A stretch of DNA of 64,000 nt, from NCBI GenBank assembly GCA_022579005.1, contig MU401459.1, positions 62,001-126,000 of the forward strand, written 5' to 3'. The notes beneath the pieces are model-generated. The model saw only the letters and a list, made by a program, of their open reading frames with translations, searched no databases and had not been told where the DNA came from. Shown here in pieces: positions 1-64,000 of the stretch. The position numbers were made by a program, and so were the translations under genes. This DNA is from Poronia punctata (taxonomy: Eukaryota; Ascomycota; Sordariomycetes; Xylariales; Xylariaceae). The first letter of the stretch is position 1. Each line of letters starts with the position of its first letter.

Positions 1-1704
1 TTAATACTATTACTTAAAATAAGAGATTAACTTTAAAAGGTAGCAAAGTATTATATTTTAATTAAAAAAAGGCGTAAGTATTAAAAGTTTATTATAAAAC
101 TTTAATATTTATATTTAAACTAGCTAAGTAAAATTATTTAAAAACAATAAATAATAAATAAGCGTAAAACAAGACTAATTTAATTTTTTTTAAAAGCTTT
201 TTTACTTTTTACTTTTTTTTTTTACTTTTTTTGCTTAAGTATTAGCAGCATGCTGCTAACTTTAACTACTATAAGCTTTATAAGCATTATAATTATTACT
301 ATATACTTTTTATTAAAAAGTGCTAGGACTTTAAAAACTAATAGTAATATTTTAAGCTAAAATAAGCTTTTTATTATTTACTGTAAGCTTGTTAAGCTTT
401 GCGTTTTTAACTTTATAACTTTTTAGCTTAAGTATTTAAAATATAATATTTTGTATTTTTTTTAAAAATACTTGCTACTAAATATTTTTTTTAAAATAAA
501 AGTAAATAATACGCTAGTAAGGATTATTATGTTAACTATTTAAGGTATTAATATACTTATATAACTTTTTTACTTTTTAAAATAAAGTTAAATACTTATA
601 AGCATTAAAAATAAAGGTAAAATACTTATTTAATTTTTAGTAGTTACTTTTACTTTAAGCATTGTAAATAAAGCGTTAATATATAATATAACTTAAGTAA
701 AAAGTAGGTAATAAGCTTAGCTAGTAGTATAACGTAAGTAAAAACGGTAATTTAAGTTAGCTATATTATAATAACTAATTTTAAAAAATAAATAAATAAA
801 ATTGCATATTATAGCTAAAAGATAATTAGCGTATAAAATATTTTAATAAGTACCTAGTTATAATTTAAGTATAACCTTTTGCTTTTTTTTATAAATAAAA
901 AAGCAAGCGTTTTAAAAATAGCTTTATTAGCACATAAAAGCTAATTTAAAGTGCATAGCTTTATATAATTATAATATAAAATATAATTTTTGTTTATATT
1001 AAACTTGCTAAATTAAATATTATTATTGCTATTATTATTGCTTTTTTTATTAAAACTAAAGCTAATAAAAATAAAAGTATTTAAACTAAAGCTAATAAAA
1101 GCAAAAGCATTAAAAATAATTTATAAAACTTATAGCTATTTATTAAGCACTAAATTTAAACTAGTGTTAAATAACGTATTTAAGCGTTGCTTTAGCGCTT
1201 ACTTTTTTTTTACTAAGCTAAGAGTATGTAATAAAACAATATATATAAAAAAAGAAAACTTTAAAAAAAAACCTTAACTAAAAATAAGAAAACTGCGCTT
1301 AAAAGCTTTTTATAGCTTTTAAGCAATAGCTTTTTTTTTTAGCATAAAGAAAACTTTTTAATAAAATAAGCAACTATATAGCAAAAGTAAATTAATATAG
1401 TTAAATAAAAAGGCAAGCATTATAATATATTAAAAATGCTTTAACTTACTATATAAAACTTTTATAATAATTTTTATTATAAAAACAAATATAAGGCAAA
1501 AAACGTGCTTTTAATTAAAAAATATAATAAGTTATAGCTTATAATGCTAACTAAAATAAAGTATGTATTTTTTTTGCGCGCTAAAGCTTTTTATTTCTTT
1601 TTAAACTTAATTAAGAAGTTTATAGTACTAAGGTATTGCTTATTTGCACTAGTGCAAAAAAAAGATTAAAAATTAGATTAAATGCTATAAAAAATATTAT
1701 AGTA

Positions 1705-1900
1705 AAGATAAAAAGAGTATTTATAATATTATTTAGTTGCTTGCTAGCAACTTATACTTTAAATAAAAGTATAAAAGTATTTGTAGTATTATTTAATTGC
1801 TTACTAGTAATTAACGTTTTAAGCAAAAGTATAAAAGTATTTATAGTATTATTTAATTGCTTGCTAGTAATATTTTTATTTATAATATTTTTAAGCTGCT
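1705..1900. repeat. 60-bp tandem repeat, about three copies
   Basis: Roughly three copies of a 60-bp unit lie in tandem inside the AT-rich block. Because 60 is a multiple of three, the plus strand stays open and would encode a repeating hydrophobic peptide containing KSIKVF and LFNCLLV. I read this as a minisatellite with a chance open frame, not as a membrane protein gene. Confidence 0.6.
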
Positions 1901-3299
1901 TGCTAGTAGCTTTTTTTATATTGTTTTACTAACGTTAATAAATATAATGTATTATAAGATTACTTTTGCTTAATAAATTAAACGGTAAAGAAATAGGTAA
2001 CTAGGCTATACGCTTTGCTTACTATTTAGTACGCTTTAAAATATAAGTAGCGTTTATATTAGCAAAGGTATTATATATAAATACTATGCTAAAAGTAACT
2101 TTTATTATTAAAAAAAGCATAAGCGTTATATAAAAAAACAGCAAATTGTAAACTTTAGTATAAAAAATATAAAAAGTAATTATAAGCACTTTAAAAGCTT
2201 GTTTAAATATAACAACTTTTTTATAAGTATTAAAATTATTATTTAAATGCTTATTAGCTTTTACTATAAAGGTTTAACTAATAGTAGCAACTTTTAAATA
2301 AGCATTTATATTATTATTAAAATGCTTGTTTTTTAATACTTGCTTTGTAAAGCTTTTTTTATAACGTAATTAGTTTTGCTTTTTTTTAAATAATAAGCTA
2401 AAGACTATATTAAACGTAAGCATAAAATGCTTTAATAAAGGCAAACTTGCAATTAAAATAAGTTAAATAAGTATTATAAGTAATATAAAAAAGCTTATAA
2501 GCATACTAGCTTTATTTTTTTTATAATAAAGTATTATAAGAGCTAAGTTGCGCTTGTTTATGCTATAAAAGTTTTTTATATAGGCCTAGGCTAAAAAGGC
2601 AGCAAATTTTTTTATATTAAAGTTTATATTTATATGCTTAGCTATAGCTTAAAACTTTTTTTTTAACTAATAAACTATTTATATACTAAAAATAAGTTTA
2701 AATTTTATATTATATATTATAAAATAGCGTAGTAAGCATTAAACAAAAAAAAAGATATGCGTATTACTTATTTTATAATTAAAAAGTATAATAACGTTTT
2801 AAATACTTTAAAAATTAATTAAAAACTAATGCTTACGCGCTAGAAAGTAGTAATAAGTATGTAAAATAAAAAAATGTAAAAGCGAAAATGTAAAGAAAAA
2901 AAGGTTAGGAAATTTAAAAAAGTATTTAAGCTTATAAAGGTATTAGCGTAAGCAAAGTAAATAAATAGCAAATATAACTAAGCACTATAATATAATATAA
3001 AATATTTAAAAGTACTTAGTTTAAATGTAAGTATATTTAATATATTTATAAGCTTATATAGACAATAAGGTATTAAAGTACTTAATTATTTTAACTTATT
3101 TTAACTATTATATATTATAACGCATTTTTAAATATGCACTTATATTTAAAAAAAACCTAAAAATCGCTAGCATTTATATAATTACTAATACTTTATAATT
3201 ATTATAACGTATTTTAAATACGCAAACGTATTTAAAAATTAGTTTGCATATGCTAATGTTATTATTTTATTTATAACAATTTCTTTTTATTTACTTATA

Positions 3300-4260
3300 T
3301 TATTTTGCTAGTTAACATTTAAAGCTGTTTATAATAGTTAGCTTTAGATAGGGGGTATATAATAAATAAAGCATATGACTTAGATTTAAAGGTATTAGAA
3401 GTACTTTAGGTAACTAGGTATATAGTAACCTTATTTTAAATAAAGTAAGATATGCTGCGCATATTTTAAACTATTATATAATATGTACTTATACCTAAAA
3501 GGTATTGGAAATATATAAAGCACCTTAGACCTAGTTAAATACTTTTATAGATTATAGTTAATTATATTAAATTTTTAAGCGTATGGTTTTACTTTTAATG
3601 CTTTGCACTTATTCTAATTCACTCTGTTTGCTGCAACTTATTATTAGATATTTAATATTAGTTTTAAAAGGTTATTAACGTTTTTTTTAGCTTAGGTTAA
3701 AGTTTAAAAATAAAACGTAAAAGGGCCTCTTTTATTTTCTTTTATTTAACGCTTTTAAAAATATTTTTAAAAGTAAAGCTAGCCCTAGTATTAGCTATAA
3801 AGTTAATAAATAGTAAAAAATTAGCCTTAATAATATCTTTATATTTTAGTATATTTAAAAGTTTATTATATAAAAGCGCTGCCTATATAGTTTAGTTAAA
3901 CGTTTTAATAAAATTAGCTTATATAGCCTTAATATTAACAAGTTTTAAAATATATATATTAAAAAATAATAACATTAAATATCTACATTTATTTATTACT
4001 TACCTTTATTATTATTAAAATTTACTACAAAAAAATTGTTAAGCTTAATTAAGCTTGTTTTTATCTTTTTAAGTATATTCTTAAAAGGCATATTTACGTC
4101 CTAAAATCTATCGTCAATAAGTCTATTATTGCCAGGTCCTTTAAAAGAGTTACTTATAATAACATCGTTAGCCTAAAGACTTAGTACATTATTGTTATAA
4201 GCAGTGCTGTTAATCTGTTGCTTTTGTTTAAAAAGTTAACTTATATAACGCAGCATTATA
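3300..4260 (-). pseudogene. Less-mutated island with an interrupted unidentified frame
   Basis: TC and GA dinucleotides, elsewhere nearly absent in this block, reappear here (for example 4,095-4,190 and 3,600-3,640), so this part is younger or less mutated. On the minus strand one frame reads for long stretches broken only by TAA and TAG, as expected when CAA and CAG codons are hit by RIP. Near 4,090-4,160 it includes the peptide GPGNNRLIDDRF. I do not recognise the family. A degenerate transposon protein is likely, but this is inference. Confidence 0.35.
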
Positions 4261-7200
4261 AAAATATATCTGCTTATTACTTTATTTAAAAAAGATTTTT
4301 ATAGTAATATAAAGGTTAAAAGCATATATACCTTTTAAATATATATAAAATAAAAAAAAAACAACTTATAATAACTATTTAATAGTTTATTTTTAATAAA
4401 AACTTTTAGTACTTTATTTTAAGTATTTACTTAATAAAGGTCTTATTAAAGTTAATAAAAATCCTATTAACATTTTATTAAGCTAATAAGTGCTTTATTA
4501 TTAGTATATATTATTATTGCTGCTAGTAGTTATAAGTATATACTTTTATACTTTTATATTAACATTTTTAACTATTAAGCACAAATACTAAGAAAATTTT
4601 CTATTTTGCTTCCTTTTTTTTTTAACCTTTTTATTTTTTTTTTTTTATTTTTACTTTACTTTATACTTATAATATCTACTATTTCTTTATTATAGTTTTT
4701 TTACTAATATTGCTTTAAACTTTTAAGCTTATATGCTTATATATTAAAGTAAATATAATTTTACTATTATTAAAAATGCTATACGCATATTTTAATAGTA
4801 ATATATATATAATACCTACTTTTAGCTTAATTTTAATAAATATTAAAGCAATATTAACTATAAAAAAAACTATAATAGTAGCACTAGCTATAACTTGCTA
4901 CTAAACAACTTTTAAGCTTTTATTAAATAAACGCTAGTGCTTTTTTTAATTTTTAGCCTAAGCCTTTTAACGTTAACTTAAAATATAACTAAATTATTTT
5001 AAACTAAAATCCTTTGCTTAGCTACTATTTTACTTAAACTTATTTACGCTTATAATCTAGTTAGCTATATAAGCTTTAGCAATTTTAAGCAAGTAAAAGC
5101 TTTATATTTTTTATTTTTAATAGTAATATTTATAATATTTTTAATTTTAGCTTATGCTTAAAGCAACATAGCCTCTTACGCTTACTAACTTTGCTACTAC
5201 TAATACTGCTAGTGCTACTACTAGCAATATTAATTTACTTACTACTATAGTAGCTTATAATAACAAATCTAACCTTTTTTATACCTTACGTTTACTTACT
5301 ATGCTTATATAAAGTAGTACTATATTTAAAAGTTTTAAAAAAACTAGTTATAGCATTAAAAATATATATCTTAACGCTTTCCTTTTTTTTTATTATAAAT
5401 TATTTATAAAAGTTGCAAATATTAATATGCTTTATATTATTTATATTTAAGTAGCTAACCTAAATTTACTTAGTTTAAATACTACTAAAAAGTTTAAGCT
5501 AATTATTAACTATAAAGTTTATAAGATAATTTTAATTTATTTTTTAAGTAAACTTACTTACTTGCTTTTTAAAACGCTGTTTTTTAATATAAATATAAAC
5601 TTTTAAACTTTTAATAACTACTATAACTATGCTTTTAATATTTATTAAACATTTAAGTATAAGATCTTTTAAGTTAGCACTTATATAAGTAATTTAACTT
5701 TTATTAAAAATAAATAATTTAATACTAATATAAAGTTTTTTAAAAAATTACTATAAACTAGTATTGCAATTTTAGCTAAAAGCACTTTTTTATTAACTTT
5801 ACTAAAAGCTATAATACTTTTGCTATTAAAGCAAAAATAAAAAAATAAATATATATTTAACTTAAAAATGCTAATATTTTTAAAACTATATTTTATTATG
5901 TTTAGCTAGTTATTAACTATAAAGCAACATATAATAATAAAATAAATTTTCTTTTTTATTACTTTAAAGTTATTGCTTATATTATATTAGTAGTAGTAAA
6001 AAAAGTATATTTTATTAAGCATTAATATAATAAAAACTTTAATAGCTTATTTATTACTTAGAAACATAGTATAAAAAACTAAAAAAAAGCTAAAAATTAT
6101 TATAAAAATATTAGCAATACTTTTAAAGCTTTAAGCGCTTTTAAATATTTTAACTAAATAAAGCTTAGTAATATTACTTAAAAAAATATAACTTAGCTTA
6201 TTAAAGCAACTAGTAAGCATTAGGCCTTTTAAATTCTTAAAAGTGCTATTATTTTTAATTTACCTCCTTTTAGTACTTAAGCTAAATAATAATAATAATA
6301 TTTGCTTAAACCTTTAGCTAAAAATAAAAATATTTACAATATATTCTTAAAGCAATTAAAATATAAAAGCTATAGCAGTTAAAAAAATGCTTTTTATTAT
6401 TTAAGCTTTTTAATATAATCTTTATTTATATTTAATATTTATAAAAAGCATAGTTTAAATATAAACTTTTATTTTATATAGTTATTAGCAGCCTTATTAC
6501 TAGTTACTTTATAGTTGCTAGTAGCTTTATTACTAGTTACTTTATAAGTACTAGCTACTTTTTAGTTATAAGCTGCTTTATAGTTGCTAGGTTTATTATA
6601 GCTACTAGTTTTATAACAGCGTTATTATAAAGGTCTGCTTTTTATTAATATATTATTTAGTTTTATAAAGCGCTTTTCTTTTTTTTTAGCGTTTAATAAC
6701 AACGTGCCCTTTATTTAACAAATCCTAATTTAATAAGCATTAAAACAACAACTTGCTGCTTAGCAGCAATAAGCGTAATAATAAGTATAAAAACCCTCTT
6801 AATAGCTTAAACGTTTAACTTATTATAATATTAATAGCAATAATACTACTTAGCAATAATGCTAATACTAGTTCTTACTAAATAAAAAAAGTAATAATAA
6901 AAATAAAACTATTAATATGTTTTTTAAATTAAAAAAAACTTTTAATATATTATTTAAATTAAAAAACTCTAAAAATAGTCCTTTTAAAATAATACTCTAG
7001 CATATTAAACGCTAACAAGCTAAGTATTATTAATAAAACTATATTATAAGTTTATTATAAAGTAAAGGCATAAAAATAAGCTTCTTTTTTTTATTTTATA
7101 TATAACCATATTTAATAAAAGTATTAAGTAAATTAACTTAGTTTAAAAATTATAGTAAACTATAGTAAACTTTAATAAAGGTTATATAAATTAGCTTATT

Positions 7201-7600
7201 AGCATTTATAACTATTACCTTTTTACCTTAAAATTTTTTTTTATTTTTATATTAATTTATTACTTAATTATTTTAATGCTAAATAATATAAATATAACTT
7301 TTTAAGTAATTAATTATTAAAATAAAAAAGTTTTGCTACTAATTATATTTTTATAAAGTTATAGCGCTTAGTTATAATAAGTATAGTGTGCTCTCTTTAC
7401 TAAATCTACTAACCCCTTAAAAAACAAGATCTAAGGTACCCTTATAAGTAATTTAATTAAAAAAGTACATATAAATCTATAACCGTTATTAAATTTACAA
7501 TAGCTATAAAATCTATAACGCTTATTGCCATTTTATAACGCTTACAACTATTGTAAATTCCTTCAATCTCCTGGTACAGTATATTTATAAACCCTGCCCC

Positions 7601-8636
7601 AGCTGGAGTGAAAGTCGAATTTCACATCACGGAAGTAACAATATGATTAAATGTGAAGAGAGGAAAGCAAGTCCAAAGTATATATATCCATGTCTCAATA
7701 ATAAATCATGTTCAACTTTCTGCAATTGTTTGTTTGGCTTTAAGGGGGGGGGCAAAGGAAAGGAAAGTTCCACCTTCAAAATATTTCACAGCTACCTAAC
7801 AGGTACACAGTATTACCGTGTGTTTAGAACTGTGCTCTTCTTATATGTACTCGTACGTATGAAATTGCCCTAGGGGTCTTTTGGTATTTATGTGAAGATT
7901 ACCTAAGTACTTACTCTTATACCTAGGAGTTTAAGAGTATTGACGGTAGCCTTAGGTAAGGTACCTAACCTAGGCTACCTTACATACACGTTCCTCATAA
8001 ACTAAGGGACCTAGATATAGCCAAGGGTTAATCGTTTTGAGTCTTTGAGAACATCTGATCTGATTCTCATAACAAAAAATTATGTGTGTATTTTTACTCG
8101 TCTACGTTATCTCAAGTCAAGTGCTCTTTTTTGTTCTTCTAGCTAGCTATATGACTGACACAGTCAAAATCGCCTCTCGGCTGACTTTCATAGCAGCTGC
8201 TAAGGTTATATAACGTACGTGTACGTGTATAAACAAGCAGCAGGCAATAGGTGCACCTACTCGTACATAAGTACATATAAAATTTTAAGAAATGAACGTC
8301 CGCTTCCAGTCTCTTGGCAGTGAAAACAAAAAGTTGTTGGAGGTGTGTCACGCCCCACGTCTGATTGGTCAACATCTCATTAGGTAGGTCCACAATAGGT
8401 AGCCCGCCTCCCAATGTCTTGTAAGTCCGATACCTACCTACCTACTGCAATAAATACCATAGCCATTCATATTTTATATGTATCTAGGAAAGAACTATCC
8501 TCCTATTTGTGCTTTCCCAGATGATAGGTATAAGCTGAGAATTAATCACATATATATTTTTGATATTAATATTAATATAAAAGTCATATTCACACTCTAC
8601 TCAGACTACGGTTTCCGACACTCTGCACAGTTCATC
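7601..8636. other. Gene-free stretch upstream of the arsenite transporter
   Basis: Composition becomes normal here, but no convincing gene is visible. The stretch contains several TACCTAGG-like words (for example 7,900-7,990) and two copies of the octamer TACTCGTA, at 7,848-7,855 and 8,258-8,265. The last 600 bases should contain the promoter of the transporter starting at 8,637. No TATA box stands out in the AT-rich run. Confidence 0.5.
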
Positions 8637-10230
8637 ATGGCAGACAAAACAACAAGTCGTGACTACGACGATTCATCAGGGATTCCCTCCCAAGCTGATG
8701 TCGAAAAGAATACAACAAAGACAAAGAGCACATCGAATCCAGATATCGAAAATCAAAATGTCTCCAGGAATCCGAACCCTCAGACAGATAAAGGAAAACA
8801 ATCCACGTTCAAGTCTCTTGGTTGGCTGGATAGATTCCTCGCCGTCTGGATATTGCTCGCCATCGTACTCGGCATATTATTGGGCAACTTTGCGCCGAAT
8901 ACGGCAGAGGTGCTTGATCGGGGCCGGTTTGTAGGCGTTTCTATACCTATAGGTATGTCTCACGTCTTTCTTTTCCCTCCTTTAATCTTTGTTTCTATTC
9001 TTTCTGTTTCTTTTGGTGTTGGGTGTGGGGTTTCGTGATATTATGATTTGAAGACGGGCGTTGAAAAAAAAAAATGGAAGAAAAAATGGACGAGAATGGA
9101 ATAGATATGCTGACTTGAGGTGCTTCAATCAAAAAGCCGTGGGTCTACTCGTCATGATGTATCCCATACTCTGCAAAGTACGCTTCGAGGCACTGGTCGA
9201 CGTGTTCTCGCATCGCGGCATCTGGAAACAGATTGGGTTCAGTGTATTTGTTAACTGGATCGCGGCGCCCTTTCTGATGGTGAGTAACCTAGCATAACTC
9301 CATCTTTCCCCTCCATAACTTGATTATGTTTTACCCCGTAATAGGTAGTGTACAGGGAATTTTAAAAGCTAACACCAAAGGTTAACTAGCTCGCACTCGC
9401 ATGGGCAACTTTGCCTGACCAGCCGGATCTCCGTACAGGATTGATCTTAGTGGGATTGGGTCGGTGTATTGCCATGGTAAGTTGAGTCTCCCGCAACTGG
9501 CTGAACATAGATGTCTTTATGAAAAACATGGAAGAAAACGATATGGAAAAGATGGCTAATAAGTAAAAATTAGGTCTTGATTTGGACAGACCTCGCCGGC
9601 GGGGACGGGGAGTACTGTGCCATCCTCGTAGCCATCAACTCGATTCTACAGATCGTCCTGTTTGCCCCTCTAGCCGTCTTCTTCATCCGCGTCATCAGCG
9701 GCGCCTCTGGCCAGCTAGACGTCCCCTACGAGGTGGTAGCCACGAGTGTAGCCGTGTTCCTGGGCATCCCCTTCGGCGCCGCCTTATTATCGCGCTTCGC
9801 ACTACGGCGACTCGCCGGGCCGGACTGGTATCAGCACGTCTTCCTCCGCTTCGTGGCGCCATGGTCGCTCATCGGCCTGCTGTACACCGTCGTCGTGTTA
9901 TTCGCCTACCAGGGCCGGCAGGTTGTGCACCAGATCGTGTCCGTCGTGCGCGTCTCCGTTCCGCTTCTTCTGTACTTTGTCCTCGTCTTCTTCCTCGCCT
10001 TATGGGCGACGCATCGTGCCGGCTTCGGCTATAAGCTTGGTTGTACGCAGAGCTTCACTGCCGCCAGCAACAACTTTGAGTTGGCTATCGCTGTGGCCGT
10101 TGCCGTATACGGGCCTCACAGCGACCAAGCCCTGGCTGCTACCGTCGGCCCCTTGATTGAGGTCCCGGTTCTGTTGGGTTTGGTGTATGTCGTCAAATGG
10201 ATCGGAAAGAGATGGAACTGGGAAGACTGA
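8637..10230 (+). CDS. acr3: Arsenite efflux transporter, Acr3 family
   Basis: Acr3 proteins are plasma-membrane carriers of the bile/arsenite/riboflavin transporter superfamily that expel arsenite (and antimonite in some species) using the proton gradient. Four exons are inferred: 8,637-8,952, 9,137-9,279, 9,390-9,476 and 9,574-10,230. They join in frame to 400 residues, close to the roughly 400 usual for fungal Acr3. The start was chosen because the hydrophilic N-terminus leads directly into the family block LDRFLAVWILLA. Recognisable family segments are GLLVMMYPILCKVRFEAL, GRCIAM, GGDGEYCAILVAINS and GCTQSFTAASNNFELAIA. Cys118, Cys197 and Cys339 lie at positions matching the three conserved cysteines of yeast Acr3. 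About ten membrane segments are evident. All introns have GT-AG ends, with GTATGT, GTGAGT and GTAAGT donors. No arsenate reductase or arsenic regulator gene lies beside it. The gene sits only about 1 kb from an AT-rich block but is itself undamaged. Confidence 0.93.
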
Positions 10231-12444
10231 GCGTTGGAGCAAAAGCTTTTGATTGAAATGTGATTAATTATATGTGGCCCCAAATCTCATCCTCGTCTAC
10301 AGTGTCGAAGTTGGGCATAAACCACGATAGTGTCAGTTCTAACGCGACAAGAATTAAGACTCAAAGTCATGCTGGATTATACTGCCATGATCGTCGGGGC
10401 AAAATGTCAAAGGGGCTAAAATTAGCACCTAGATAGATGATGCTTGGTGGAACGGGTGGGACCGGCGAACCGTGATGCTGGTCGTCACGGGGGGGTTTCC
10501 ACTGCCCAGTGTGCCAGTATACCTACTCGAACACAAACGGTAGGTCAGCATAAATATACAGCCAGTAGTCTAGACAGAAGTGGTACGCACCCGGCGGGGA
10601 GTCAATGATGCATCACTTACAAACACGAGTAACGGCCTTATGCAGGAAGCCGTATCTGTTTTGACGTGTCGCTCTAGGTAGCGCAAAATTGTGACCGGTC
10701 GTCCCCGGCGGAATAAAGGAACGAGAGATCGGCCAGGAAACGTCCGGGGGCCAAAGATGATAAACGTTGATAGCTACGCGTCTGGCATACAGTGCCTAAC
10801 GCGAGTGGCTACTTGGGTGCCTTAGTTATCTGTCACCTTCCTACCCTTATGGACAGACTAGTTTGCCTGACTGCAAGTCACTGGCGGGGGACCAGAAAGA
10901 GGGAGAGACTGGATATAAATACCTGAAAGGAAAAGTTCCTGTTCCAACAACCACCAACGACTAGGTATAGCTCAGCTATCGCGTACTTACTAACCTAAAG
11001 AGCATCATATGTCAGGAGAGTGACACGTCCAGTCGTGACAGCGCGGTCCGGTTATTCCAGATGAGCACAGGGGGGTGGGTACGTGTGATAGATTGGCGAA
11101 GCCCTACCATACCTGTCATCCGACTTCACCCTGGGCCTTCGAATTTACCATCACGGGTATGCCGCCCCTATTATATGAAAGTGGCTCCATCTCGGTACCT
11201 AGTTGGTCCTCTTGAAGGGTCACATCACCGCACCTTGGCTCGCTTCTCGTTTGCGCCTATGTACCGTCAGAGGACGAGTTGCCGGGCAAGGTTCCGGCAA
11301 TGCCGCCGCCAATAGGGCTGCAACGTTCCTGCAATGTTCCAGCAATCCAGTGCATGGCCCTTTTTCGCCTTTGTCATACTGTGATACGGTGATGTGCTAC
11401 AGCACCCGTCAGTCGGCCTTTTCGAATCCAATGACGAACCGGCCACGGCTCATGGGACCCCTACGCGGCAGAATATAAGCCCGTACCACAATGACAATGT
11501 CTCCGAGTAGGTATCCAGGCACCCAGGGTGGGTCCAGTAGAAGCCGTAATGTTTTTTTTATTTTTTTTTAAACTTGAACATCCTGGCCAGGTCCCATCTG
11601 GCCGTTCAAGGTAGGGTTCAGTTCTGTATCCGTATCTCCATATCACGGATTATCTCGAGCCATTAAAGCTGTGCAGGCAACGGAGCGAGATTCAACACAG
11701 CGAGCTTACCATGACCACATCTTTTCTGTAAGTAAGGCAGAGGTTAGTGCACAAATATGGAGGGACTTTCATACGCCTTTTCTCGCTTCATATATCCCGC
11801 AGCAGCCCAGTTTCCAAGCCTTTACAACCCCTTCGTGCTTGTCCTCTTTTGGCTGTTATAACCTCTGTGGCTTGTCATGACGAAACCGGCTTCGGGTACC
11901 TGGCTCTGGTAGTATGGAAACTTGCATCTTCGGGCCACGATCCTGTGTTTTCCGTCAACTTACCCCTTCCAATATGCCCGCCTCGAATTCCACATTCACA
12001 GCAATATCCGGGCCTCACTAGAAAAACGACGGCTTGAAGCTCAAATTCTCCCTCATGACGACCTACAATGCTTCTTAGAAACACAGCCAACCACAATTTC
12101 GGATGCCAACACCCGATGCCGCCTGAGGCGTAACTAAAAAAGAAAACGGCATTTAGCTGTTGATGCCTTGTGAGACTCATTCTCGAGTTGAATCCAATCA
12201 ACACCGTCAAGCGTTGTCGCACTGACGTGCTTATCCGTGGACGACCATATCGCAAAGATCGAATTGACTATGATGGTGCCGCCGGCGAAGCCAGTGAGAG
12301 GATTGGCAGCCCACGAGACAATGGACCAACACTACACCGTCGATTAACGGGGTTGTGATCTATAAGACTGGTCGTTATATTCCCGGACGGTTGTGAGATT
12401 TCCATTATCGAACGAGTCAGGCCCCGGTTACCTGATACCTAATA
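10231..12444. other. 2.2-kb intergenic region without a recognised gene
   Basis: Several short open frames occur on both strands, the longest 126 codons on the minus strand at 11,875-12,255, but none shows a recognisable domain or plausible splice partners. A TATA-like word (ATATAAATA, near 10,913) lies here without a gene obviously following it. Small repeats of the words GGTTCCGGCAATG and GTTCCTGCAATG occur near 11,288-11,350. Confidence 0.5.
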
Positions 12445-13835
12445 TTGGCCGGCGTCATGTCTTCCGCAACCCATATCTCGTATCTTATGCAGCCATTCAA
12501 CCCGTATAAGAGGTTATACGATTCGGAGCTACATGCTCACTCAGACGAGGAGACCCAGCAACAGGCCCAAGAAGACACGGAAGACGGGCGTGCAGATTGG
12601 CGTTTGCAGCGAAGCAGACGCAATACCGAGATCCCAACAGACCAACATGTCCAGAGACTGTATGGTCTATGCCGGAACACTCGCCAGATTCCCAGGGACA
12701 TCTCCCGCCATGGGCGTGATTACCATAAGTTGAACGGGGATAGAGTGATTCCTGATTATATTGGCCTTGTCGTTACATATAGGGAGACGATTAAGAGCGC
12801 CGACCTCAGAAGTCTCCCATGCATATTTTTTATCCACGGCGGTTGTCGCTATGGGGGTACGCCCGTAAGTAACTCACTTTCTAGGCCCCCTTTCGCCTGT
12901 CCTCGAGACAAATCCGCATGGCCGCGCCCGATCGCCCCCCGAAGCTGTTAAGGCGCTCAAGTCTCCTATCTGCTGCTTGGAGCAGACGATTGCTAACCGG
13001 TATATGGTAGTACTCTGGACGCTACTTGGATCGAGCCGAGCAGTGGGCCAGATATTTCAACGCCATAGTCGTGAGTGTTGACTATCGTTTATCACCGAAT
13101 GAGTCAGACGGTTCTGCCACGGACGAGGAGCCGACTAATGACTGCTTTGACGCCTTGGCATGGGTCTACATCCATCTCGGCGCCGACAATGACGAGATTC
13201 TAAAATATGGAGACCGGAAAAAGCTCATTGTCTTCGGCTCATCGGCAGGTGGCGGACTGGCCGCCTCGACTATGATCAAGTGGTATCAAGAAAAACACGA
13301 GGGGGCTACCCGGACGACGGGCGATATCCTCGGGCTCATGATGGAAGCTCCTCAACTCGATGATAGGTGTGATACCGCGTCCCATAGAGAGTTCACAGAC
13401 GGGAACATGTTTACGTCGGGTGATGCAATTGAAGGCTGGAAGGCCTCGCTGGGATCTCGAAGGGGGCTTGAAGACGTTAATGCCTTCGAGGCCCCAGCCC
13501 GAGCGAGGAGAGAAGACTTACGGCGTCTCCCCCCAACTTACATCGAGGTTGGGACAGTGGAGCCGTTCAGAGACGAAGTGAAGGCATTCTCCAACGCTCT
13601 CCTGGATGCAGGCGTGCAGGTTGAGATGCGATTATGGCAGGGGGGGTTCCATGGGTTCTTTGCAGCAGTACCTGGAGCCCTTGTTTCGAGATTTTGCGTC
13701 CTAAGCAAGCTCCGATGGATTAACCGCCGACTCGGGGCAAACGTCAGAAGCATCGAGGATGAATACGAGAAGACCAGAGCCGAGTATGAAGCCAAGGCAG
13801 AGGCGACAAAGGGTTTGGCCGATTGGGCCAACTAG
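12445..13835 (+). CDS. Alpha/beta hydrolase (HSL/lipase-esterase type) with an altered oxyanion motif
   Basis: This is probably a carboxylester hydrolase of the hormone-sensitive-lipase-like alpha/beta hydrolase fold. Two exons are inferred, 12,445-12,864 and 13,011-13,835, joined by an intron with a GTAAGT donor, a GCTAAC branch point and a TAG acceptor, giving 414 residues. Visible signatures are IFFIHGG (oxyanion loop), VVSVDYRLSPN, the nucleophile elbow VFGSSAGGGLAA (central serine), VGTVEPFRDE (acidic residue) and WQGGFHGFF (histidine). The oxyanion motif reads HGGC instead of the usual HGGG, so activity may be altered. The first 100 or so residues, rich in Gln, Arg and Asp, resemble no domain I know, and the true start or an extra upstream intron is uncertain. 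The substrate cannot be predicted. Confidence 0.72.
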
Positions 13836-14374
13836 AATATTGAGACGGCCCCGGGCAAGGCTAAACGTACGTCTTCCACTCGCATATTTGATATCGGACT
13901 TTTGCATAGGTGTAAATAAGGTATCGAGCTAGACTAGCATGAAGCCATGGAGGGGTGTGCCGATCGCAAGGGCGCCGATTTGCCGATGGTTCGCTTTTCT
14001 GTGGTATTAGTGTGAAACGACTTACTCATGCTATCCTGGCAACAGGAGGGTTTCCAGTATCTTCGATACAATGCAACTTATTGAGCGCAGTGACAGACCG
14101 ATGTTGTAAGGCTCACAAAGTCCAACTCCTCTGGACAGGGTGACAGGAATCGCAAAATACGGCACACCAATAAAGTGTGATAAGTCATAACGTCCCGAGA
14201 CGTAAGAACAAAGATACCTGCCCGATGTAAGCATAAGGTACCCTGTAGAACAGACACAGGCCACAGCAATTTATCCAATCAACACCGTCCAATTATCATA
14301 CTATTCTAGACCAAGCCAAAAGCGGACAGAAGCTTACTTGTATACGACAATTGTACGTGTACGAGTAGGGCCTA
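13836..14374. other. Gene-free flank leading to the 22-kb AT-rich block
   Basis: This stretch has normal composition and no recognised gene. The octamer TACGAGTA occurs at 14,360-14,367, just before the CCTAGG word at 14,371-14,376 where the inverted repeat of the AT-rich block begins. Confidence 0.5.
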
Positions 14375-14527
14375 GGTATGGAGGGCCATTGAGCTATTAT
14401 CTACCATTACCCCAATTCTCTGCATTTTTTTTTTTTTTTTATGTTTTGCATAAAAAACTTTTTTATTTTATATTTTATATTAAAAACTTTTTTATTTTTT
14501 GCTTTATATATAAAACTTTTTTATTTT
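14375..14527 (+). repeat. Left terminal inverted repeat of the 22-kb block
   Basis: The outer 38 bases or so are of ordinary composition and include GAGGGCCATTGAGC and CCATTACC. They are followed by a poly-T run and about 100 AT-rich bases with two or three copies of the word AAAACTTTTTTATTTT. The reverse complement of 36,475-36,626 matches over the same length and order. Most differences are C/T or G/A transitions, as expected if RIP struck the copies independently. Confidence 0.75.
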
Positions 14528-14532
14528 GCTTG

Positions 14533-15815
14533 CTAGCTTTTAAGTAAGTAAGTAATTATATTTTGCTTATTAGCTTTAAAGTTAGTAATTGTATTTTGCT
14601 AGGTAATTATATTTTGCTTGTTAGCTTTAAAGTTAGTAAGTAATTATATTTTGCTTGTTAGCCTTAAAGTTAGTAGGTAATTATATTTTGCTTGTTAGCT
14701 TTAAAGTTAGTAAGTAATTATATTTTGCCCGTTAGCTTTAAAGTTAGTAAGTAATTATATTTTGCCTGTTAGCTTTAAAGTAAGTAATTATATTTTGTTT
14801 ATTAGCTTTAAAGTTAGTAAGTAATTATATTTTGCTTGTTAGCCTTAAAATAAGTAATTATATTTTGCTTGTTAGCTTTAAAGTTAGTAGGTAATTATAT
14901 TTTGCTTGTTAGCTTTAAAGTTAGTAATTATATTTTGCTTATTAGCTTTAAGGTTAGTAAGTAATTATATTTTGCTTATTAGCCTTAAGGTTAGTAAATA
15001 ATTATATTTTGCTTATTAGCCTTAAGGTTAGTAAGTAATTGTATTTTGCTTATTAGCTTTAAAGTAAGTAATTATATTTTGCTTGTTAGCTTTAAGGTTA
15101 GTAAGTAATTATATCTTGCTTGTTAGCTTTAAGGTTAGTAAGTAATTATATTTTGCTTGTTGGCTTTAAGGTTAGTAGGTAATTATATTTTGCTTGTTAG
15201 CTTTAAAGTAAGTAATTGTATTTTGCTTGTTAGCTTTAAGGTTAGTAGGTAATTGTATTTTGCTTGTTAGCTTTAAAGTAGGTAATTATATCTTGCTTGT
15301 TGGCTTTAAGGTAAGTAATTATATTTTACCTGTTAGCTTTAAAGTTAATAATTATATTTTGCCTATTAGCTTTAAAGTTAGTAAGTAATTGTATTTTGCT
15401 TATTAGCTTTAAGGTTAGTAAGTAATTATATTTTATTTATTAGCCTTAAAGTAAGTAATTATATTTTGCTTATTAGCCTTAAGGTTAGTAAGTAATTATA
15501 TTTTGCTTATTAGCTTTAAAGTTAGTAAGTAATTATATTTTGCCTATTAGCCTTAAGGTTAGTAAGTAATTATATTTTGCCTGTTAGCCTTAAAGTAAGT
15601 AATTATATTTTGCTTATTAGCTTTAAGGTTAGTAGGTAATTATATTTTGCTTGTTAGCCTTAAAGTTAGTAAGTAATTGTATTTTGCTTATTAGCTTTAA
15701 GGTTAGTAAGTAATTGTATTTTGCTAGGCAATTATATTTTGCTAGGCAATTATATTTTGCTAAGCAATTGTATTTTGCTTGCTAGCTTTAAAGTAAGTAA
15801 TTATATTTTGTATAA
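14533..15815. repeat. Minisatellite A: about 40 units of 28-37 bp
   Basis: The core word TAATTATATTTTGCTTGTTA, followed by GCTTTAAAGTTAGTAAG, is repeated head to tail about 40 times directly inside the left terminal repeat. Units come in longer and shorter forms, with or without GTTAGTAAG, and differ mostly by C/T and A/G changes. The last few units shrink to about 18 bases (AATTATATTTTGCTAGGC). There is no coding potential. The unique spacers and conserved direct repeats of a CRISPR array are absent. Confidence 0.9.
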
Positions 15816-17136
15816 AATACTAAGGTACTTTACTTAATAAAAATCTACTTATATATAGGTAAATATAATTGCAAATATTGTTATAAAGCTATTTAATGCT
15901 ATAAGCACTTATATATTATATTATTTTCTTACTATATACTTTTTATTTCTTTTTTTTCTTCTTTTTTTTAAGTAACTGGTTATATTTAACTATAAAATAT
16001 AAAGGCTTTTTATACTTTATATTTATATGCTGCTAATATTATTTTAAAGCTTTTATTAATATAGTATTAGTAGCTTTTTTGCTTTTAGTCCTGCTTTATT
16101 TTTTGCTAGCGTAGTTAGCAACGCTGCTTAAAGCAATAAAAGGTCTTAAAAGCTAAATTTTATTTTTAACTATAGCTTTAAGTTTTAATATTATAGCAAA
16201 AAACAAAAACATAACTAAAAAGAAAAAAAGAAAAAAAAGAAACAAGAAAAATTAAAAAGCACTTAATATAATAGCTAATATAATAGCTAACACCTTTTTT
16301 AATACAATAGCTAACACCTTTTTACTAAAATAACTATAACGCAGTAGTACTTCGCTTTTTACTTTACTTTTAGATTTTTTTACTTTTATTACTACGCTTA
16401 TAGCTAAAAAAAATATAGCTAAAAAAAAAAGTTTTTTAAAAAAAGAGGTTATAAAAGAAAAGGCTTTAAAGGCCTTGCCCTTTTTACGTTAAAATGCTTA
16501 TATACTAGCAACTAGTATACAAAAAATATACTTATATGTTAGCTATATTTAAAGCGTATTAAGTGGTTAAGTAGCTATAGTAAAGTATATTAACTTTGTT
16601 AGTGCTTATACTACTTATTATAAATAGTATGCTAGTAGTAACTATAGCTATATTTTAATATAAGTTGCTTTAATATAATATAGCTAAGCTTTTATATTAA
16701 TTTATATATAGCTTACTATTTTTTATTTTAATGTTTAACTAACTTTTTAATATAGTAATAAGCAGTTAAAGTTGTTAAAGTTAAGTAAGTATATATTATT
16801 TTAGCTTTTTTATGTTTGCTTGTTTTTAATATATATTATAAAATATTGTTAGCATTTTATATACTATACGTTATTTATTAAATAAGCTTAACATTTTAAC
16901 TGCTAGCTTTGCTAGTAAAAATGCTTATAATAATGCTGTATATATAAAAAAGGTAAAAAAGCTATATAAGCTTTTTAATAAGCTTATTTTATTGCTTACT
17001 AAAAAAAATAATTAAAAAGAAAAAAAAAAAAAGAAAGCTTATATAAAGTATTGCTATATTAGCTTTATAACTTATTATTGTATATATTTTCTAGCTTAAA
17101 AAAACTAAACGTTTTTTATATAATATTTTTTAATAT

Positions 17137-17316
17137 TTAGCTACTAAAAATATTAAAACCTTGCTAAAGTATATATAAACTAGTAGCAAGGCTATATTTA
17201 GCTACTAAAAATAATAAGCTTTAATATAGTATATATAATAAAGTAGCAAGGCAAAGTTTAGCTATTAAAAATAGTAAACTTTAATAAAATATATATATAT
17301 ATAATAAAGTAGCAAG
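17137..17316. repeat. 60-bp tandem repeat, three copies
   Basis: Three adjacent copies of about 60 bases contain AGTAGCAAGGC and TTTAGCTACTAAAAAT. They lie inside the 22-kb AT-rich block and show the same transition-type divergence as the longer arrays. Confidence 0.7.
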
Positions 17317-19789
17317 TTTATAACGTAATATTTATATTTTTTTATAGTATTATAGCTTATAAAATAATAAACTTTTGCTTTAAATATAATAAACTTACTG
17401 CTTTTTAAAATATTATAAGCCTAGGCTAAATTTAAAGTAATATTAAGTAGGTTACGTAAATGCTTACGTAGTTACTAGCTATTGCTACTATTTTTGCTAA
17501 AAAATAGGGTTTTATTTAAAATTAGGTATATATGCAGTATAAGTACCTAAGTACTTGCTTTAGTTGCTTAACATCTTTATTTTTTACTTTTTAAATTATA
17601 TTTAGCTTTTATGCTTATATATTTAGCATTTTATATTAGCTAATAGCTTTTTATTTTTATACTAAGGTTTTAAGTAAATATAGTTTATTTATTGCTTTTA
17701 ATTAGTAAAGAACGTAATAATTAATAAAGGGTATATATACACTTTTACTATACTTATATTAGTTTTATAAAAATGTTTATAACAATATAACTAAAATTTA
17801 AATATTTTATAATAAAAACAGTTTATTTAAAAAGCTAATTATAAAGTAAATAAATAAACTTATTGCTTTTAAATTTAAAGATAATATATTAAATAAGCTA
17901 AGTAATTATATAACTAAATATAATAGTAAACTATATTATAAACCTTTATAGCTATACTTTTTGTTTATTTATAATAATTATATTTATAACTACTAATATA
18001 AGCAAATTAGCTGCTAACTTTTATTAAAGCAAAAAATATAAGTTATTTTTTGCATTAAAATAACTTATATAAATGTTACTTAAATAAACTATAGCGCAGC
18101 TATAAAAAAAATTTAGTTTATAAAGTATATTGCTTTTTATACTATATAAAAAGCTAGGTTTAAAAAATTTATATTTTAAAAACAGCAGGCTATAGTATTT
18201 GTTTATATAATAACAGCTTTATTAACAAAAAAAAAGCTAATTTAATATAGTTATACTTATATTAAAAAGTAATAAGTAAATATAAAATATTTTTTATATT
18301 TATAAGGTTAGTTGCAATATTTTTTATAGTTTTAGTAACTATAAAGTAATTTTTTTTATATTTTTATATAATAAAGTAAATATAAGCAGTAAATATAATA
18401 GTAAGCTTTATTATTAAGTACTTAAATTAGTAAGTAAAACAAGTTATAAGTAGCGTTATAGTTAATATTAAAAAAAAGGACTTAGATAATTTTTTTAGCT
18501 GTTTAGGTTGCTAGAAAATTAAAGCAGGTTTTTAATATATTTATATATTAAAAATATAATTTAAAAAAAGTAAAAAGTAAACTTAAATACTTTTTTTTTA
18601 GTTAACAAAGTAAATATAAATACTTATTATAATAATAATCTTTTTATTAAAGTAATAGTTTTTTTATTTAAGCAATAATCTTTTTATTAAAGCAATAATT
18701 TTTTATACGCAATATAAGCAGTTAAACAAAAGCTTTTTAATTTATAAAAATCTACGTATTTTTTTATTTAATTAAATTTATTTTTTGCTTATTTAAAAAT
18801 AGCAAAACATGCTAGCTTATTAAATAAGTATATTGTAAGCAATACGTCTTTTAACTTTATTTTGCTTAACGCTGCCTTTTTGCTTTTTAGCAACTTTTTT
18901 AAAGCTTTAAAATTGTTATTTATATAGTTTTTTTAATAAAATTATAAGTCTTTACTTATAAGCTTTGTTTTTAAGTAGCGTTAAACTTACTAGCTTATAT
19001 ATAGTACTTATAGCTAATTATAGCAAGCAAGCAAACAACGCTTATATAAAAGCTTAATAGTATAGTTTTTACTTTAGTTAAAAGCTTACTACTAAATTTA
19101 ATAAAGTTAGCAACGTTTTATTGCCTATATAGTAATTAGCTAGTGCTGCTTTTATAATCTTATTTAAAAATAAATATAAAACTAGTAAAATAATATAAAA
19201 GTTTAAGTTAAATATTTTTTTTTTTTTTAAATATTTAAACTTTTTAAACAGCAATAATAAAGCTTATGCTATACGCTATTTTTTTTTATAACAAAGTTAC
19301 TTTATACTATATTATATACTTTAATTATATAGCTTTTAATTAAAGATAATATAATTATTAATATAAAAACGCAGTATAAAGTAAATTTGTAGCAAAAAAA
19401 AGTTTAAGCTTAAAGCTTTTTAACTATTTACTTTAAGTTTTAAATAAAAGTTTTTTTTTTTATTATAAGCAAATTAAATAAATTATTTTAAAAACCCTTT
19501 AATAAACTTATAGCATTATTATTGCTTTTAATATACTTTTTTTAATATAAAGAATATAAGGGGCTATAGCTAAGTTTATAATTTTTTTATTTACTTTATA
19601 TTTTAAAATTTTAATAAAGCTAACAATGTTTATATTTTATAAAATTACTTTAGCTATATTGTTGCTAATATATACTATAAGCAACTGCTATATAATATAA
19701 AAATTTAAGTGCTTTATTTAAATATTTTTTTTTATAACTTTTGCTAACTTTTTAAAGTTACTAGCTAGGTTTTAATATTTGCTAGCAAA

Positions 19790-20450
19790 AAACGTATATA
19801 CTTTTTATTGCCTACTAACTTCTTATTACCTACTAACCTTTTACTGCTTACTAAGCTTTTATTGCTTACTAGCTTCTTGCTACTTACTAGCCTTTTACTA
19901 CTTACTAAGCCTTTTAGTATTTTTAGCTTAGCTTTTAATACTTGCTAATAAAAAACGTATATGCTTTTTGCTGCTTACTAGCCTTTTGCTACTTACTAAT
20001 TTCTTACTACTTACTAACTTTTTTAATATTTTTAGCTTAGCTTTTAATACTTGCTAACAAAAAACGTATATACTTTTTGCTGCTTACTAACTTTTTGCTA
20101 CTTACTAACTTCTTGCTGCCTACTAACTTCTTGCTGCTTACTAACTTTTTTAATATTTTTAGCTTAGCTTTTAATACTTGCTAATAAAAAACGTATACGC
20201 TTTTTGCTACCTACCGGCCTTTTGCTACCTACTAACCCTTTACTACTTACTAACTTTTTTAATATTTTTAGCTTAGCTTTTAATACTTGCTAATAAAAAA
20301 CATATACGCTTTTTGCTACCTACTAACTTTTTGCTACCTACTAACTTTTTGCTACTTACTAGCTTTTTTAATATTTTTAACTTAGCTTTTAACACTTGCT
20401 AATAAAAAACATATACGCTTTTTATTGCCTACTAGCTTTTTTAAGTTATA
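19790..20450. repeat. Minisatellite B: six compound units of about 110-140 bp
   Basis: Each compound unit starts with ACTTGCTAATAAAAAACGTA, continues with two to five copies of an approximately 19-base sub-repeat (GCTTTTTGCTACTTACTAAC and variants), and ends with TTTTTAATATTTTTAGCTTA. Changes in sub-repeat number give the unequal unit lengths, which points to slippage or unequal exchange after the compound unit formed. Confidence 0.8.
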
Positions 20451-20795
20451 AGTATAGCTAGCAACGTTATGCTAATAGTATACAAAGCTATTAAAAAATA
20501 GCTTACAAAGTAGTATTTTAGCTTACAACTAAATAAGATTAACTTTATTTATAATTAAAATAATAGTTTTATAATTAAAAATTATTTTTTACTAATAAAA
20601 AATATATATACTTACTAGCCTCTTGCTACTTACTAGCTTTTTTAAGTTATAGGCATAACTAATAGCGTTATACTAATAATATATAAAGCTACTAAAAAAT
20701 AGCTTATAAAGTAGTATTTTAGCTTATAACTAAATAAAATTAACTTTATTTATAATTAAAGTAATAGTTTTATAATTAAAAATTATTTTTTGCTT
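20446..20795. repeat. Direct duplication of about 165 bp
   Basis: Two copies (about 20,446-20,610 and 20,643-20,795) share, in order, a GTTATAxTAATA word, AAAATAGCTTA, AAAGTAGTATTTTAGCTTA and ATTAACTTTATTTATAATTA. They follow directly on minisatellite B and overlap its last unit, so the duplication is probably part of the same repeat process. Confidence 0.65.
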
Positions 20796-21819
20796 TTAAA
20801 AGCGCTTAATTTAGCTTATATAAAAAACTTGCTAGCAAACATATTTTAAAAATGTTATAATATATATTTAAAAGTAGCTGGTAATAGTAAGTGTTAATTA
20901 CTTTTATATACTTATAATACTAAAATAATACTTAAAGCAATATTTAATATAAAAATTATTATAATATATACCTTTAACTGTTTAAACATATTAAATAATT
21001 AACTTTTTTTAAATTAAATTACTATTTTTACGCTTTTAAAGCTAATAAGCTTTTATATTAACTTTATAAGCGTTTTAAAAAACTATTAGCAGCAATAAAA
21101 CCTTTTAAAAAACAATGTTTATATTTTTAAAAAATATATTATTGCTTAAAAGTAATAAAGACTTTAGTTATTTATAACGTAATAAAAAAGCTATAAAAAC
21201 TTAATGCTATATAAGCAACTAAAAACTAAATAAAGAAAAAAGCTTTAAATAGTAGTAAATAGCTTAGCTAAAATAAAATCTTAAGCTTATATTATTTTTA
21301 AAAAACTTGCTAATAAAAAATATAAATAGCTTTTATTATTACTTTTTTTAATTTTTTATAGCCTTTATAGTAGCTACTAGCACTTAGTAGCAAGTAGTAT
21401 ATATACTAGCTATTAGTATTAAGCTAAAGTTAGTTTAAAGTTTAAAAGTAAAGTACTAAACATTTTTTTAAATTTATGCTACTTTTAAAAAAAAAGTTTT
21501 TAATATTATATAGCAACTTATAATAAAATTAAAAAACTTTATAAACTTAATTATTAATAGCCTTATTATTAGTTTATTAAAACTGCTTAGTTAAAAAAAA
21601 CTTTATATAGCTAGTAAATAATAGCCTAATTATTAGTATATAAAAAATAATAAAAAATAAACTTTATATAAGCTATATGCAATAATTTTAATTATAAGTC
21701 TATATATTTTTAGTTTAATAAAAGCCTTGCCTTTTATTATAAACTTAGTAGCTTAAAAAAGAAAATAAGTAGTAGGCCTTAAGCATAGCTTATTTTAAAT
21801 ACTAGTACCTATAAAAAAG

Positions 21820-22560
21820 CGCTTTTAAAAAAAGCAATAGCTATTATGTACTTTATTTAAAGTTATAAAAGTTTGCAGCACTTTTATTATAGTTAAATTA
21901 ACTATAGTAGCGCTAGTAAAAGTACGCTAATAGTTACTTTTAAATTATAAAACTAATAAAAGCTTAAAGTACTATTTTTTTAATTAAAACTAAAAAAAAT
22001 AGCAAATAAAAACTTAAAAAAGTATTTAATAGTTAAGCAAAATAAACGCTATAAAACTACTAAGAAAAAAAAAAAGACTTAGTAGCTATTAGTACTAACT
22101 TAAAAGTGTTTTTAATTAGCTTAAACTAACTTTTTAGCTATATAACTTTATAAAGTACTGTTGCTAAATTAAAAGCAGCTATAAAAGCATATATTAATAA
22201 CTTGTTATAAGCAACCTTATAAAGCAATATATAAAATTAAAAGCAGCTTAAAAAGCTTATACTAACAATTTTACTTTTTAACTTATAATGCTTTTTTTAT
22301 AAAGCTAATACCTTAGTAAAAAAGTAATAAATACTATAATGCTTATAAAACTACGCTTAGGTTTAGCTAAAGGCTAATATAATAAGTTAATAATAATAAA
22401 AGTATTTTTTTTAAATTAGCACTGCTAAGCAATGCTTTTAAAAAGGTAAATAGCTATTATATACTTTAATTAAAGTTGTAAAAGTTTATAGCACTTTTAA
22501 TATAACTAAGGCTATGCTAGCGCTAATTAAAGCATATAAGTAGTTATTAATAGCCTATAC
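21820..22560. repeat. Dispersed direct repeat pair of about 125 bp
   Basis: Two similar stretches, about 21,825-21,945 and 22,430-22,555, share AATAGCTATTATxTACTTTA, AAAGTTxTAAAAGTTTxxAG and CACTTTxATATA in the same order and orientation. The roughly 480 bases between them do not repeat. The origin is unknown. Confidence 0.5.
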
Positions 22561-22649
22561 TTATAGCTTAATATAAAAAAAGAAAACCTTATATAATTAT
22601 ATATAAAAATTTAATTATTAATTAAAATATAGGAGTTAGGCTACTAATA

Positions 22650-23805
22650 CTTATAAAAAAGGTTTTTTATTAAAAAACTATAAAACTACTTTTATTAGCA
22701 ATACCTCTTATTACTAAAGGGCAATACTTTTAAAGCTAACTATAATGTAACCTTTACTAGCATTACCCTTTATTGCTAAAAAGCAATACTTATTGCTAAC
22801 ACCTACTAGTTAGGTCTTTTATTAAAAGATTATAAAACTACCTTTACTAGCAATACCCTTTATTGCTACAAGGCAATACTTATTGCTAACACTTACTAGT
22901 TAGCTTTTTTACTAAAAAACTATTATACTACCTTTACTAGTATTACTTTTTATTACTAAAAGGCAGCACTTATTACTAACACTTACTAGTTAAGTTCTTT
23001 ACTAAAAAACTATTATATTACCTTTACTAGCATTACCTTTTATTGCTAAAAGGCAGCACTTTTAAAGCTAGCCTTTAAAGCTGGCTATAATGCTACCTTT
23101 ACCAGCATTACCCCTTATTACTAAAAGGCAATACTTATTACTACTACTTACTAGTTAGGTCCTTTATTAAAAAACTATAAGACTACTTTTACTAGCATTA
23201 TTTTTTATTACTAAAGGGCAATACTTATTGCTAACACTTACTAGTTAGGTCTTTTATTAAAAAACTATAAAACTACCTTTACTAGCGTTACTTTTTATTA
23301 CTAAAAGGCAACACTTTTAAGGCTAACTTTTAAAGCTGACTATAAGACTACCTTTACCGGCATTACCTTTTATTGCTAAAAGGCAACACTTATTGCTAAT
23401 ACTTACTAGTTACGTTTTTTACTAAAAAACTATTATGCTACTTTTACTAGCATTACTTTTTATTGCTAAAGGGCAGCACTTTTAAAGCTAGCTTTTAAGG
23501 CTAGCTATAATGCTACCTTTACTAGCATTACCCCTTATTGCTAAAGGGCAGCACTTTTAAGGCTGGCTTTTAAGGCTGGCTATAATGCTACCTTTACCGG
23601 CATTACCTTTTATTGCTAAAGGGCAGCACCTTTAAGGCTAGCTTTTAAAGCTGGCTATAATGCTACCTTTACTAGCATTACCCCTTATTGCTAAAAGGTA
23701 ATACTTATTGCTAATACTTACTAGTTAAGTCTTTTATTAAAAAACTATAAGACTACCTTTACTAGCATTACCTTTTATTGCTAAAAAGCAATACTTACTA
23801 ATACT
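22650..23805. repeat. Minisatellite C: about 11-13 units of 85-110 bp
   Basis: The units contain CTACCTTTACTAGCATTACC, TTTATTGCTAAAAGGCA and either an ACTTACTAGTTAGGTCTTTT or a TTTTAAAGCTAGCTATAATG segment. The two segment types alternate irregularly, so this is a higher-order mixture of two related unit classes. Several units keep GC-richer words such as AAGGCTGGC, meaning they are less mutated than the surroundings. Confidence 0.8.
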
Positions 23806-23814
23806 TAGTATAGT

Positions 23815-24715
23815 ATTATATGCTAGTTTGTAGGACATATTACACCTTAGGCTAGCTAAGCAAGAATTATTAACTGTTATAAATTATTATACTAGTTACT
23901 TATATTTTTAAGTAAATACTAAAAATATAGTACTATAGCAGTTATAGTATATGCTACTATTTGCTTTAAATTTTATAGTAGCTATTATAGTTTTTTACTA
24001 AATATTAAAAAAAAAAGGCTATAGCGTACTTTAGCATATGCTGCTAATAACTATAAATAATATAGTAGTTATAAAAAGGGGCTTGTAGCTACTTTTTTTA
24101 TATACTTACTAGCTTTACTTAAGTTAAAAATATAGCTTAAACGCTTTTTATTTAAGTAAGCTTTTTTTAATAAATTATTTATATAGGAAATTTTAAAAGT
24201 TAACTTATAAAACTACTTTTTAATTAAATTAAAAAAAGGTTAAAAAATAGTTAGGTTGTTAGCTTTATATAGCACTAAGTGCTAGTTATTGCATTTTACT
24301 GCACCTTAAGGCATTATAGTAGGCATTAACAACTGTAATAAATTTTTATACTAGCTAATAACTTAGACTTTTTAGCAGTTACTATATTTTTAGTTTTATA
24401 GCGTATATAACGTATACTATTTATTGCTAAAGATAGTTTAGTAGTTACTATAACTTTTAAAACTTATTATAAGTATAATAAAATAGTATACTTTAATATA
24501 CTTAATAACGTTATTAACTACTATAAATTATTAAAGTAGTTATTAAAAAAAGCTTGCAGCTGCTTTTTTTATATACTTACTAGCTTTACTTAGATTAAAA
24601 ACATAGCTTAAAGGCTTTTAATCTAGGTAAGCTTTTTTTAATAAATTATTTATATAGGAAATTTTAAAAGTTAACTTATAAAACTACGTTTTTAATTAGT
24701 TAAAAGGTAGTTAAA
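23815..24715 (+). repeat. Two tandem copies of a 450-bp family (left arm)
   Basis: Two head-to-tail copies (about 23,815-24,245 and 24,246-24,715) share a 3' segment. It reads ATACTTACTAGCTTTACTTA, then a near-palindromic hairpin (arms ACTTAGATTAAAA and TTTTAATCTAGGT around ACATAGCTTAAAGGC in the second copy), then TATAGGAAATTTTAAAAG and TTAACTTATAAAACTAC. The same family occurs in the opposite orientation at 29.04-30.09 kb. Confidence 0.75.
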
Positions 24716-24764
24716 GAAAAGTTAATAAAAACTAAAAACTAATAGCTAGATTTTACTGCTTTTT

Positions 24765-26290
24765 ATGCTCTTAGTACTTAGATTTAAGTAGGTGCTATAC
24801 TTACTTTAAAAGGGCCTTAAGTACTCTTTGCGCTTTTAATACTTAAAATATAAAAAGGCAAGGCTATTAAAGCCTATATTTAAATAGGTATTATACCTAC
24901 TTTAAAAAAGGCTTAGGTGCTCTTTGCGCTCTTAGTACTTAAAATATAAAAAGGCAAGGCTATTAAAGCCTATACCTAAATAAGTGCTATACTTATTTTA
25001 AAAAGGGCTTAGGTGCTTTTTATACTTTTAGTACTTAAAATATAAAAAAGCAAGGCTATTAAAGCTTATATTTAAGTAGGTGCTATACTTACTTTAAAAA
25101 GGGCTTAAGTACTTTTTACGCTTTTAGTATCTAAGATATAAAAAAGCAAAGCTATTAAAGCCTATACTTAAGTAGGTGCTATATTTACTTTAAAAAGAGC
25201 TTAAGTACTCTTTATACTTTTAGTACTTAAAATATAAAAAAGCAAGGCTATTAAAGCCTATACTTAAATAAGTGCTATATTTACTTTAAAAAGGGCTTAG
25301 GTACTCTTTGTGCCTTTAGTACTTAAAATATAAGGAGGCAAGGCTATTAAAGCTTATATTTAAGTAAATACTATACTTATTTTAAAAGGGGCTTAGGTGC
25401 TCTTTACGCCTTTAGTACTTAAAATATAAAAAAGCAAGGCTATTAAAGCCTATACTTAAGTAGGTACTATATTTACTTTAAAAAGGGCTTAGGTGCTCTT
25501 TATGCCTTTAGTATTTAAAATATAAAGAGGCAAGGCTATTAAAGCCTATACCTAAGTAGGTGCTATACTTACTTTAAAAAAAGCTTAGGTGCTTTTTGCG
25601 CTTTTAGTACCTAGAATATAAAGAGGCAAGGCTATTAAAGCTTATACTTAAATAAGTGCTATACTTATTTTAAAGGGGGCTTAAGTGCTTTTTATGCTTT
25701 TAGTACCTAGGATATAAAAAGGTAAAGCTATTAAAGCTTATACTTAAGTAAGTACTATACTTACTTTAAAAAGGGCTTAGGTGCTTTTTATACTTTTAGT
25801 ACTTAGAATATAAAAAGGTAAAGCTATTAAAGCTTATACTTAAGTAAGTGCTATACTTACTTTAAAAAGGGCTTAGGTGCTCTTTGCGCTTTTAGTACTT
25901 AAAATATAAAAAGGCAAAGCTATTAAAGCTTATACTTAAGTAGGTGCTATATTTACTTTAAAAAGGGCTTAGGTGCTTTTTACGCTTTTAGTACTTAAAA
26001 TATAAGAAGGTAAGGCTATTAAAGCTTATATCTAAGTAGGTGCTATACTTACTTTAAAAGGGGCTTAGGTGCTCTTTATGCTTTTAGTACCTAGAATATA
26101 AAAAAGCAAGGCTATTAAAGCTTATACTTAAGTAGGTACTATACTTACTTTAAAGGGGGCTTAGGTGCTCTTTACGCTTTTAGTACTTAAAATATAAAAA
26201 GGCAAGGCTATTAAAGCTTATACTTAAATAAGTGCTATACTTACTTTTAAAAGGGCTTAAGTGCTCTTTGCGCTTTTAGTACTTAGTATA
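24765..26290. repeat. Minisatellite D: about 15 units of 93-99 bp
   Basis: Units contain GCAAGGCTATTAAAGC, TACTTAAGTAGGTGCTATAC and GGGCTTAGGTGCTCTTTGCG in fixed order, and the word GCGCTTTTAGTACTTA is shared with minisatellite E. The array begins immediately after the left arm of the inverted-repeat family. Units remain about 85-95 percent alike by eye, with mainly C/T and G/A differences. Confidence 0.88.
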
Positions 26291-26394
26291 TATAAAACTA
26301 AAAATATTATAATATAATTATTATATATTAAATTTATATTTTTTATATAATAAGTAATTATAAAATTAATTAAGCGTAAAAAATACTTAGAAAG

Positions 26395-26605
26395 TAAAGA
26401 TTAAAAAGCTATTTAAAAGCTTATTACGCTTTTAATACCTAGGTCTAGTTACTTATAAGTAAAATAAAGCTTAAAAGCTATTTAAAAGCTTTTTGCGCTT
26501 TTATTGCCTAAACTAATATAGCTATAAAGTAGCTATAAGGCTAGAGGGCTAAAAGGCTAGCCTAAAGGTTATAGCGCGCTTAATACCTAGACTTATAATA
26601 GGTTT
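26395..26605. repeat. Outlying units related to minisatellite E
   Basis: Two or three diverged units carry AAAGCTATTTAAAAGCTT followed by a CGCTTTTAATACCTAGG-like word. They resemble minisatellite E but are separated from it by about 700 bases of non-repetitive AT-rich DNA. Confidence 0.6.
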
Positions 26606-27339
26606 TAAAAAGTAATAACAGGTTTTTTTAATAGATTTTCTACTTTAAAAAACCTTGTACTACATTATATATACTAGAAAATATAATATAAAATAAATAG
26701 TTTTATATACTTTAAATATTAAGTTATTATTAGCATATTATATTTTAACTTTTTATACTGTTATTATAATTTTATTATAGTTAAAATAATTTATATAAAT
26801 TTAATATATAGTTATTAAAAATAAAAATATTTAAACATTAATATAAAAATTAATAAAAAATGTTTTAAAATTACTAAGTAATTAAGTAATTATTATATAT
26901 ACTTAAAGTTTATAAAATAGGGTTTAATAGTTTTATATAAGATTTTAAATATTTAGCTAAACTTTTATAAAAGTAGCGTATATAAAAAACACGTTATTAA
27001 TAAAAATAAAAATTAAGCTTTTATATATATAAACTAGGTTTTAAATCTAGTTTATAAATTTACTAAGTTTATATTTTTTATATTTTTATTTAATATAATA
27101 TAAAGCTTTAAATACTAAAGTTTAAAAATCTTTATTTTGCTAAATTTTAAAGCTTATAAGCTAGTTTTATACTTAGTATATAAGCTATCTTTATTAATAT
27201 ATAAATACCTTTATTAATATATAAATATATTTAATATAAATTAATAAAACATATTTTTTTAAAAATTTTTAAATTATAAAGAAAAAAGGTAATTAATTTT
27301 TTAAATAAATAAGTTTTAATATAAGTTATTAAATCTAGT

Positions 27340-29010
27340 TATTACTTTTTAAAGCAATTATAGTTAAGTATAAAGTAACTATAAAGCTAAAAAGCTAAAT
27401 AGCTACTTTAAAGCTTATAGTGCTTTTAGTACTTAAGCTAAAGTAGCTATAAAGTAACTTTAAAGCTAAAAAGCTAAAAAGCTACTTTAAAGCTTATAAC
27501 GCTTTTAATACCTAAGCTAAAGTAGCTATAAAGTAATTTTAAAGCTAAAGGGCTAAAAAGCTGCTTTAAAGCTTATAGCGCTTTAAATATTTAAACTTAG
27601 TTAGCTATAAAGTAACTTTAAAGCTAAAAAGCTACTTTAAAGCTTATAGCAGTTTTAATTTTTAAGCTAAAGCTAAAAGGCTAAAAAGCTAAAAAGCTAC
27701 TTAAAAGCTTATAACGCTTTTAGTATTTAAACCTAGTTAGCTATAAAGTATAATAAAGCTAAAAGCTACTTAAAAGCTTACTATGCTTTTAGTACTTAAA
27801 CTTAGCTAGCTATAAAGTATAGCAAGGCTAAAGGCTACTTAAAAGCTTACTACGCTATTAATACTTATGCTAAAGTAGCTATAAAATATAATAAAGCTAA
27901 AAAGCTACTTAAAAGCTTATAGCGCTTTTAATACTTAAACTTAGTTAGCTATAAAGTATAGTAAAGCTAAAAGCTACTTAAAAGCTTATAGCGCTTTTAA
28001 TACTTAAACTTAGTTAGCTATAAAATATAGTAAAGCTAAAAGCTACTTAAAGGCTTATTGTGCTTTTAGTACTTAGACCTAGCTAGCTATAAGGTATAGT
28101 AGGGCTAAAAGCTACTTAAAAGCTTACTATGCTATTAATACTTATATTAAAGTAGCTATAAGGTATAGTAAGGCTAAAAAGCTACTTAAAGGCTTATAGC
28201 GCTTTTAGTACTTAAACTTAGTTAGCTATAAAGTATAGTAAGGCTAAAAGCTACTTAAAGGCTTATAGCGCTTTTAGTTTCTAGGCTAAAGTAGCTATAA
28301 GGTATAGCAAGGCTAAAGGCTACTTAAAAGCTTACTATACTTTTAGTTTTTAAGCTAAGGCTAAAAGGCTGGAGAGCTACTTAAAAGCTTATAGCGCTTT
28401 TAGTACTTAGACCTAGTTAGCTATAAGGTATAGCAGGGCTAGAAAGCTACTTAAAGGCTTACTGCGCTTTTAGTTTTTAAGCTAGAGTAGCTATAAAGTA
28501 ACTTTAAAGCTAGAGGGCTAAAGGCTACTTAAAGGCTTACTACGCTTTTAGTTTTTAGGCTAGGGTAGCTATAGGGTATAGTAGGGCTAAAAGCTACTTA
28601 AAGGCTTATAGCGCTTTTAGTTCCTAGGCTAAAGTAGTTATAGGGTATAGCAGGGCTAAAAGGCTACTTAAAAGCTTACTACGCTTTTAATACCTAGGCT
28701 AAGGTAGCTATAAAGTAACTTTAAAGCTAAAAAGCTACTTTAAAGCTTTTAGCGCTTTTAGTACCTAGATTTAGTTAGCTATAAAGTATAGCAAAGCTAA
28801 AGAACTAGAGAGCTACTTAAAGGCTTATAGCGCTTTTAGTATTTAAACCTAGTTAGCTATAAGGTATAGTAAGGCTAAAGGCTACTTAAAGGCTTACTAT
28901 GCTTTTAATACTTATGCTAAGGTAGCTATAAGGCTAAAGGGCTAAAGAGCTACTTAAAGGCTTATAGCGCTTTTAGTACCTAGGCTAAGGTAGCTATATA
29001 GTATTGCAAG
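27340..29010. repeat. Minisatellite E: 20 or more units of 60-95 bp
   Basis: Units contain GTAGCTATAAAGTATAG or GTAACTTTAAAG, then AAGCTAAAAGCTACTTAAA, then GCTTATAGCGCTTTTAGTAC. Unit length varies because an internal AGGCTAAA-type word is itself repeated one to three times. The array ends abruptly at the right arm of the inverted-repeat family. Confidence 0.85.
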
Positions 29011-29039
29011 GCTAAAAGGCAAGGATTATAAAAGCAAAT

Positions 29040-30090
29040 GCTTTTTTTACTACCTTTTTTTTTTTAGCTATAAGGCTTTTATAGCTTTTATAGTATTTAT
29101 TATTTTTTATTACGTTTAATTTTTCTTAACTACTTTTTAACTAGCTATAAAAGTAATTTTATAAGTTAACTTTTAAAATTTTCTATATAAATAATTTATT
29201 AAAAATCCTTTACTTAAAAATAAAGCCTTTAAGCTATGTTTTTAACCTAGCTAGGGTTAGTAGGTATATAAAAAGGGTAGCTATGACTTTTTTTTAATAA
29301 CTTTTATAATAATTTATAGTTGTTAGCAGTGTATGCTAAAGTACGCTGTAGCTTTTTGCAGTATTATTATTTATATAATAAGTATCTAGAGCTTAGAGAG
29401 CACATGAGGTCTTGCTTAATACTTAGTTACCTTAAATACTAAAAACACCTTTAGTATATGCCTTAGTACTATTTTTATAAACTAGGTATTTAGAGCATAA
29501 AGAGCACCTAAGGTCGTGTTTTTTTAACCTCTTTTTAATTAGCTAAAAAAGTAGTTTTATAAGTTAACTTTTAAAATTTTTTATATAAATAATTTATTAA
29601 AAACAGCTTACTTAAATAAAAGCTTTTTTAGCTGTGTTTTTAATTTAAGTAAGGTTAGTAAGTATATAAAAAGGGTGGCTGTAAGCTTTTTTTTATAACT
29701 ATTATAGTAATTTATAGCTATTAATAATGTTAGTATGCTAAAGTATGCTTTAGCTGCTAAGGTATGCTATAGCTTTTATTAGTACTTTTAATAAGTACTA
29801 AAAGCCCTAGGAGCACTTAAGTATATATTTAATTTTTTAGTTTTTTTAAGCACAATAAGCACTATAAGTACTAGTTTTAGTACTTTACTTATATATTAGG
29901 ATTTAAAAGCATAAAGAGCACTTAAGGTTGTGTTTTTTTAACTTTTTTTTAACTAGCTAAAAAAATAGTTTTATAAGTTAACTTTTAAATTTTCTTATAT
30001 AAATAATTTATTAAAAATAGCTTACCTAGATAAAAAGCTTTTAAGCTATATTTTTAACTTAAATAAAGCTAGTAAGTATATAAAAATTAA
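29040..30090 (-). repeat. Three inverted copies of the 450-bp family (right arm)
   Basis: About 29,040-29,525, 29,526-29,935 and a partial copy at 29,936-30,090 are reverse-complement relatives of the family at 23.8-24.7 kb. They carry AGTTAACTTTTAAAATTTTC, the interrupted palindrome around GCTATGTTTTTAA, and TTAGTAGGTATATAAAAAGG. Two of them also contain AGAGCACCTAAGG-like words that match, in reverse, the TTAGGTGCTCTTT core of minisatellite D. Confidence 0.75.
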
Positions 30091-33000
30091 AGATTTTAAG
30101 CAATATATTGCTATTAGTACTGCTTAGTTTTGCTAATATTAATACGTAGCTAACTAAATATTAATTAAAAGGTATAAGGGCTTAAAAAGTATATAGTAGT
30201 AAGCACTTATACTTAAAAAAAACTTATGTAGGCATAAAAAAGTAAAATAAAATTTTATTATTATTTAAAATAATAGCTACTTTTTAGTAGTAAGAGAAAT
30301 GCTATAGCTTTTATAATAAAAGCTAGCTACTTTATAGTAGCTTATAGCAACGTTTATAAGTAATTAATAATGTTGCTATACTATAGTACTATTATATATA
30401 ATAGTGCATACTTAGTTTTTTAACTTAAACAATATTTATTAACTTTTTTTACTAGCGCTGTTATAGTTTTTTAAGCTATAGCAAAAGTGCTGCTACTATA
30501 GTAACCTTAAATAAAGTGCATAGCAAATTGCCTTTTTTTTTAGCTGTTTAGCTATTAGTTTTATTATTTTAACTAAAAAAATTTAGTACTTATGTTTTAA
30601 CTTAATTAGTAAATATAAACTATTTAAAAAGGGCTGCGTTTTTTAAAACGTGTTGTTATTTTAGTAAGCATAGCTAAGCAGTACTAATAGGCTACTATAA
30701 TTAAATAGTAAATATTAAAGCAATTTAAAATTAATTTAGTAAGGTTTTAAACGCGTAATAAAGCTATAGTTTGCGCTTATAATATATAATAACGTATAGT
30801 GCTATTTTTTTTTATATTAGGTATGCTAAAGCGTAAACTAGCAAAATAAATAATAAACTAAAATAAAAGCGCAGCGCTTATGCGCTAATAGGAAATATAT
30901 GTATATAATAGCTATTAATAAGGTTAGTTATAATATTTATTATAAAAAGCTTTTGCTAATTTTCTTTTTTATATAAAATATAGCAATATTGCTATGCATT
31001 TTACTATAAACTTATTATTAAGAGCAAGCTTAAAAGCTTTTAATAAATACTTAGTTTTTTTAATTATTATAGCTTTAAAAGTTAAAATTAATTTACTATT
31101 TTATAATAGTTAGCTATAAAAATAAGAAAACAATAAAAAAAAGGAAAGTAATACTAGTATTGCTACTACTTTAATAGTTGCTTATAAACATAAATAGCTA
31201 TTAAAAGCTAAGTTAACTTTTTTATTATAAGCAAAACAGCAAGGTAGCTAAGTAAGATTATATAAAGTAGCTAAGTAAAAGCTTTAGCTTAAAGCTATAG
31301 TAGGTTAAGTAGTAATATATAAAACCTATACTATTATAATTAAAAGCAAGCATTTTATAAAGTAAGTAATAGCCTATAGCTTTGTAGGTTTTAAAGTTTA
31401 GCTTTTAAAGTTATAGTAAGGTTAAATAGCACCTAATGCGTACTATGCTGCTTAAATTGTTTTAAGCATTTTATTAAATAAGGTAATAAAAGCTTTTAGC
31501 AGTATATTTTTATTTTAAAAATAAGCTATATATATTTAAGCATATTAAATAACTTAATAGCAAAATTGCAAATAGCTTACTTAATTAGTTATTGTTTATT
31601 TAATAGTATATTATTACTTAAATAACTATAGTATTTTTAAAGCTAATATTAACAAGTTTTAACTAGATATTTTTATTAAATTAAAAACTAGTACTTTTTA
31701 AAGCCTTTTAGTTATTTATAACTTATAAATTATATAGCCTTGCGCTAGCAATAGTTTATTTAAATTTTTGCTTTATTAACTTTAAATAGCAAGGTTTTAG
31801 CTTGCTATAGTTATAATAAGTAATTAAAGGTTAAAGCTTAACTTTAAAAAAAAAGTTTAAAAAACAGCTACTATATTTAAAAAAAGTAGTAAGCGTATAA
31901 TATTAGTAGGTTAAGTAGTTATATTTTATAAATATATTAACTTATATTGTTAAGTGCTTAGCAGCATTTATTAAGTAAAGTAGTAGCAGCTTTAAAAAAG
32001 ATAGTTTATAGTACTAAAAGGCTAATAAATTTTAATATATATAACTTATACTGCTTTTAAATTTTTAAAAACTAGTAGTTTAAAAGCTTTTTACTTAAGT
32101 AAAAAATAGCAGCTTTAAATAATATAGCTTTTAGTTATAATAGTAGGCATAAGACGCTATACTATATACTAGTAGATTATATAACTTTAAAACGTATTTA
32201 TAAGCATACTATACTAATGCTTATATAAATAATATATTTGTTTGTAAGTAAATATACTAGCTTTTATAAGCTTTGCTAAAAAGCAACTATAAAAAATAAT
32301 ATTTATTATCTTTTTATATACTAAAAATAGTATAAAATAATAATTTTATAGTACTAAGGTATATATTTAGCTATACTAAATACGTTATTAGTAGTAGCAA
32401 TATTTTTTATTTATAATAAAAACTATATATTTTAATAGTAGATTTATTATAAGGTAGTATATAGTGCTATATTTTAATAAGAATTTTTTATACTATAATA
32501 AAATAAAAAAAATAAAAAGGAAAAAAGGCTAAAAAAAAAGAGTAATAAATAAAGCGTTGCGTTTTTATATATATAAAAGTTTTTTGCTAGTTTTTTAACC
32601 TAGCCTAGCCCTTTTTTTTTTTATAATTTTTATTTTTTTTTATTTTCTGCGTTTATTTATTTTTAGCTTTATTTTTGTTTACTTTTGCCTACTATAGTTA
32701 TTTAAAGCTAAAGCTATAGCTACTAGCATAATAAATTTTAAAAAACTAAGTTTTGTTTGCTTTATTAGTTAAAAGCTTTATAGCGCAATTTAATAAAAAT
32801 ATTTTAATTATAAGCAATGCTTTAGTTATAGCAAATCTTAGCTTAAGCTGCTTATATAGATAGCAATAAATAAAAAGTATAGTAAAAACTTTTACTATAT
32901 AATTTAAACTAGATACTTTTTAACTAATAGCTACCTTAGTTATAAAAAAAAATAGCTTAAGTTAAACTTTATTAAAATTTTAAATAATAAGCTAAACTTA

Positions 33001-34039
33001 AATATGCTTATATTAAATTTGCTATGTTTTTTTGCTTAACTTACTACTATTAACTACGCTTTAAACGCTATATTTTTTTTTAGCAAGTTTATAACTACTT
33101 TACTTTGCTTAACTTATAATAGCAATATTAATTTTAAAAACTTTAAAATACTAGTTTTATATAAAACCTTAAAAATAAATAAGCTATATAATTTTAATAT
33201 AAGTATAAAAAAAGCTAAAAAGCAGTTAAAGTTATTTAAAAAAATTAGGCGTAAGCTAGATAAAGTACTATATTTAGCTATATTTATATAATTAAAATTA
33301 TAAAAATTATATTATTATTATAATAAAATTAAAATTTTTATATTTTAAAATAAAAAGCTAGTAAGCAAGTTTAAATACTACTTTTTATTTTTATATAAAT
33401 ATGCTAATATTTAATAAGCTTTATATAATATTAATACCTTTATATGCTTATTTAATAATCTTGCTTAAAATAAAAATAATTAGCTTTAATTATTTATTAA
33501 ACTACTAGTTAATTTAAAATATTATATATATTTTAAATAAATAAATATAATAATATAAAGTAAAATTAATAGTTAGTTATAAACTAAATTGCTAAAATAG
33601 CTTAAATTAAATAGTAATAGCTAATATTGCTTAATAAAAAACTTGCTTAAAAAAATAAGCTTATTATACTTAAAAGTATTTAAATGCTTAAAGTATATTT
33701 ATATATTTAGTACTAGGAAAACCTTATTTTTATTATAAACCTAGTAAAAAAAAGTAATGTTTTTGCTTTTAATTTAAAAAATAAAGCATTAAAAGCTTTT
33801 TTTACTATAATATTTTTAGTTAGCTAAAATAATAATTATAGCTAGTAACTAAAAAAGCATAAGCATTTAAGCTTTTTAGTATAGTTAATTAAAAGTTTTA
33901 TACTTTTAGCTTAGTAGCTATATATAAAAAAATTATTATTACTATTTTAAAAAAAGCTGTTGCTATTGCTATTATTATTATTACTGCTATTATTACTAGC
34001 TTTTTTATTGCTTTAATTTTTTAAAAAGGTTTTAATATT

Positions 34040-34480
34040 TAAGCTACTAAAAAAATTAAAAACTTTGCTTTAGTTTGCTTAGTAAAACTTAATGCTAACT
34101 TTATTATTACTTTAGTTTACTTAGTAAAACTTAATACTAACTTTATTATTGCTTTAGTTTGCTTAGCAAAACTTAATACTAACCTTGCTACTATTTTAGT
34201 TTGCTTAGCAAAACTTAATACTAACCTTATTACTACTTTAGTTTGCTTAGCAAAACTTAAAGCTAACTTTGCTAAAGTTTAGTACTTAATAAAACTTAAA
34301 GCTAACTTTATTAAAGTTTAGTACTTAGCAAGACTTAAAGCTAACTTTACTAAAGTTTAGTATTTAATAAAATATAAAAGCAACTTTGCTAAAGTTTAGT
34401 ACTTAGTAAAATATAAAAGCAACTTTGCTAAAGTTTAATACTTAATAAAACTTAAAGCTAACTTTATTAAAGTTATATAA
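34040..34480. repeat. Minisatellite F: about ten units of 40-58 bp
   Basis: Units combine TTTGCTTAGTAAAACTTAA with TGCTAACTTTATTATTGC in the first half. They change to a shorter form, AAAGCTAACTTTGCTAAAG plus TTTAGTACTTAATAAAA, in the second half. It lies in the right part of the 22-kb block. Confidence 0.75.
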
Positions 34481-36474
34481 TAAAAGTTTAAAAAAACAAA
34501 AAGGCTATAAAGTATTTTATTTTATTACTACTACTGCTATTATTACTAAGCTTTAAAAGTTAAAAAAACTAATAAGAAAAAAAAAGTAGTAAGTAATAAA
34601 AAGCAAGTTAGCTACTTATTTATATAAATTTTATTATTTTATATTTTTTTTTTTTTTTATTTTTTTTATATATACTTAGTGTACTTTTAAAGGTTTTAAA
34701 AGTAGCATTGCTTATATTTTCTTAGTTTTTCTTTAAACCTTAAAGTATACTTTAAAAAACAAAGTTGCTTAGTAAGCTATTATATTTTTTATAAATTAAA
34801 TAGTTTTAATTTAATATATTTAACTAAGTATATTAGTAGTTAAGTATTTAATAATATAGTATATTTAACTTATATATATATTAAAGCTACTAGTTAAATA
34901 TAAAGTAATTATAAAACAAAGCTTTTAGCTTAACTTTTTATAATTATATATACGCTATTATAGTTTTAAATATATTTAAAAATATAAACGTTAATAGTTA
35001 GCATTATTATAAAATTTTTATTAAAAGCTTATTTTTTTTAGCTATTTATTATATTATTGCTTTATTTTTATAAATATAAAAGCATTTATTTTAACTTTTT
35101 TTAAAAGTATAGCTATAATATAAAGCATTTTTTTAGCTATAAAGCTTTTAAGTATAAAAATTTTTTAGTTATTAGCGTAGTTTTTATAAATTTTAAAAAG
35201 TTTTTTAGCAATAATATAAAGCTAGTTTTTTTGCTTTTAAATTTTATAGTTATTTTAAAGTTATATAAATTACTTTACTTTTTAATAAAGCATAAGCTTA
35301 TAAATTATATATATAGCAATAAAATCTTAATAGTTATTAAAGTTAAAATATTTAGTTATAAATAGTTTATTTATAAAATAAATTTAAAAATTAGTTAACT
35401 TGTATTAAAAGCTATGCTACTATGCTTTAATTTTTTAGTTTTATTTACTAGTTTTTTATAAATAATAAAAAGCTAGCTAATTACTTTAATAATAAATAAA
35501 GTATGCGCTATTAAAGCTTTTATATACTATATTAGTTTTATTAGCTTTAGCAAAAAAGCTTTAAACGCTAGCAAAAAAAGCAGTTTTAATACTTATATTT
35601 ACTTAAATAAATAATAGTTAAAAGCTAGCAAATATTATTATATATATATATTGCTTTAAAATATTTATTAAAGTATAAGCAGTTAAGCTAATATAAATTT
35701 AAATAATTATACGTAAATAAGCGTTAATATAAACATAAATTTAAAATAATTAGCTAATACTTTTTTAGCTATACATTTTTTTACTTACTTTAAACTTTAT
35801 TTTTTAAAGCTTTATATATTTATTAAAATACTATATAAAATTATAGCTAAAAATAATATATTGCTTATATTAATATATAGTTAACTTGCTTTTTTATTAA
35901 ATTTGCTTTAGCTATATTTTTTTATAATATTAGTAAATAAAATTTTTACTAATAACAAAGCTTGTTTAAGTTTAAATAAACTTATAAAAATAGTTTTTTT
36001 TAAACTTTTTAATTATAAAACTACGTTATAAATGCTAAGTAAAAAATTTTTATACTTATTAATTAGCTTTATTGTATTTTTAAAGTTTATAGCGCTATTA
36101 TAATATGCTATACTAAGTTTAAATTTGTTAAATTATTTGCTAACTTATTTTTAAGTAGCTAATTTTAGCTAAGTATTTTTATATAAATTTATTACTTTAG
36201 CTATAACTAAAAAAAGCTTAGATTTTTTTAGTAAAATTTTTAATTTAATATTAGCTTTTTTATTTTAAGCTTTATTTATAAAGCTAGCGTTATAAAGTAT
36301 AAAGTTTATATTTACTGCTATTTTAGTTAATATTTATAAAAATATTATTAATATTATATTTAAAATAAAATAAATTTATAATCTAGTTATAAATAAAATT
36401 AATTTAAAAAAAAAAACAAAGCATTATAAATAGTTTAAACTATAAGCAAGATAATATTATATTTTAGTATAAAA

Positions 36475-36626
36475 AATAAAAAAGTTTAGTATGCAAAATA
36501 TAAAAAAAAAAAGTTTTTTGTATAAAACATAAAATAAAAAAGTTTTTTGTGCAAAACATAGAAAAAAAAAAAAAAAGTGCGGGGAAATAGGTAATGGCGG
36601 ATAATGGCTTAACGGCCCACCGTCCC
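36475..36626 (-). repeat. Right terminal inverted repeat of the 22-kb block
   Basis: Read on the minus strand, this begins next to TA with GGGACGGTGGGCCGTTAAGC, continues with CATTATCCGCCATTACC, a poly-T run and AT-rich words with AAAAAACTTTTTTATTTTAT. It parallels 14,375-14,527 base for base over most of its length. The right copy keeps more C and G than the left copy (CCATTATCCGCC against TATTATCTACC), so it is less mutated. Confidence 0.75.
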
Positions 36627-36628
36627 TA

Positions 36629-37124
36629 GGGGTGATGACGCACGCACCAAAATTGTTGAAGAGTTGAGCAAGGTGCCTAGCTCGGGAGCTGTTTGTCGTC
36701 ATGGACTCATGGGCTTGTATTAGGTCATACTCTCAGCGCCGAACGCCCACTTTGTCCTAACCAGCCACTCATCTGCCCGACAAACCATTGCTGTCCATCC
36801 GTCACCACATTCATTGATAGGGCAATCTACCACTAACGATCTCTGTACCCACTACCTGTGTGCAACAGCTACCAGTACCCATGAACCACAACTTCCCACC
36901 TACAGCAGTAGATACTTGCTTTGCACCTACTCTCACACCCCAAAATCTAACGTCTACAAAGTAGCAGGTCCAACCTGACCACCCCTCTCTCCGAGCTTCT
37001 CTCCTGTTTCCTGTCGCTCAAACCTCTCATCTTCGTTCTCTAGAGCTTGGGCTCAGTTGATTCGAACATCTTTTATTTCATATACTAGACACGCGACACA
37101 CCACCATCCTCGCATATCTGTAAC
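36629..37124. promoter_or_regulatory. Upstream region of the Pom33/TMEM33 gene
   Basis: This stretch has ordinary composition and no gene. From about 36,980 onward the plus strand is pyrimidine-rich (CTCTCTCCGAGCTTCTCTCC), as is common just upstream of fungal transcription starts. I see no convincing TATA box. Confidence 0.4.
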
Positions 37125-38271
37125 ATGTCGCCGCCTCCGCCCGCAAATCTGCCTCTCGGCGAGAGAGTGCTTGCTCTGGCTAAGACACTGCAGTGTATGT
37201 TCTATCTCTGCGCTCTGCCATCGATTCCCATTAGATGGAAATTATACACTGCTAACTGTTTTTGATGCCTTATAGTTGCTTGGTTTAGCGGGTATGTAAA
37301 AGTGACACTGACACCCTCTACGAATCGAATCACAACCCGCTCGATCCGACGCTCAAAAACGATTCTGCAAAGCACCACAGGCTAATGTATCCGGGGACAG
37401 ACATTTAGTTCTTCTTCTTTGCATTGCCCGCTATAGTTTTTCATACATCTCTTTCAACTATTACAGCGGCTGGGCTCGGTTCACCTACCGCCTTTCGTTC
37501 CTCTCGGCTGCTCTGACGTATGGCATCGTCGTTTACAAGACATGGCGTGCGAAGCAGAAGGTTGGAGCAAAGTACCCGGGTGGTGCTATAGGGATTTTGG
37601 CGGATGAGAACGTTCAGTATCTCGGTATGTTATCATGCGGACCGCTAGCAGCTTCTAGCGTCGCACCCTCCTCCTCACCGCCTCCTTTCACATGCTTGAT
37701 ACCTATTGTAAACTTACTAACCTGCCCGTCGGCGCCCGCAGCAATGGCCCTTGTCTGGCTCTTCTCTCCGCAGTACCCGCTTGCCCTGTTGCCATACGCC
37801 ATTTACTCCGTCTTCCACGTCGCCACTTACACCCGCAGCAACGTCATCCCCACCATTCAGCCTTCCAAGCCTGCCGCTGCCGGTGCCAAACCCCAGGGAA
37901 ATCCCCTTGCCGACGCCATCGGTGGATTCGTCAAGAAGTATTATGACGCCTCTATGTCGGTCGTCTCCGCTCTCGAGATTCTGCTTTGGGTTCGTATCCT
38001 CCTCTCTGCCGTTCTCTTCCAGCGTCGCTCCTGGATCCTCATCGGCATATACACTGCTTTTCTACGAGCGCGATTCGCTCAGAGCGCCCACGTCCAGAAC
38101 TCTTTCCGGGATTTGGAACTCCGCATGGACTCGACGGTTGGTGCCCAGGGCACACCGCCCGTCGCCAGATCTGTCTGGGAAACAATCAAAGGAGGTGCTC
38201 GCCAGTTCCACGCTGCTACCGACCTTGGGAAATACTCGAACAGCTCGGCTGTGCCTAAGAAGACCTCCTAA
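37125..38271 (+). CDS. Pom33/TMEM33 family ER and nuclear-envelope membrane protein
   Basis: Members of this family (yeast Pom33/Per33, fission yeast Tts1, animal TMEM33) shape tubular ER and help place nuclear pore complexes. Four exons are inferred: 37,125-37,194, 37,276-37,291 (only 16 nt), 37,401-37,624 and 37,742-38,271. They join to 279 residues, the size expected for the family. Diagnostic segments are LQFAWFSGHLVLLLC, which needs the microexon, then SGWARFTYRLSF, ADENVQYLAMALVWL, LLPYAIYSVFHVATYTRSN and the C-terminal block RARFAQSAHVQNSFRDLE. Several hydrophobic segments are spread through residues 25-200. The hydrophilic tail (about residues 225-279) would face the cytosol in family members. 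Introns use GTATGT-type donors. The ATG is preceded by AAC and follows a CT-rich leader, which supports this start. Confidence 0.9.
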
Positions 38272-39739
38272 GCGTCCTATGACCTTAATACCCGTCCGAG
38301 CTTGGAGTTGAACGCCTACGGTGATATGGCGAAATAATACAGGACAAAGGACAGGATGGCGCCAGGCGGACGAGAGCACGCGGGGTCCGGTCGCGATGAT
38401 ACCCCAGACTTTGACTTGGTCGACGCAGCCGAGTCTAGAATGGATAGGTAGGAGATAATGAAGGAAAAAGGCATCCGGATTCAGCATTGAAGGCAGGGCA
38501 ACTGCCGGGATGAAGCATTTGATGTACACGCTTTCCAAAAGTGGAGTGAGTGACAGTATAGGCTAATAAAATTGCTAATGTGTTACCCGACGCACTTTCG
38601 CCTGTGCGAATTTACGTGTCAGTTCTCGACGCTGTGTTTCCAATAGCAGCACTGGCTATCCGAGTCGATAGAAGTATAATGCGGCACCCCCAATGGTCCT
38701 AGATAAGAAGAGTCAAGACTCAGGCGGACCGCTTCCGCTGATAGTAAATACCAACCAAGAGATATGGGCGGCTACTGAACGATTGTTTTGACTTACAGAG
38801 GTCCCGTCGGAGAGGGAGTCAACACAGTCAACGCGTACTGCACTCTGGATCCATTGCTTTAAACTATATTATCACAGACTTTACCCCCAACCGCAAAGCA
38901 CATGCGAAACTCTGGTACCCAGCCAGACTGTCGTCTATTGGACAACGTATCCTCGGCGGGGCCAATATTGAGGGATACTTGCGCAACTAGTACGGACTCC
39001 TTTGTTAAACAAGTTATATGCCTACCTCGGTAGTTATATACGTATGTTCTATGTGGCTCCGGATTTGAAAGCGCGCAATACATTGTGCTATGCCTTGTGT
39101 AGAAGTAGTTGCCATACTAACAGGGTTGTTGAAGCACTGGCTACGGTACGATAGATAGGTTCTATCTGTCTCGCTCTTTCATTTGTTCCCTCTCATCTGG
39201 CTTTTCTTCTTTTTTTTTCTTTCTCCCCATGATAACGCTACTCTGAAACTTATATTCCATTCTAGCACTTGCTAACGGGTGGGTAGAGAAACCAACTTTT
39301 TTTTTTATTCGTACTCGATCCCGATGTGTTGTTGTCAGGTAATTACCCATTGTTTTAATCATGACAAAGAAGGAACGAAGGGAAATGGAAACAAGACCGC
39401 AAGCATCGAGTCTTGTTCTTTGAGTCTTTGACTCCGTGTGTCTTTGTGAAGGTGGCTTTCTTTTTTTTTTTGGCACTTGTCAACGGATGTTTATGGGATA
39501 TGAAAACCTAGGTTGATCATGAGCGTGGCCTTGGTCGTTTGGCTTTTCTTTTGAGAGAGATTGATTGCTAGTTGAGTTTTGTTAGTACTCACCTACCGAA
39601 TGATCGATCACCTGTTTGAGATAATTCATCCTCTTCTTATTCGGATTCGCCAAAACAACGTGCAAAGAATACAGCCGGTCGGCCAGGCAATTTTTATCTA
39701 CTACTGGTCCAAAGAAGGATCTGAGAACCATCTTTTAAG
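38272..39739. other. 1.5-kb intergenic region without a recognised gene
   Basis: Only short open frames without recognisable domains are present. The interval 39,160-39,480 has long T and CT runs on the plus strand. The last 200 bases should hold the promoter of the amidoligase gene. Confidence 0.5.
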
Positions 39740-42700
39740 ATGAACGACGATGAGTATGCTCGGAAGGAAGAGGAAGAGGAAGATGTGGAGATGGCTGATG
39801 GGAGCGTTGTTGAAGAAATCGGCAGCACGGAATATCAAAAGGGTGGTGTGAAGAGGAAACGAGAGGAAGGGGATGAAGATGGGAGCGGCGACGACGACGA
39901 AGTTGATGAAATTACTGGCAAGGAATATGGAACGGGGGTGAAGAGAAGACGACACGGTGATGATGAAAGTGAGATTGAAGAGATTTCCAGCGAAGTATAC
40001 CAAACGAGTAGGAAGAGAAGACGACATGACGATGATGACGAGTCGGAGGTGAAGCAGGGGGAGGATAAAAGCGGCGTTAAAGAGAGATTCAAAGGTATCT
40101 TACGGACACCCGTGGTGGTGGAAAGAAAGCAATATCAGTATCAGGCGGAGATACGCAATGATCAAAGCGAGATTAGGAGATTCGCCGGCAAGACATTCTC
40201 CCAAGCGAGGGGGAAGGAAAGACGAGGATATCAGTCCTCCGACAGTGACTTGGAGATGCACGAGTATGAGAACGACATTGAAGAAATCGCAAGCGAGGCC
40301 GAGGCATCACAGTTGGACATGAGGCCACAACGATATCAGCACCAGAATGACTCTGAGATACGCGAGTGGGAGGAGGAGGAAAAGATTATTAAGAAATTAC
40401 TCTCGCAGACAGCCAAGTCTGATTCCGAGGACAAACGCACTACGATGAGTACCGGTAGGCCCCCCCCCCCCCCCTTGAGAAAGAAACGCTGGTGGTAGTC
40501 CCATTGCAAAGTTTGATCCGTAACCTTGGGAGTTGCTCGCTAACATTTTTATATCATATATAGTGGGTGAATTGAACGTTGGGACATATGGAGTCGAACT
40601 GGAGTTCCTGGTGGTACAGTGCCCTTACTTCCACTGGTCACGGAAGGAGTGGATGAAGGACCCGCACCAGAATGACGGGAGATGGATATCAAAAAAGATG
40701 TCAGAGTGGGAGGCCAGACGGGCGCGGCGTATAATCGAGAGAATGCCAGGAGTGTCGAAAAGAGCAAAAGGGGCGAACAGCAGTGCCAATATAGCTGCTC
40801 AAGTTCGCCAACTTGAGAAGCATGTAGCTGAGGATGATGATGATGATGTGGACGAGTATGGGTTTGAGTATGAGTATGATGGTGAGGACGATGATTATGA
40901 CAGTGAGTATGGGGGTGGGGGTGTGGACGGAGATAAGGATGAAGACGGGGATGAAAACATGGCCGAAATACTAGACGACGATGAGCTCGCCCCAACCGTG
41001 ATCGGTTCAGATCGCACAAGGAGCTTTCATGAAGACGAAAAAGATGATTCAAGCCATTACAGCTACGCTGACTTCCATCCTCACTTTTACAAACGCAGCC
41101 GATACTGTAGGGTAAGCTATATTCGATAATGTCGAGCTGTCCAAATTAGCCCCTTATGTATACGGAAGGCACCAGCTGACGATAAACAACTTCCAGACAA
41201 AACTGACGCGCATCCTGAGAGACAAGGGTCTCGTGGTGATCAAGTGGCCGGCACAATACGTGCATGAGGCCGAGCGTTATGAGAAAAGCGCACTCTACGA
41301 CGACTTCAGTGGAAGCGAGCCCAGTGATGACGAGCGGGAGGAACCTTACCCGAACAGACAGTTCCTTGGCGACTTCAAATCGATCCATCACTGGATTCCT
41401 GGGGCAAGCCTCGCTGACAATGTCGAATCCGCTCTGACACAATGGGAAAGAGATTATGTCGAGTTCCACGAGAAGGAAGGGCTGAAGCTGTACAGGACGG
41501 GATGGAAAGATATAGAGGCAATACTCGACGTGGTCGACACCAGCGGCTGGCCACCCATGACAGCCGACGACACAAGACGGATGAGGGGACATCTCCGCGG
41601 GAGACTAAGGATGAGGCGTGACGATGTTAAGCAAGAAAGAGAAGACTTGCGCAACAAGCAAACCGACCCGCTCCACGTACCTGTTCCAGGCCTGAGGGAT
41701 CAATACAAAGCTTGGACGGTAACAAACGACATCAGCGTCAATGGCAATGGCATGTCATGGTACAGGTACCAGGTCCCTCCAGAAATGGACACGCCGAGCC
41801 CGTTCGACGATTATCGATGGTTCGGAGCGGAAGTGGTCAGCCCCGTTTTCAACATAGCAGACGAGAGAGCGAAACAAGCGATTCGGGATGCATGCGGAGG
41901 CCTTCGAGACCAGTTACGCATCCATAAGCCAATGGAGGTGTCGTCGGGGCTCCATGTTCACTTGGGTCATACCCAAGGCTGGCTGCTCCCCCAACTCAAG
42001 GTCAGTCAGCATTTTCCTCGACGAGTCCATGTCTTCCAACACCAAGCGTTTTACTGACATGAACAAACTGGGAAGCGGATGGCAACATTCTGGTATCTTA
42101 CCGAGAACGTGATACTGCAACTTCATAGGAAAGACCGCGGTCTTGATCGCACGGTTGGTAGACCCTCTAGCCCGCCAGTCTTTTGGCTCATACGTATTAT
42201 CCGTATTCCGAACTGACCTTGTTCTTGAAAGTGGTGTGCGAAAATTGGAGACCAGAGCGCGTTATACCTTGCTTTGTAAGTATCGCGGTAAGATAAGATG
42301 TTTGCATAGCGCTTACTAGAGGCAGATTCAAGGACGAAAAGGAAATTAGGGAGATGTATGGCTGGGCAATCACAACGAACCGGGTAGAGGTAACGAACAT
42401 GTTCGCTAATGAGGCCCGCGCCCATGTACCATACGACAGCTTGACGTCAGAACAGATGACAATGGTCTATTTTATCTGGCAATACCGGTCAATCAACGGG
42501 TTAAACAAAGGTTTAGGTGAAACAGACAGGGCCAGAACGGGGCTCAAGTGGCGAGTTCGTGGAGTGCATAGCTCACTCGAGAAGGAGGTGGTCGAGGAGG
42601 TGAGCGACTACGATTCCGATGTCCTCTTTCCACAGCCTGGGACGGTCGAAGTGCGAATCATGCAAGGCACACTAGACGCCGACCACATCAATAACTGGGT

Positions 42701-42974
42701 TGTCGTGCTGGAGCATATCGTGCGTGCCGTCAGAGACTTGACTGCCAACGACTATCAGACCCTGCTCAGCCGGTTCTTAGAGCAACCGACACGAGAACGG
42801 CTCCTAACAGTATTAGGAGTGCCCCATCACATCCGTACATATTGGCTGGATCCTAAGAGAAGGAACGAAGCCGATACTTGGTGGGAATATCCTGACAAAG
42901 ATCGGGTAGACTGGGCCCAGCCATTCATGGTTCGTGGGCATAGAGCAACTCACGGCCCAGCTTGGGATGATTGA
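39740..42974 (+). CDS. Amidoligase-domain protein with a long acidic N-terminal extension
   Basis: The C-terminal two thirds match the predicted fungal amidoligase enzymes (Amidoligase_2, glutamine-synthetase-like fold), which are thought to form amide bonds on peptides or small molecules. No substrate is established for the fungal branch. Six exons are inferred: 39,740-40,454, 40,564-41,111, 41,197-42,000, 42,076-42,153, 42,232-42,275 and 42,326-42,974, giving 945 residues. Family signatures are TYGVELEFLV (about residues 246-255), SSGLHVHLGHTQGW with His674 and His676, FWYLTENVILQLHRKDR after exon 4, and TVEVRIMQGTLDADHINNW (about 836-854). Residues 1-238 are a charged Asp/Glu/Lys/Arg-rich tract with RRRHDDD- and EEEE-type runs and no domain. 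A second acidic tract (about residues 330-385, DDDDVDEY) interrupts the domain. The exon 4-5 junction (donor GTTGGT) is the least certain. A poly-C run lies just inside intron 1. Confidence 0.75.
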
Positions 42975-43546
42975 TCAGTGATCACCATGTCGTCATTCAC
43001 CCCTTTATCCCTCTATGTCGTGTACTTCCCGGTTCCGTATAGAAGCGATACTTCAGATATTAACCTGGCATTGCAGGCAAGAAAGATAAAGTATATAGAC
43101 AATTTTATATGTCGATGACTTGCAATAGTATACTTGTACATCTATTACACGTTGACGTACCACGTAGCTGATCTACGTCAAGACTCAAGAGTAGTTTCTC
43201 GTTCGTGAAGGAGGTGTTGTTCTCCTGGGTAATAGTTATGAGTAATATCTGTAATTACTCAGCCACACATAGTCGTTGTCAGCCACAGTAAGCATGTTTA
43301 CCTCTTTTGATGACGTAGGTACTTTAGGTTAGCGTTGGAAAGATCTCCCCTCCGCATTGTGTTGCCTACCCGTAAGTCCCAAACTCTTCATCATCAGCCG
43401 CCTGCAATGTTGTATCAATCCATTGAACATGGGCGAATTTGAGCCCTAACCTACTTGCATCATTGTTCCAGCGACTCAAATTGATACCCAATCGCCATGA
43501 TAAGGAGGACGGCAGCCGGCGCATTACTTGAACACAATACCTAGAC
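42975..43546. other. Short intergenic region between amidoligase and phosphatase genes
   Basis: There is no gene. The minus-strand frame at 43,366-43,548 lacks a recognisable domain. This stretch should contain the 3' end of the upstream gene and the promoter of the phosphatase gene. Confidence 0.45.
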
Positions 43547-45411
43547 ATGGCCTCTCTCCTAAGGCAAATCGTAGCAGGGCCTCGTGCTAGACATCCAGAG
43601 GCCGGGTTGGATTTATGCTATGTAACAGATAACATAATAGCCACGTATGGTCCCCAATGCTTGCTCATCGTGAGCTTCCCATAATGAGAATCAGGAGACG
43701 AGGTCATGTCCAGTGCCCTAATGCGAAGAATAGATCCGGCCCCTCACAGACGTATCCGCAGCGAGCCTATCGAAACCCCCTCGATCGCCTCGTCAAGTTC
43801 CTCGATTCACAACATGAAGATAATTGGGCTATATGGGAGTTTCGAGCCGAGGGGACGGGCTATCCCGATAATCTTGTATACGACCGGATACGACACTACC
43901 CCTGGCCCGATCATCATCCTCCACCTTTCCGACTAATCCCTATAATCGTCGCGAGCATGCGGAATTGGCTGAGTGGAAACGACTTGGACGCCGACCGGTC
44001 TCACGCCGTCGAAGACAAAGCCAAGCTGGCGGCGAAGGTATTGCATGCCCTTCATGATAAGAAAAACAACCGCGTCGTTGTCGTACACTGCAAAGCCGGC
44101 AAGGGTAGGAGCGGCACCATGGCATGCAGCTATCTCATAGCCGAGTGCGGATGGACTCCGGAACAAGCAATGGCCCGCTTCACCGAACGGAGGATGAGAC
44201 CCAAGTTTGGTGCTGGTATATCTATTCCCAGCCAGCTACGGTGGATCAGTTACGTCGATCGTTGGAATAAGGGAGGCAAGAATTATGTCGACCGTGAACT
44301 CGAGATCCTCGAAATCCACGTCTGGGGCCTCCGCGATGGGGTGAAGGTCACGGTGGAAGGCTTCATAGAGGAGGGCAAGAAGATCAAGGTGTTCCATACA
44401 TTTACAAAAGATGAGCGCCAGATTGTCCAAGGGGATGCTCCTGGCGGATCCGGCATGATGGACATGGTGTATGAGATGGCGGGATACGGCCAAGACTCTG
44501 CTACAACCGAGCAACATGAGTCAGCCGATAGTGCCGAGGGAGCCAGAAACCCGAACCCGGACGCCAATGTTGCTACCTCTCCAGCGAGCAGTGATACTCC
44601 GACAACTCCAGACACCAGACGGGGCTCCATAAAAAGAATATCTAGACTCATCAACCCTCGGTCCCCCGATAAGACGCCGAGAGAGGAATGGCCCTCAACG
44701 TCGGCAGCCAGCTCCCCTTTGACCTCATCGCCGAGTGCCAGCTCAGAACCGGAACCAGGTGGAATGGCTGTTATATTGAAGCCGAAGCAACCCATTCGTA
44801 TTCCCAACAGTGACGTTAATATCGGAATCGAGCGACGTAACCGGACTCCGAAATCGGTCGGCCTCACTATGGTCACTGCCGTGGCTCACGTCTGGTTCAA
44901 CGCCTTTTTTGAGGGGAATGGGCCAGAACAGAATGGCGTGCCGGATGAGACGGGCGTGTTCGAGATAGACTGGGATGCGTTGGACGGCATCAAAGGCTCG
45001 AGCCAGAAAGGCAGGCGTGCGGTCGACAGGATCTCTGTCGTCTGGCGGTCGGTCAAGCCGGAAGCTGGTGGTGAAGAGGATGTAATTCATGAACCAAAAG
45101 TAAATGAGCCAATACCCCAGATGCAGCCCGCCGACTGGAAGGGCGGTAACGATGAAGACCCCGGAAAAGAAAAACACCTCGGCCTTCGGGTCCAAAGCCC
45201 CGATAGCGCAGCTGCTAGTAAGGCGAGTAGTGTGATAGAGGAGACCCTGGGCCAGGGCGAGAAAAAGGATGACGGGGTTGATGATGATTTTGAAGGTGTC
45301 AGGTCAGATACAGCCGAGGGAAAGAATGACGCGGCCGAAAGAAAAGAGGCGGACAGTGAACAAGCCGAAGACTCTCTCAAGGCTTACGCAAAGAAACTTC
45401 CCGAACCCTAA
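43547..45411 (+). CDS. PTEN-like phosphatidylinositol phosphatase
   Basis: PTEN/Tep1 proteins remove the 3-phosphate from phosphatidylinositol 3,4,5-trisphosphate at the cytosolic membrane face. In fungi they affect growth, sporulation and virulence-related development. Two exons are inferred, 43,547-43,644 and 43,734-45,411, with a GTATGG donor and a TAG acceptor, giving 591 residues. The joined N-terminus reads LDLCYVTDNIIATSGP and continues as YRNPLDRLVKFLDS, both family blocks. The acid loop is YPWPDHHPP, and the catalytic P-loop is HCKAGKGRSG with Cys152, including the two lysines that favour inositol lipids. A C2-like region follows (ILEIHVWGLRDGVKVTVEGF, then FEIDWDALDGI with VDRISVVWR near residue 480), interrupted by a Ser/Thr/Pro-rich insert at about residues 290-400. 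The last 110 residues are acidic and probably disordered. The 197-codon frame on the opposite strand is an artefact of this gene. Confidence 0.93.
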
Positions 45412-45499
45412 AGCAACAAGTATTCCTTCAGTTCCCTTGTATTTTTCTATCGCGAGAGGTTGAAATCTTAATATTGTGAGCCTCGCCACTAGGATATCC

Positions 45500-46831
45500 T
45501 CAATGCATCAAATGTTGAATTGTTTCGATAGTCTGCGTCATGGCCATAGTTTTGGTCACCGCGACATTCCATATAGGAACCGCTGACCCGCGAGGAACCA
45601 AGGGGTTTCCTGCACCATCGCGGCTCCGACAAACCATGGCTTCCCATACATGTGTCCACAGACGTGACGACGATGTCACAACAATAGTCATATACATGGA
45701 TATCATAGTTGGCGAAAGCCGCGGCGGACCAGTAGCATCAAATTCCACACGTAGAGGCGGCGAGCTAACACCCCCTACACCACCCACCTGTAACTCGGGT
45801 AATATGATGCCCCCGTCTGGCTTCGAGGAGTCCGGATGATGCGCACCCTCGATGCATCGCCTCATGGCATGGAATATGGCCTCGTATACCTCGATTAAAC
45901 GACAGTGACACGAGAGGAAAGTGAATAAAGTCGCGTTTGCGTCGGCTGCTGATGAATTGGGGAAAGTCTTTGTGATATCGATGAATTCGCTTGTGGCGCG
46001 GAAGACTTGGTCTATTGCTAGGAGAGCGGTTTTTTCCCTATTATTATTATTGTTGTTGGATGGGAATGGTGATGGTGGTGGTGTGATTGATGGGAGTTTA
46101 CTAGCGCATTCGTGCAAAGCTACGTGGAGATTCGTTAGACGGGAGGCGGTTTTGAGTGTTGGTGTAGTCGGTATGGTGTTATTAAGCATTAATAATCGGG
46201 ATTCGTGCCCGTCCCCGTTCCCGTCCATGTGTGCATCTTCGGCGATTGATGGTCCAATGAGCGGGAGCGGGAACGGGTCCGGCCAGGAACTCCCATCACC
46301 ATCACCATCACCATCACTGAGGTAATAACTATGAGTAGGGATTGGGGAACCGGAAAACCCGGTCGGGAGAGATACTGGTGTACTAACGTCAGCGCAGGAC
46401 GACTAACTAACGTAACTTGGGGTATGTTTCTAAAAAGCCTTACCGGTACCGAGCCCTTGGGCATTTTCATTCGGCTCAGGGAACCAACCAGGTGCCGGTG
46501 CGAATCCAATCACCCCCGGTACCGGTACCGGTATCGGTATTTCCTCCTCCGGGGGAGAAGGAGGAGCAGGAGCAGGAGCAGGATGAATAAACCTATTCCC
46601 AACCTTTTGCTGTTTCTGTTGTTGTTTTTGTTTTTTCCTTTGTCTCTCACGCGGACTATATCGACATTCCATCTTCAAATCCAGACATCTCTCGCATTGG
46701 GTTTGGGTTTGGGTTTGGTTTTGGTTTTGGTCAGAGTGGATTATGATTTTCATACATCGGAGTTTCTGCCGATGACATCTGTCGCATGCCGAACGGACTT
46801 TTTTACTACTCGTACTACAAGGGTCTGACAT
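45500..46831 (-). CDS. Zn2Cys6 transcription factor (AflR-like) with a stretched zinc-cluster linker
   Basis: This is a fungal binuclear zinc cluster regulator expected to act in the nucleus on CG-containing promoter sites. Two exons on the minus strand, 46,831-46,444 and 46,374-45,500, are joined by a 69-nt intron (GTAAGG donor, CTGAC branch, CAG acceptor), giving 420 residues. The DNA-binding cluster is RSACDRCHRQKLRC (Cys16, Cys19, Cys26), then CERCLDLKMEC (Cys46, Cys49, Cys56). The linker between the third and fourth cysteines is 19 residues, mostly Gln, Asn and Thr, from a CCAAAA/CCCAAA microsatellite, whereas 5-12 is usual. Further coding repeats give Pro-Ala and Pro-Val tracts and an Asp-Gly tract. 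The C-terminal part (LLAIDQVFRATSEF, FTFLSCHCRLIEVYEAIF) resembles the helical region of aflatoxin-regulator-type proteins. It is divergent from the dehydrogenase starting at 47,292, a common regulator-target arrangement. Confidence 0.82.
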
Positions 46832-47291
46832 TATAGGTGTAATAAGTATGTATATTACGGAAAGGAATGAAATAAATAAATAAATAAATAAATAAAGCGT
46901 GGGTTAGGTTAGTCTATTAGAGTGATGGATAGATGGATGGATGGATAGATACTTGGAAGAAAAAAAGACGACCGGCTCCGCATTTCAATTGTTGTATGTG
47001 TGTACGAGCACGTGTAGTCGGCCGGGCCGGAGTCGACGGACTCCTTCGGTGTTTTCCGACCAATCAGAGAAATCCTGCAAAACGCCGAATAATAATTAAA
47101 ATCACAAGGGCGCAATCCCGCCCGCCCGCCCGCCTGCCTACCTACCTATCCGCGCGTGTCTTTTATTATATTGTATTGTATATAATCAGTTGTATTTCCG
47201 TAGAAATAAGATAATGTAAAGACTGTCGTTTACATTAACATTCTTTGTTCGGAATTAAAAAAAAAAATTAAAAATCCATAAATAAAAGAAA
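46832..47291. promoter_or_regulatory. Bidirectional promoter region with microsatellites
   Basis: These 460 bases separate the divergent regulator and dehydrogenase genes. They contain (AAAT)n near 46,868-46,896, (GATG)n near 46,924-46,946 and a CCCG/CCTG/CCTA tract near 47,118-47,150. Short CGG-type words that a Zn2Cys6 protein could bind lie near 46,971-46,980 and 47,019-47,040, but no clear paired site can be assigned by eye. Confidence 0.5.
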
Positions 47292-48566
47292 ATGGTCTCC
47301 CTCTCCAAAATCCGCACATCAAACGCCCTCCTCCCCACCATCCTCCCACCTAACCCCGTAGCAGTTTTCGTGGGAGCCACGAGCGGGATAGGCGAAGCCA
47401 CGCTCAAGAAATTCGCCCAATACACTACTGGTACTGACCCGCGAGTATATTTCATCGGCCGGTCAGTCGACGCGGGGGGACGTATCGCGGAAGAATGTCG
47501 CGTGTTGAATCCCAAGGGGAAATATACCTTTCTTCAGGCGGACGTCAGTCTTTTGAGGGTTGTGGATGAGGTTTGTGAAGAGATTAAGGCGGTTGAGGAG
47601 GTGGTCAATTTGTTGTTTCTTACTTGTGGGGTTGCGAGTTTTGATAAGAGTAGTGAGTATAAGCCTTTCTTTTCTTTTTTCTTCCTTGTTCAGTTTCTTG
47701 TTGCAGAAAGAGGAATATTTATCGGATAGGAGATGGATCCATTTTGGTCGGGTTGAAAATTCAGTCTAGACTACATGTTCACCTGCTCATCCTACCACGT
47801 ACCCGACTACCCATCTTACCCAACTTACCTAGATACCCAAATACCCAACTTACCTAGATACCCAAATACCCAACTCACCCATCTTACCCAGCTAACAACT
47901 AACAATATCCCAGAAACACCCGAAGACATCCACCTCCTCGCCGCCCTAAACTACTACTCACGCATTCGCTTCACATCAAATCTCCTCCCCCAACTCCGAA
48001 AGGCGCGCGGACTCCGCCGTGTCGTCACAGTCGGTGGCGGCAGCCAAGAAGGCGCCCTAGACACGACCGATTTCCCTGCTCTGAAACAGCCGGTTGAGCA
48101 GATACGCGGTCATCTCACATCGCTAGTATCGCTCGGTTTCGAGGGTCTGGCACGCGGTGCGCCCGAGGTGAGCTTCGTGCACGATTACCCCGGTACCGTG
48201 CGCACCAAGCTAGTGATTAGTCATCTGCCTGAGGACATGTTGCGGAACCTGACTTTCTTGCCGATTGATGAGTGTGGTGAGAGACAGCTTTACATGGCCA
48301 CGTCTGCGAAGTTCCCACCTAAGGAAGAGGCCGACGTGGCGGGTGTGGGTGCGGGTGTCCCCTTACAAGACGGGGAAGAGGTTGTGCTAGGCGTTTCGGG
48401 CGCACGTGGGAGCGGAATGTATTCTGTAGGTGTTGATTGTGAGAGCGCGCCATCTGCTGTCTTGGAGCTGTTGGCCGAGATGAGGCAGCGGGGGCTAGTG
48501 GATGCTGTATGGGAACATACGCAGAGCGAGTTTGAGCGCGTTGCTGCGTTGGCATCTAGCATCTAG
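47292..48566 (+). CDS. Short-chain dehydrogenase/reductase-like protein
   Basis: This is a Rossmann-fold NAD(P)-binding protein of the fungal SDR branch often found in secondary-metabolite clusters. The substrate is unknown. Two exons, 47,292-47,652 and 47,914-48,566, give 337 residues. The 261-nt intron is long for this window and contains a minisatellite. The cofactor motif is VFVGATSGIGEAT (Gly28, Gly32, Gly34), and the second strand ends in YFIGRS. The acidic position is QADVSLL, and NLLFLTCGV takes the place of the NNAG block. At the active site the usual YxxxK reads YSRIR (Tyr135, Arg139), so lysine is replaced by arginine. PGTVRTKLVISHLP is the post-active-site segment. The start ATG follows AAAGAAA and is the first in frame. 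The gene may be controlled by the adjacent divergent Zn2Cys6 factor. Confidence 0.83.
47778..47892. repeat. Minisatellite inside the dehydrogenase intron
   Basis: The words CCCAACTTACCTAGATA and CCCAAATA repeat with a period of about 28 bases two to three times, with flanking CCCATCTTACCC words. The array lies wholly between the GTGAGT donor at 47,653 and the branch-like GCTAAC near 47,891, which explains the unusual intron length. Confidence 0.75.
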
Positions 48567-51500
48567 CATCTAGTTAATCATTGACTGTTCATGAGATTAG
48601 GAGGGATCCCATAGGCCGGGAATTTCACCGGGTCTCCAATACCGACCAGAAGCCTTCCTCAGCAATAGCCCGACGCCGCCCAGTTCTATCATTTTCCACT
48701 CCCGTCTCCGTCTCCATAGATCCAAATATTGACAATCGTCGGTCGCCATAGTTCCTGCTCCAACCGTGTCTGAAATTCAACGTCGACCAGTAGGTTTGTT
48801 CTCACACAATGATCAAGTACGGGCCACACACGGCTCATCTCCAAGTCGGCGAAACTACCCGCAAAGGCTATTGGAGGGAAAAATCAAATGCCAAAATCCC
48901 GTCGCATTGTGCATTTCTTGCTGCAATTCCCAAAGTCGGGTCAACAACGACATGACAGGGCTCAAGAGCCTCGACCGTAAGTAATGCCGGGTTCATGTGT
49001 GATTCGTCGGTTGATTTAACTTCTTTGGACAAATAGCCGCAACTGTGGTGCATTCGCTTAATATCAAGCATGTCATAGCACGCCAATCGGTTTTCACTTA
49101 TGGCCTCTCCAATTGTCGCATCCGGGGGTCGGTGTCGGTCTTGCAATCACCGTTTGCTGGACCTTGGGCAAAGCTACAAGCCAGAATTCCTGGTGGTGCT
49201 CCCTTGGAAGAAAAAGAAGACAGGAAGCCCACCACGTTGGGCTTCCTAGTCAATATACCTTTCCCTGACTAGGTTTGGTTGCACCGGTTAATGGTAGAGA
49301 CAGATAAACGGCTACGGCTCGTTACCTCCAGCATGGAAAAAATGCTGTTTCAATGCGAAGAGGGGCAGATTCTCCCCCCTTTACCTTTCTCTGCCTATCT
49401 TCATTCGCTTCCTCTCTTATCTTTTAAGCTCGGCATGGTTCAGTTATCCTTGCGGATGCGACGTTGATTGATATATGGTAAGTGTTCCTCGACTGACGTG
49501 ATAGGTAACTTGAATAATGTACGTATGTAAGTAATCTGTAGATCTTGCTTGTCTACTCGTAGTATAATGGAAGCCCGTTTTTCGGAATCTTGCGCGCCGT
49601 TGATAATGGTTAGAGACCGTTGGGGCCAGAACGATTCCGCACTCCACCTGGAACAAAAGTCCGGAATCAGAATGCCCCGTCATTATGGCTCGCCTTCCTC
49701 ACCTAGCGACGATATTGGAAGTCGGACCTGGCAAAAGGTCCCGGCAGGATTGGATACTACCATGGCTTCAAGCGAGAGGATCCACCAGTGACACACTGGT
49801 CCGCATAGGTCTTGATTGTTCTGCAGGAATCGCAGACGCCAGAAACATCTTGGAAAAACCAGAACACACCAGGAGGCAAACCCTTCTTTAATTAAAAGTC
49901 GCTCCTAGATCATCGGATCGACAGGTGCAAGGCTAAAAGGGCGCTACGATCGGCACTTAGCTAGGGCCCCCCGTCGCTGCAATTCCGCTGATCGCTGATA
50001 TCAGTACTCGATGAAAATAGAACTGTCCTTCCACTCGTAGTAAAAGCAGTCGCGCGAAGGAAACGCCGTCGCTTCATGACCGACATTCTAAGTCGGCCAC
50101 TTCTCGCTCAGTCGGCGAAACTTGTTGTCGCAAAGCTGTGCAAGTCGCAGATCTATGTCGACTACCTTTTCAGCGGAGAAATGGTGGCCAATGACGGCAG
50201 TGAGTCGCCATGTAAAGAATTTCAAAGGCTTGAGCCACACCGGTGAAATGGCCCCTCAAATAGGAGCCAAGCCTCTAGGTACTGGACCCAGTCACCCAGT
50301 TTCGCTACATGTAGGTATTGGTCACCTTTGTACAGTAAGCACAGTGTTAATCATATCCGCACGTCCCTACCGCCTCGTGCGAGTGGAACCGGCTCAGAAC
50401 CGGCTCTCCCCATTCAAGACTTTTTCCAAGGCCTCATCTCGCCGATCTTATTATACCAGACCAGTGGGCGGCTGATTACCTATGACAGCACAACCTGCCA
50501 ACTTATCTTGTATGCCGTCCGTTTCCAGAAGTTGCATCTGTCGTCCAAGAACTGTCCAAGAGCCGAGTTCTTTACTTGTGACTGGGTGTTAGAGACAACA
50601 ACCATATAATTATGGTGCGAGTCGACGAGCTGTGACCGCAATCGAACCGTGGCGCGGTCTGTAGGAAAACTAGTACTGAGACGTGGTTGCGTTGTGGTGC
50701 CGAATGCAGAGTTTACGAGTAGGTGATATTGCATGCATACAAGCCACAACACGACTGTTAAAGTGAACGGCGATAAGACTCGGCCTACACACCTACTCGT
50801 AGAACAAGCTTACGCACATATGGCACAGCTGCGTCGCGAGATCTGTGATATGAATATATACAGCATACGTACCATCTTGCGGTCTCAGCCTCAAACTTGC
50901 GTTCAACCGAACGTACTAAGACATTGCAAAGCATCTCGTGCAGACGCGACCGAAGTGTTCTTGGTTGAGATCTTAAACGTCTCGTTTTACCTCCGATTTA
51001 GGAGGCCGCTCGCTTGGCTACATGCTTGGTGCGTGTGCCTGACCTCCTTGTACATACGTACTCGAACAACCATTCGCGGGGAAAGCACGACAGCAAGAAA
51101 ATATAGTGGTGCTTGATAGAGGAAGTTACTCTAACGCGTAATGATATTCGTGGACTGATTCTCTTTACTCGTAAAAGTACTCTAAACAGAAGTTGCAAAT
51201 GCGTCAGTCCTTCTTTACTGTATCGACTGTATTGTGCCAAGGATAGCACGACTCCACTGGCCAGCCCTTCCAAGCCATTTCCATCCTCCGAAATCCTATG
51301 TGTACCTAAGGTCGTATACCGTCATTCATACTTATCACGTACAACATAGCTTATCGAGCAGCTTATCAAAACGAGCAAGTCTACAGGCCTTCGGCTTAAC
51401 GGCCCAGTGTTGGTAAGGAGAGCAAAAGTGTGTATTAAGTCAAGTCTTTGCTATCGAACTGGTCAGAACTTTCTAATGCCAGCGAACTTCTCGTTGTTAC

Positions 51501-52271
51501 CCTCCCCTACGGAAGAACAGGGTAGAACTGCAGGATTAATATCCAAACCCCTTTCGCCTTTATCTCGAGAGCCGGCCCGCTGAAATATGCGGCTGTTGTT
51601 TGGTGTCGTTGACTGCCGATCGTCCCTCTGCCCTCAGCCAATTAGGCATTCGTACCCCTGACTTGGACATTTACCGATCCAGATAAGTCCAAGATCCCTG
51701 GTTCTGTTGTATTGCATAATACACTACCAACGTGCGGTATGGCACATTTGATTGCAAGCCATTATATCCCATCTTGGTCATTCTACCGTCAGTAGTGTAC
51801 TCGTACGTGTAGATCAACTTGGGCCACTTTCCAGCTGCCCAGTGCTTGACCAACTGTGCCCAGCTTGCACCAACCTTCAGTGATAAACGCGTGGGCAGAT
51901 TACATCAATGGCAGAACCGGCGTACCTGGCAGATCTCAGTATTGCCGTGGAGATGAGAAACTGAGGAAACCACGGGCAGAAAACCGCAGAGCAACTGCCG
52001 ATCAACACCTGCACCCACATAGTACTTGCTTTCTGTGGACCGTGCCTTCTTGATATAAGGAGGTGGGTGTCCCTCTGTCCGCACTCATGGTCCGAAGATC
52101 TTGTTCTTCTTCTTGTCCCTTGTGCAAACCTCATCTTCGTATACTCGCCTTTCGTTTCTCGAAGCCTCTTTGCGTCGCCTGGTCGTCTCTGTCTTGTCTC
52201 CATTCACTTCGGACCTAGAAAAATAAAGGATAAAAAAAACCATAGAAGAAAATCAACTCTACACATACACA
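48567..52271. other. 3.7-kb gene-poor region
   Basis: Composition is normal, but no open frame exceeds 130 codons and none shows a domain. Five copies of the octamer TACTCGTA or its complement occur here (49,554, 50,714, 50,794, 51,166 and 51,798). A CT-rich tract at 52,095-52,210 probably belongs to the promoter of the small secreted protein gene. I cannot exclude a non-coding RNA or a decayed gene. Confidence 0.5.
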
Positions 52272-52490
52272 ATGGCCAACTTCTTCGCTGCTCTGTTGGC
52301 TGCTGCCGCCGTCTTCCAGGTCGGATCTGCTGCTCCTGCTGCCCCTTACTATCCGTACCCGCCAACCAACATCACTACCCACCTACACGTGGCCAGGGAC
52401 TATAACCACACGGTCCACACCTACCTCCCCACGAAGACTTATCAGAAACGCGAGATCCGAACATTCCCCATTTCTCTCCAGCGCCCTTAA
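52272..52490 (+). CDS. Very small secreted protein candidate
   Basis: This single-exon frame of 72 residues starts at an ATG in a good fungal context (CACAATGGCC) after a CT-rich leader. Residues 1-20 form a classic signal peptide with a hydrophobic Ala/Leu core and a probable cut after VGSA. The mature part is Pro/Tyr/Thr-rich and has no cysteine. It carries an Asn-Ile-Thr glycosylation sequon near residue 35 and an Asn-His-Thr near residue 45. A KR pair follows near residues 59-60 (YQKREIRTF), which a Kex2-type protease could cut to release a short C-terminal peptide. I recognise no family. It could be a secreted peptide precursor or effector-like protein, but expression is unproven. Confidence 0.5.
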   Translation: MANFFAALLAAAAVFQVGSAAPAAPYYPYPPTNITTHLHVARDYNHTVHTYLPTKTYQKREIRTFPISLQRP

Positions 52491-55400
52491 GTGACATAAT
52501 CGTCTCGATATCAAAGCGCAATAATGGATACGCATATAACAAAACACGCCACTGTATATACAACACCGCACCAGACCTTTATTTTTTGTCGATAGAGCCA
52601 TGCGCGGTCTCGGGCATATCGACGCGTATGCCCCAAGCTGTTACGTGGCCCTAGAGCTGGGAAATCACATAATGGAGCCCTCTTGGCATCCACCATGGCA
52701 CATGGCTTGACTAGGACGGCATACAATCATCGACCAAGTCAGCCTTTACCCTTCACTTCCATTTTTCATGTTGATATCTTCGATATATATCCCCTTCTTG
52801 CACGGTATCGGTTTACATCCGCGGCGGATGTCTTACAAGTTTAAATATGTTTTGGCCCTTTACGAGGAGGATATTTTCGACTTGGGATACGTCATGGACA
52901 CTGGGCTTTGATCAGTGTCATATTGCGTCGGCGCCACCAGGGAATGCAAATTTGCATAGACGAGTTGGCAAAAGGGTACTAGGTCGCAAGCCCGACTTCT
53001 GCCTTATGTAACTGCTCACCGTCTGAGCAGGGTCATGAAAAGACTCAAAAGTTATTTATGATGTGTTCCAAGTCAACACCACTATCATTCACGTACGAAT
53101 ACCAACTTCACTTCAGATTTGTCCCTTTATCCTTTTAATGTCTTCGATACCCATCTGCCGTCTATAGGATTGCCATCTTTATGATGTTATGTTTAGTAGA
53201 TTCATTCAATTATACCCCAATGCCAATGTTGTTTATGACTGTTGACATAAATTCAATATTATCGGTTGCGATCATGTGACTCTAAACTACTGCCGTGGAT
53301 GTCTTATTCATGTATCACAAATATATCCTCTTGTACTATAAGTATTTCAAGCCTTGTAATACTGCTTTAAGGATCGAGAGACTCCCTAATCCATCGCTTT
53401 TGAACTTCACTATTGGGAATATACCTCTAGATAAGAGGTACTTACTTGGAAATGCAACCCATTTTTGCCAAATCTCACAATGCTGCGGGAAATCTCGGAT
53501 CGGCAAGTGCTTACTTACACCATAAATTCACCGAGTGTATAACCGTGGGGTGCAGGTAGGTAATCTGTCTTGCGATCTCCCTCTTCGCCTTGTGTCAATC
53601 AATCAATCAATCAAACAATCGAGGATGCTTATCTAGTGAAACAGCAAGATCTGACTCTTTACGTATTAGGTTGGCTTGAAGGATCTCTCCCACTGTGTAC
53701 GAGTAGGTAGGTGAAGATCGGTATTGTTGTTTATTACCTGATTAGTAAAGTTGACCGAGCAAGGAAAAACGCCACAATATGCAGGCAGTGCCTGCAGGTT
53801 ACGTACTGAGTACAACGTAGAGAGCTGAAGGGAAGGGTGGATGTAGGGGTGTTCTTTTTGTGTAGATGATGATTTGGTAATAATAATTATAAGTAGGGGG
53901 ATTTTTCTTGTAAGAGGTTAGATAGGTAAATGTTTAAGGTTGGTATAATAAAAAGCTTATAGTTAACTTGTTTAAACCTCTTACTAATTAATTAAGTATA
54001 GTATATATATAATATAGGTATACTAATATTAGTTATTAAAATAAAAATGTAATATATTTATTATAGTTTCTTGTTATTAGTAACTTAAGTATATACTTAA
54101 GTATAAAATAATAAAATAAGCATTATTTTAATATAATAACTATAAAGTAGGTAATTTATCTTTAAAGGTTAAAGTTAATATAGAAATAAACAACTAAAGC
54201 GCATAATTATTTTAGCTGGTTTAAATTTTTATAAAATGCTTTTTATTTTATTATACTTACTTATACTTTGCAAACAACCTTAGAAAAAGCTAATTAAATA
54301 TTAAGTTAAAAGCTGCCAATTTTTTTTTTTACACTTTAAACAGCAGATCTAAGTATTAATATGCAAGTATTAGATTGGCATAATTTGGCTTGTTAAGAAG
54401 TAGGGGCAGACTAACATAGATAGCAAAGTAGGTATATAATGTAATTTTCAACTCTGCTTACAGTGCTAAAAACTACCTCTCCAGTCATAGCACGACTCTT
54501 ATAATTTTCTTGTAGAAACAGAATTGCTCCAAGATTTGCATAATACAATGTCATAAACAAACGCAACTTGCAATATAAGAGAGAGTCATAGACCTAAAAA
54601 CATGTCTTCCTCCCCTCCTACTAAGAGCAAGAAGAGCTAACAAAGTGTTTGTTTTGTTAGTGAACTCAGTTGCTCGAAATAAAGGCACTTGACCGGACAG
54701 TGAATCAGAATATGAACTTGGAGGGTGTTATTTAAAGGAACAGGTCTGACTTTGGAGGAGGACCCTCTGAGAGCTAATTCCATGGCGAATTTGTGGTGTA
54801 TATACAAGTATATATGGCCGTGGCTTACACCGAGTGTCACGACTAAACCACGAGAAATATCTACCTACAGTACATAATCACGGTCACCGCCCCAACCATT
54901 TTTCCAGCACGCGACTTGCTGACACGCCCGGTCAACATCCTGATAACTCGCGTTATCACTGAGTAGAAGACAACTTACTGAAATAAGAAAGATACAATTT
55001 CAGCGTACATTTCGTCTGCCTTTGTTACAGTCTACACTGCCGGGGGTTCTGTAATAACTTATTGTTATTGCACAAGGAGAGAAGGTTTCTCTGAGAAGCA
55101 GAGGTCTCCTGTACATATCTACTTATATAGGCGTATCGGTGTAGACCTGGCCTGTACACGTAGGCGCCGGTGCCGCTCTATACACGTTTCTAGGCTTGCC
55201 GTAACCGGAACCGTGACAGTCTTACAGCGGAGTGTCAGTAAGGTACCTACCTACTTTCCTGGGGACTGGCAACTGGCAACTGGCATGAGAATATTGAAAA
55301 GCGTTTGGCGATATGCTATATTCTCTCGATCTTATTTGAGGATTCACTGGGTTTCGGGGAGGTGGATTGGATGATCTCTTGTTTGGGAAGTTATCTTATG

Positions 55401-57585
55401 GCTGGACCTGTGTCGGCAGGTACAGGTATCAGCAGTGTTTCAGGAAATGTTGTTGTTAGGGGCTCGGATTCACACAATATAGGAAAGAACGCCTCTGCTC
55501 GCTGTATTCGTAACAGAGGGTTGTTTTACCTACATAATGGTATGACTAAGAGAAACACTGCAAACCTTTGTGTGTCTGAGTAAACAAGATCATTCTAGGA
55601 GTTCAACGGGGTGTTAGGTAATCATATTGCATTGTCCGACAATGTCCTACGTGCTTTACTAGTAATCACGGGCCAGCACACGTGATCTATCAGGCCGGTG
55701 GTTTCTTTTAGTGACCACCCAGCATGGATATAAGACTGGTATTCTCTGTATTTACCACAAAACCATCTGTCCAAACACGCGTAAAATGAAATAACGGTTA
55801 AGGGACGTGGCCTAGGTGATATCTGATCTACCTAACCTGTGGTACAAGCTTGACGCATAAATAATTCAAACTCCTCGGGAGAAGCCTTGGCGGACTCTGC
55901 CCAATATATTATTATTACTTGGAAATTTAGAGTATGTCCTTATTCCTGATGAACTCTGCCTCTATATACGCATAGCTGCACAGTATCCCCATCTATAAAG
56001 ACCCATAAATTTTTGGTACCATATTTCAAGCTCTAATATTTATATATATAAAGGCTGAATAAGGGCTTGATTATATTGGCATAGATTGATTGTTTTCACA
56101 CCTTCACCCATCTATTCTCTTACTCAACGTCGTACCTAAGGCATATATCTTGTAGATGCCACGAATACCTCAACTACCTAAATGCAAGCTTCGGACTTAA
56201 ATACTTGCTCTTGCTAATAGGTATGAGGTTATTGGTCATTGCTAGGCACGTGAGGTAGGTACCTTAGGTACCTGGCCTACGCAACATTTCCAGACTTCAC
56301 GTCAGCCATGTTGTCGTCTTGCAGTTGTAGTTCATCGTTTTACTAGGCTCGGTTCAACCTTCCTTGCGTATTTTTATTTCCCAAGGTGCCTATGTGTTAT
56401 TGTATGCTTCTAGTACTCAGCTCATAAATATGATAATCGGATTCACGGGAGGCAAAGGGCCTGGTTGAAGTGGAAGCTGCATCCAGCCAAGGGCAGCATA
56501 GAGGTAACCAGCACCTTCCGCGGTAATATCGCGTCGTTCATAGATGGTCCCCCAACTGGCGGGTTCTGACATATTACATGTACTAGATTATTCAATACCT
56601 AGGCTCTTCTACCCTGCTTTTCGGGGCCTGATCCCATATGGTACCTGACCTACAGCGCCCACTATATGGCCTATGGATGTACCTATTGTATATGTCCCTT
56701 AAAACCACAACTACATGCAGGTACCGATGCCTCTTGAAAGCGCTACTAGATAAGTGTATGGAAGTTTGTAGCCAGGTGGTGCATCATTATCTCTAATTTT
56801 CAGAGAATCAGGTACCTGGGTACCTGGATACCTGGATACATGCTGAGCCTAACTTTCCCTACCTTCCTTGAATCAGGCCACAAACCAAACGCTTTCCATT
56901 GACCATAATCATTTATTCCCACTCTCTTAGTACATCTATAGATGCTTGTTCCCTCCGTCAGAGTTCAACGGTTGAATCAATCAAGCTGACGAGGCAACCC
57001 AGGTTATCGGCCTTGCGGCTTGTCGGACTTCCGGTTTGCTAGGTAAGGTATAAGGGTTGGGCCTTGCTGCATCTATTTGTTAGCTTCACCCATGACAGCG
57101 ATTAGGTTCATACTGACATTGTACGAGTACTTATTTAGCTTTGGAGAGTTTGTGCTGGCCTTTACCGCTGCACCTTTCCTCAAACCGCCGCCCCAATCTT
57201 TCACCACCTCTCGCAGCTACTACGCTGACACTGGACCCCCGACGCCGACGAGGTTCTATCCGTCGAAAAATAATACCATACCGGTAGTATATCAATAATT
57301 TCCAAGACCACTGCAATAAATTCAAGGCCCGGGCAATCTGTGACATCCACTGAAGTTGCAGTCTAACTACCCAAGTCGGTTTTACCACCCTAGTGTCAAG
57401 GTAAGCGCAGACGTACGACTAAATGCTCTACGTTTTTATCCTCGAATGTCCCATGGTAGTATTTTAACGACGTGCGAAGCAGAAGCACACATAGAACCTA
57501 GTAAGAACAAGTGATATCTCAGCTCCATACTTGACACCAGTATATCGGCACTACAGCGGGGGATATCTACCCACCTGTTACCATC
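52491..57585. other. 5.1-kb gene-free region containing a small AT-rich patch
   Basis: No recognisable gene is present on either strand. (AATC)n occurs near 53,596-53,622. Words built from GGTACCT and TACCTAGG are frequent at 55,240-55,260, 56,250-56,280 and 56,808-56,840. The octamer TACGAGTA occurs at 53,698 and 57,122. The AT-rich patch at 53.88-54.36 kb is listed separately. Confidence 0.5.
53880..54360. repeat. Small RIP-like AT-rich patch
   Basis: About 480 bases have the same composition as the large AT-rich blocks and are flanked by ordinary DNA on both sides. The size suggests a solo repeat or remnant of a small element. I found no clear terminal repeats or target duplication. Confidence 0.6.
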
Positions 57586-58412
57586 ATGAATTTCCCGCCT
57601 GCTGGAGAGCCGTCGCAGGGCAACGGATTTGGATTTCCATCTCGGGCTAAACGTCCCTTTGACGGGGATGGCGAGGACGGCAAAAGGCCTCCTCCGCGTC
57701 AGTTTGAACCAGTGCCGATACGATGCGACGTATGCTTTGCCTTGATACAGCCGCCTGCATACATGGGCCACGGATGGAGCTGCGAACACAAACATTGTCC
57801 CGAATGTATCGGGGCTAATGTACGCATCGCACTGGAGTCCAATCCCTTCTCGCCGGCAAGGTGTTGCTCTGTTTTGGCAATGGATGTCATTTCGAAAGCC
57901 AACTGCCTTAGCCCGGAAGAATACAAAAGATACGCGGACCGCATTGAAGAGCTGACGCGCCCAGAACCGGCCCTCTACTGCTGGGGTCCCAACTGCAACC
58001 AGTACATTCCGGTGACGAAACGCAGAAAAATCGTCGGCGAATGCTCTTGTGGGCTTAGAACGTGCAAGAGGTGTGAGAAGAAGGCTCACTGGGGCGGTTG
58101 CGACGCCAACGCTCTTGCAGAGGCGCAGGACGAAGAGAAGAAGCTGATGAAGTTGGGTTCCTCTAAGAATTGGAAACGTTGCCCCAACTGCAGACAAATG
58201 GTCCAAAAGGCTGGCGGCTGTAACCATGTGGTGTAAGTCGGAGTGATGACGATAGGTATCCCCCACTTACCTACCTAGTACCTACCCCCTCCCTATCCTG
58301 ATGAATTGCGTTGACAAGTGTGACTTTGATTTATAGATGCCGATGCACGCAACAATTCTGCTTTGGCTGTGGTGCCGCCTGGTCCAACGCACATCTATGC
58401 ACACGCACGTAA
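57586..58412 (+). CDS. Small RBR (RING-IBR-RING) E3 ubiquitin ligase-like protein
   Basis: RBR ligases take ubiquitin from an E2 onto a RING2 cysteine and then to substrate, usually in the cytosol or nucleus. Two exons, 57,586-58,232 and 58,337-58,412, with a GTAAGT donor and a TAG acceptor, give 240 residues. RING1 is IRCDVCFALI through SCEHKHCPECI and ARCC (about residues 46-91). The in-between-RING domain is YCWGPNCNQYI, ECSCGLRTCKRCEKKAHWGGC (about residues 131-173). RING2 is KRCPNCRQMVQKAGGCNHVV, completed by the second exon as CRCTQQFCFGCGAAW with a final His and Cys. Cys212 in GGCNH is the expected catalytic residue. The protein stops four residues after the last zinc ligand, which is unusually compact. 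The stop lies in CACGTAAAC, so a further alternative intron and C-terminal extension is possible but not supported. The N-terminal 40 residues are Pro/Gly/Arg-rich. Confidence 0.85.
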
Positions 58413-59495
58413 ACACGGATTGTTGTTGTTGTTGTTGTTCGGGGCACATGTTTTTAGCGGCTACCGGAGACGATGGGATTGGACTGGCTTATTTACGTCC
58501 ATCCGCCTTTCTGAAGCTGAGGCAATGGGGGTGGCGGATCTCCTGGATCACGCAAGATGTTGCATGAATAAGACGGGCGGCACAGAGGCGGTGCGCAATG
58601 TTAGCCAGCATACTATCTCAGCTTCTATGATTTTCGGTAATCGTTATTTCAGGTCGTGGTTATGGAGTTATGGATGCACACGAGTACATATGGACAGGAT
58701 GATACACCGAGCCCAGGAGGCTGTTTGAGGCTTTTACCGTCCCGAGCCACACCGGCTGGACTTTGCAAAGGAGCTTTTGATTGATTACGCGCGATGATTC
58801 CCTACGCACAATTGATAATAAAACCGCAATATAATGCAATTCTTTTATGGTCCCAAGTGCCTCCTGTATATTGCAGTGTCAAATAGGAGGCCGTTGCGCA
58901 TGTGCTTAACAGTGTTTGGTAACGACAACTTGCTACCTCGTTATTAAAGCCAGGCTCTTTTTGTAGGAAACTCGTGAGCATTTCTCGGTTTAATTTTCAT
59001 GGCCAGCTGTGTGGCCTTGGCTTGATATTATGAGTAGGTAGTTTCCCTTGCTATCTTCCCCTTGCAAAAGGTCAGGATCAAGGCCATATGCTTACGAGCT
59101 AGCTTTTGCATATAGGAGGCACCTACCTACTTGAAGCTTGATCGCTGGGCCCGTACTATGTTTGCATGCATGCATGTATGTATGTATACATGACGTTTAT
59201 GTCCGTCTTAGGAATACCTATCTTGTAGACAAAAGGGGGCCGAAAATATGTTGGGGATAGGTAGCATATATAAGGTACCTACCTTCAAACCATGGATGGG
59301 ATCAACGGCGTCGATTTCCCTGTCACGGAAAGAAAAAAAAGGAAGAAGACAAACTCCGGCTTGGTCTAGACATTATCCATCCATCTATCTTTTATGTACC
59401 AGAGTGGCGCTACCTCGGATAGGTCGTCTTGTGTGGTTTTTTTCCCCCCAGTTCGCCTTTAGGGGGCAGTGTCCTTCCCTCTAACCTAGTCTACT
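58413..59495. other. 1.1-kb intergenic region without a recognised gene
   Basis: A (TTG)n run lies near 58,422-58,438, (GCAT/GTAT)n near 59,163-59,190 and GGTACCT words near 59,272-59,286. The 121-codon frame at 58,363-58,728 overlaps the RBR second exon in another frame and has no domain. Confidence 0.5.
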
Positions 59496-60160
59496 TTATT
59501 CCCCGGTGTTGGGCTCCCAGCCTACCGGAGCTAATTCAGAACCTTCTGGTACGAAGCCCGGGGCAACTTTTAAGACATGACAGTCAGTCAGTCAGTCGGT
59601 TGATTCTCCCTCTCTCTCTTTTTTTTTTCTTTTGCGCATGGGAAAAAGAAGGAAAGAAAGAACTTACCAGTAGTGCCGACCAACGTCCAATCACCACAGC
59701 TGATTGCCTGTTGCCAATGGCCTCCGGGGATGACGACCTGCGGTCTCTGACCATCCAGCACGTCGGGGCCTAGATGGTGGACCTTGGTAGGGGTGCCGTT
59801 ATCCTCGGACGTATGCAGGATCATGGGCGCGCCTGCATACCAATGCCAGATCTCGACGGCGTCGACGCGGTGCCAGATGGAAGGAACGTCGGGTCCTTCG
59901 AGCAGGTAGTAGATGGCCGTGTTGATGGACCGGTTTCCCGGAGGTCCGAGGATGGGGTCTCGGAATGTCTCGGCGTAGTAGCCGCCCTCCGGATTCGGCT
60001 CGAGCGCAAGCTCCGTGATCACCTGTCCCGCCGTGTACGAGCCCGAGCCGAGATGGGCTCCCGGGTTCTTGTTGTCACATTTTGCTAGGGCTTGGAACGG
60101 TGCGAGGAGGGTGGCGAACCCGATGCAGGCTGTTAATCTTGATCGGAGAGACATCGTCAT
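59496..60160 (-). CDS. Secreted cupin of the DUF985 family
   Basis: DUF985 (Cupin_5) proteins are RmlC-like beta-barrels of unknown reaction, possibly sugar-nucleotide epimerase relatives. Two exons on the minus strand, 60,160-59,668 and 59,566-59,496, give 187 residues. The family start block is LALEPNPEGGYYAETFRD, followed by INTAIYYLLEG, WHRVDAVEIWHWYAGAP, VVIPGGHWQQA and WTLVGTTVAPGF. The last of these is completed only when the second exon is joined, and the protein ends with GWEPNTGE. Residues 1-26 form a clear signal peptide ending in QALA, so this copy is probably secreted, whereas most relatives are intracellular. The intron has a GTAAGT donor and contains CT-rich and (TGAC)n microsatellites. 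A second in-frame Met at position 3 is an alternative start. Confidence 0.85.
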
Positions 60161-61456
60161 TATTATCTCTGATACGACAGATCAGATCAGATTAGATCGT
60201 TTTTTTTCTTCACCGCCCCCGAACTTGGACGAAACCCGGGTGTGGTTTTTGGTGGGTGAAACAAAACCCTACTTGGAGATTTGCAGGGCGATCGTGCAAC
60301 CTTTCGCGTTTCCAATAGGTCGGATGGGGAGCCGCGTGTGACACCTAAGATAGGTAGGTAACCAATCCCACGATAGCGTTCTTACAAACACCAACAAAGA
60401 AAAGTCGAGGCGAGGCGAGGTGCAGGACGCAATTGCTACGTTGGATGATTGACGAGCAGAGGCAGGTATGCTTTGTATGTACTCGCAATTGGCAGGCACT
60501 TCTTCCTAGCCCGGTCTGCCCGGTAATTAGGGGGAAGCTTGGGGGCTGTTACCGGGGGTTCGTTACGCACGTTGGTAAATACGCAACGGCTGACGAGCAG
60601 GCGTTGCATGAACGACCCTCTCTTCCCCCACTATACCCCGATAGTTAGTTCAGCTGCTCAATCGGGGGTCCCCTACCACAAGTAATATTAAAAGATGTGA
60701 ATTCCTTGGCATTCTCACCTACCGTAAGTCGACTAGACTACTCGTAGCTCCCCTCCACAAAACAAGGGAGGCGACTTGTTTGCCAACTGAAAATATCCGC
60801 ATCGGTTCTAGCTACTGCGATCGCTTAAAGGAGCCCCTAACGGCAAAGGTTATTATCGTTTGGCGATATTTGGTTAGTAGGCCAAGGTTTACTAAAAGGT
60901 ACCGTTCCTCGAGCTAGGAACAAGTTCCCGAGGCACAGCGACTGCGTAGCGAATCGGAAGCTGGTAGAAGTTCATTTGATAGGCTCTTTCCTCGCTTAGG
61001 AGGATGAACAATCTTATTCTCCCGGCTTGTCCTAAACCTCCAAAGTAATTAAGCAAGGATAAAAATATACAGAAAAAGAGAGGGTTTTTTTTTTGTTTTG
61101 GAAATAAGACATATAAATAATGACGATAAATACGATACCAACATCATATGCCACTGCAACACACAAGGTGTGCTGCGGGAGCTTCCGACAGTAGTTTGAA
61201 TTGATGCCCGAGCGATTTTGATCTGAGAGAGTGTAAAAGTGATCGACATGTCAGCAAAACTTATCGACAGATAGAGGGTGATGACCCGCCACCCAATAAG
61301 AAGAGCGGTAGCTCCTGCCCCATGTTCATGTCACCCACCCCAGTGACGTACTAAAGCCCTAGGAACTGCTCATAGTAGATTAGGGACGTTTCGTGGATTG
61401 GATCTTTTTATTACTCATTGCGGCAGGACATGCTTGCCGTGTTAGCCTAGATAGAT
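60161..61456. other. 1.3-kb intergenic region without a recognised gene
   Basis: I see only short frames without domains. The octamer TACTCGTA occurs at 60,739-60,746. The proximal part should hold the promoter of the secreted cupin, which reads away to the left, and the distal part the 3' end of the membrane protein gene. Confidence 0.5.
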
Positions 61457-62578
61457 TTAGACTTGGTATCTCGAGTCTCGCCCGACTCGTTGTGCCCGCA
61501 ACTCGTCCAGGGCCAGGCTTTCTATGCTCCCGTGTCGCGCCACATGATGTGCTGGTTTCAATTGCCGTTCGCTCTCGGCGCCGTCCACCTCACTACCCAA
61601 TGAAACGTTCCACCCACGAGTCACACTAACTCCCCCATTGTCGGATCCAGTACCGACGCGGACATCACTGCCGACCACGGTCGGGTTGCTGCGAGAGACC
61701 GACTTGATCAGTCTGTTGAGGATGACGAACTCGAGTTTCAGCTTCACGCCGTAGACGGCCGGTTTAAATGCCCCTTGTAGATAGAATAGGCTGGCGTATT
61801 GTATGCCGAGCAGGGTGATGTCGAGACATATGATTAAGATGTTGATGTAGATCAGGTGATGAAGCATGGTCTTTGTCTTGCCATTCTTCGCCTTGGCCGA
61901 GGTCGACCCGATAGAGGAGGTCGACGAGTTGAGCAAAGGAGACAGATCAGCCAGGTGTTTGCGTGTCTGCCATATGTATAAAATACTAAGAGCGGTCTCC
62001 TGCGCGAAGAAGACGGTAGTTTGAAGACGGTCCCAGACCGCGTTGACTGATGAAAGAGAAGGCTCTGCAGTTTGCTGCAAGGCGGGGGACATGACATGGT
62101 CAGCAAACAGTGATGCGAAGGCCTCATCGGACATCATGAGAGACGTGGGTGAGTAGGCACATACCGAGAGGATGCCGATAGGGATAGTAGTCACCCCGAA
62201 TACCACAGAATTGAATATCAAAGCCGCACGAACCCACTTTAACAGGCTATCATGTTGCATAAGAAGATAGAGTCGCGAGTACAAGACCCAAGACTGGGGG
62301 ACAACCATAAACAGCCAGGAAAGGTATATCAGCGTGATGGACCCGGTCAAGTCTTTCCATATGCCAAAGTCGGCGAGTATGATGAAGAGGGACTGAGCGA
62401 TGATGCCCCAGCTGCCGAGCGCGCACGACCAAAAATATAGGCCGCGACGTCGCTTGAAGGTCAGGAAGAGCGATATGTTGATCTCCGCTGCGACATACCA
62501 TGATATGCCGGCAAAGGCAGCCATGGTCATTGCCATGGGGAGATCATGTTGGATAGAGTTCATATCGTTCCCAGCCAT
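61457..62578 (-). CDS. Seven-helix fungal membrane protein (DUF7703-like)
   Basis: This intron-free frame of 373 residues has about seven hydrophobic segments. They lie near residues 15-38, 47-68, 80-100, 115-140, 185-205, 240-262 and 268-285. A long polar C-terminal tail rich in Ser, Arg and Glu follows. The order of blocks (INISLFLTFKRRRGLYFWS, SWVLYSRLYLL, YIWQTRKHLADL, LIYINILIICLDITLLGIQY, VKLKLEFVILNRLI) matches a Pezizomycotina-specific family of integral membrane proteins, which I believe is DUF7703. Its function is unknown. A receptor-like role is suggested only by topology. The start chosen is the first ATG; a second in-frame Met is at residue 6. Confidence 0.82.
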   Translation of the reverse strand: MAGNDMNSIQHDLPMAMTMAAFAGISWYVAAEINISLFLTFKRRRGLYFWSCALGSWGIIAQSLFIILADFGIWKDLTGSITLIYLSWLFMVVPQSWVLYSRLYLLMQHDSLLKWVRAALIFNSVVFGVTTIPIGILSVCAYSPTSLMMSDEAFASLFADHVMSPALQQTAEPSLSSVNAVWDRLQTTVFFAQETALSILYIWQTRKHLADLSPLLNSSTSSIGSTSAKAKNGKTKTMLHHLIYINILIICLDITLLGIQYASLFYLQGAFKPAVYGVKLKLEFVILNRLIKSVSRSNPTVVGSDVRVGTGSDNGGVSVTRGWNVSLGSEVDGAESERQLKPAHHVARHGSIESLALDELRAQRVGRDSRYQV

Positions 62579-63166
62579 TAGCTACCACATCCAACATGAC
62601 TGATGGTTAACCTCTTGAAAAGTGAAGGTTTGTCGGTGTCATTCGAGCACCCCGATCTCTGGGTGGTCACTGGAGAAGGTGAGCCCAGGTTGCTGGGTGG
62701 ATGGAGCGATGGATAGATGCTCGTAGGGATGCTATCACTTTTATGAGGTCCCGTAGACTGGAATAGAAGAAAAAGAGGACCGCCCCCTCTCATAAGGTTA
62801 CATGGCAGTAATAAAACTCATTGTGCCACCAAAACGAAAAGGAAAGTGTGAAAAAGATGGTTGGTAAGTGGACTGTTATCATGCAGACTCTATGTCTGGC
62901 TCTGCAGAGTGCAGAGTGCAGCCTGCATGTAACCCCCCCCCCCAAACTGCAGTGCCCCGGGCTCAACAAAAGATTGGAAAATTTATGGTGCTCTACTGCA
63001 CAAAGTACCTCTGTTCCTACCTACGGCGGGTAAAATGGGGCGTATGACCTGAGAGGGTGTTAGCGTGTAGGGTTTCAGTGGTACTGTAGCAAAGCCGATA
63101 GGGGCATGTTTTGGTTATTGTCTGGGCAGAATCTGGGGCAGATTGATATTATTAGCTCAGCCGTAC
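62579..63166. other. Intergenic region next to the right AT-rich block
   Basis: There is no gene. A run of ten C bases lies at about 62,934-62,943. This stretch should contain the promoter of the membrane protein gene on the minus strand. Confidence 0.45.
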
Positions 63167-64000
63167 TAGAGGACCCACCTGGTTGGTGGTCCCTCTTTGC
63201 TACGCAGAGAGGGGGACTAAACCTTAATTTAGGTTATAACTACGGTTTAGGTCTAGATAGTCCTTATACCTAATTTATATAGGAATACTACTAAATTTAA
63301 AATAAAGTTACTAACTTTAACGTATAATTATAACTTACTTAAAGCTATTACGACTTTTGTTTTTATTAGAAAATGACCGGAATTAACGTTTATACTTTTT
63401 TAAAGGCTACTAAGGCTGCAAATTAGCTTTTAGCCTAATATAAGCGCCTTTATTGCAGGCTTATTGCTACTACCTACTTTAAAAACTAATATGCAAAGGC
63501 TTATTTAACTTATAATGCTGCTAAACGCTTTAAAATTAGCTAATTTGCTGTTTAACAGGCTTTAAAGCGTATAAAAGCAAATAATACTTTAAAGCTTTCT
63601 AAAAAGGTTAATAGGCAACTTATATTATTAACTAAAGCTAAAAATAAGGCGTTAACACTATATATATACTTTGTTGCCTATAAAAGGCTGCTACTTATAA
63701 AAAAAATAATAAATGTAACTATTACTAAACTTTAAGCGTGTTAAACACTTTTTGCAGGCTTTATTTTAAATAAAACTTTTTGCTATATTTTAAATACTTA
63801 CTTTAAACTGCGTAGCTAAAAAACTAAGGCTATTAACGCTAAACGCTTTACTTTATAGTAAAAAATAAAGGTAGTTTAAGCGTTTTATAACTTATATGCT
63901 GCTATTGTTGCTAAGTATAAAATAATTATAAATAATAACTAAAATATAAACAAAATAAGTATTTAAATTAGCTATGTTAGCAAAAATTTAAAAGTTATAA
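63167..64000 (+). mobile_element. Start of a RIP-mutated DNA transposon (pogo-like)
   Basis: Composition changes sharply near 63,225. The preceding GC-normal sequence contains an interrupted palindrome, GGACCCACC and GGTGGTCC around TGGTT (63,171-63,193), that could belong to the terminal repeat. The element runs past the window end, so its right end, target duplication and size cannot be seen. Confidence 0.55.
63373..64000 (+). pseudogene. RIP-inactivated pogo/Fot1-like transposase, 5' part
   Basis: From the ATG at 63,373 one frame stays aligned for about 209 codons without indels, but is broken by roughly a dozen stops. All are TAA or TAG, as produced when CAA, CAG or TGG codons suffer C-to-T or G-to-A change. 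The readable parts fit the N-terminus of a pogo-family DDE transposase. A Psq-type helix-turn-helix reads TYNAAKRFKIS, then ALKRIKANN. A second DNA-binding stretch ends in KTKAINAKRFT. YAAIVAKYKI followed by NQNINK then precedes where the first catalytic aspartate region would begin. The catalytic domain lies beyond the window. The family is well supported. Activity is ruled out by the stops. Confidence 0.65.

What the first reader, a model, noticed from the sequence alone, without database searches (positions are those of the whole stretch)
14373..36628. A 22.25-kb AT-rich block bounded by matching inverted repeats at TA dinucleotides
The two edges of this block are inverted copies of each other over about 150 bp, including 38 GC-normal outer bases, and both abut TA. 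The whole block may therefore be one giant TIR element or a composite, not random repeat build-up. It has no visible gene but at least six tandem arrays, which does not fit any standard transposon class I know.
Basis: partly seen in the sequence, partly recalled or inferred. Interest (0 to 1): 0.75.

Follow-up and report, generated by a model that had tools for sequence, protein, structure and literature searches.

The report
Giant fungal transposon silenced by mutation
The block is one of at least eleven insertions of a mobile DNA element of about 22 kilobases in a fungus-like genome, bounded by matching inverted ends and a six-base duplication, and wrecked by a repeat-mutating process; it is large for its kind and its mobility enzyme is still unidentified.

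Summary
It spans 14377-36624 (22,248 bp); its ends match at 82.7% over 150 columns. The duplicated target is not TA but the 6-mer CCTAGG (14371-14376, 36625-36630). The 45-Mb genome shows 9 left and 12 right ends; all 9 left ends have a right end with the identical flanking 6-mer: four in the same contig, 21.6-22.2 kb apart, and five on another contig (0.01 matches expected). With two orphan right ends this gives at least 11 insertions. A terminal pattern search found no solo ends, only one 2.3-kb rearranged derivative on C19. Against that GC-normal derivative the window copy differs by 322 C>T/G>A, 4 reverse transitions and 26 transversions, so repeat-induced point mutation (RIP) made it AT-rich and destroyed its genes. 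Stop-poor stretches survive mainly in the right 4 kb. No transposase was identified. The 6-bp duplication and left terminus TATGG resemble fungal IS3EU elements (such as Styx, 7.9 kb), but the right terminus is not TA, so membership is not claimed.

The parts
14377..36624 (+). Whole element, 22,248 bp; one of at least 11 insertions in this genome
   Evidence: Ends, flanks and length computed; related copies
14371..14376 (+). [quoted passage not shown]
36625..36630 (+). [quoted passage not shown]
14377..14527 (+). Left terminal inverted repeat, begins TATGGAGGGCC; inner part is 3.4 copies of a 29-bp unit
   Evidence: 82.7% over 150 columns to right end; 29-bp unit
36473..36624 (-). Right terminal inverted repeat, begins (reverse complement) GACGGTGGGCC; inner part is 3.4 copies of a 29-bp unit
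14603..15725 (.). 37-bp tandem array, 31.4 units here; 13.3 in C68, 20.6 in C80, 23.4 in C30
19800..20441 (.). Array of 18/36/54/109-bp units
22750..23796 (.). Array of 75/90/165/255-bp units; ARAGORN's tRNA-Leu call at 23460-23530 lies inside it and is probably spurious (judgement)
24777..26297 (.). 96-bp tandem array, 15.8 units here; 14.8 in C68, 8.8 in C80, 5.8 in C30, 7.8 in C139
27551..29018 (.). 69-bp tandem array, 21.1 units here; 25.4 in C68, 22.1 in C287 (in the other copies the fetched pieces cut the array)
29121..30086 (.). 414-bp unit, 2.4 copies
34068..34474 (.). 42/39-bp array; its GC-rich un-RIPed form survives in the C19 derivative
17732..18527 (+). Discrete repeat shared with 9 contigs outside the family (65-75% identity; same left boundary in 6 of them); a nested LTR-like insertion is inferred
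   Evidence: one of the nine read
15873..16623 (.). Stop-poor stretch, possible gene relic (strand unresolved)
32673..33423 (+). Stop-poor stretch, possible gene relic
33873..36423 (.). Stop-poor in one codon phase (strand unresolved: the in-phase minus frame is second); possible gene relic nearest the right end; at 35129-35428 the best frame has 2-3 stops in each of nine aligned copies

Best explanation
The block is a single cut-and-paste-type DNA transposon of about 22.2 kb with ~150-bp terminal inverted repeats. It inserts by a 6-bp staggered cut, which gives 6-bp target duplications with no fixed sequence. It spread recently to at least 11 sites as nearly identical copies, and RIP then turned them into AT-rich, gene-dead DNA. 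Shown: the ends, the duplications, the number of ends, the shared interior and the direction of mutation. Inferred: that movement was by a DDE-type transposase acting on the terminal repeats, most likely one of the IS3EU kind (as in Styx), and that its gene lay in the right 4 kb where stop-poor frames survive. The tandem arrays are most simply passive repeats that grew and shrank between copies. How likely: one mobile TIR element with 6-bp duplications silenced by RIP, about 0.97; moved by an IS3EU-like transposase, about 0.5.
For: 9 of 9 left ends have a right end with an identical adjoining 6-mer (CCTAGG, AACTAG, CACCTA, GAAGGT, GACGTG, CCCCTT, GAAGGT, GTCGTT, GATGCC). For the five left-only ends 0.01 chance matches are expected against the 8 right-only ends, and all five find one. 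C68 and C80 match the window element without interruption and C30 with one ~430-bp interruption. Among 9 copies of the right 3.3 kb, 548 of 569 variable ungapped columns are A/G or C/T only, so the copies were near-identical before RIP. Against the GC-normal C19 derivative, 484 bases of 33527-34040 show 157 C>T/G>A, 2 reverse transitions and 13 transversions, and 615 bases of 17900-18528 show 165, 2 and 13; CpA 111 of 131 and CpG 81 of 106 mutated. Fungal IS3EU elements are described with 6-bp duplications, TIRs over 30 bp and TAYGG..CCRTA ends (PMC12730594 section 3.1.3); Styx is a 7,927-bp element of IS3EU affinity with 6-bp duplications (PMC10853768 passages). Here the left end is TATGG in 5 of 9 copies and TATAG in 4, the latter a RIP-type change.
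Against: No transposase was found. Pfam scans of all six X-masked frames of 15700-25698 and 28601-36650 gave 0 families at E<=1; profile searches of two gene-like stretches, which score only word-sharing candidates, gave none at E<=0.1 (7992 and 4205 candidates). The right end begins GACGG (7), AACGG (4) or GACAG (1), never TA, in 12 of 12 right ends, whereas complete IS3EU families are said always to have TA..TA ends (PMC10045372). One further end, the C19 end at 10815, is right-type in its inner part but reads TATAGGAGGGCC. 22 kb is nearly three times Styx. Host-codon scoring does not support the un-RIPed C19 piece of 33.5-33.9 kb as coding. In six of the ten contig pieces of the split copies the match is broken by other sequence, so those copies are not shown to be intact inside.
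Confidence: 0.6

Rival explanations
1. A giant non-autonomous passenger: the 22-kb element has no transposase gene of its own and was moved in trans by an enzyme made by a different, perhaps lost or unassembled, relative that shares its terminal repeats.
For: No transposase detected; between 14373 and 32600 only 9 of 113 AT-rich windows are stop-poor, 4 of them in the 96-bp array; the C19 derivative shows that shorter forms with these ends existed.
Against: No other full-size element sharing the ends is among the 21 pattern hits; in the right 4 kb 11 of 24 windows are stop-poor, at the top of the 0-47% range of seven other AT-rich stretches whose coding content is unknown.
Confidence: 0.25
2. 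A RIP-destroyed Maverick/Polinton (self-synthesising virus-like transposon), which would also be 15-20 kb with inverted repeats (6-bp duplications recalled).
For: Size, long inverted repeats and 6-bp duplication fit; size and polymerase as defining feature are in PMC4046053 passages.
Against: DNA_pol_B_2 (PF03175) not found in the genome (its control rang in 1 of 14 genomes), though that mode can miss RIPed genes; no sign of dense coding across the element; AG..TC ends, recalled from memory, are not met.
Confidence: 0.1
3. Two independent short insertions (MITEs) of one family happen to bracket an unrelated AT-rich block.
For: Only the similarity of the two edges in a single window suggested it.
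Against: The same arrangement recurs at 21.6, 21.9, 22.2 and 22.2 kb in four contigs with matching 6-bp flanks and shared interiors; no solo ends among 21 pattern hits.
Confidence: 0.01
4. A Starship or other tyrosine-recombinase giant element.
For: Giant size in what looks like a filamentous fungus.
Against: Long inverted repeats and 6-bp duplications without a shared target motif fit poorly (recalled knowledge of Starships); DUF3435 (PF11917) gave no match in the genome, but its control was silent so this says little.
Confidence: 0.03

Closest known systems
Styx (Zymoseptoria), DNA transposon of IS3EU affinity (PMC10853768, PMC9970103)
   Same: Class II element of an ascomycete, 6-bp duplications of varied sequence, bursts of near-identical copies, degenerate copies in sister species (passages).
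   Different: Styx is 7,927 bp with a 36-bp TIR and four ORFs including a DDD/E transposase; this one is 22.2 kb with ~150-bp TIRs, seven tandem arrays, no recognisable ORF, and its right end is not TA.
IS3EU of rusts and Tuber (PMC12730594)
   Same: 6-bp duplications, TIR longer than 30 bp, left terminus matches TAYGG (section 3.1.3).
   Different: Right terminus here is CCGTC, CCGTT or CTGTC instead of CCRTA; transposase not demonstrated.
Maverick/Polinton
   Same: Size range; long inverted repeats and 6-bp duplication (recalled).
   Different: No polymerase, capsid or integrase recognised; coding-like signal confined mainly to the right end; terminal bases differ (recalled).

Membership tests
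TIR (cut-and-paste) DNA transposon, in general | Terminal inverted repeats | tested here: met
   82.7% over 150 columns
TIR (cut-and-paste) DNA transposon, in general | Fixed-length target site duplication at each insertion | tested here: met
   6 bp in 9 of 9 paired insertions; 2 right ends have no partner in the assembly
TIR (cut-and-paste) DNA transposon, in general | Encoded DDE transposase | tested here: inconclusive
   0 Pfam families in X-masked frames; genes destroyed by RIP; RIPed integrases elsewhere in this genome were found only with a related protein query, and no IS3EU protein was available as a query
IS3EU | 6-bp duplication | tested here: met
IS3EU | TIR longer than 30 bp | tested here: met
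IS3EU | Both termini TA (TAYGG..CCRTA in fungi) | tested here: not met
   Left 9 of 9 begin TA; right 0 of 12 begin TA in reverse complement
IS3EU | IS3-like DDD/E transposase | tested here: inconclusive
   PF00665 matched 3 places and PF13683 matched 1 in the genome, none inside a copy; PF00665 did not list the 26 stop-ridden integrases that one search found
Maverick/Polinton | Protein-primed DNA polymerase B | tested here: inconclusive
   PF03175: 0 matches; family mode can miss RIPed genes
Maverick/Polinton | AG..TC termini (recalled) | tested here: not met
   Termini TATRG and RACRG
Starship | DUF3435 tyrosine recombinase | tested here: inconclusive
   0 matches but control silent
MITE | Short elements, many copies of the termini on their own | tested here: not met
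   21 pattern hits: 19 on family sequence, 2 bounding one 2.3-kb derivative
RIP target | Directional C>T/G>A change in repeated DNA, CpA favoured | tested here: met
   322 against 4 reverse; CpA 111 of 131 mutated, CpC 47 of 127; the locus of the C19 derivative is 48% GC

The most novel reading that the evidence does not exclude
The family is a previously unrecognised superfamily of giant fungal TIR transposons (or a new, greatly enlarged lineage next to IS3EU): 6-bp duplications, asymmetric TA..TC termini, subterminal 29-bp repeats, long variable tandem arrays, and a transposase unlike any in Pfam.
Probability: 0.2. Interest if true: 0.75.

Novelty: new variant of a known kind. Interest (0 to 1): 0.5.

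Why it matters
If a 22-kb TIR element can multiply to eleven near-identical copies in an ascomycete-like genome, the size range of cut-and-paste-type elements in fungi is wider than examples such as Styx (7.9 kb) show. It would also account for long AT-rich blocks with large tandem arrays, and it complicates assembly: five copies here are split over two contigs and were paired only through their 6-bp duplications. The un-RIPed derivative beside the mutated copies gives a direct measure of RIP direction and context in this species.

Tried and rejected
TA as target: rejected, the duplication is 6 bp in 9 of 9 pairs. Chance repeat build-up and independent MITEs: rejected. A coding reading of the un-RIPed C19 pieces P0001 and P0002: none of 4075 candidates at E<=0.1, Pfam none, host-codon scores like intergenic DNA except in the simple repeat part, on a scorer right in 31 of 34 held-out windows; not relied on. 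In-silico RIP classifier for strand: right in 11 of 19 held-out windows and over-mutated (GC 0.08), so discarded. Profile A1 against solved structures gave two matches at E 0.38, profiles A3 and A4 none; A4 against Pfam none, A1 one member at E 2.4. A2 was built in a stop-rich minus frame by mistake and not used. The C8 integrase fragment is elsewhere in the genome and not part of the element, but its 26 stop-ridden relatives show that RIPed genes can be found when a related query exists. The core at 17732-18527 was first taken for a conserved gene; the one relative read, on C2, is also AT-rich with no ORF above 61 aa, so a nested LTR-like repeat is preferred. Rfam: nothing at gathering scores. 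Not scanned with Pfam: 14373-15699 and 25700-28600 of the window copy, and the other copies except the members of A1 and A4.
Full report
What was checked. The window lies in a 45-Mb, 573-contig genome (G000, contig C6:62001-126000). The flanks, which hold long ORFs, have 50-51% GC and the block 21%. The edges of the block are inverted copies: 82.7% identity over 150 columns, with 3.4 copies of a 29-bp unit just inside each end.

The true ends. Searching the genome with the left edge gave the other family ends. Lined up at their outer edge, all 9 left ends begin TAT(A/G)GAGGGC and the 12 right ends, read inward, begin (A/G)AC(A/G)GT(A/G)GGC. In the window the element is 14377-36624. The bases just outside are CCTAGG on both sides. 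TA is therefore part of the element on the left and part of the host duplication on the right.

Duplications. Four left-right pairs lie in one contig (C6 22,248 bp; C68 21,565; C80 21,923; C30 22,175), each with identical 6-mers outside. The other five left ends each find a right end on another contig with the identical 6-mer: C139-C87 GACGTG, C333-C431 CCCCTT, C353-C358 GTCGTT, C192-C163 GATGCC, C56-C106 GAAGGT. GAAGGT also occurs at C30. Three right ends find no left end: C287, C468 and the C19 derivative. The expected number of chance matches among the 5 left-only and 8 right-only ends is 0.01. This gives 11 insertions; a further fragment (C542) shows internal sequence but no end.

One unit, with later damage. 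C68 and C80 match the window element from end to end and C30 is interrupted once, by about 430 bp; the C68 piece that holds its right end includes 10 N. Of the ten contig pieces of the five split copies, C139, C87, C106 and C431 match as far as fetched (C106 to 127000 of 128624, C431 to 10000 of 18745). Six are broken by other sequence: C333 (next to LTR-like repeats), C56 and C163 (next to the repeat family of window 1-8300), C353 (6.7 kb, after which the element resumes), and C192 and C358 (0.7 and 1.05 kb unmatched up to the contig end). These are most simply nested insertions. Identity by 500-bp tile is mostly 84-97% outside the arrays.

Solo ends. A pattern of the outer repeat with up to 3 mismatches found 21 places and none for the pattern read backwards. 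Nineteen sit on family sequence and two bound one 2.3-kb element on C19. The C431 end, with a one-base deletion, was found by BLAST only.

RIP. The element has TA/AT 1.86 and (CA+TG)/(AC+GT) 0.41 against 0.83 and 1.09 in the left flank. In 9 copies of the right 3.3 kb, 3136 ungapped columns hold 569 variable ones, 548 of them A/G or C/T. The C19 derivative lies in a 6-kb piece of 48% GC. A RIP-aware alignment shows it to consist of an inverted stretch matching 36362-36618 and 33527-34238, a stretch matching 17900-18528, and a right end, with a ~310-bp high-copy repeat inside. Its 3' end is right-type; its other end is right-type within but reads TATAGGAGGGCC at the edge, and I found no duplication. 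It is a rearranged relic. Aligned without favouring a direction, 1099 bases differ from the window by 322 C>T or G>A, 4 T>C or A>G and 26 transversions; CpA 111 of 131 mutated, CpG 81 of 106, CpT 83 of 143, CpC 47 of 127. Of these bases 615 lie in the repeat at 17900-18528 that also occurs outside the family, so 484 (157, 2 and 13 changes) are the cleaner sample; both give the same answer. The AT-richness is thus acquired, and the near-absence of other changes says that the copies were nearly identical, hence recently spread, when RIP hit them. Why C19 itself escaped is not shown; its shared stretches are short.

Genes. Stop codons are fewer than expected in 15.87-16.6, 32.7-33.4 and 33.9-36.4 kb and in some arrays (32 of 146 windows with z below -2.2, 14 below -3). 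At 35129-35428 the best frame has 2-3 stops in each of nine copies. In another scan 11 of 24 windows of the right 4 kb but 9 of 113 of the rest were stop-poor; seven other AT-rich stretches gave 0-47%. Which strand was read is unsettled: the in-phase minus frame is nearly as open. No family, structure or homolog was recognised (the best of these were E 0.38 and E 2.4, taken as chance). The approach can work on RIPed genes when a related query exists: a 147-aa integrase fragment from C8 found 26 stop-ridden relatives, none in the element. Lack of a match is therefore lack of the right query as much as absence.

Tandem arrays. Seven arrays (37, 18/109, 90, 96, 69, 414 and 42/39 bp) are seen in the window copy, and the 37-, 90-, 96-, 69- and 39/42-bp arrays recur in other copies with other lengths, for example the 96-bp array 15.8, 14.8, 8.8, 5.8 and 7.8 units in C6, C68, C80, C30 and C139 (piece boundaries cut some arrays). 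They predate the spread. A 0.8-kb piece at 17732-18527 is also found on nine contigs outside the family at 65-75% identity, with the same left boundary in six, and looks like an older nested repeat.

What it is. Movement as one unit with a fixed 6-bp duplication is shown. A DDE transposase is inferred. Among kinds with 6-bp duplications, fungal IS3EU elements have TAYGG..CCRTA ends and TIRs over 30 bp (PMC12730594: outline, abstract, results parts 1-2 of 3 and figure legends read); PMC10045372 (passages) says complete IS3EU families always have TA..TA ends. Styx, in an ascomycete, is 7,927 bp with 6-bp duplications (PMC10853768 passages). The present left end fits; the right end fails in 12 of 12. 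So it appears to work like an IS3EU element but is not filed as one. Maverick/Polinton fits by size (PMC4046053 passages) but not by termini (recalled) or coding density.

Print status. Searches of the open-access library listed no paper whose title or abstract start describes a 22-kb TIR element with 6-bp duplications in an ascomycete. Passages or sections of seven papers were read (PMC12730594, PMC10045372, PMC10853768, PMC11645255, PMC9970103, PMC2836005, PMC4046053); the rest were seen as listings only. Repbase could not be searched and most subscription papers are not held, so novelty is provisional. The species was not identified; that it is an ascomycete is inferred from RIP and gene look, not shown by a call.

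Noticed in passing
   Followed up: partly
L033:2622-2940 (C19): A ~310-bp high-copy repeat that recurs in same-strand pairs about 12.65 kb apart on several contigs, as LTRs of a ~13-kb retrotransposon would.
   Followed up: partly
C8:227287-227727 (L042:84-527, minus): A 147-aa integrase-core fragment without stops, matching rve and rve_3, with 26 stop-ridden relatives in the genome.
   Followed up: partly
C30:81992-82421: A ~430-bp stretch interrupts the element in this copy, apparently a later insertion.
   Followed up: no
C333:1-7830, C56:193586-199287, C163:1-2493, C353:18466-25187, C192:75396-76095, C358:27373-28424: Other sequence breaks the element match in six pieces of split copies; in three it begins with known repeat families of this genome, so nested insertion is likely.
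   Followed up: partly
window 47800-47894 and 46697-46730: Short TACCCAA and TTGGGT arrays, telomere-like in look but internal.
   Followed up: no
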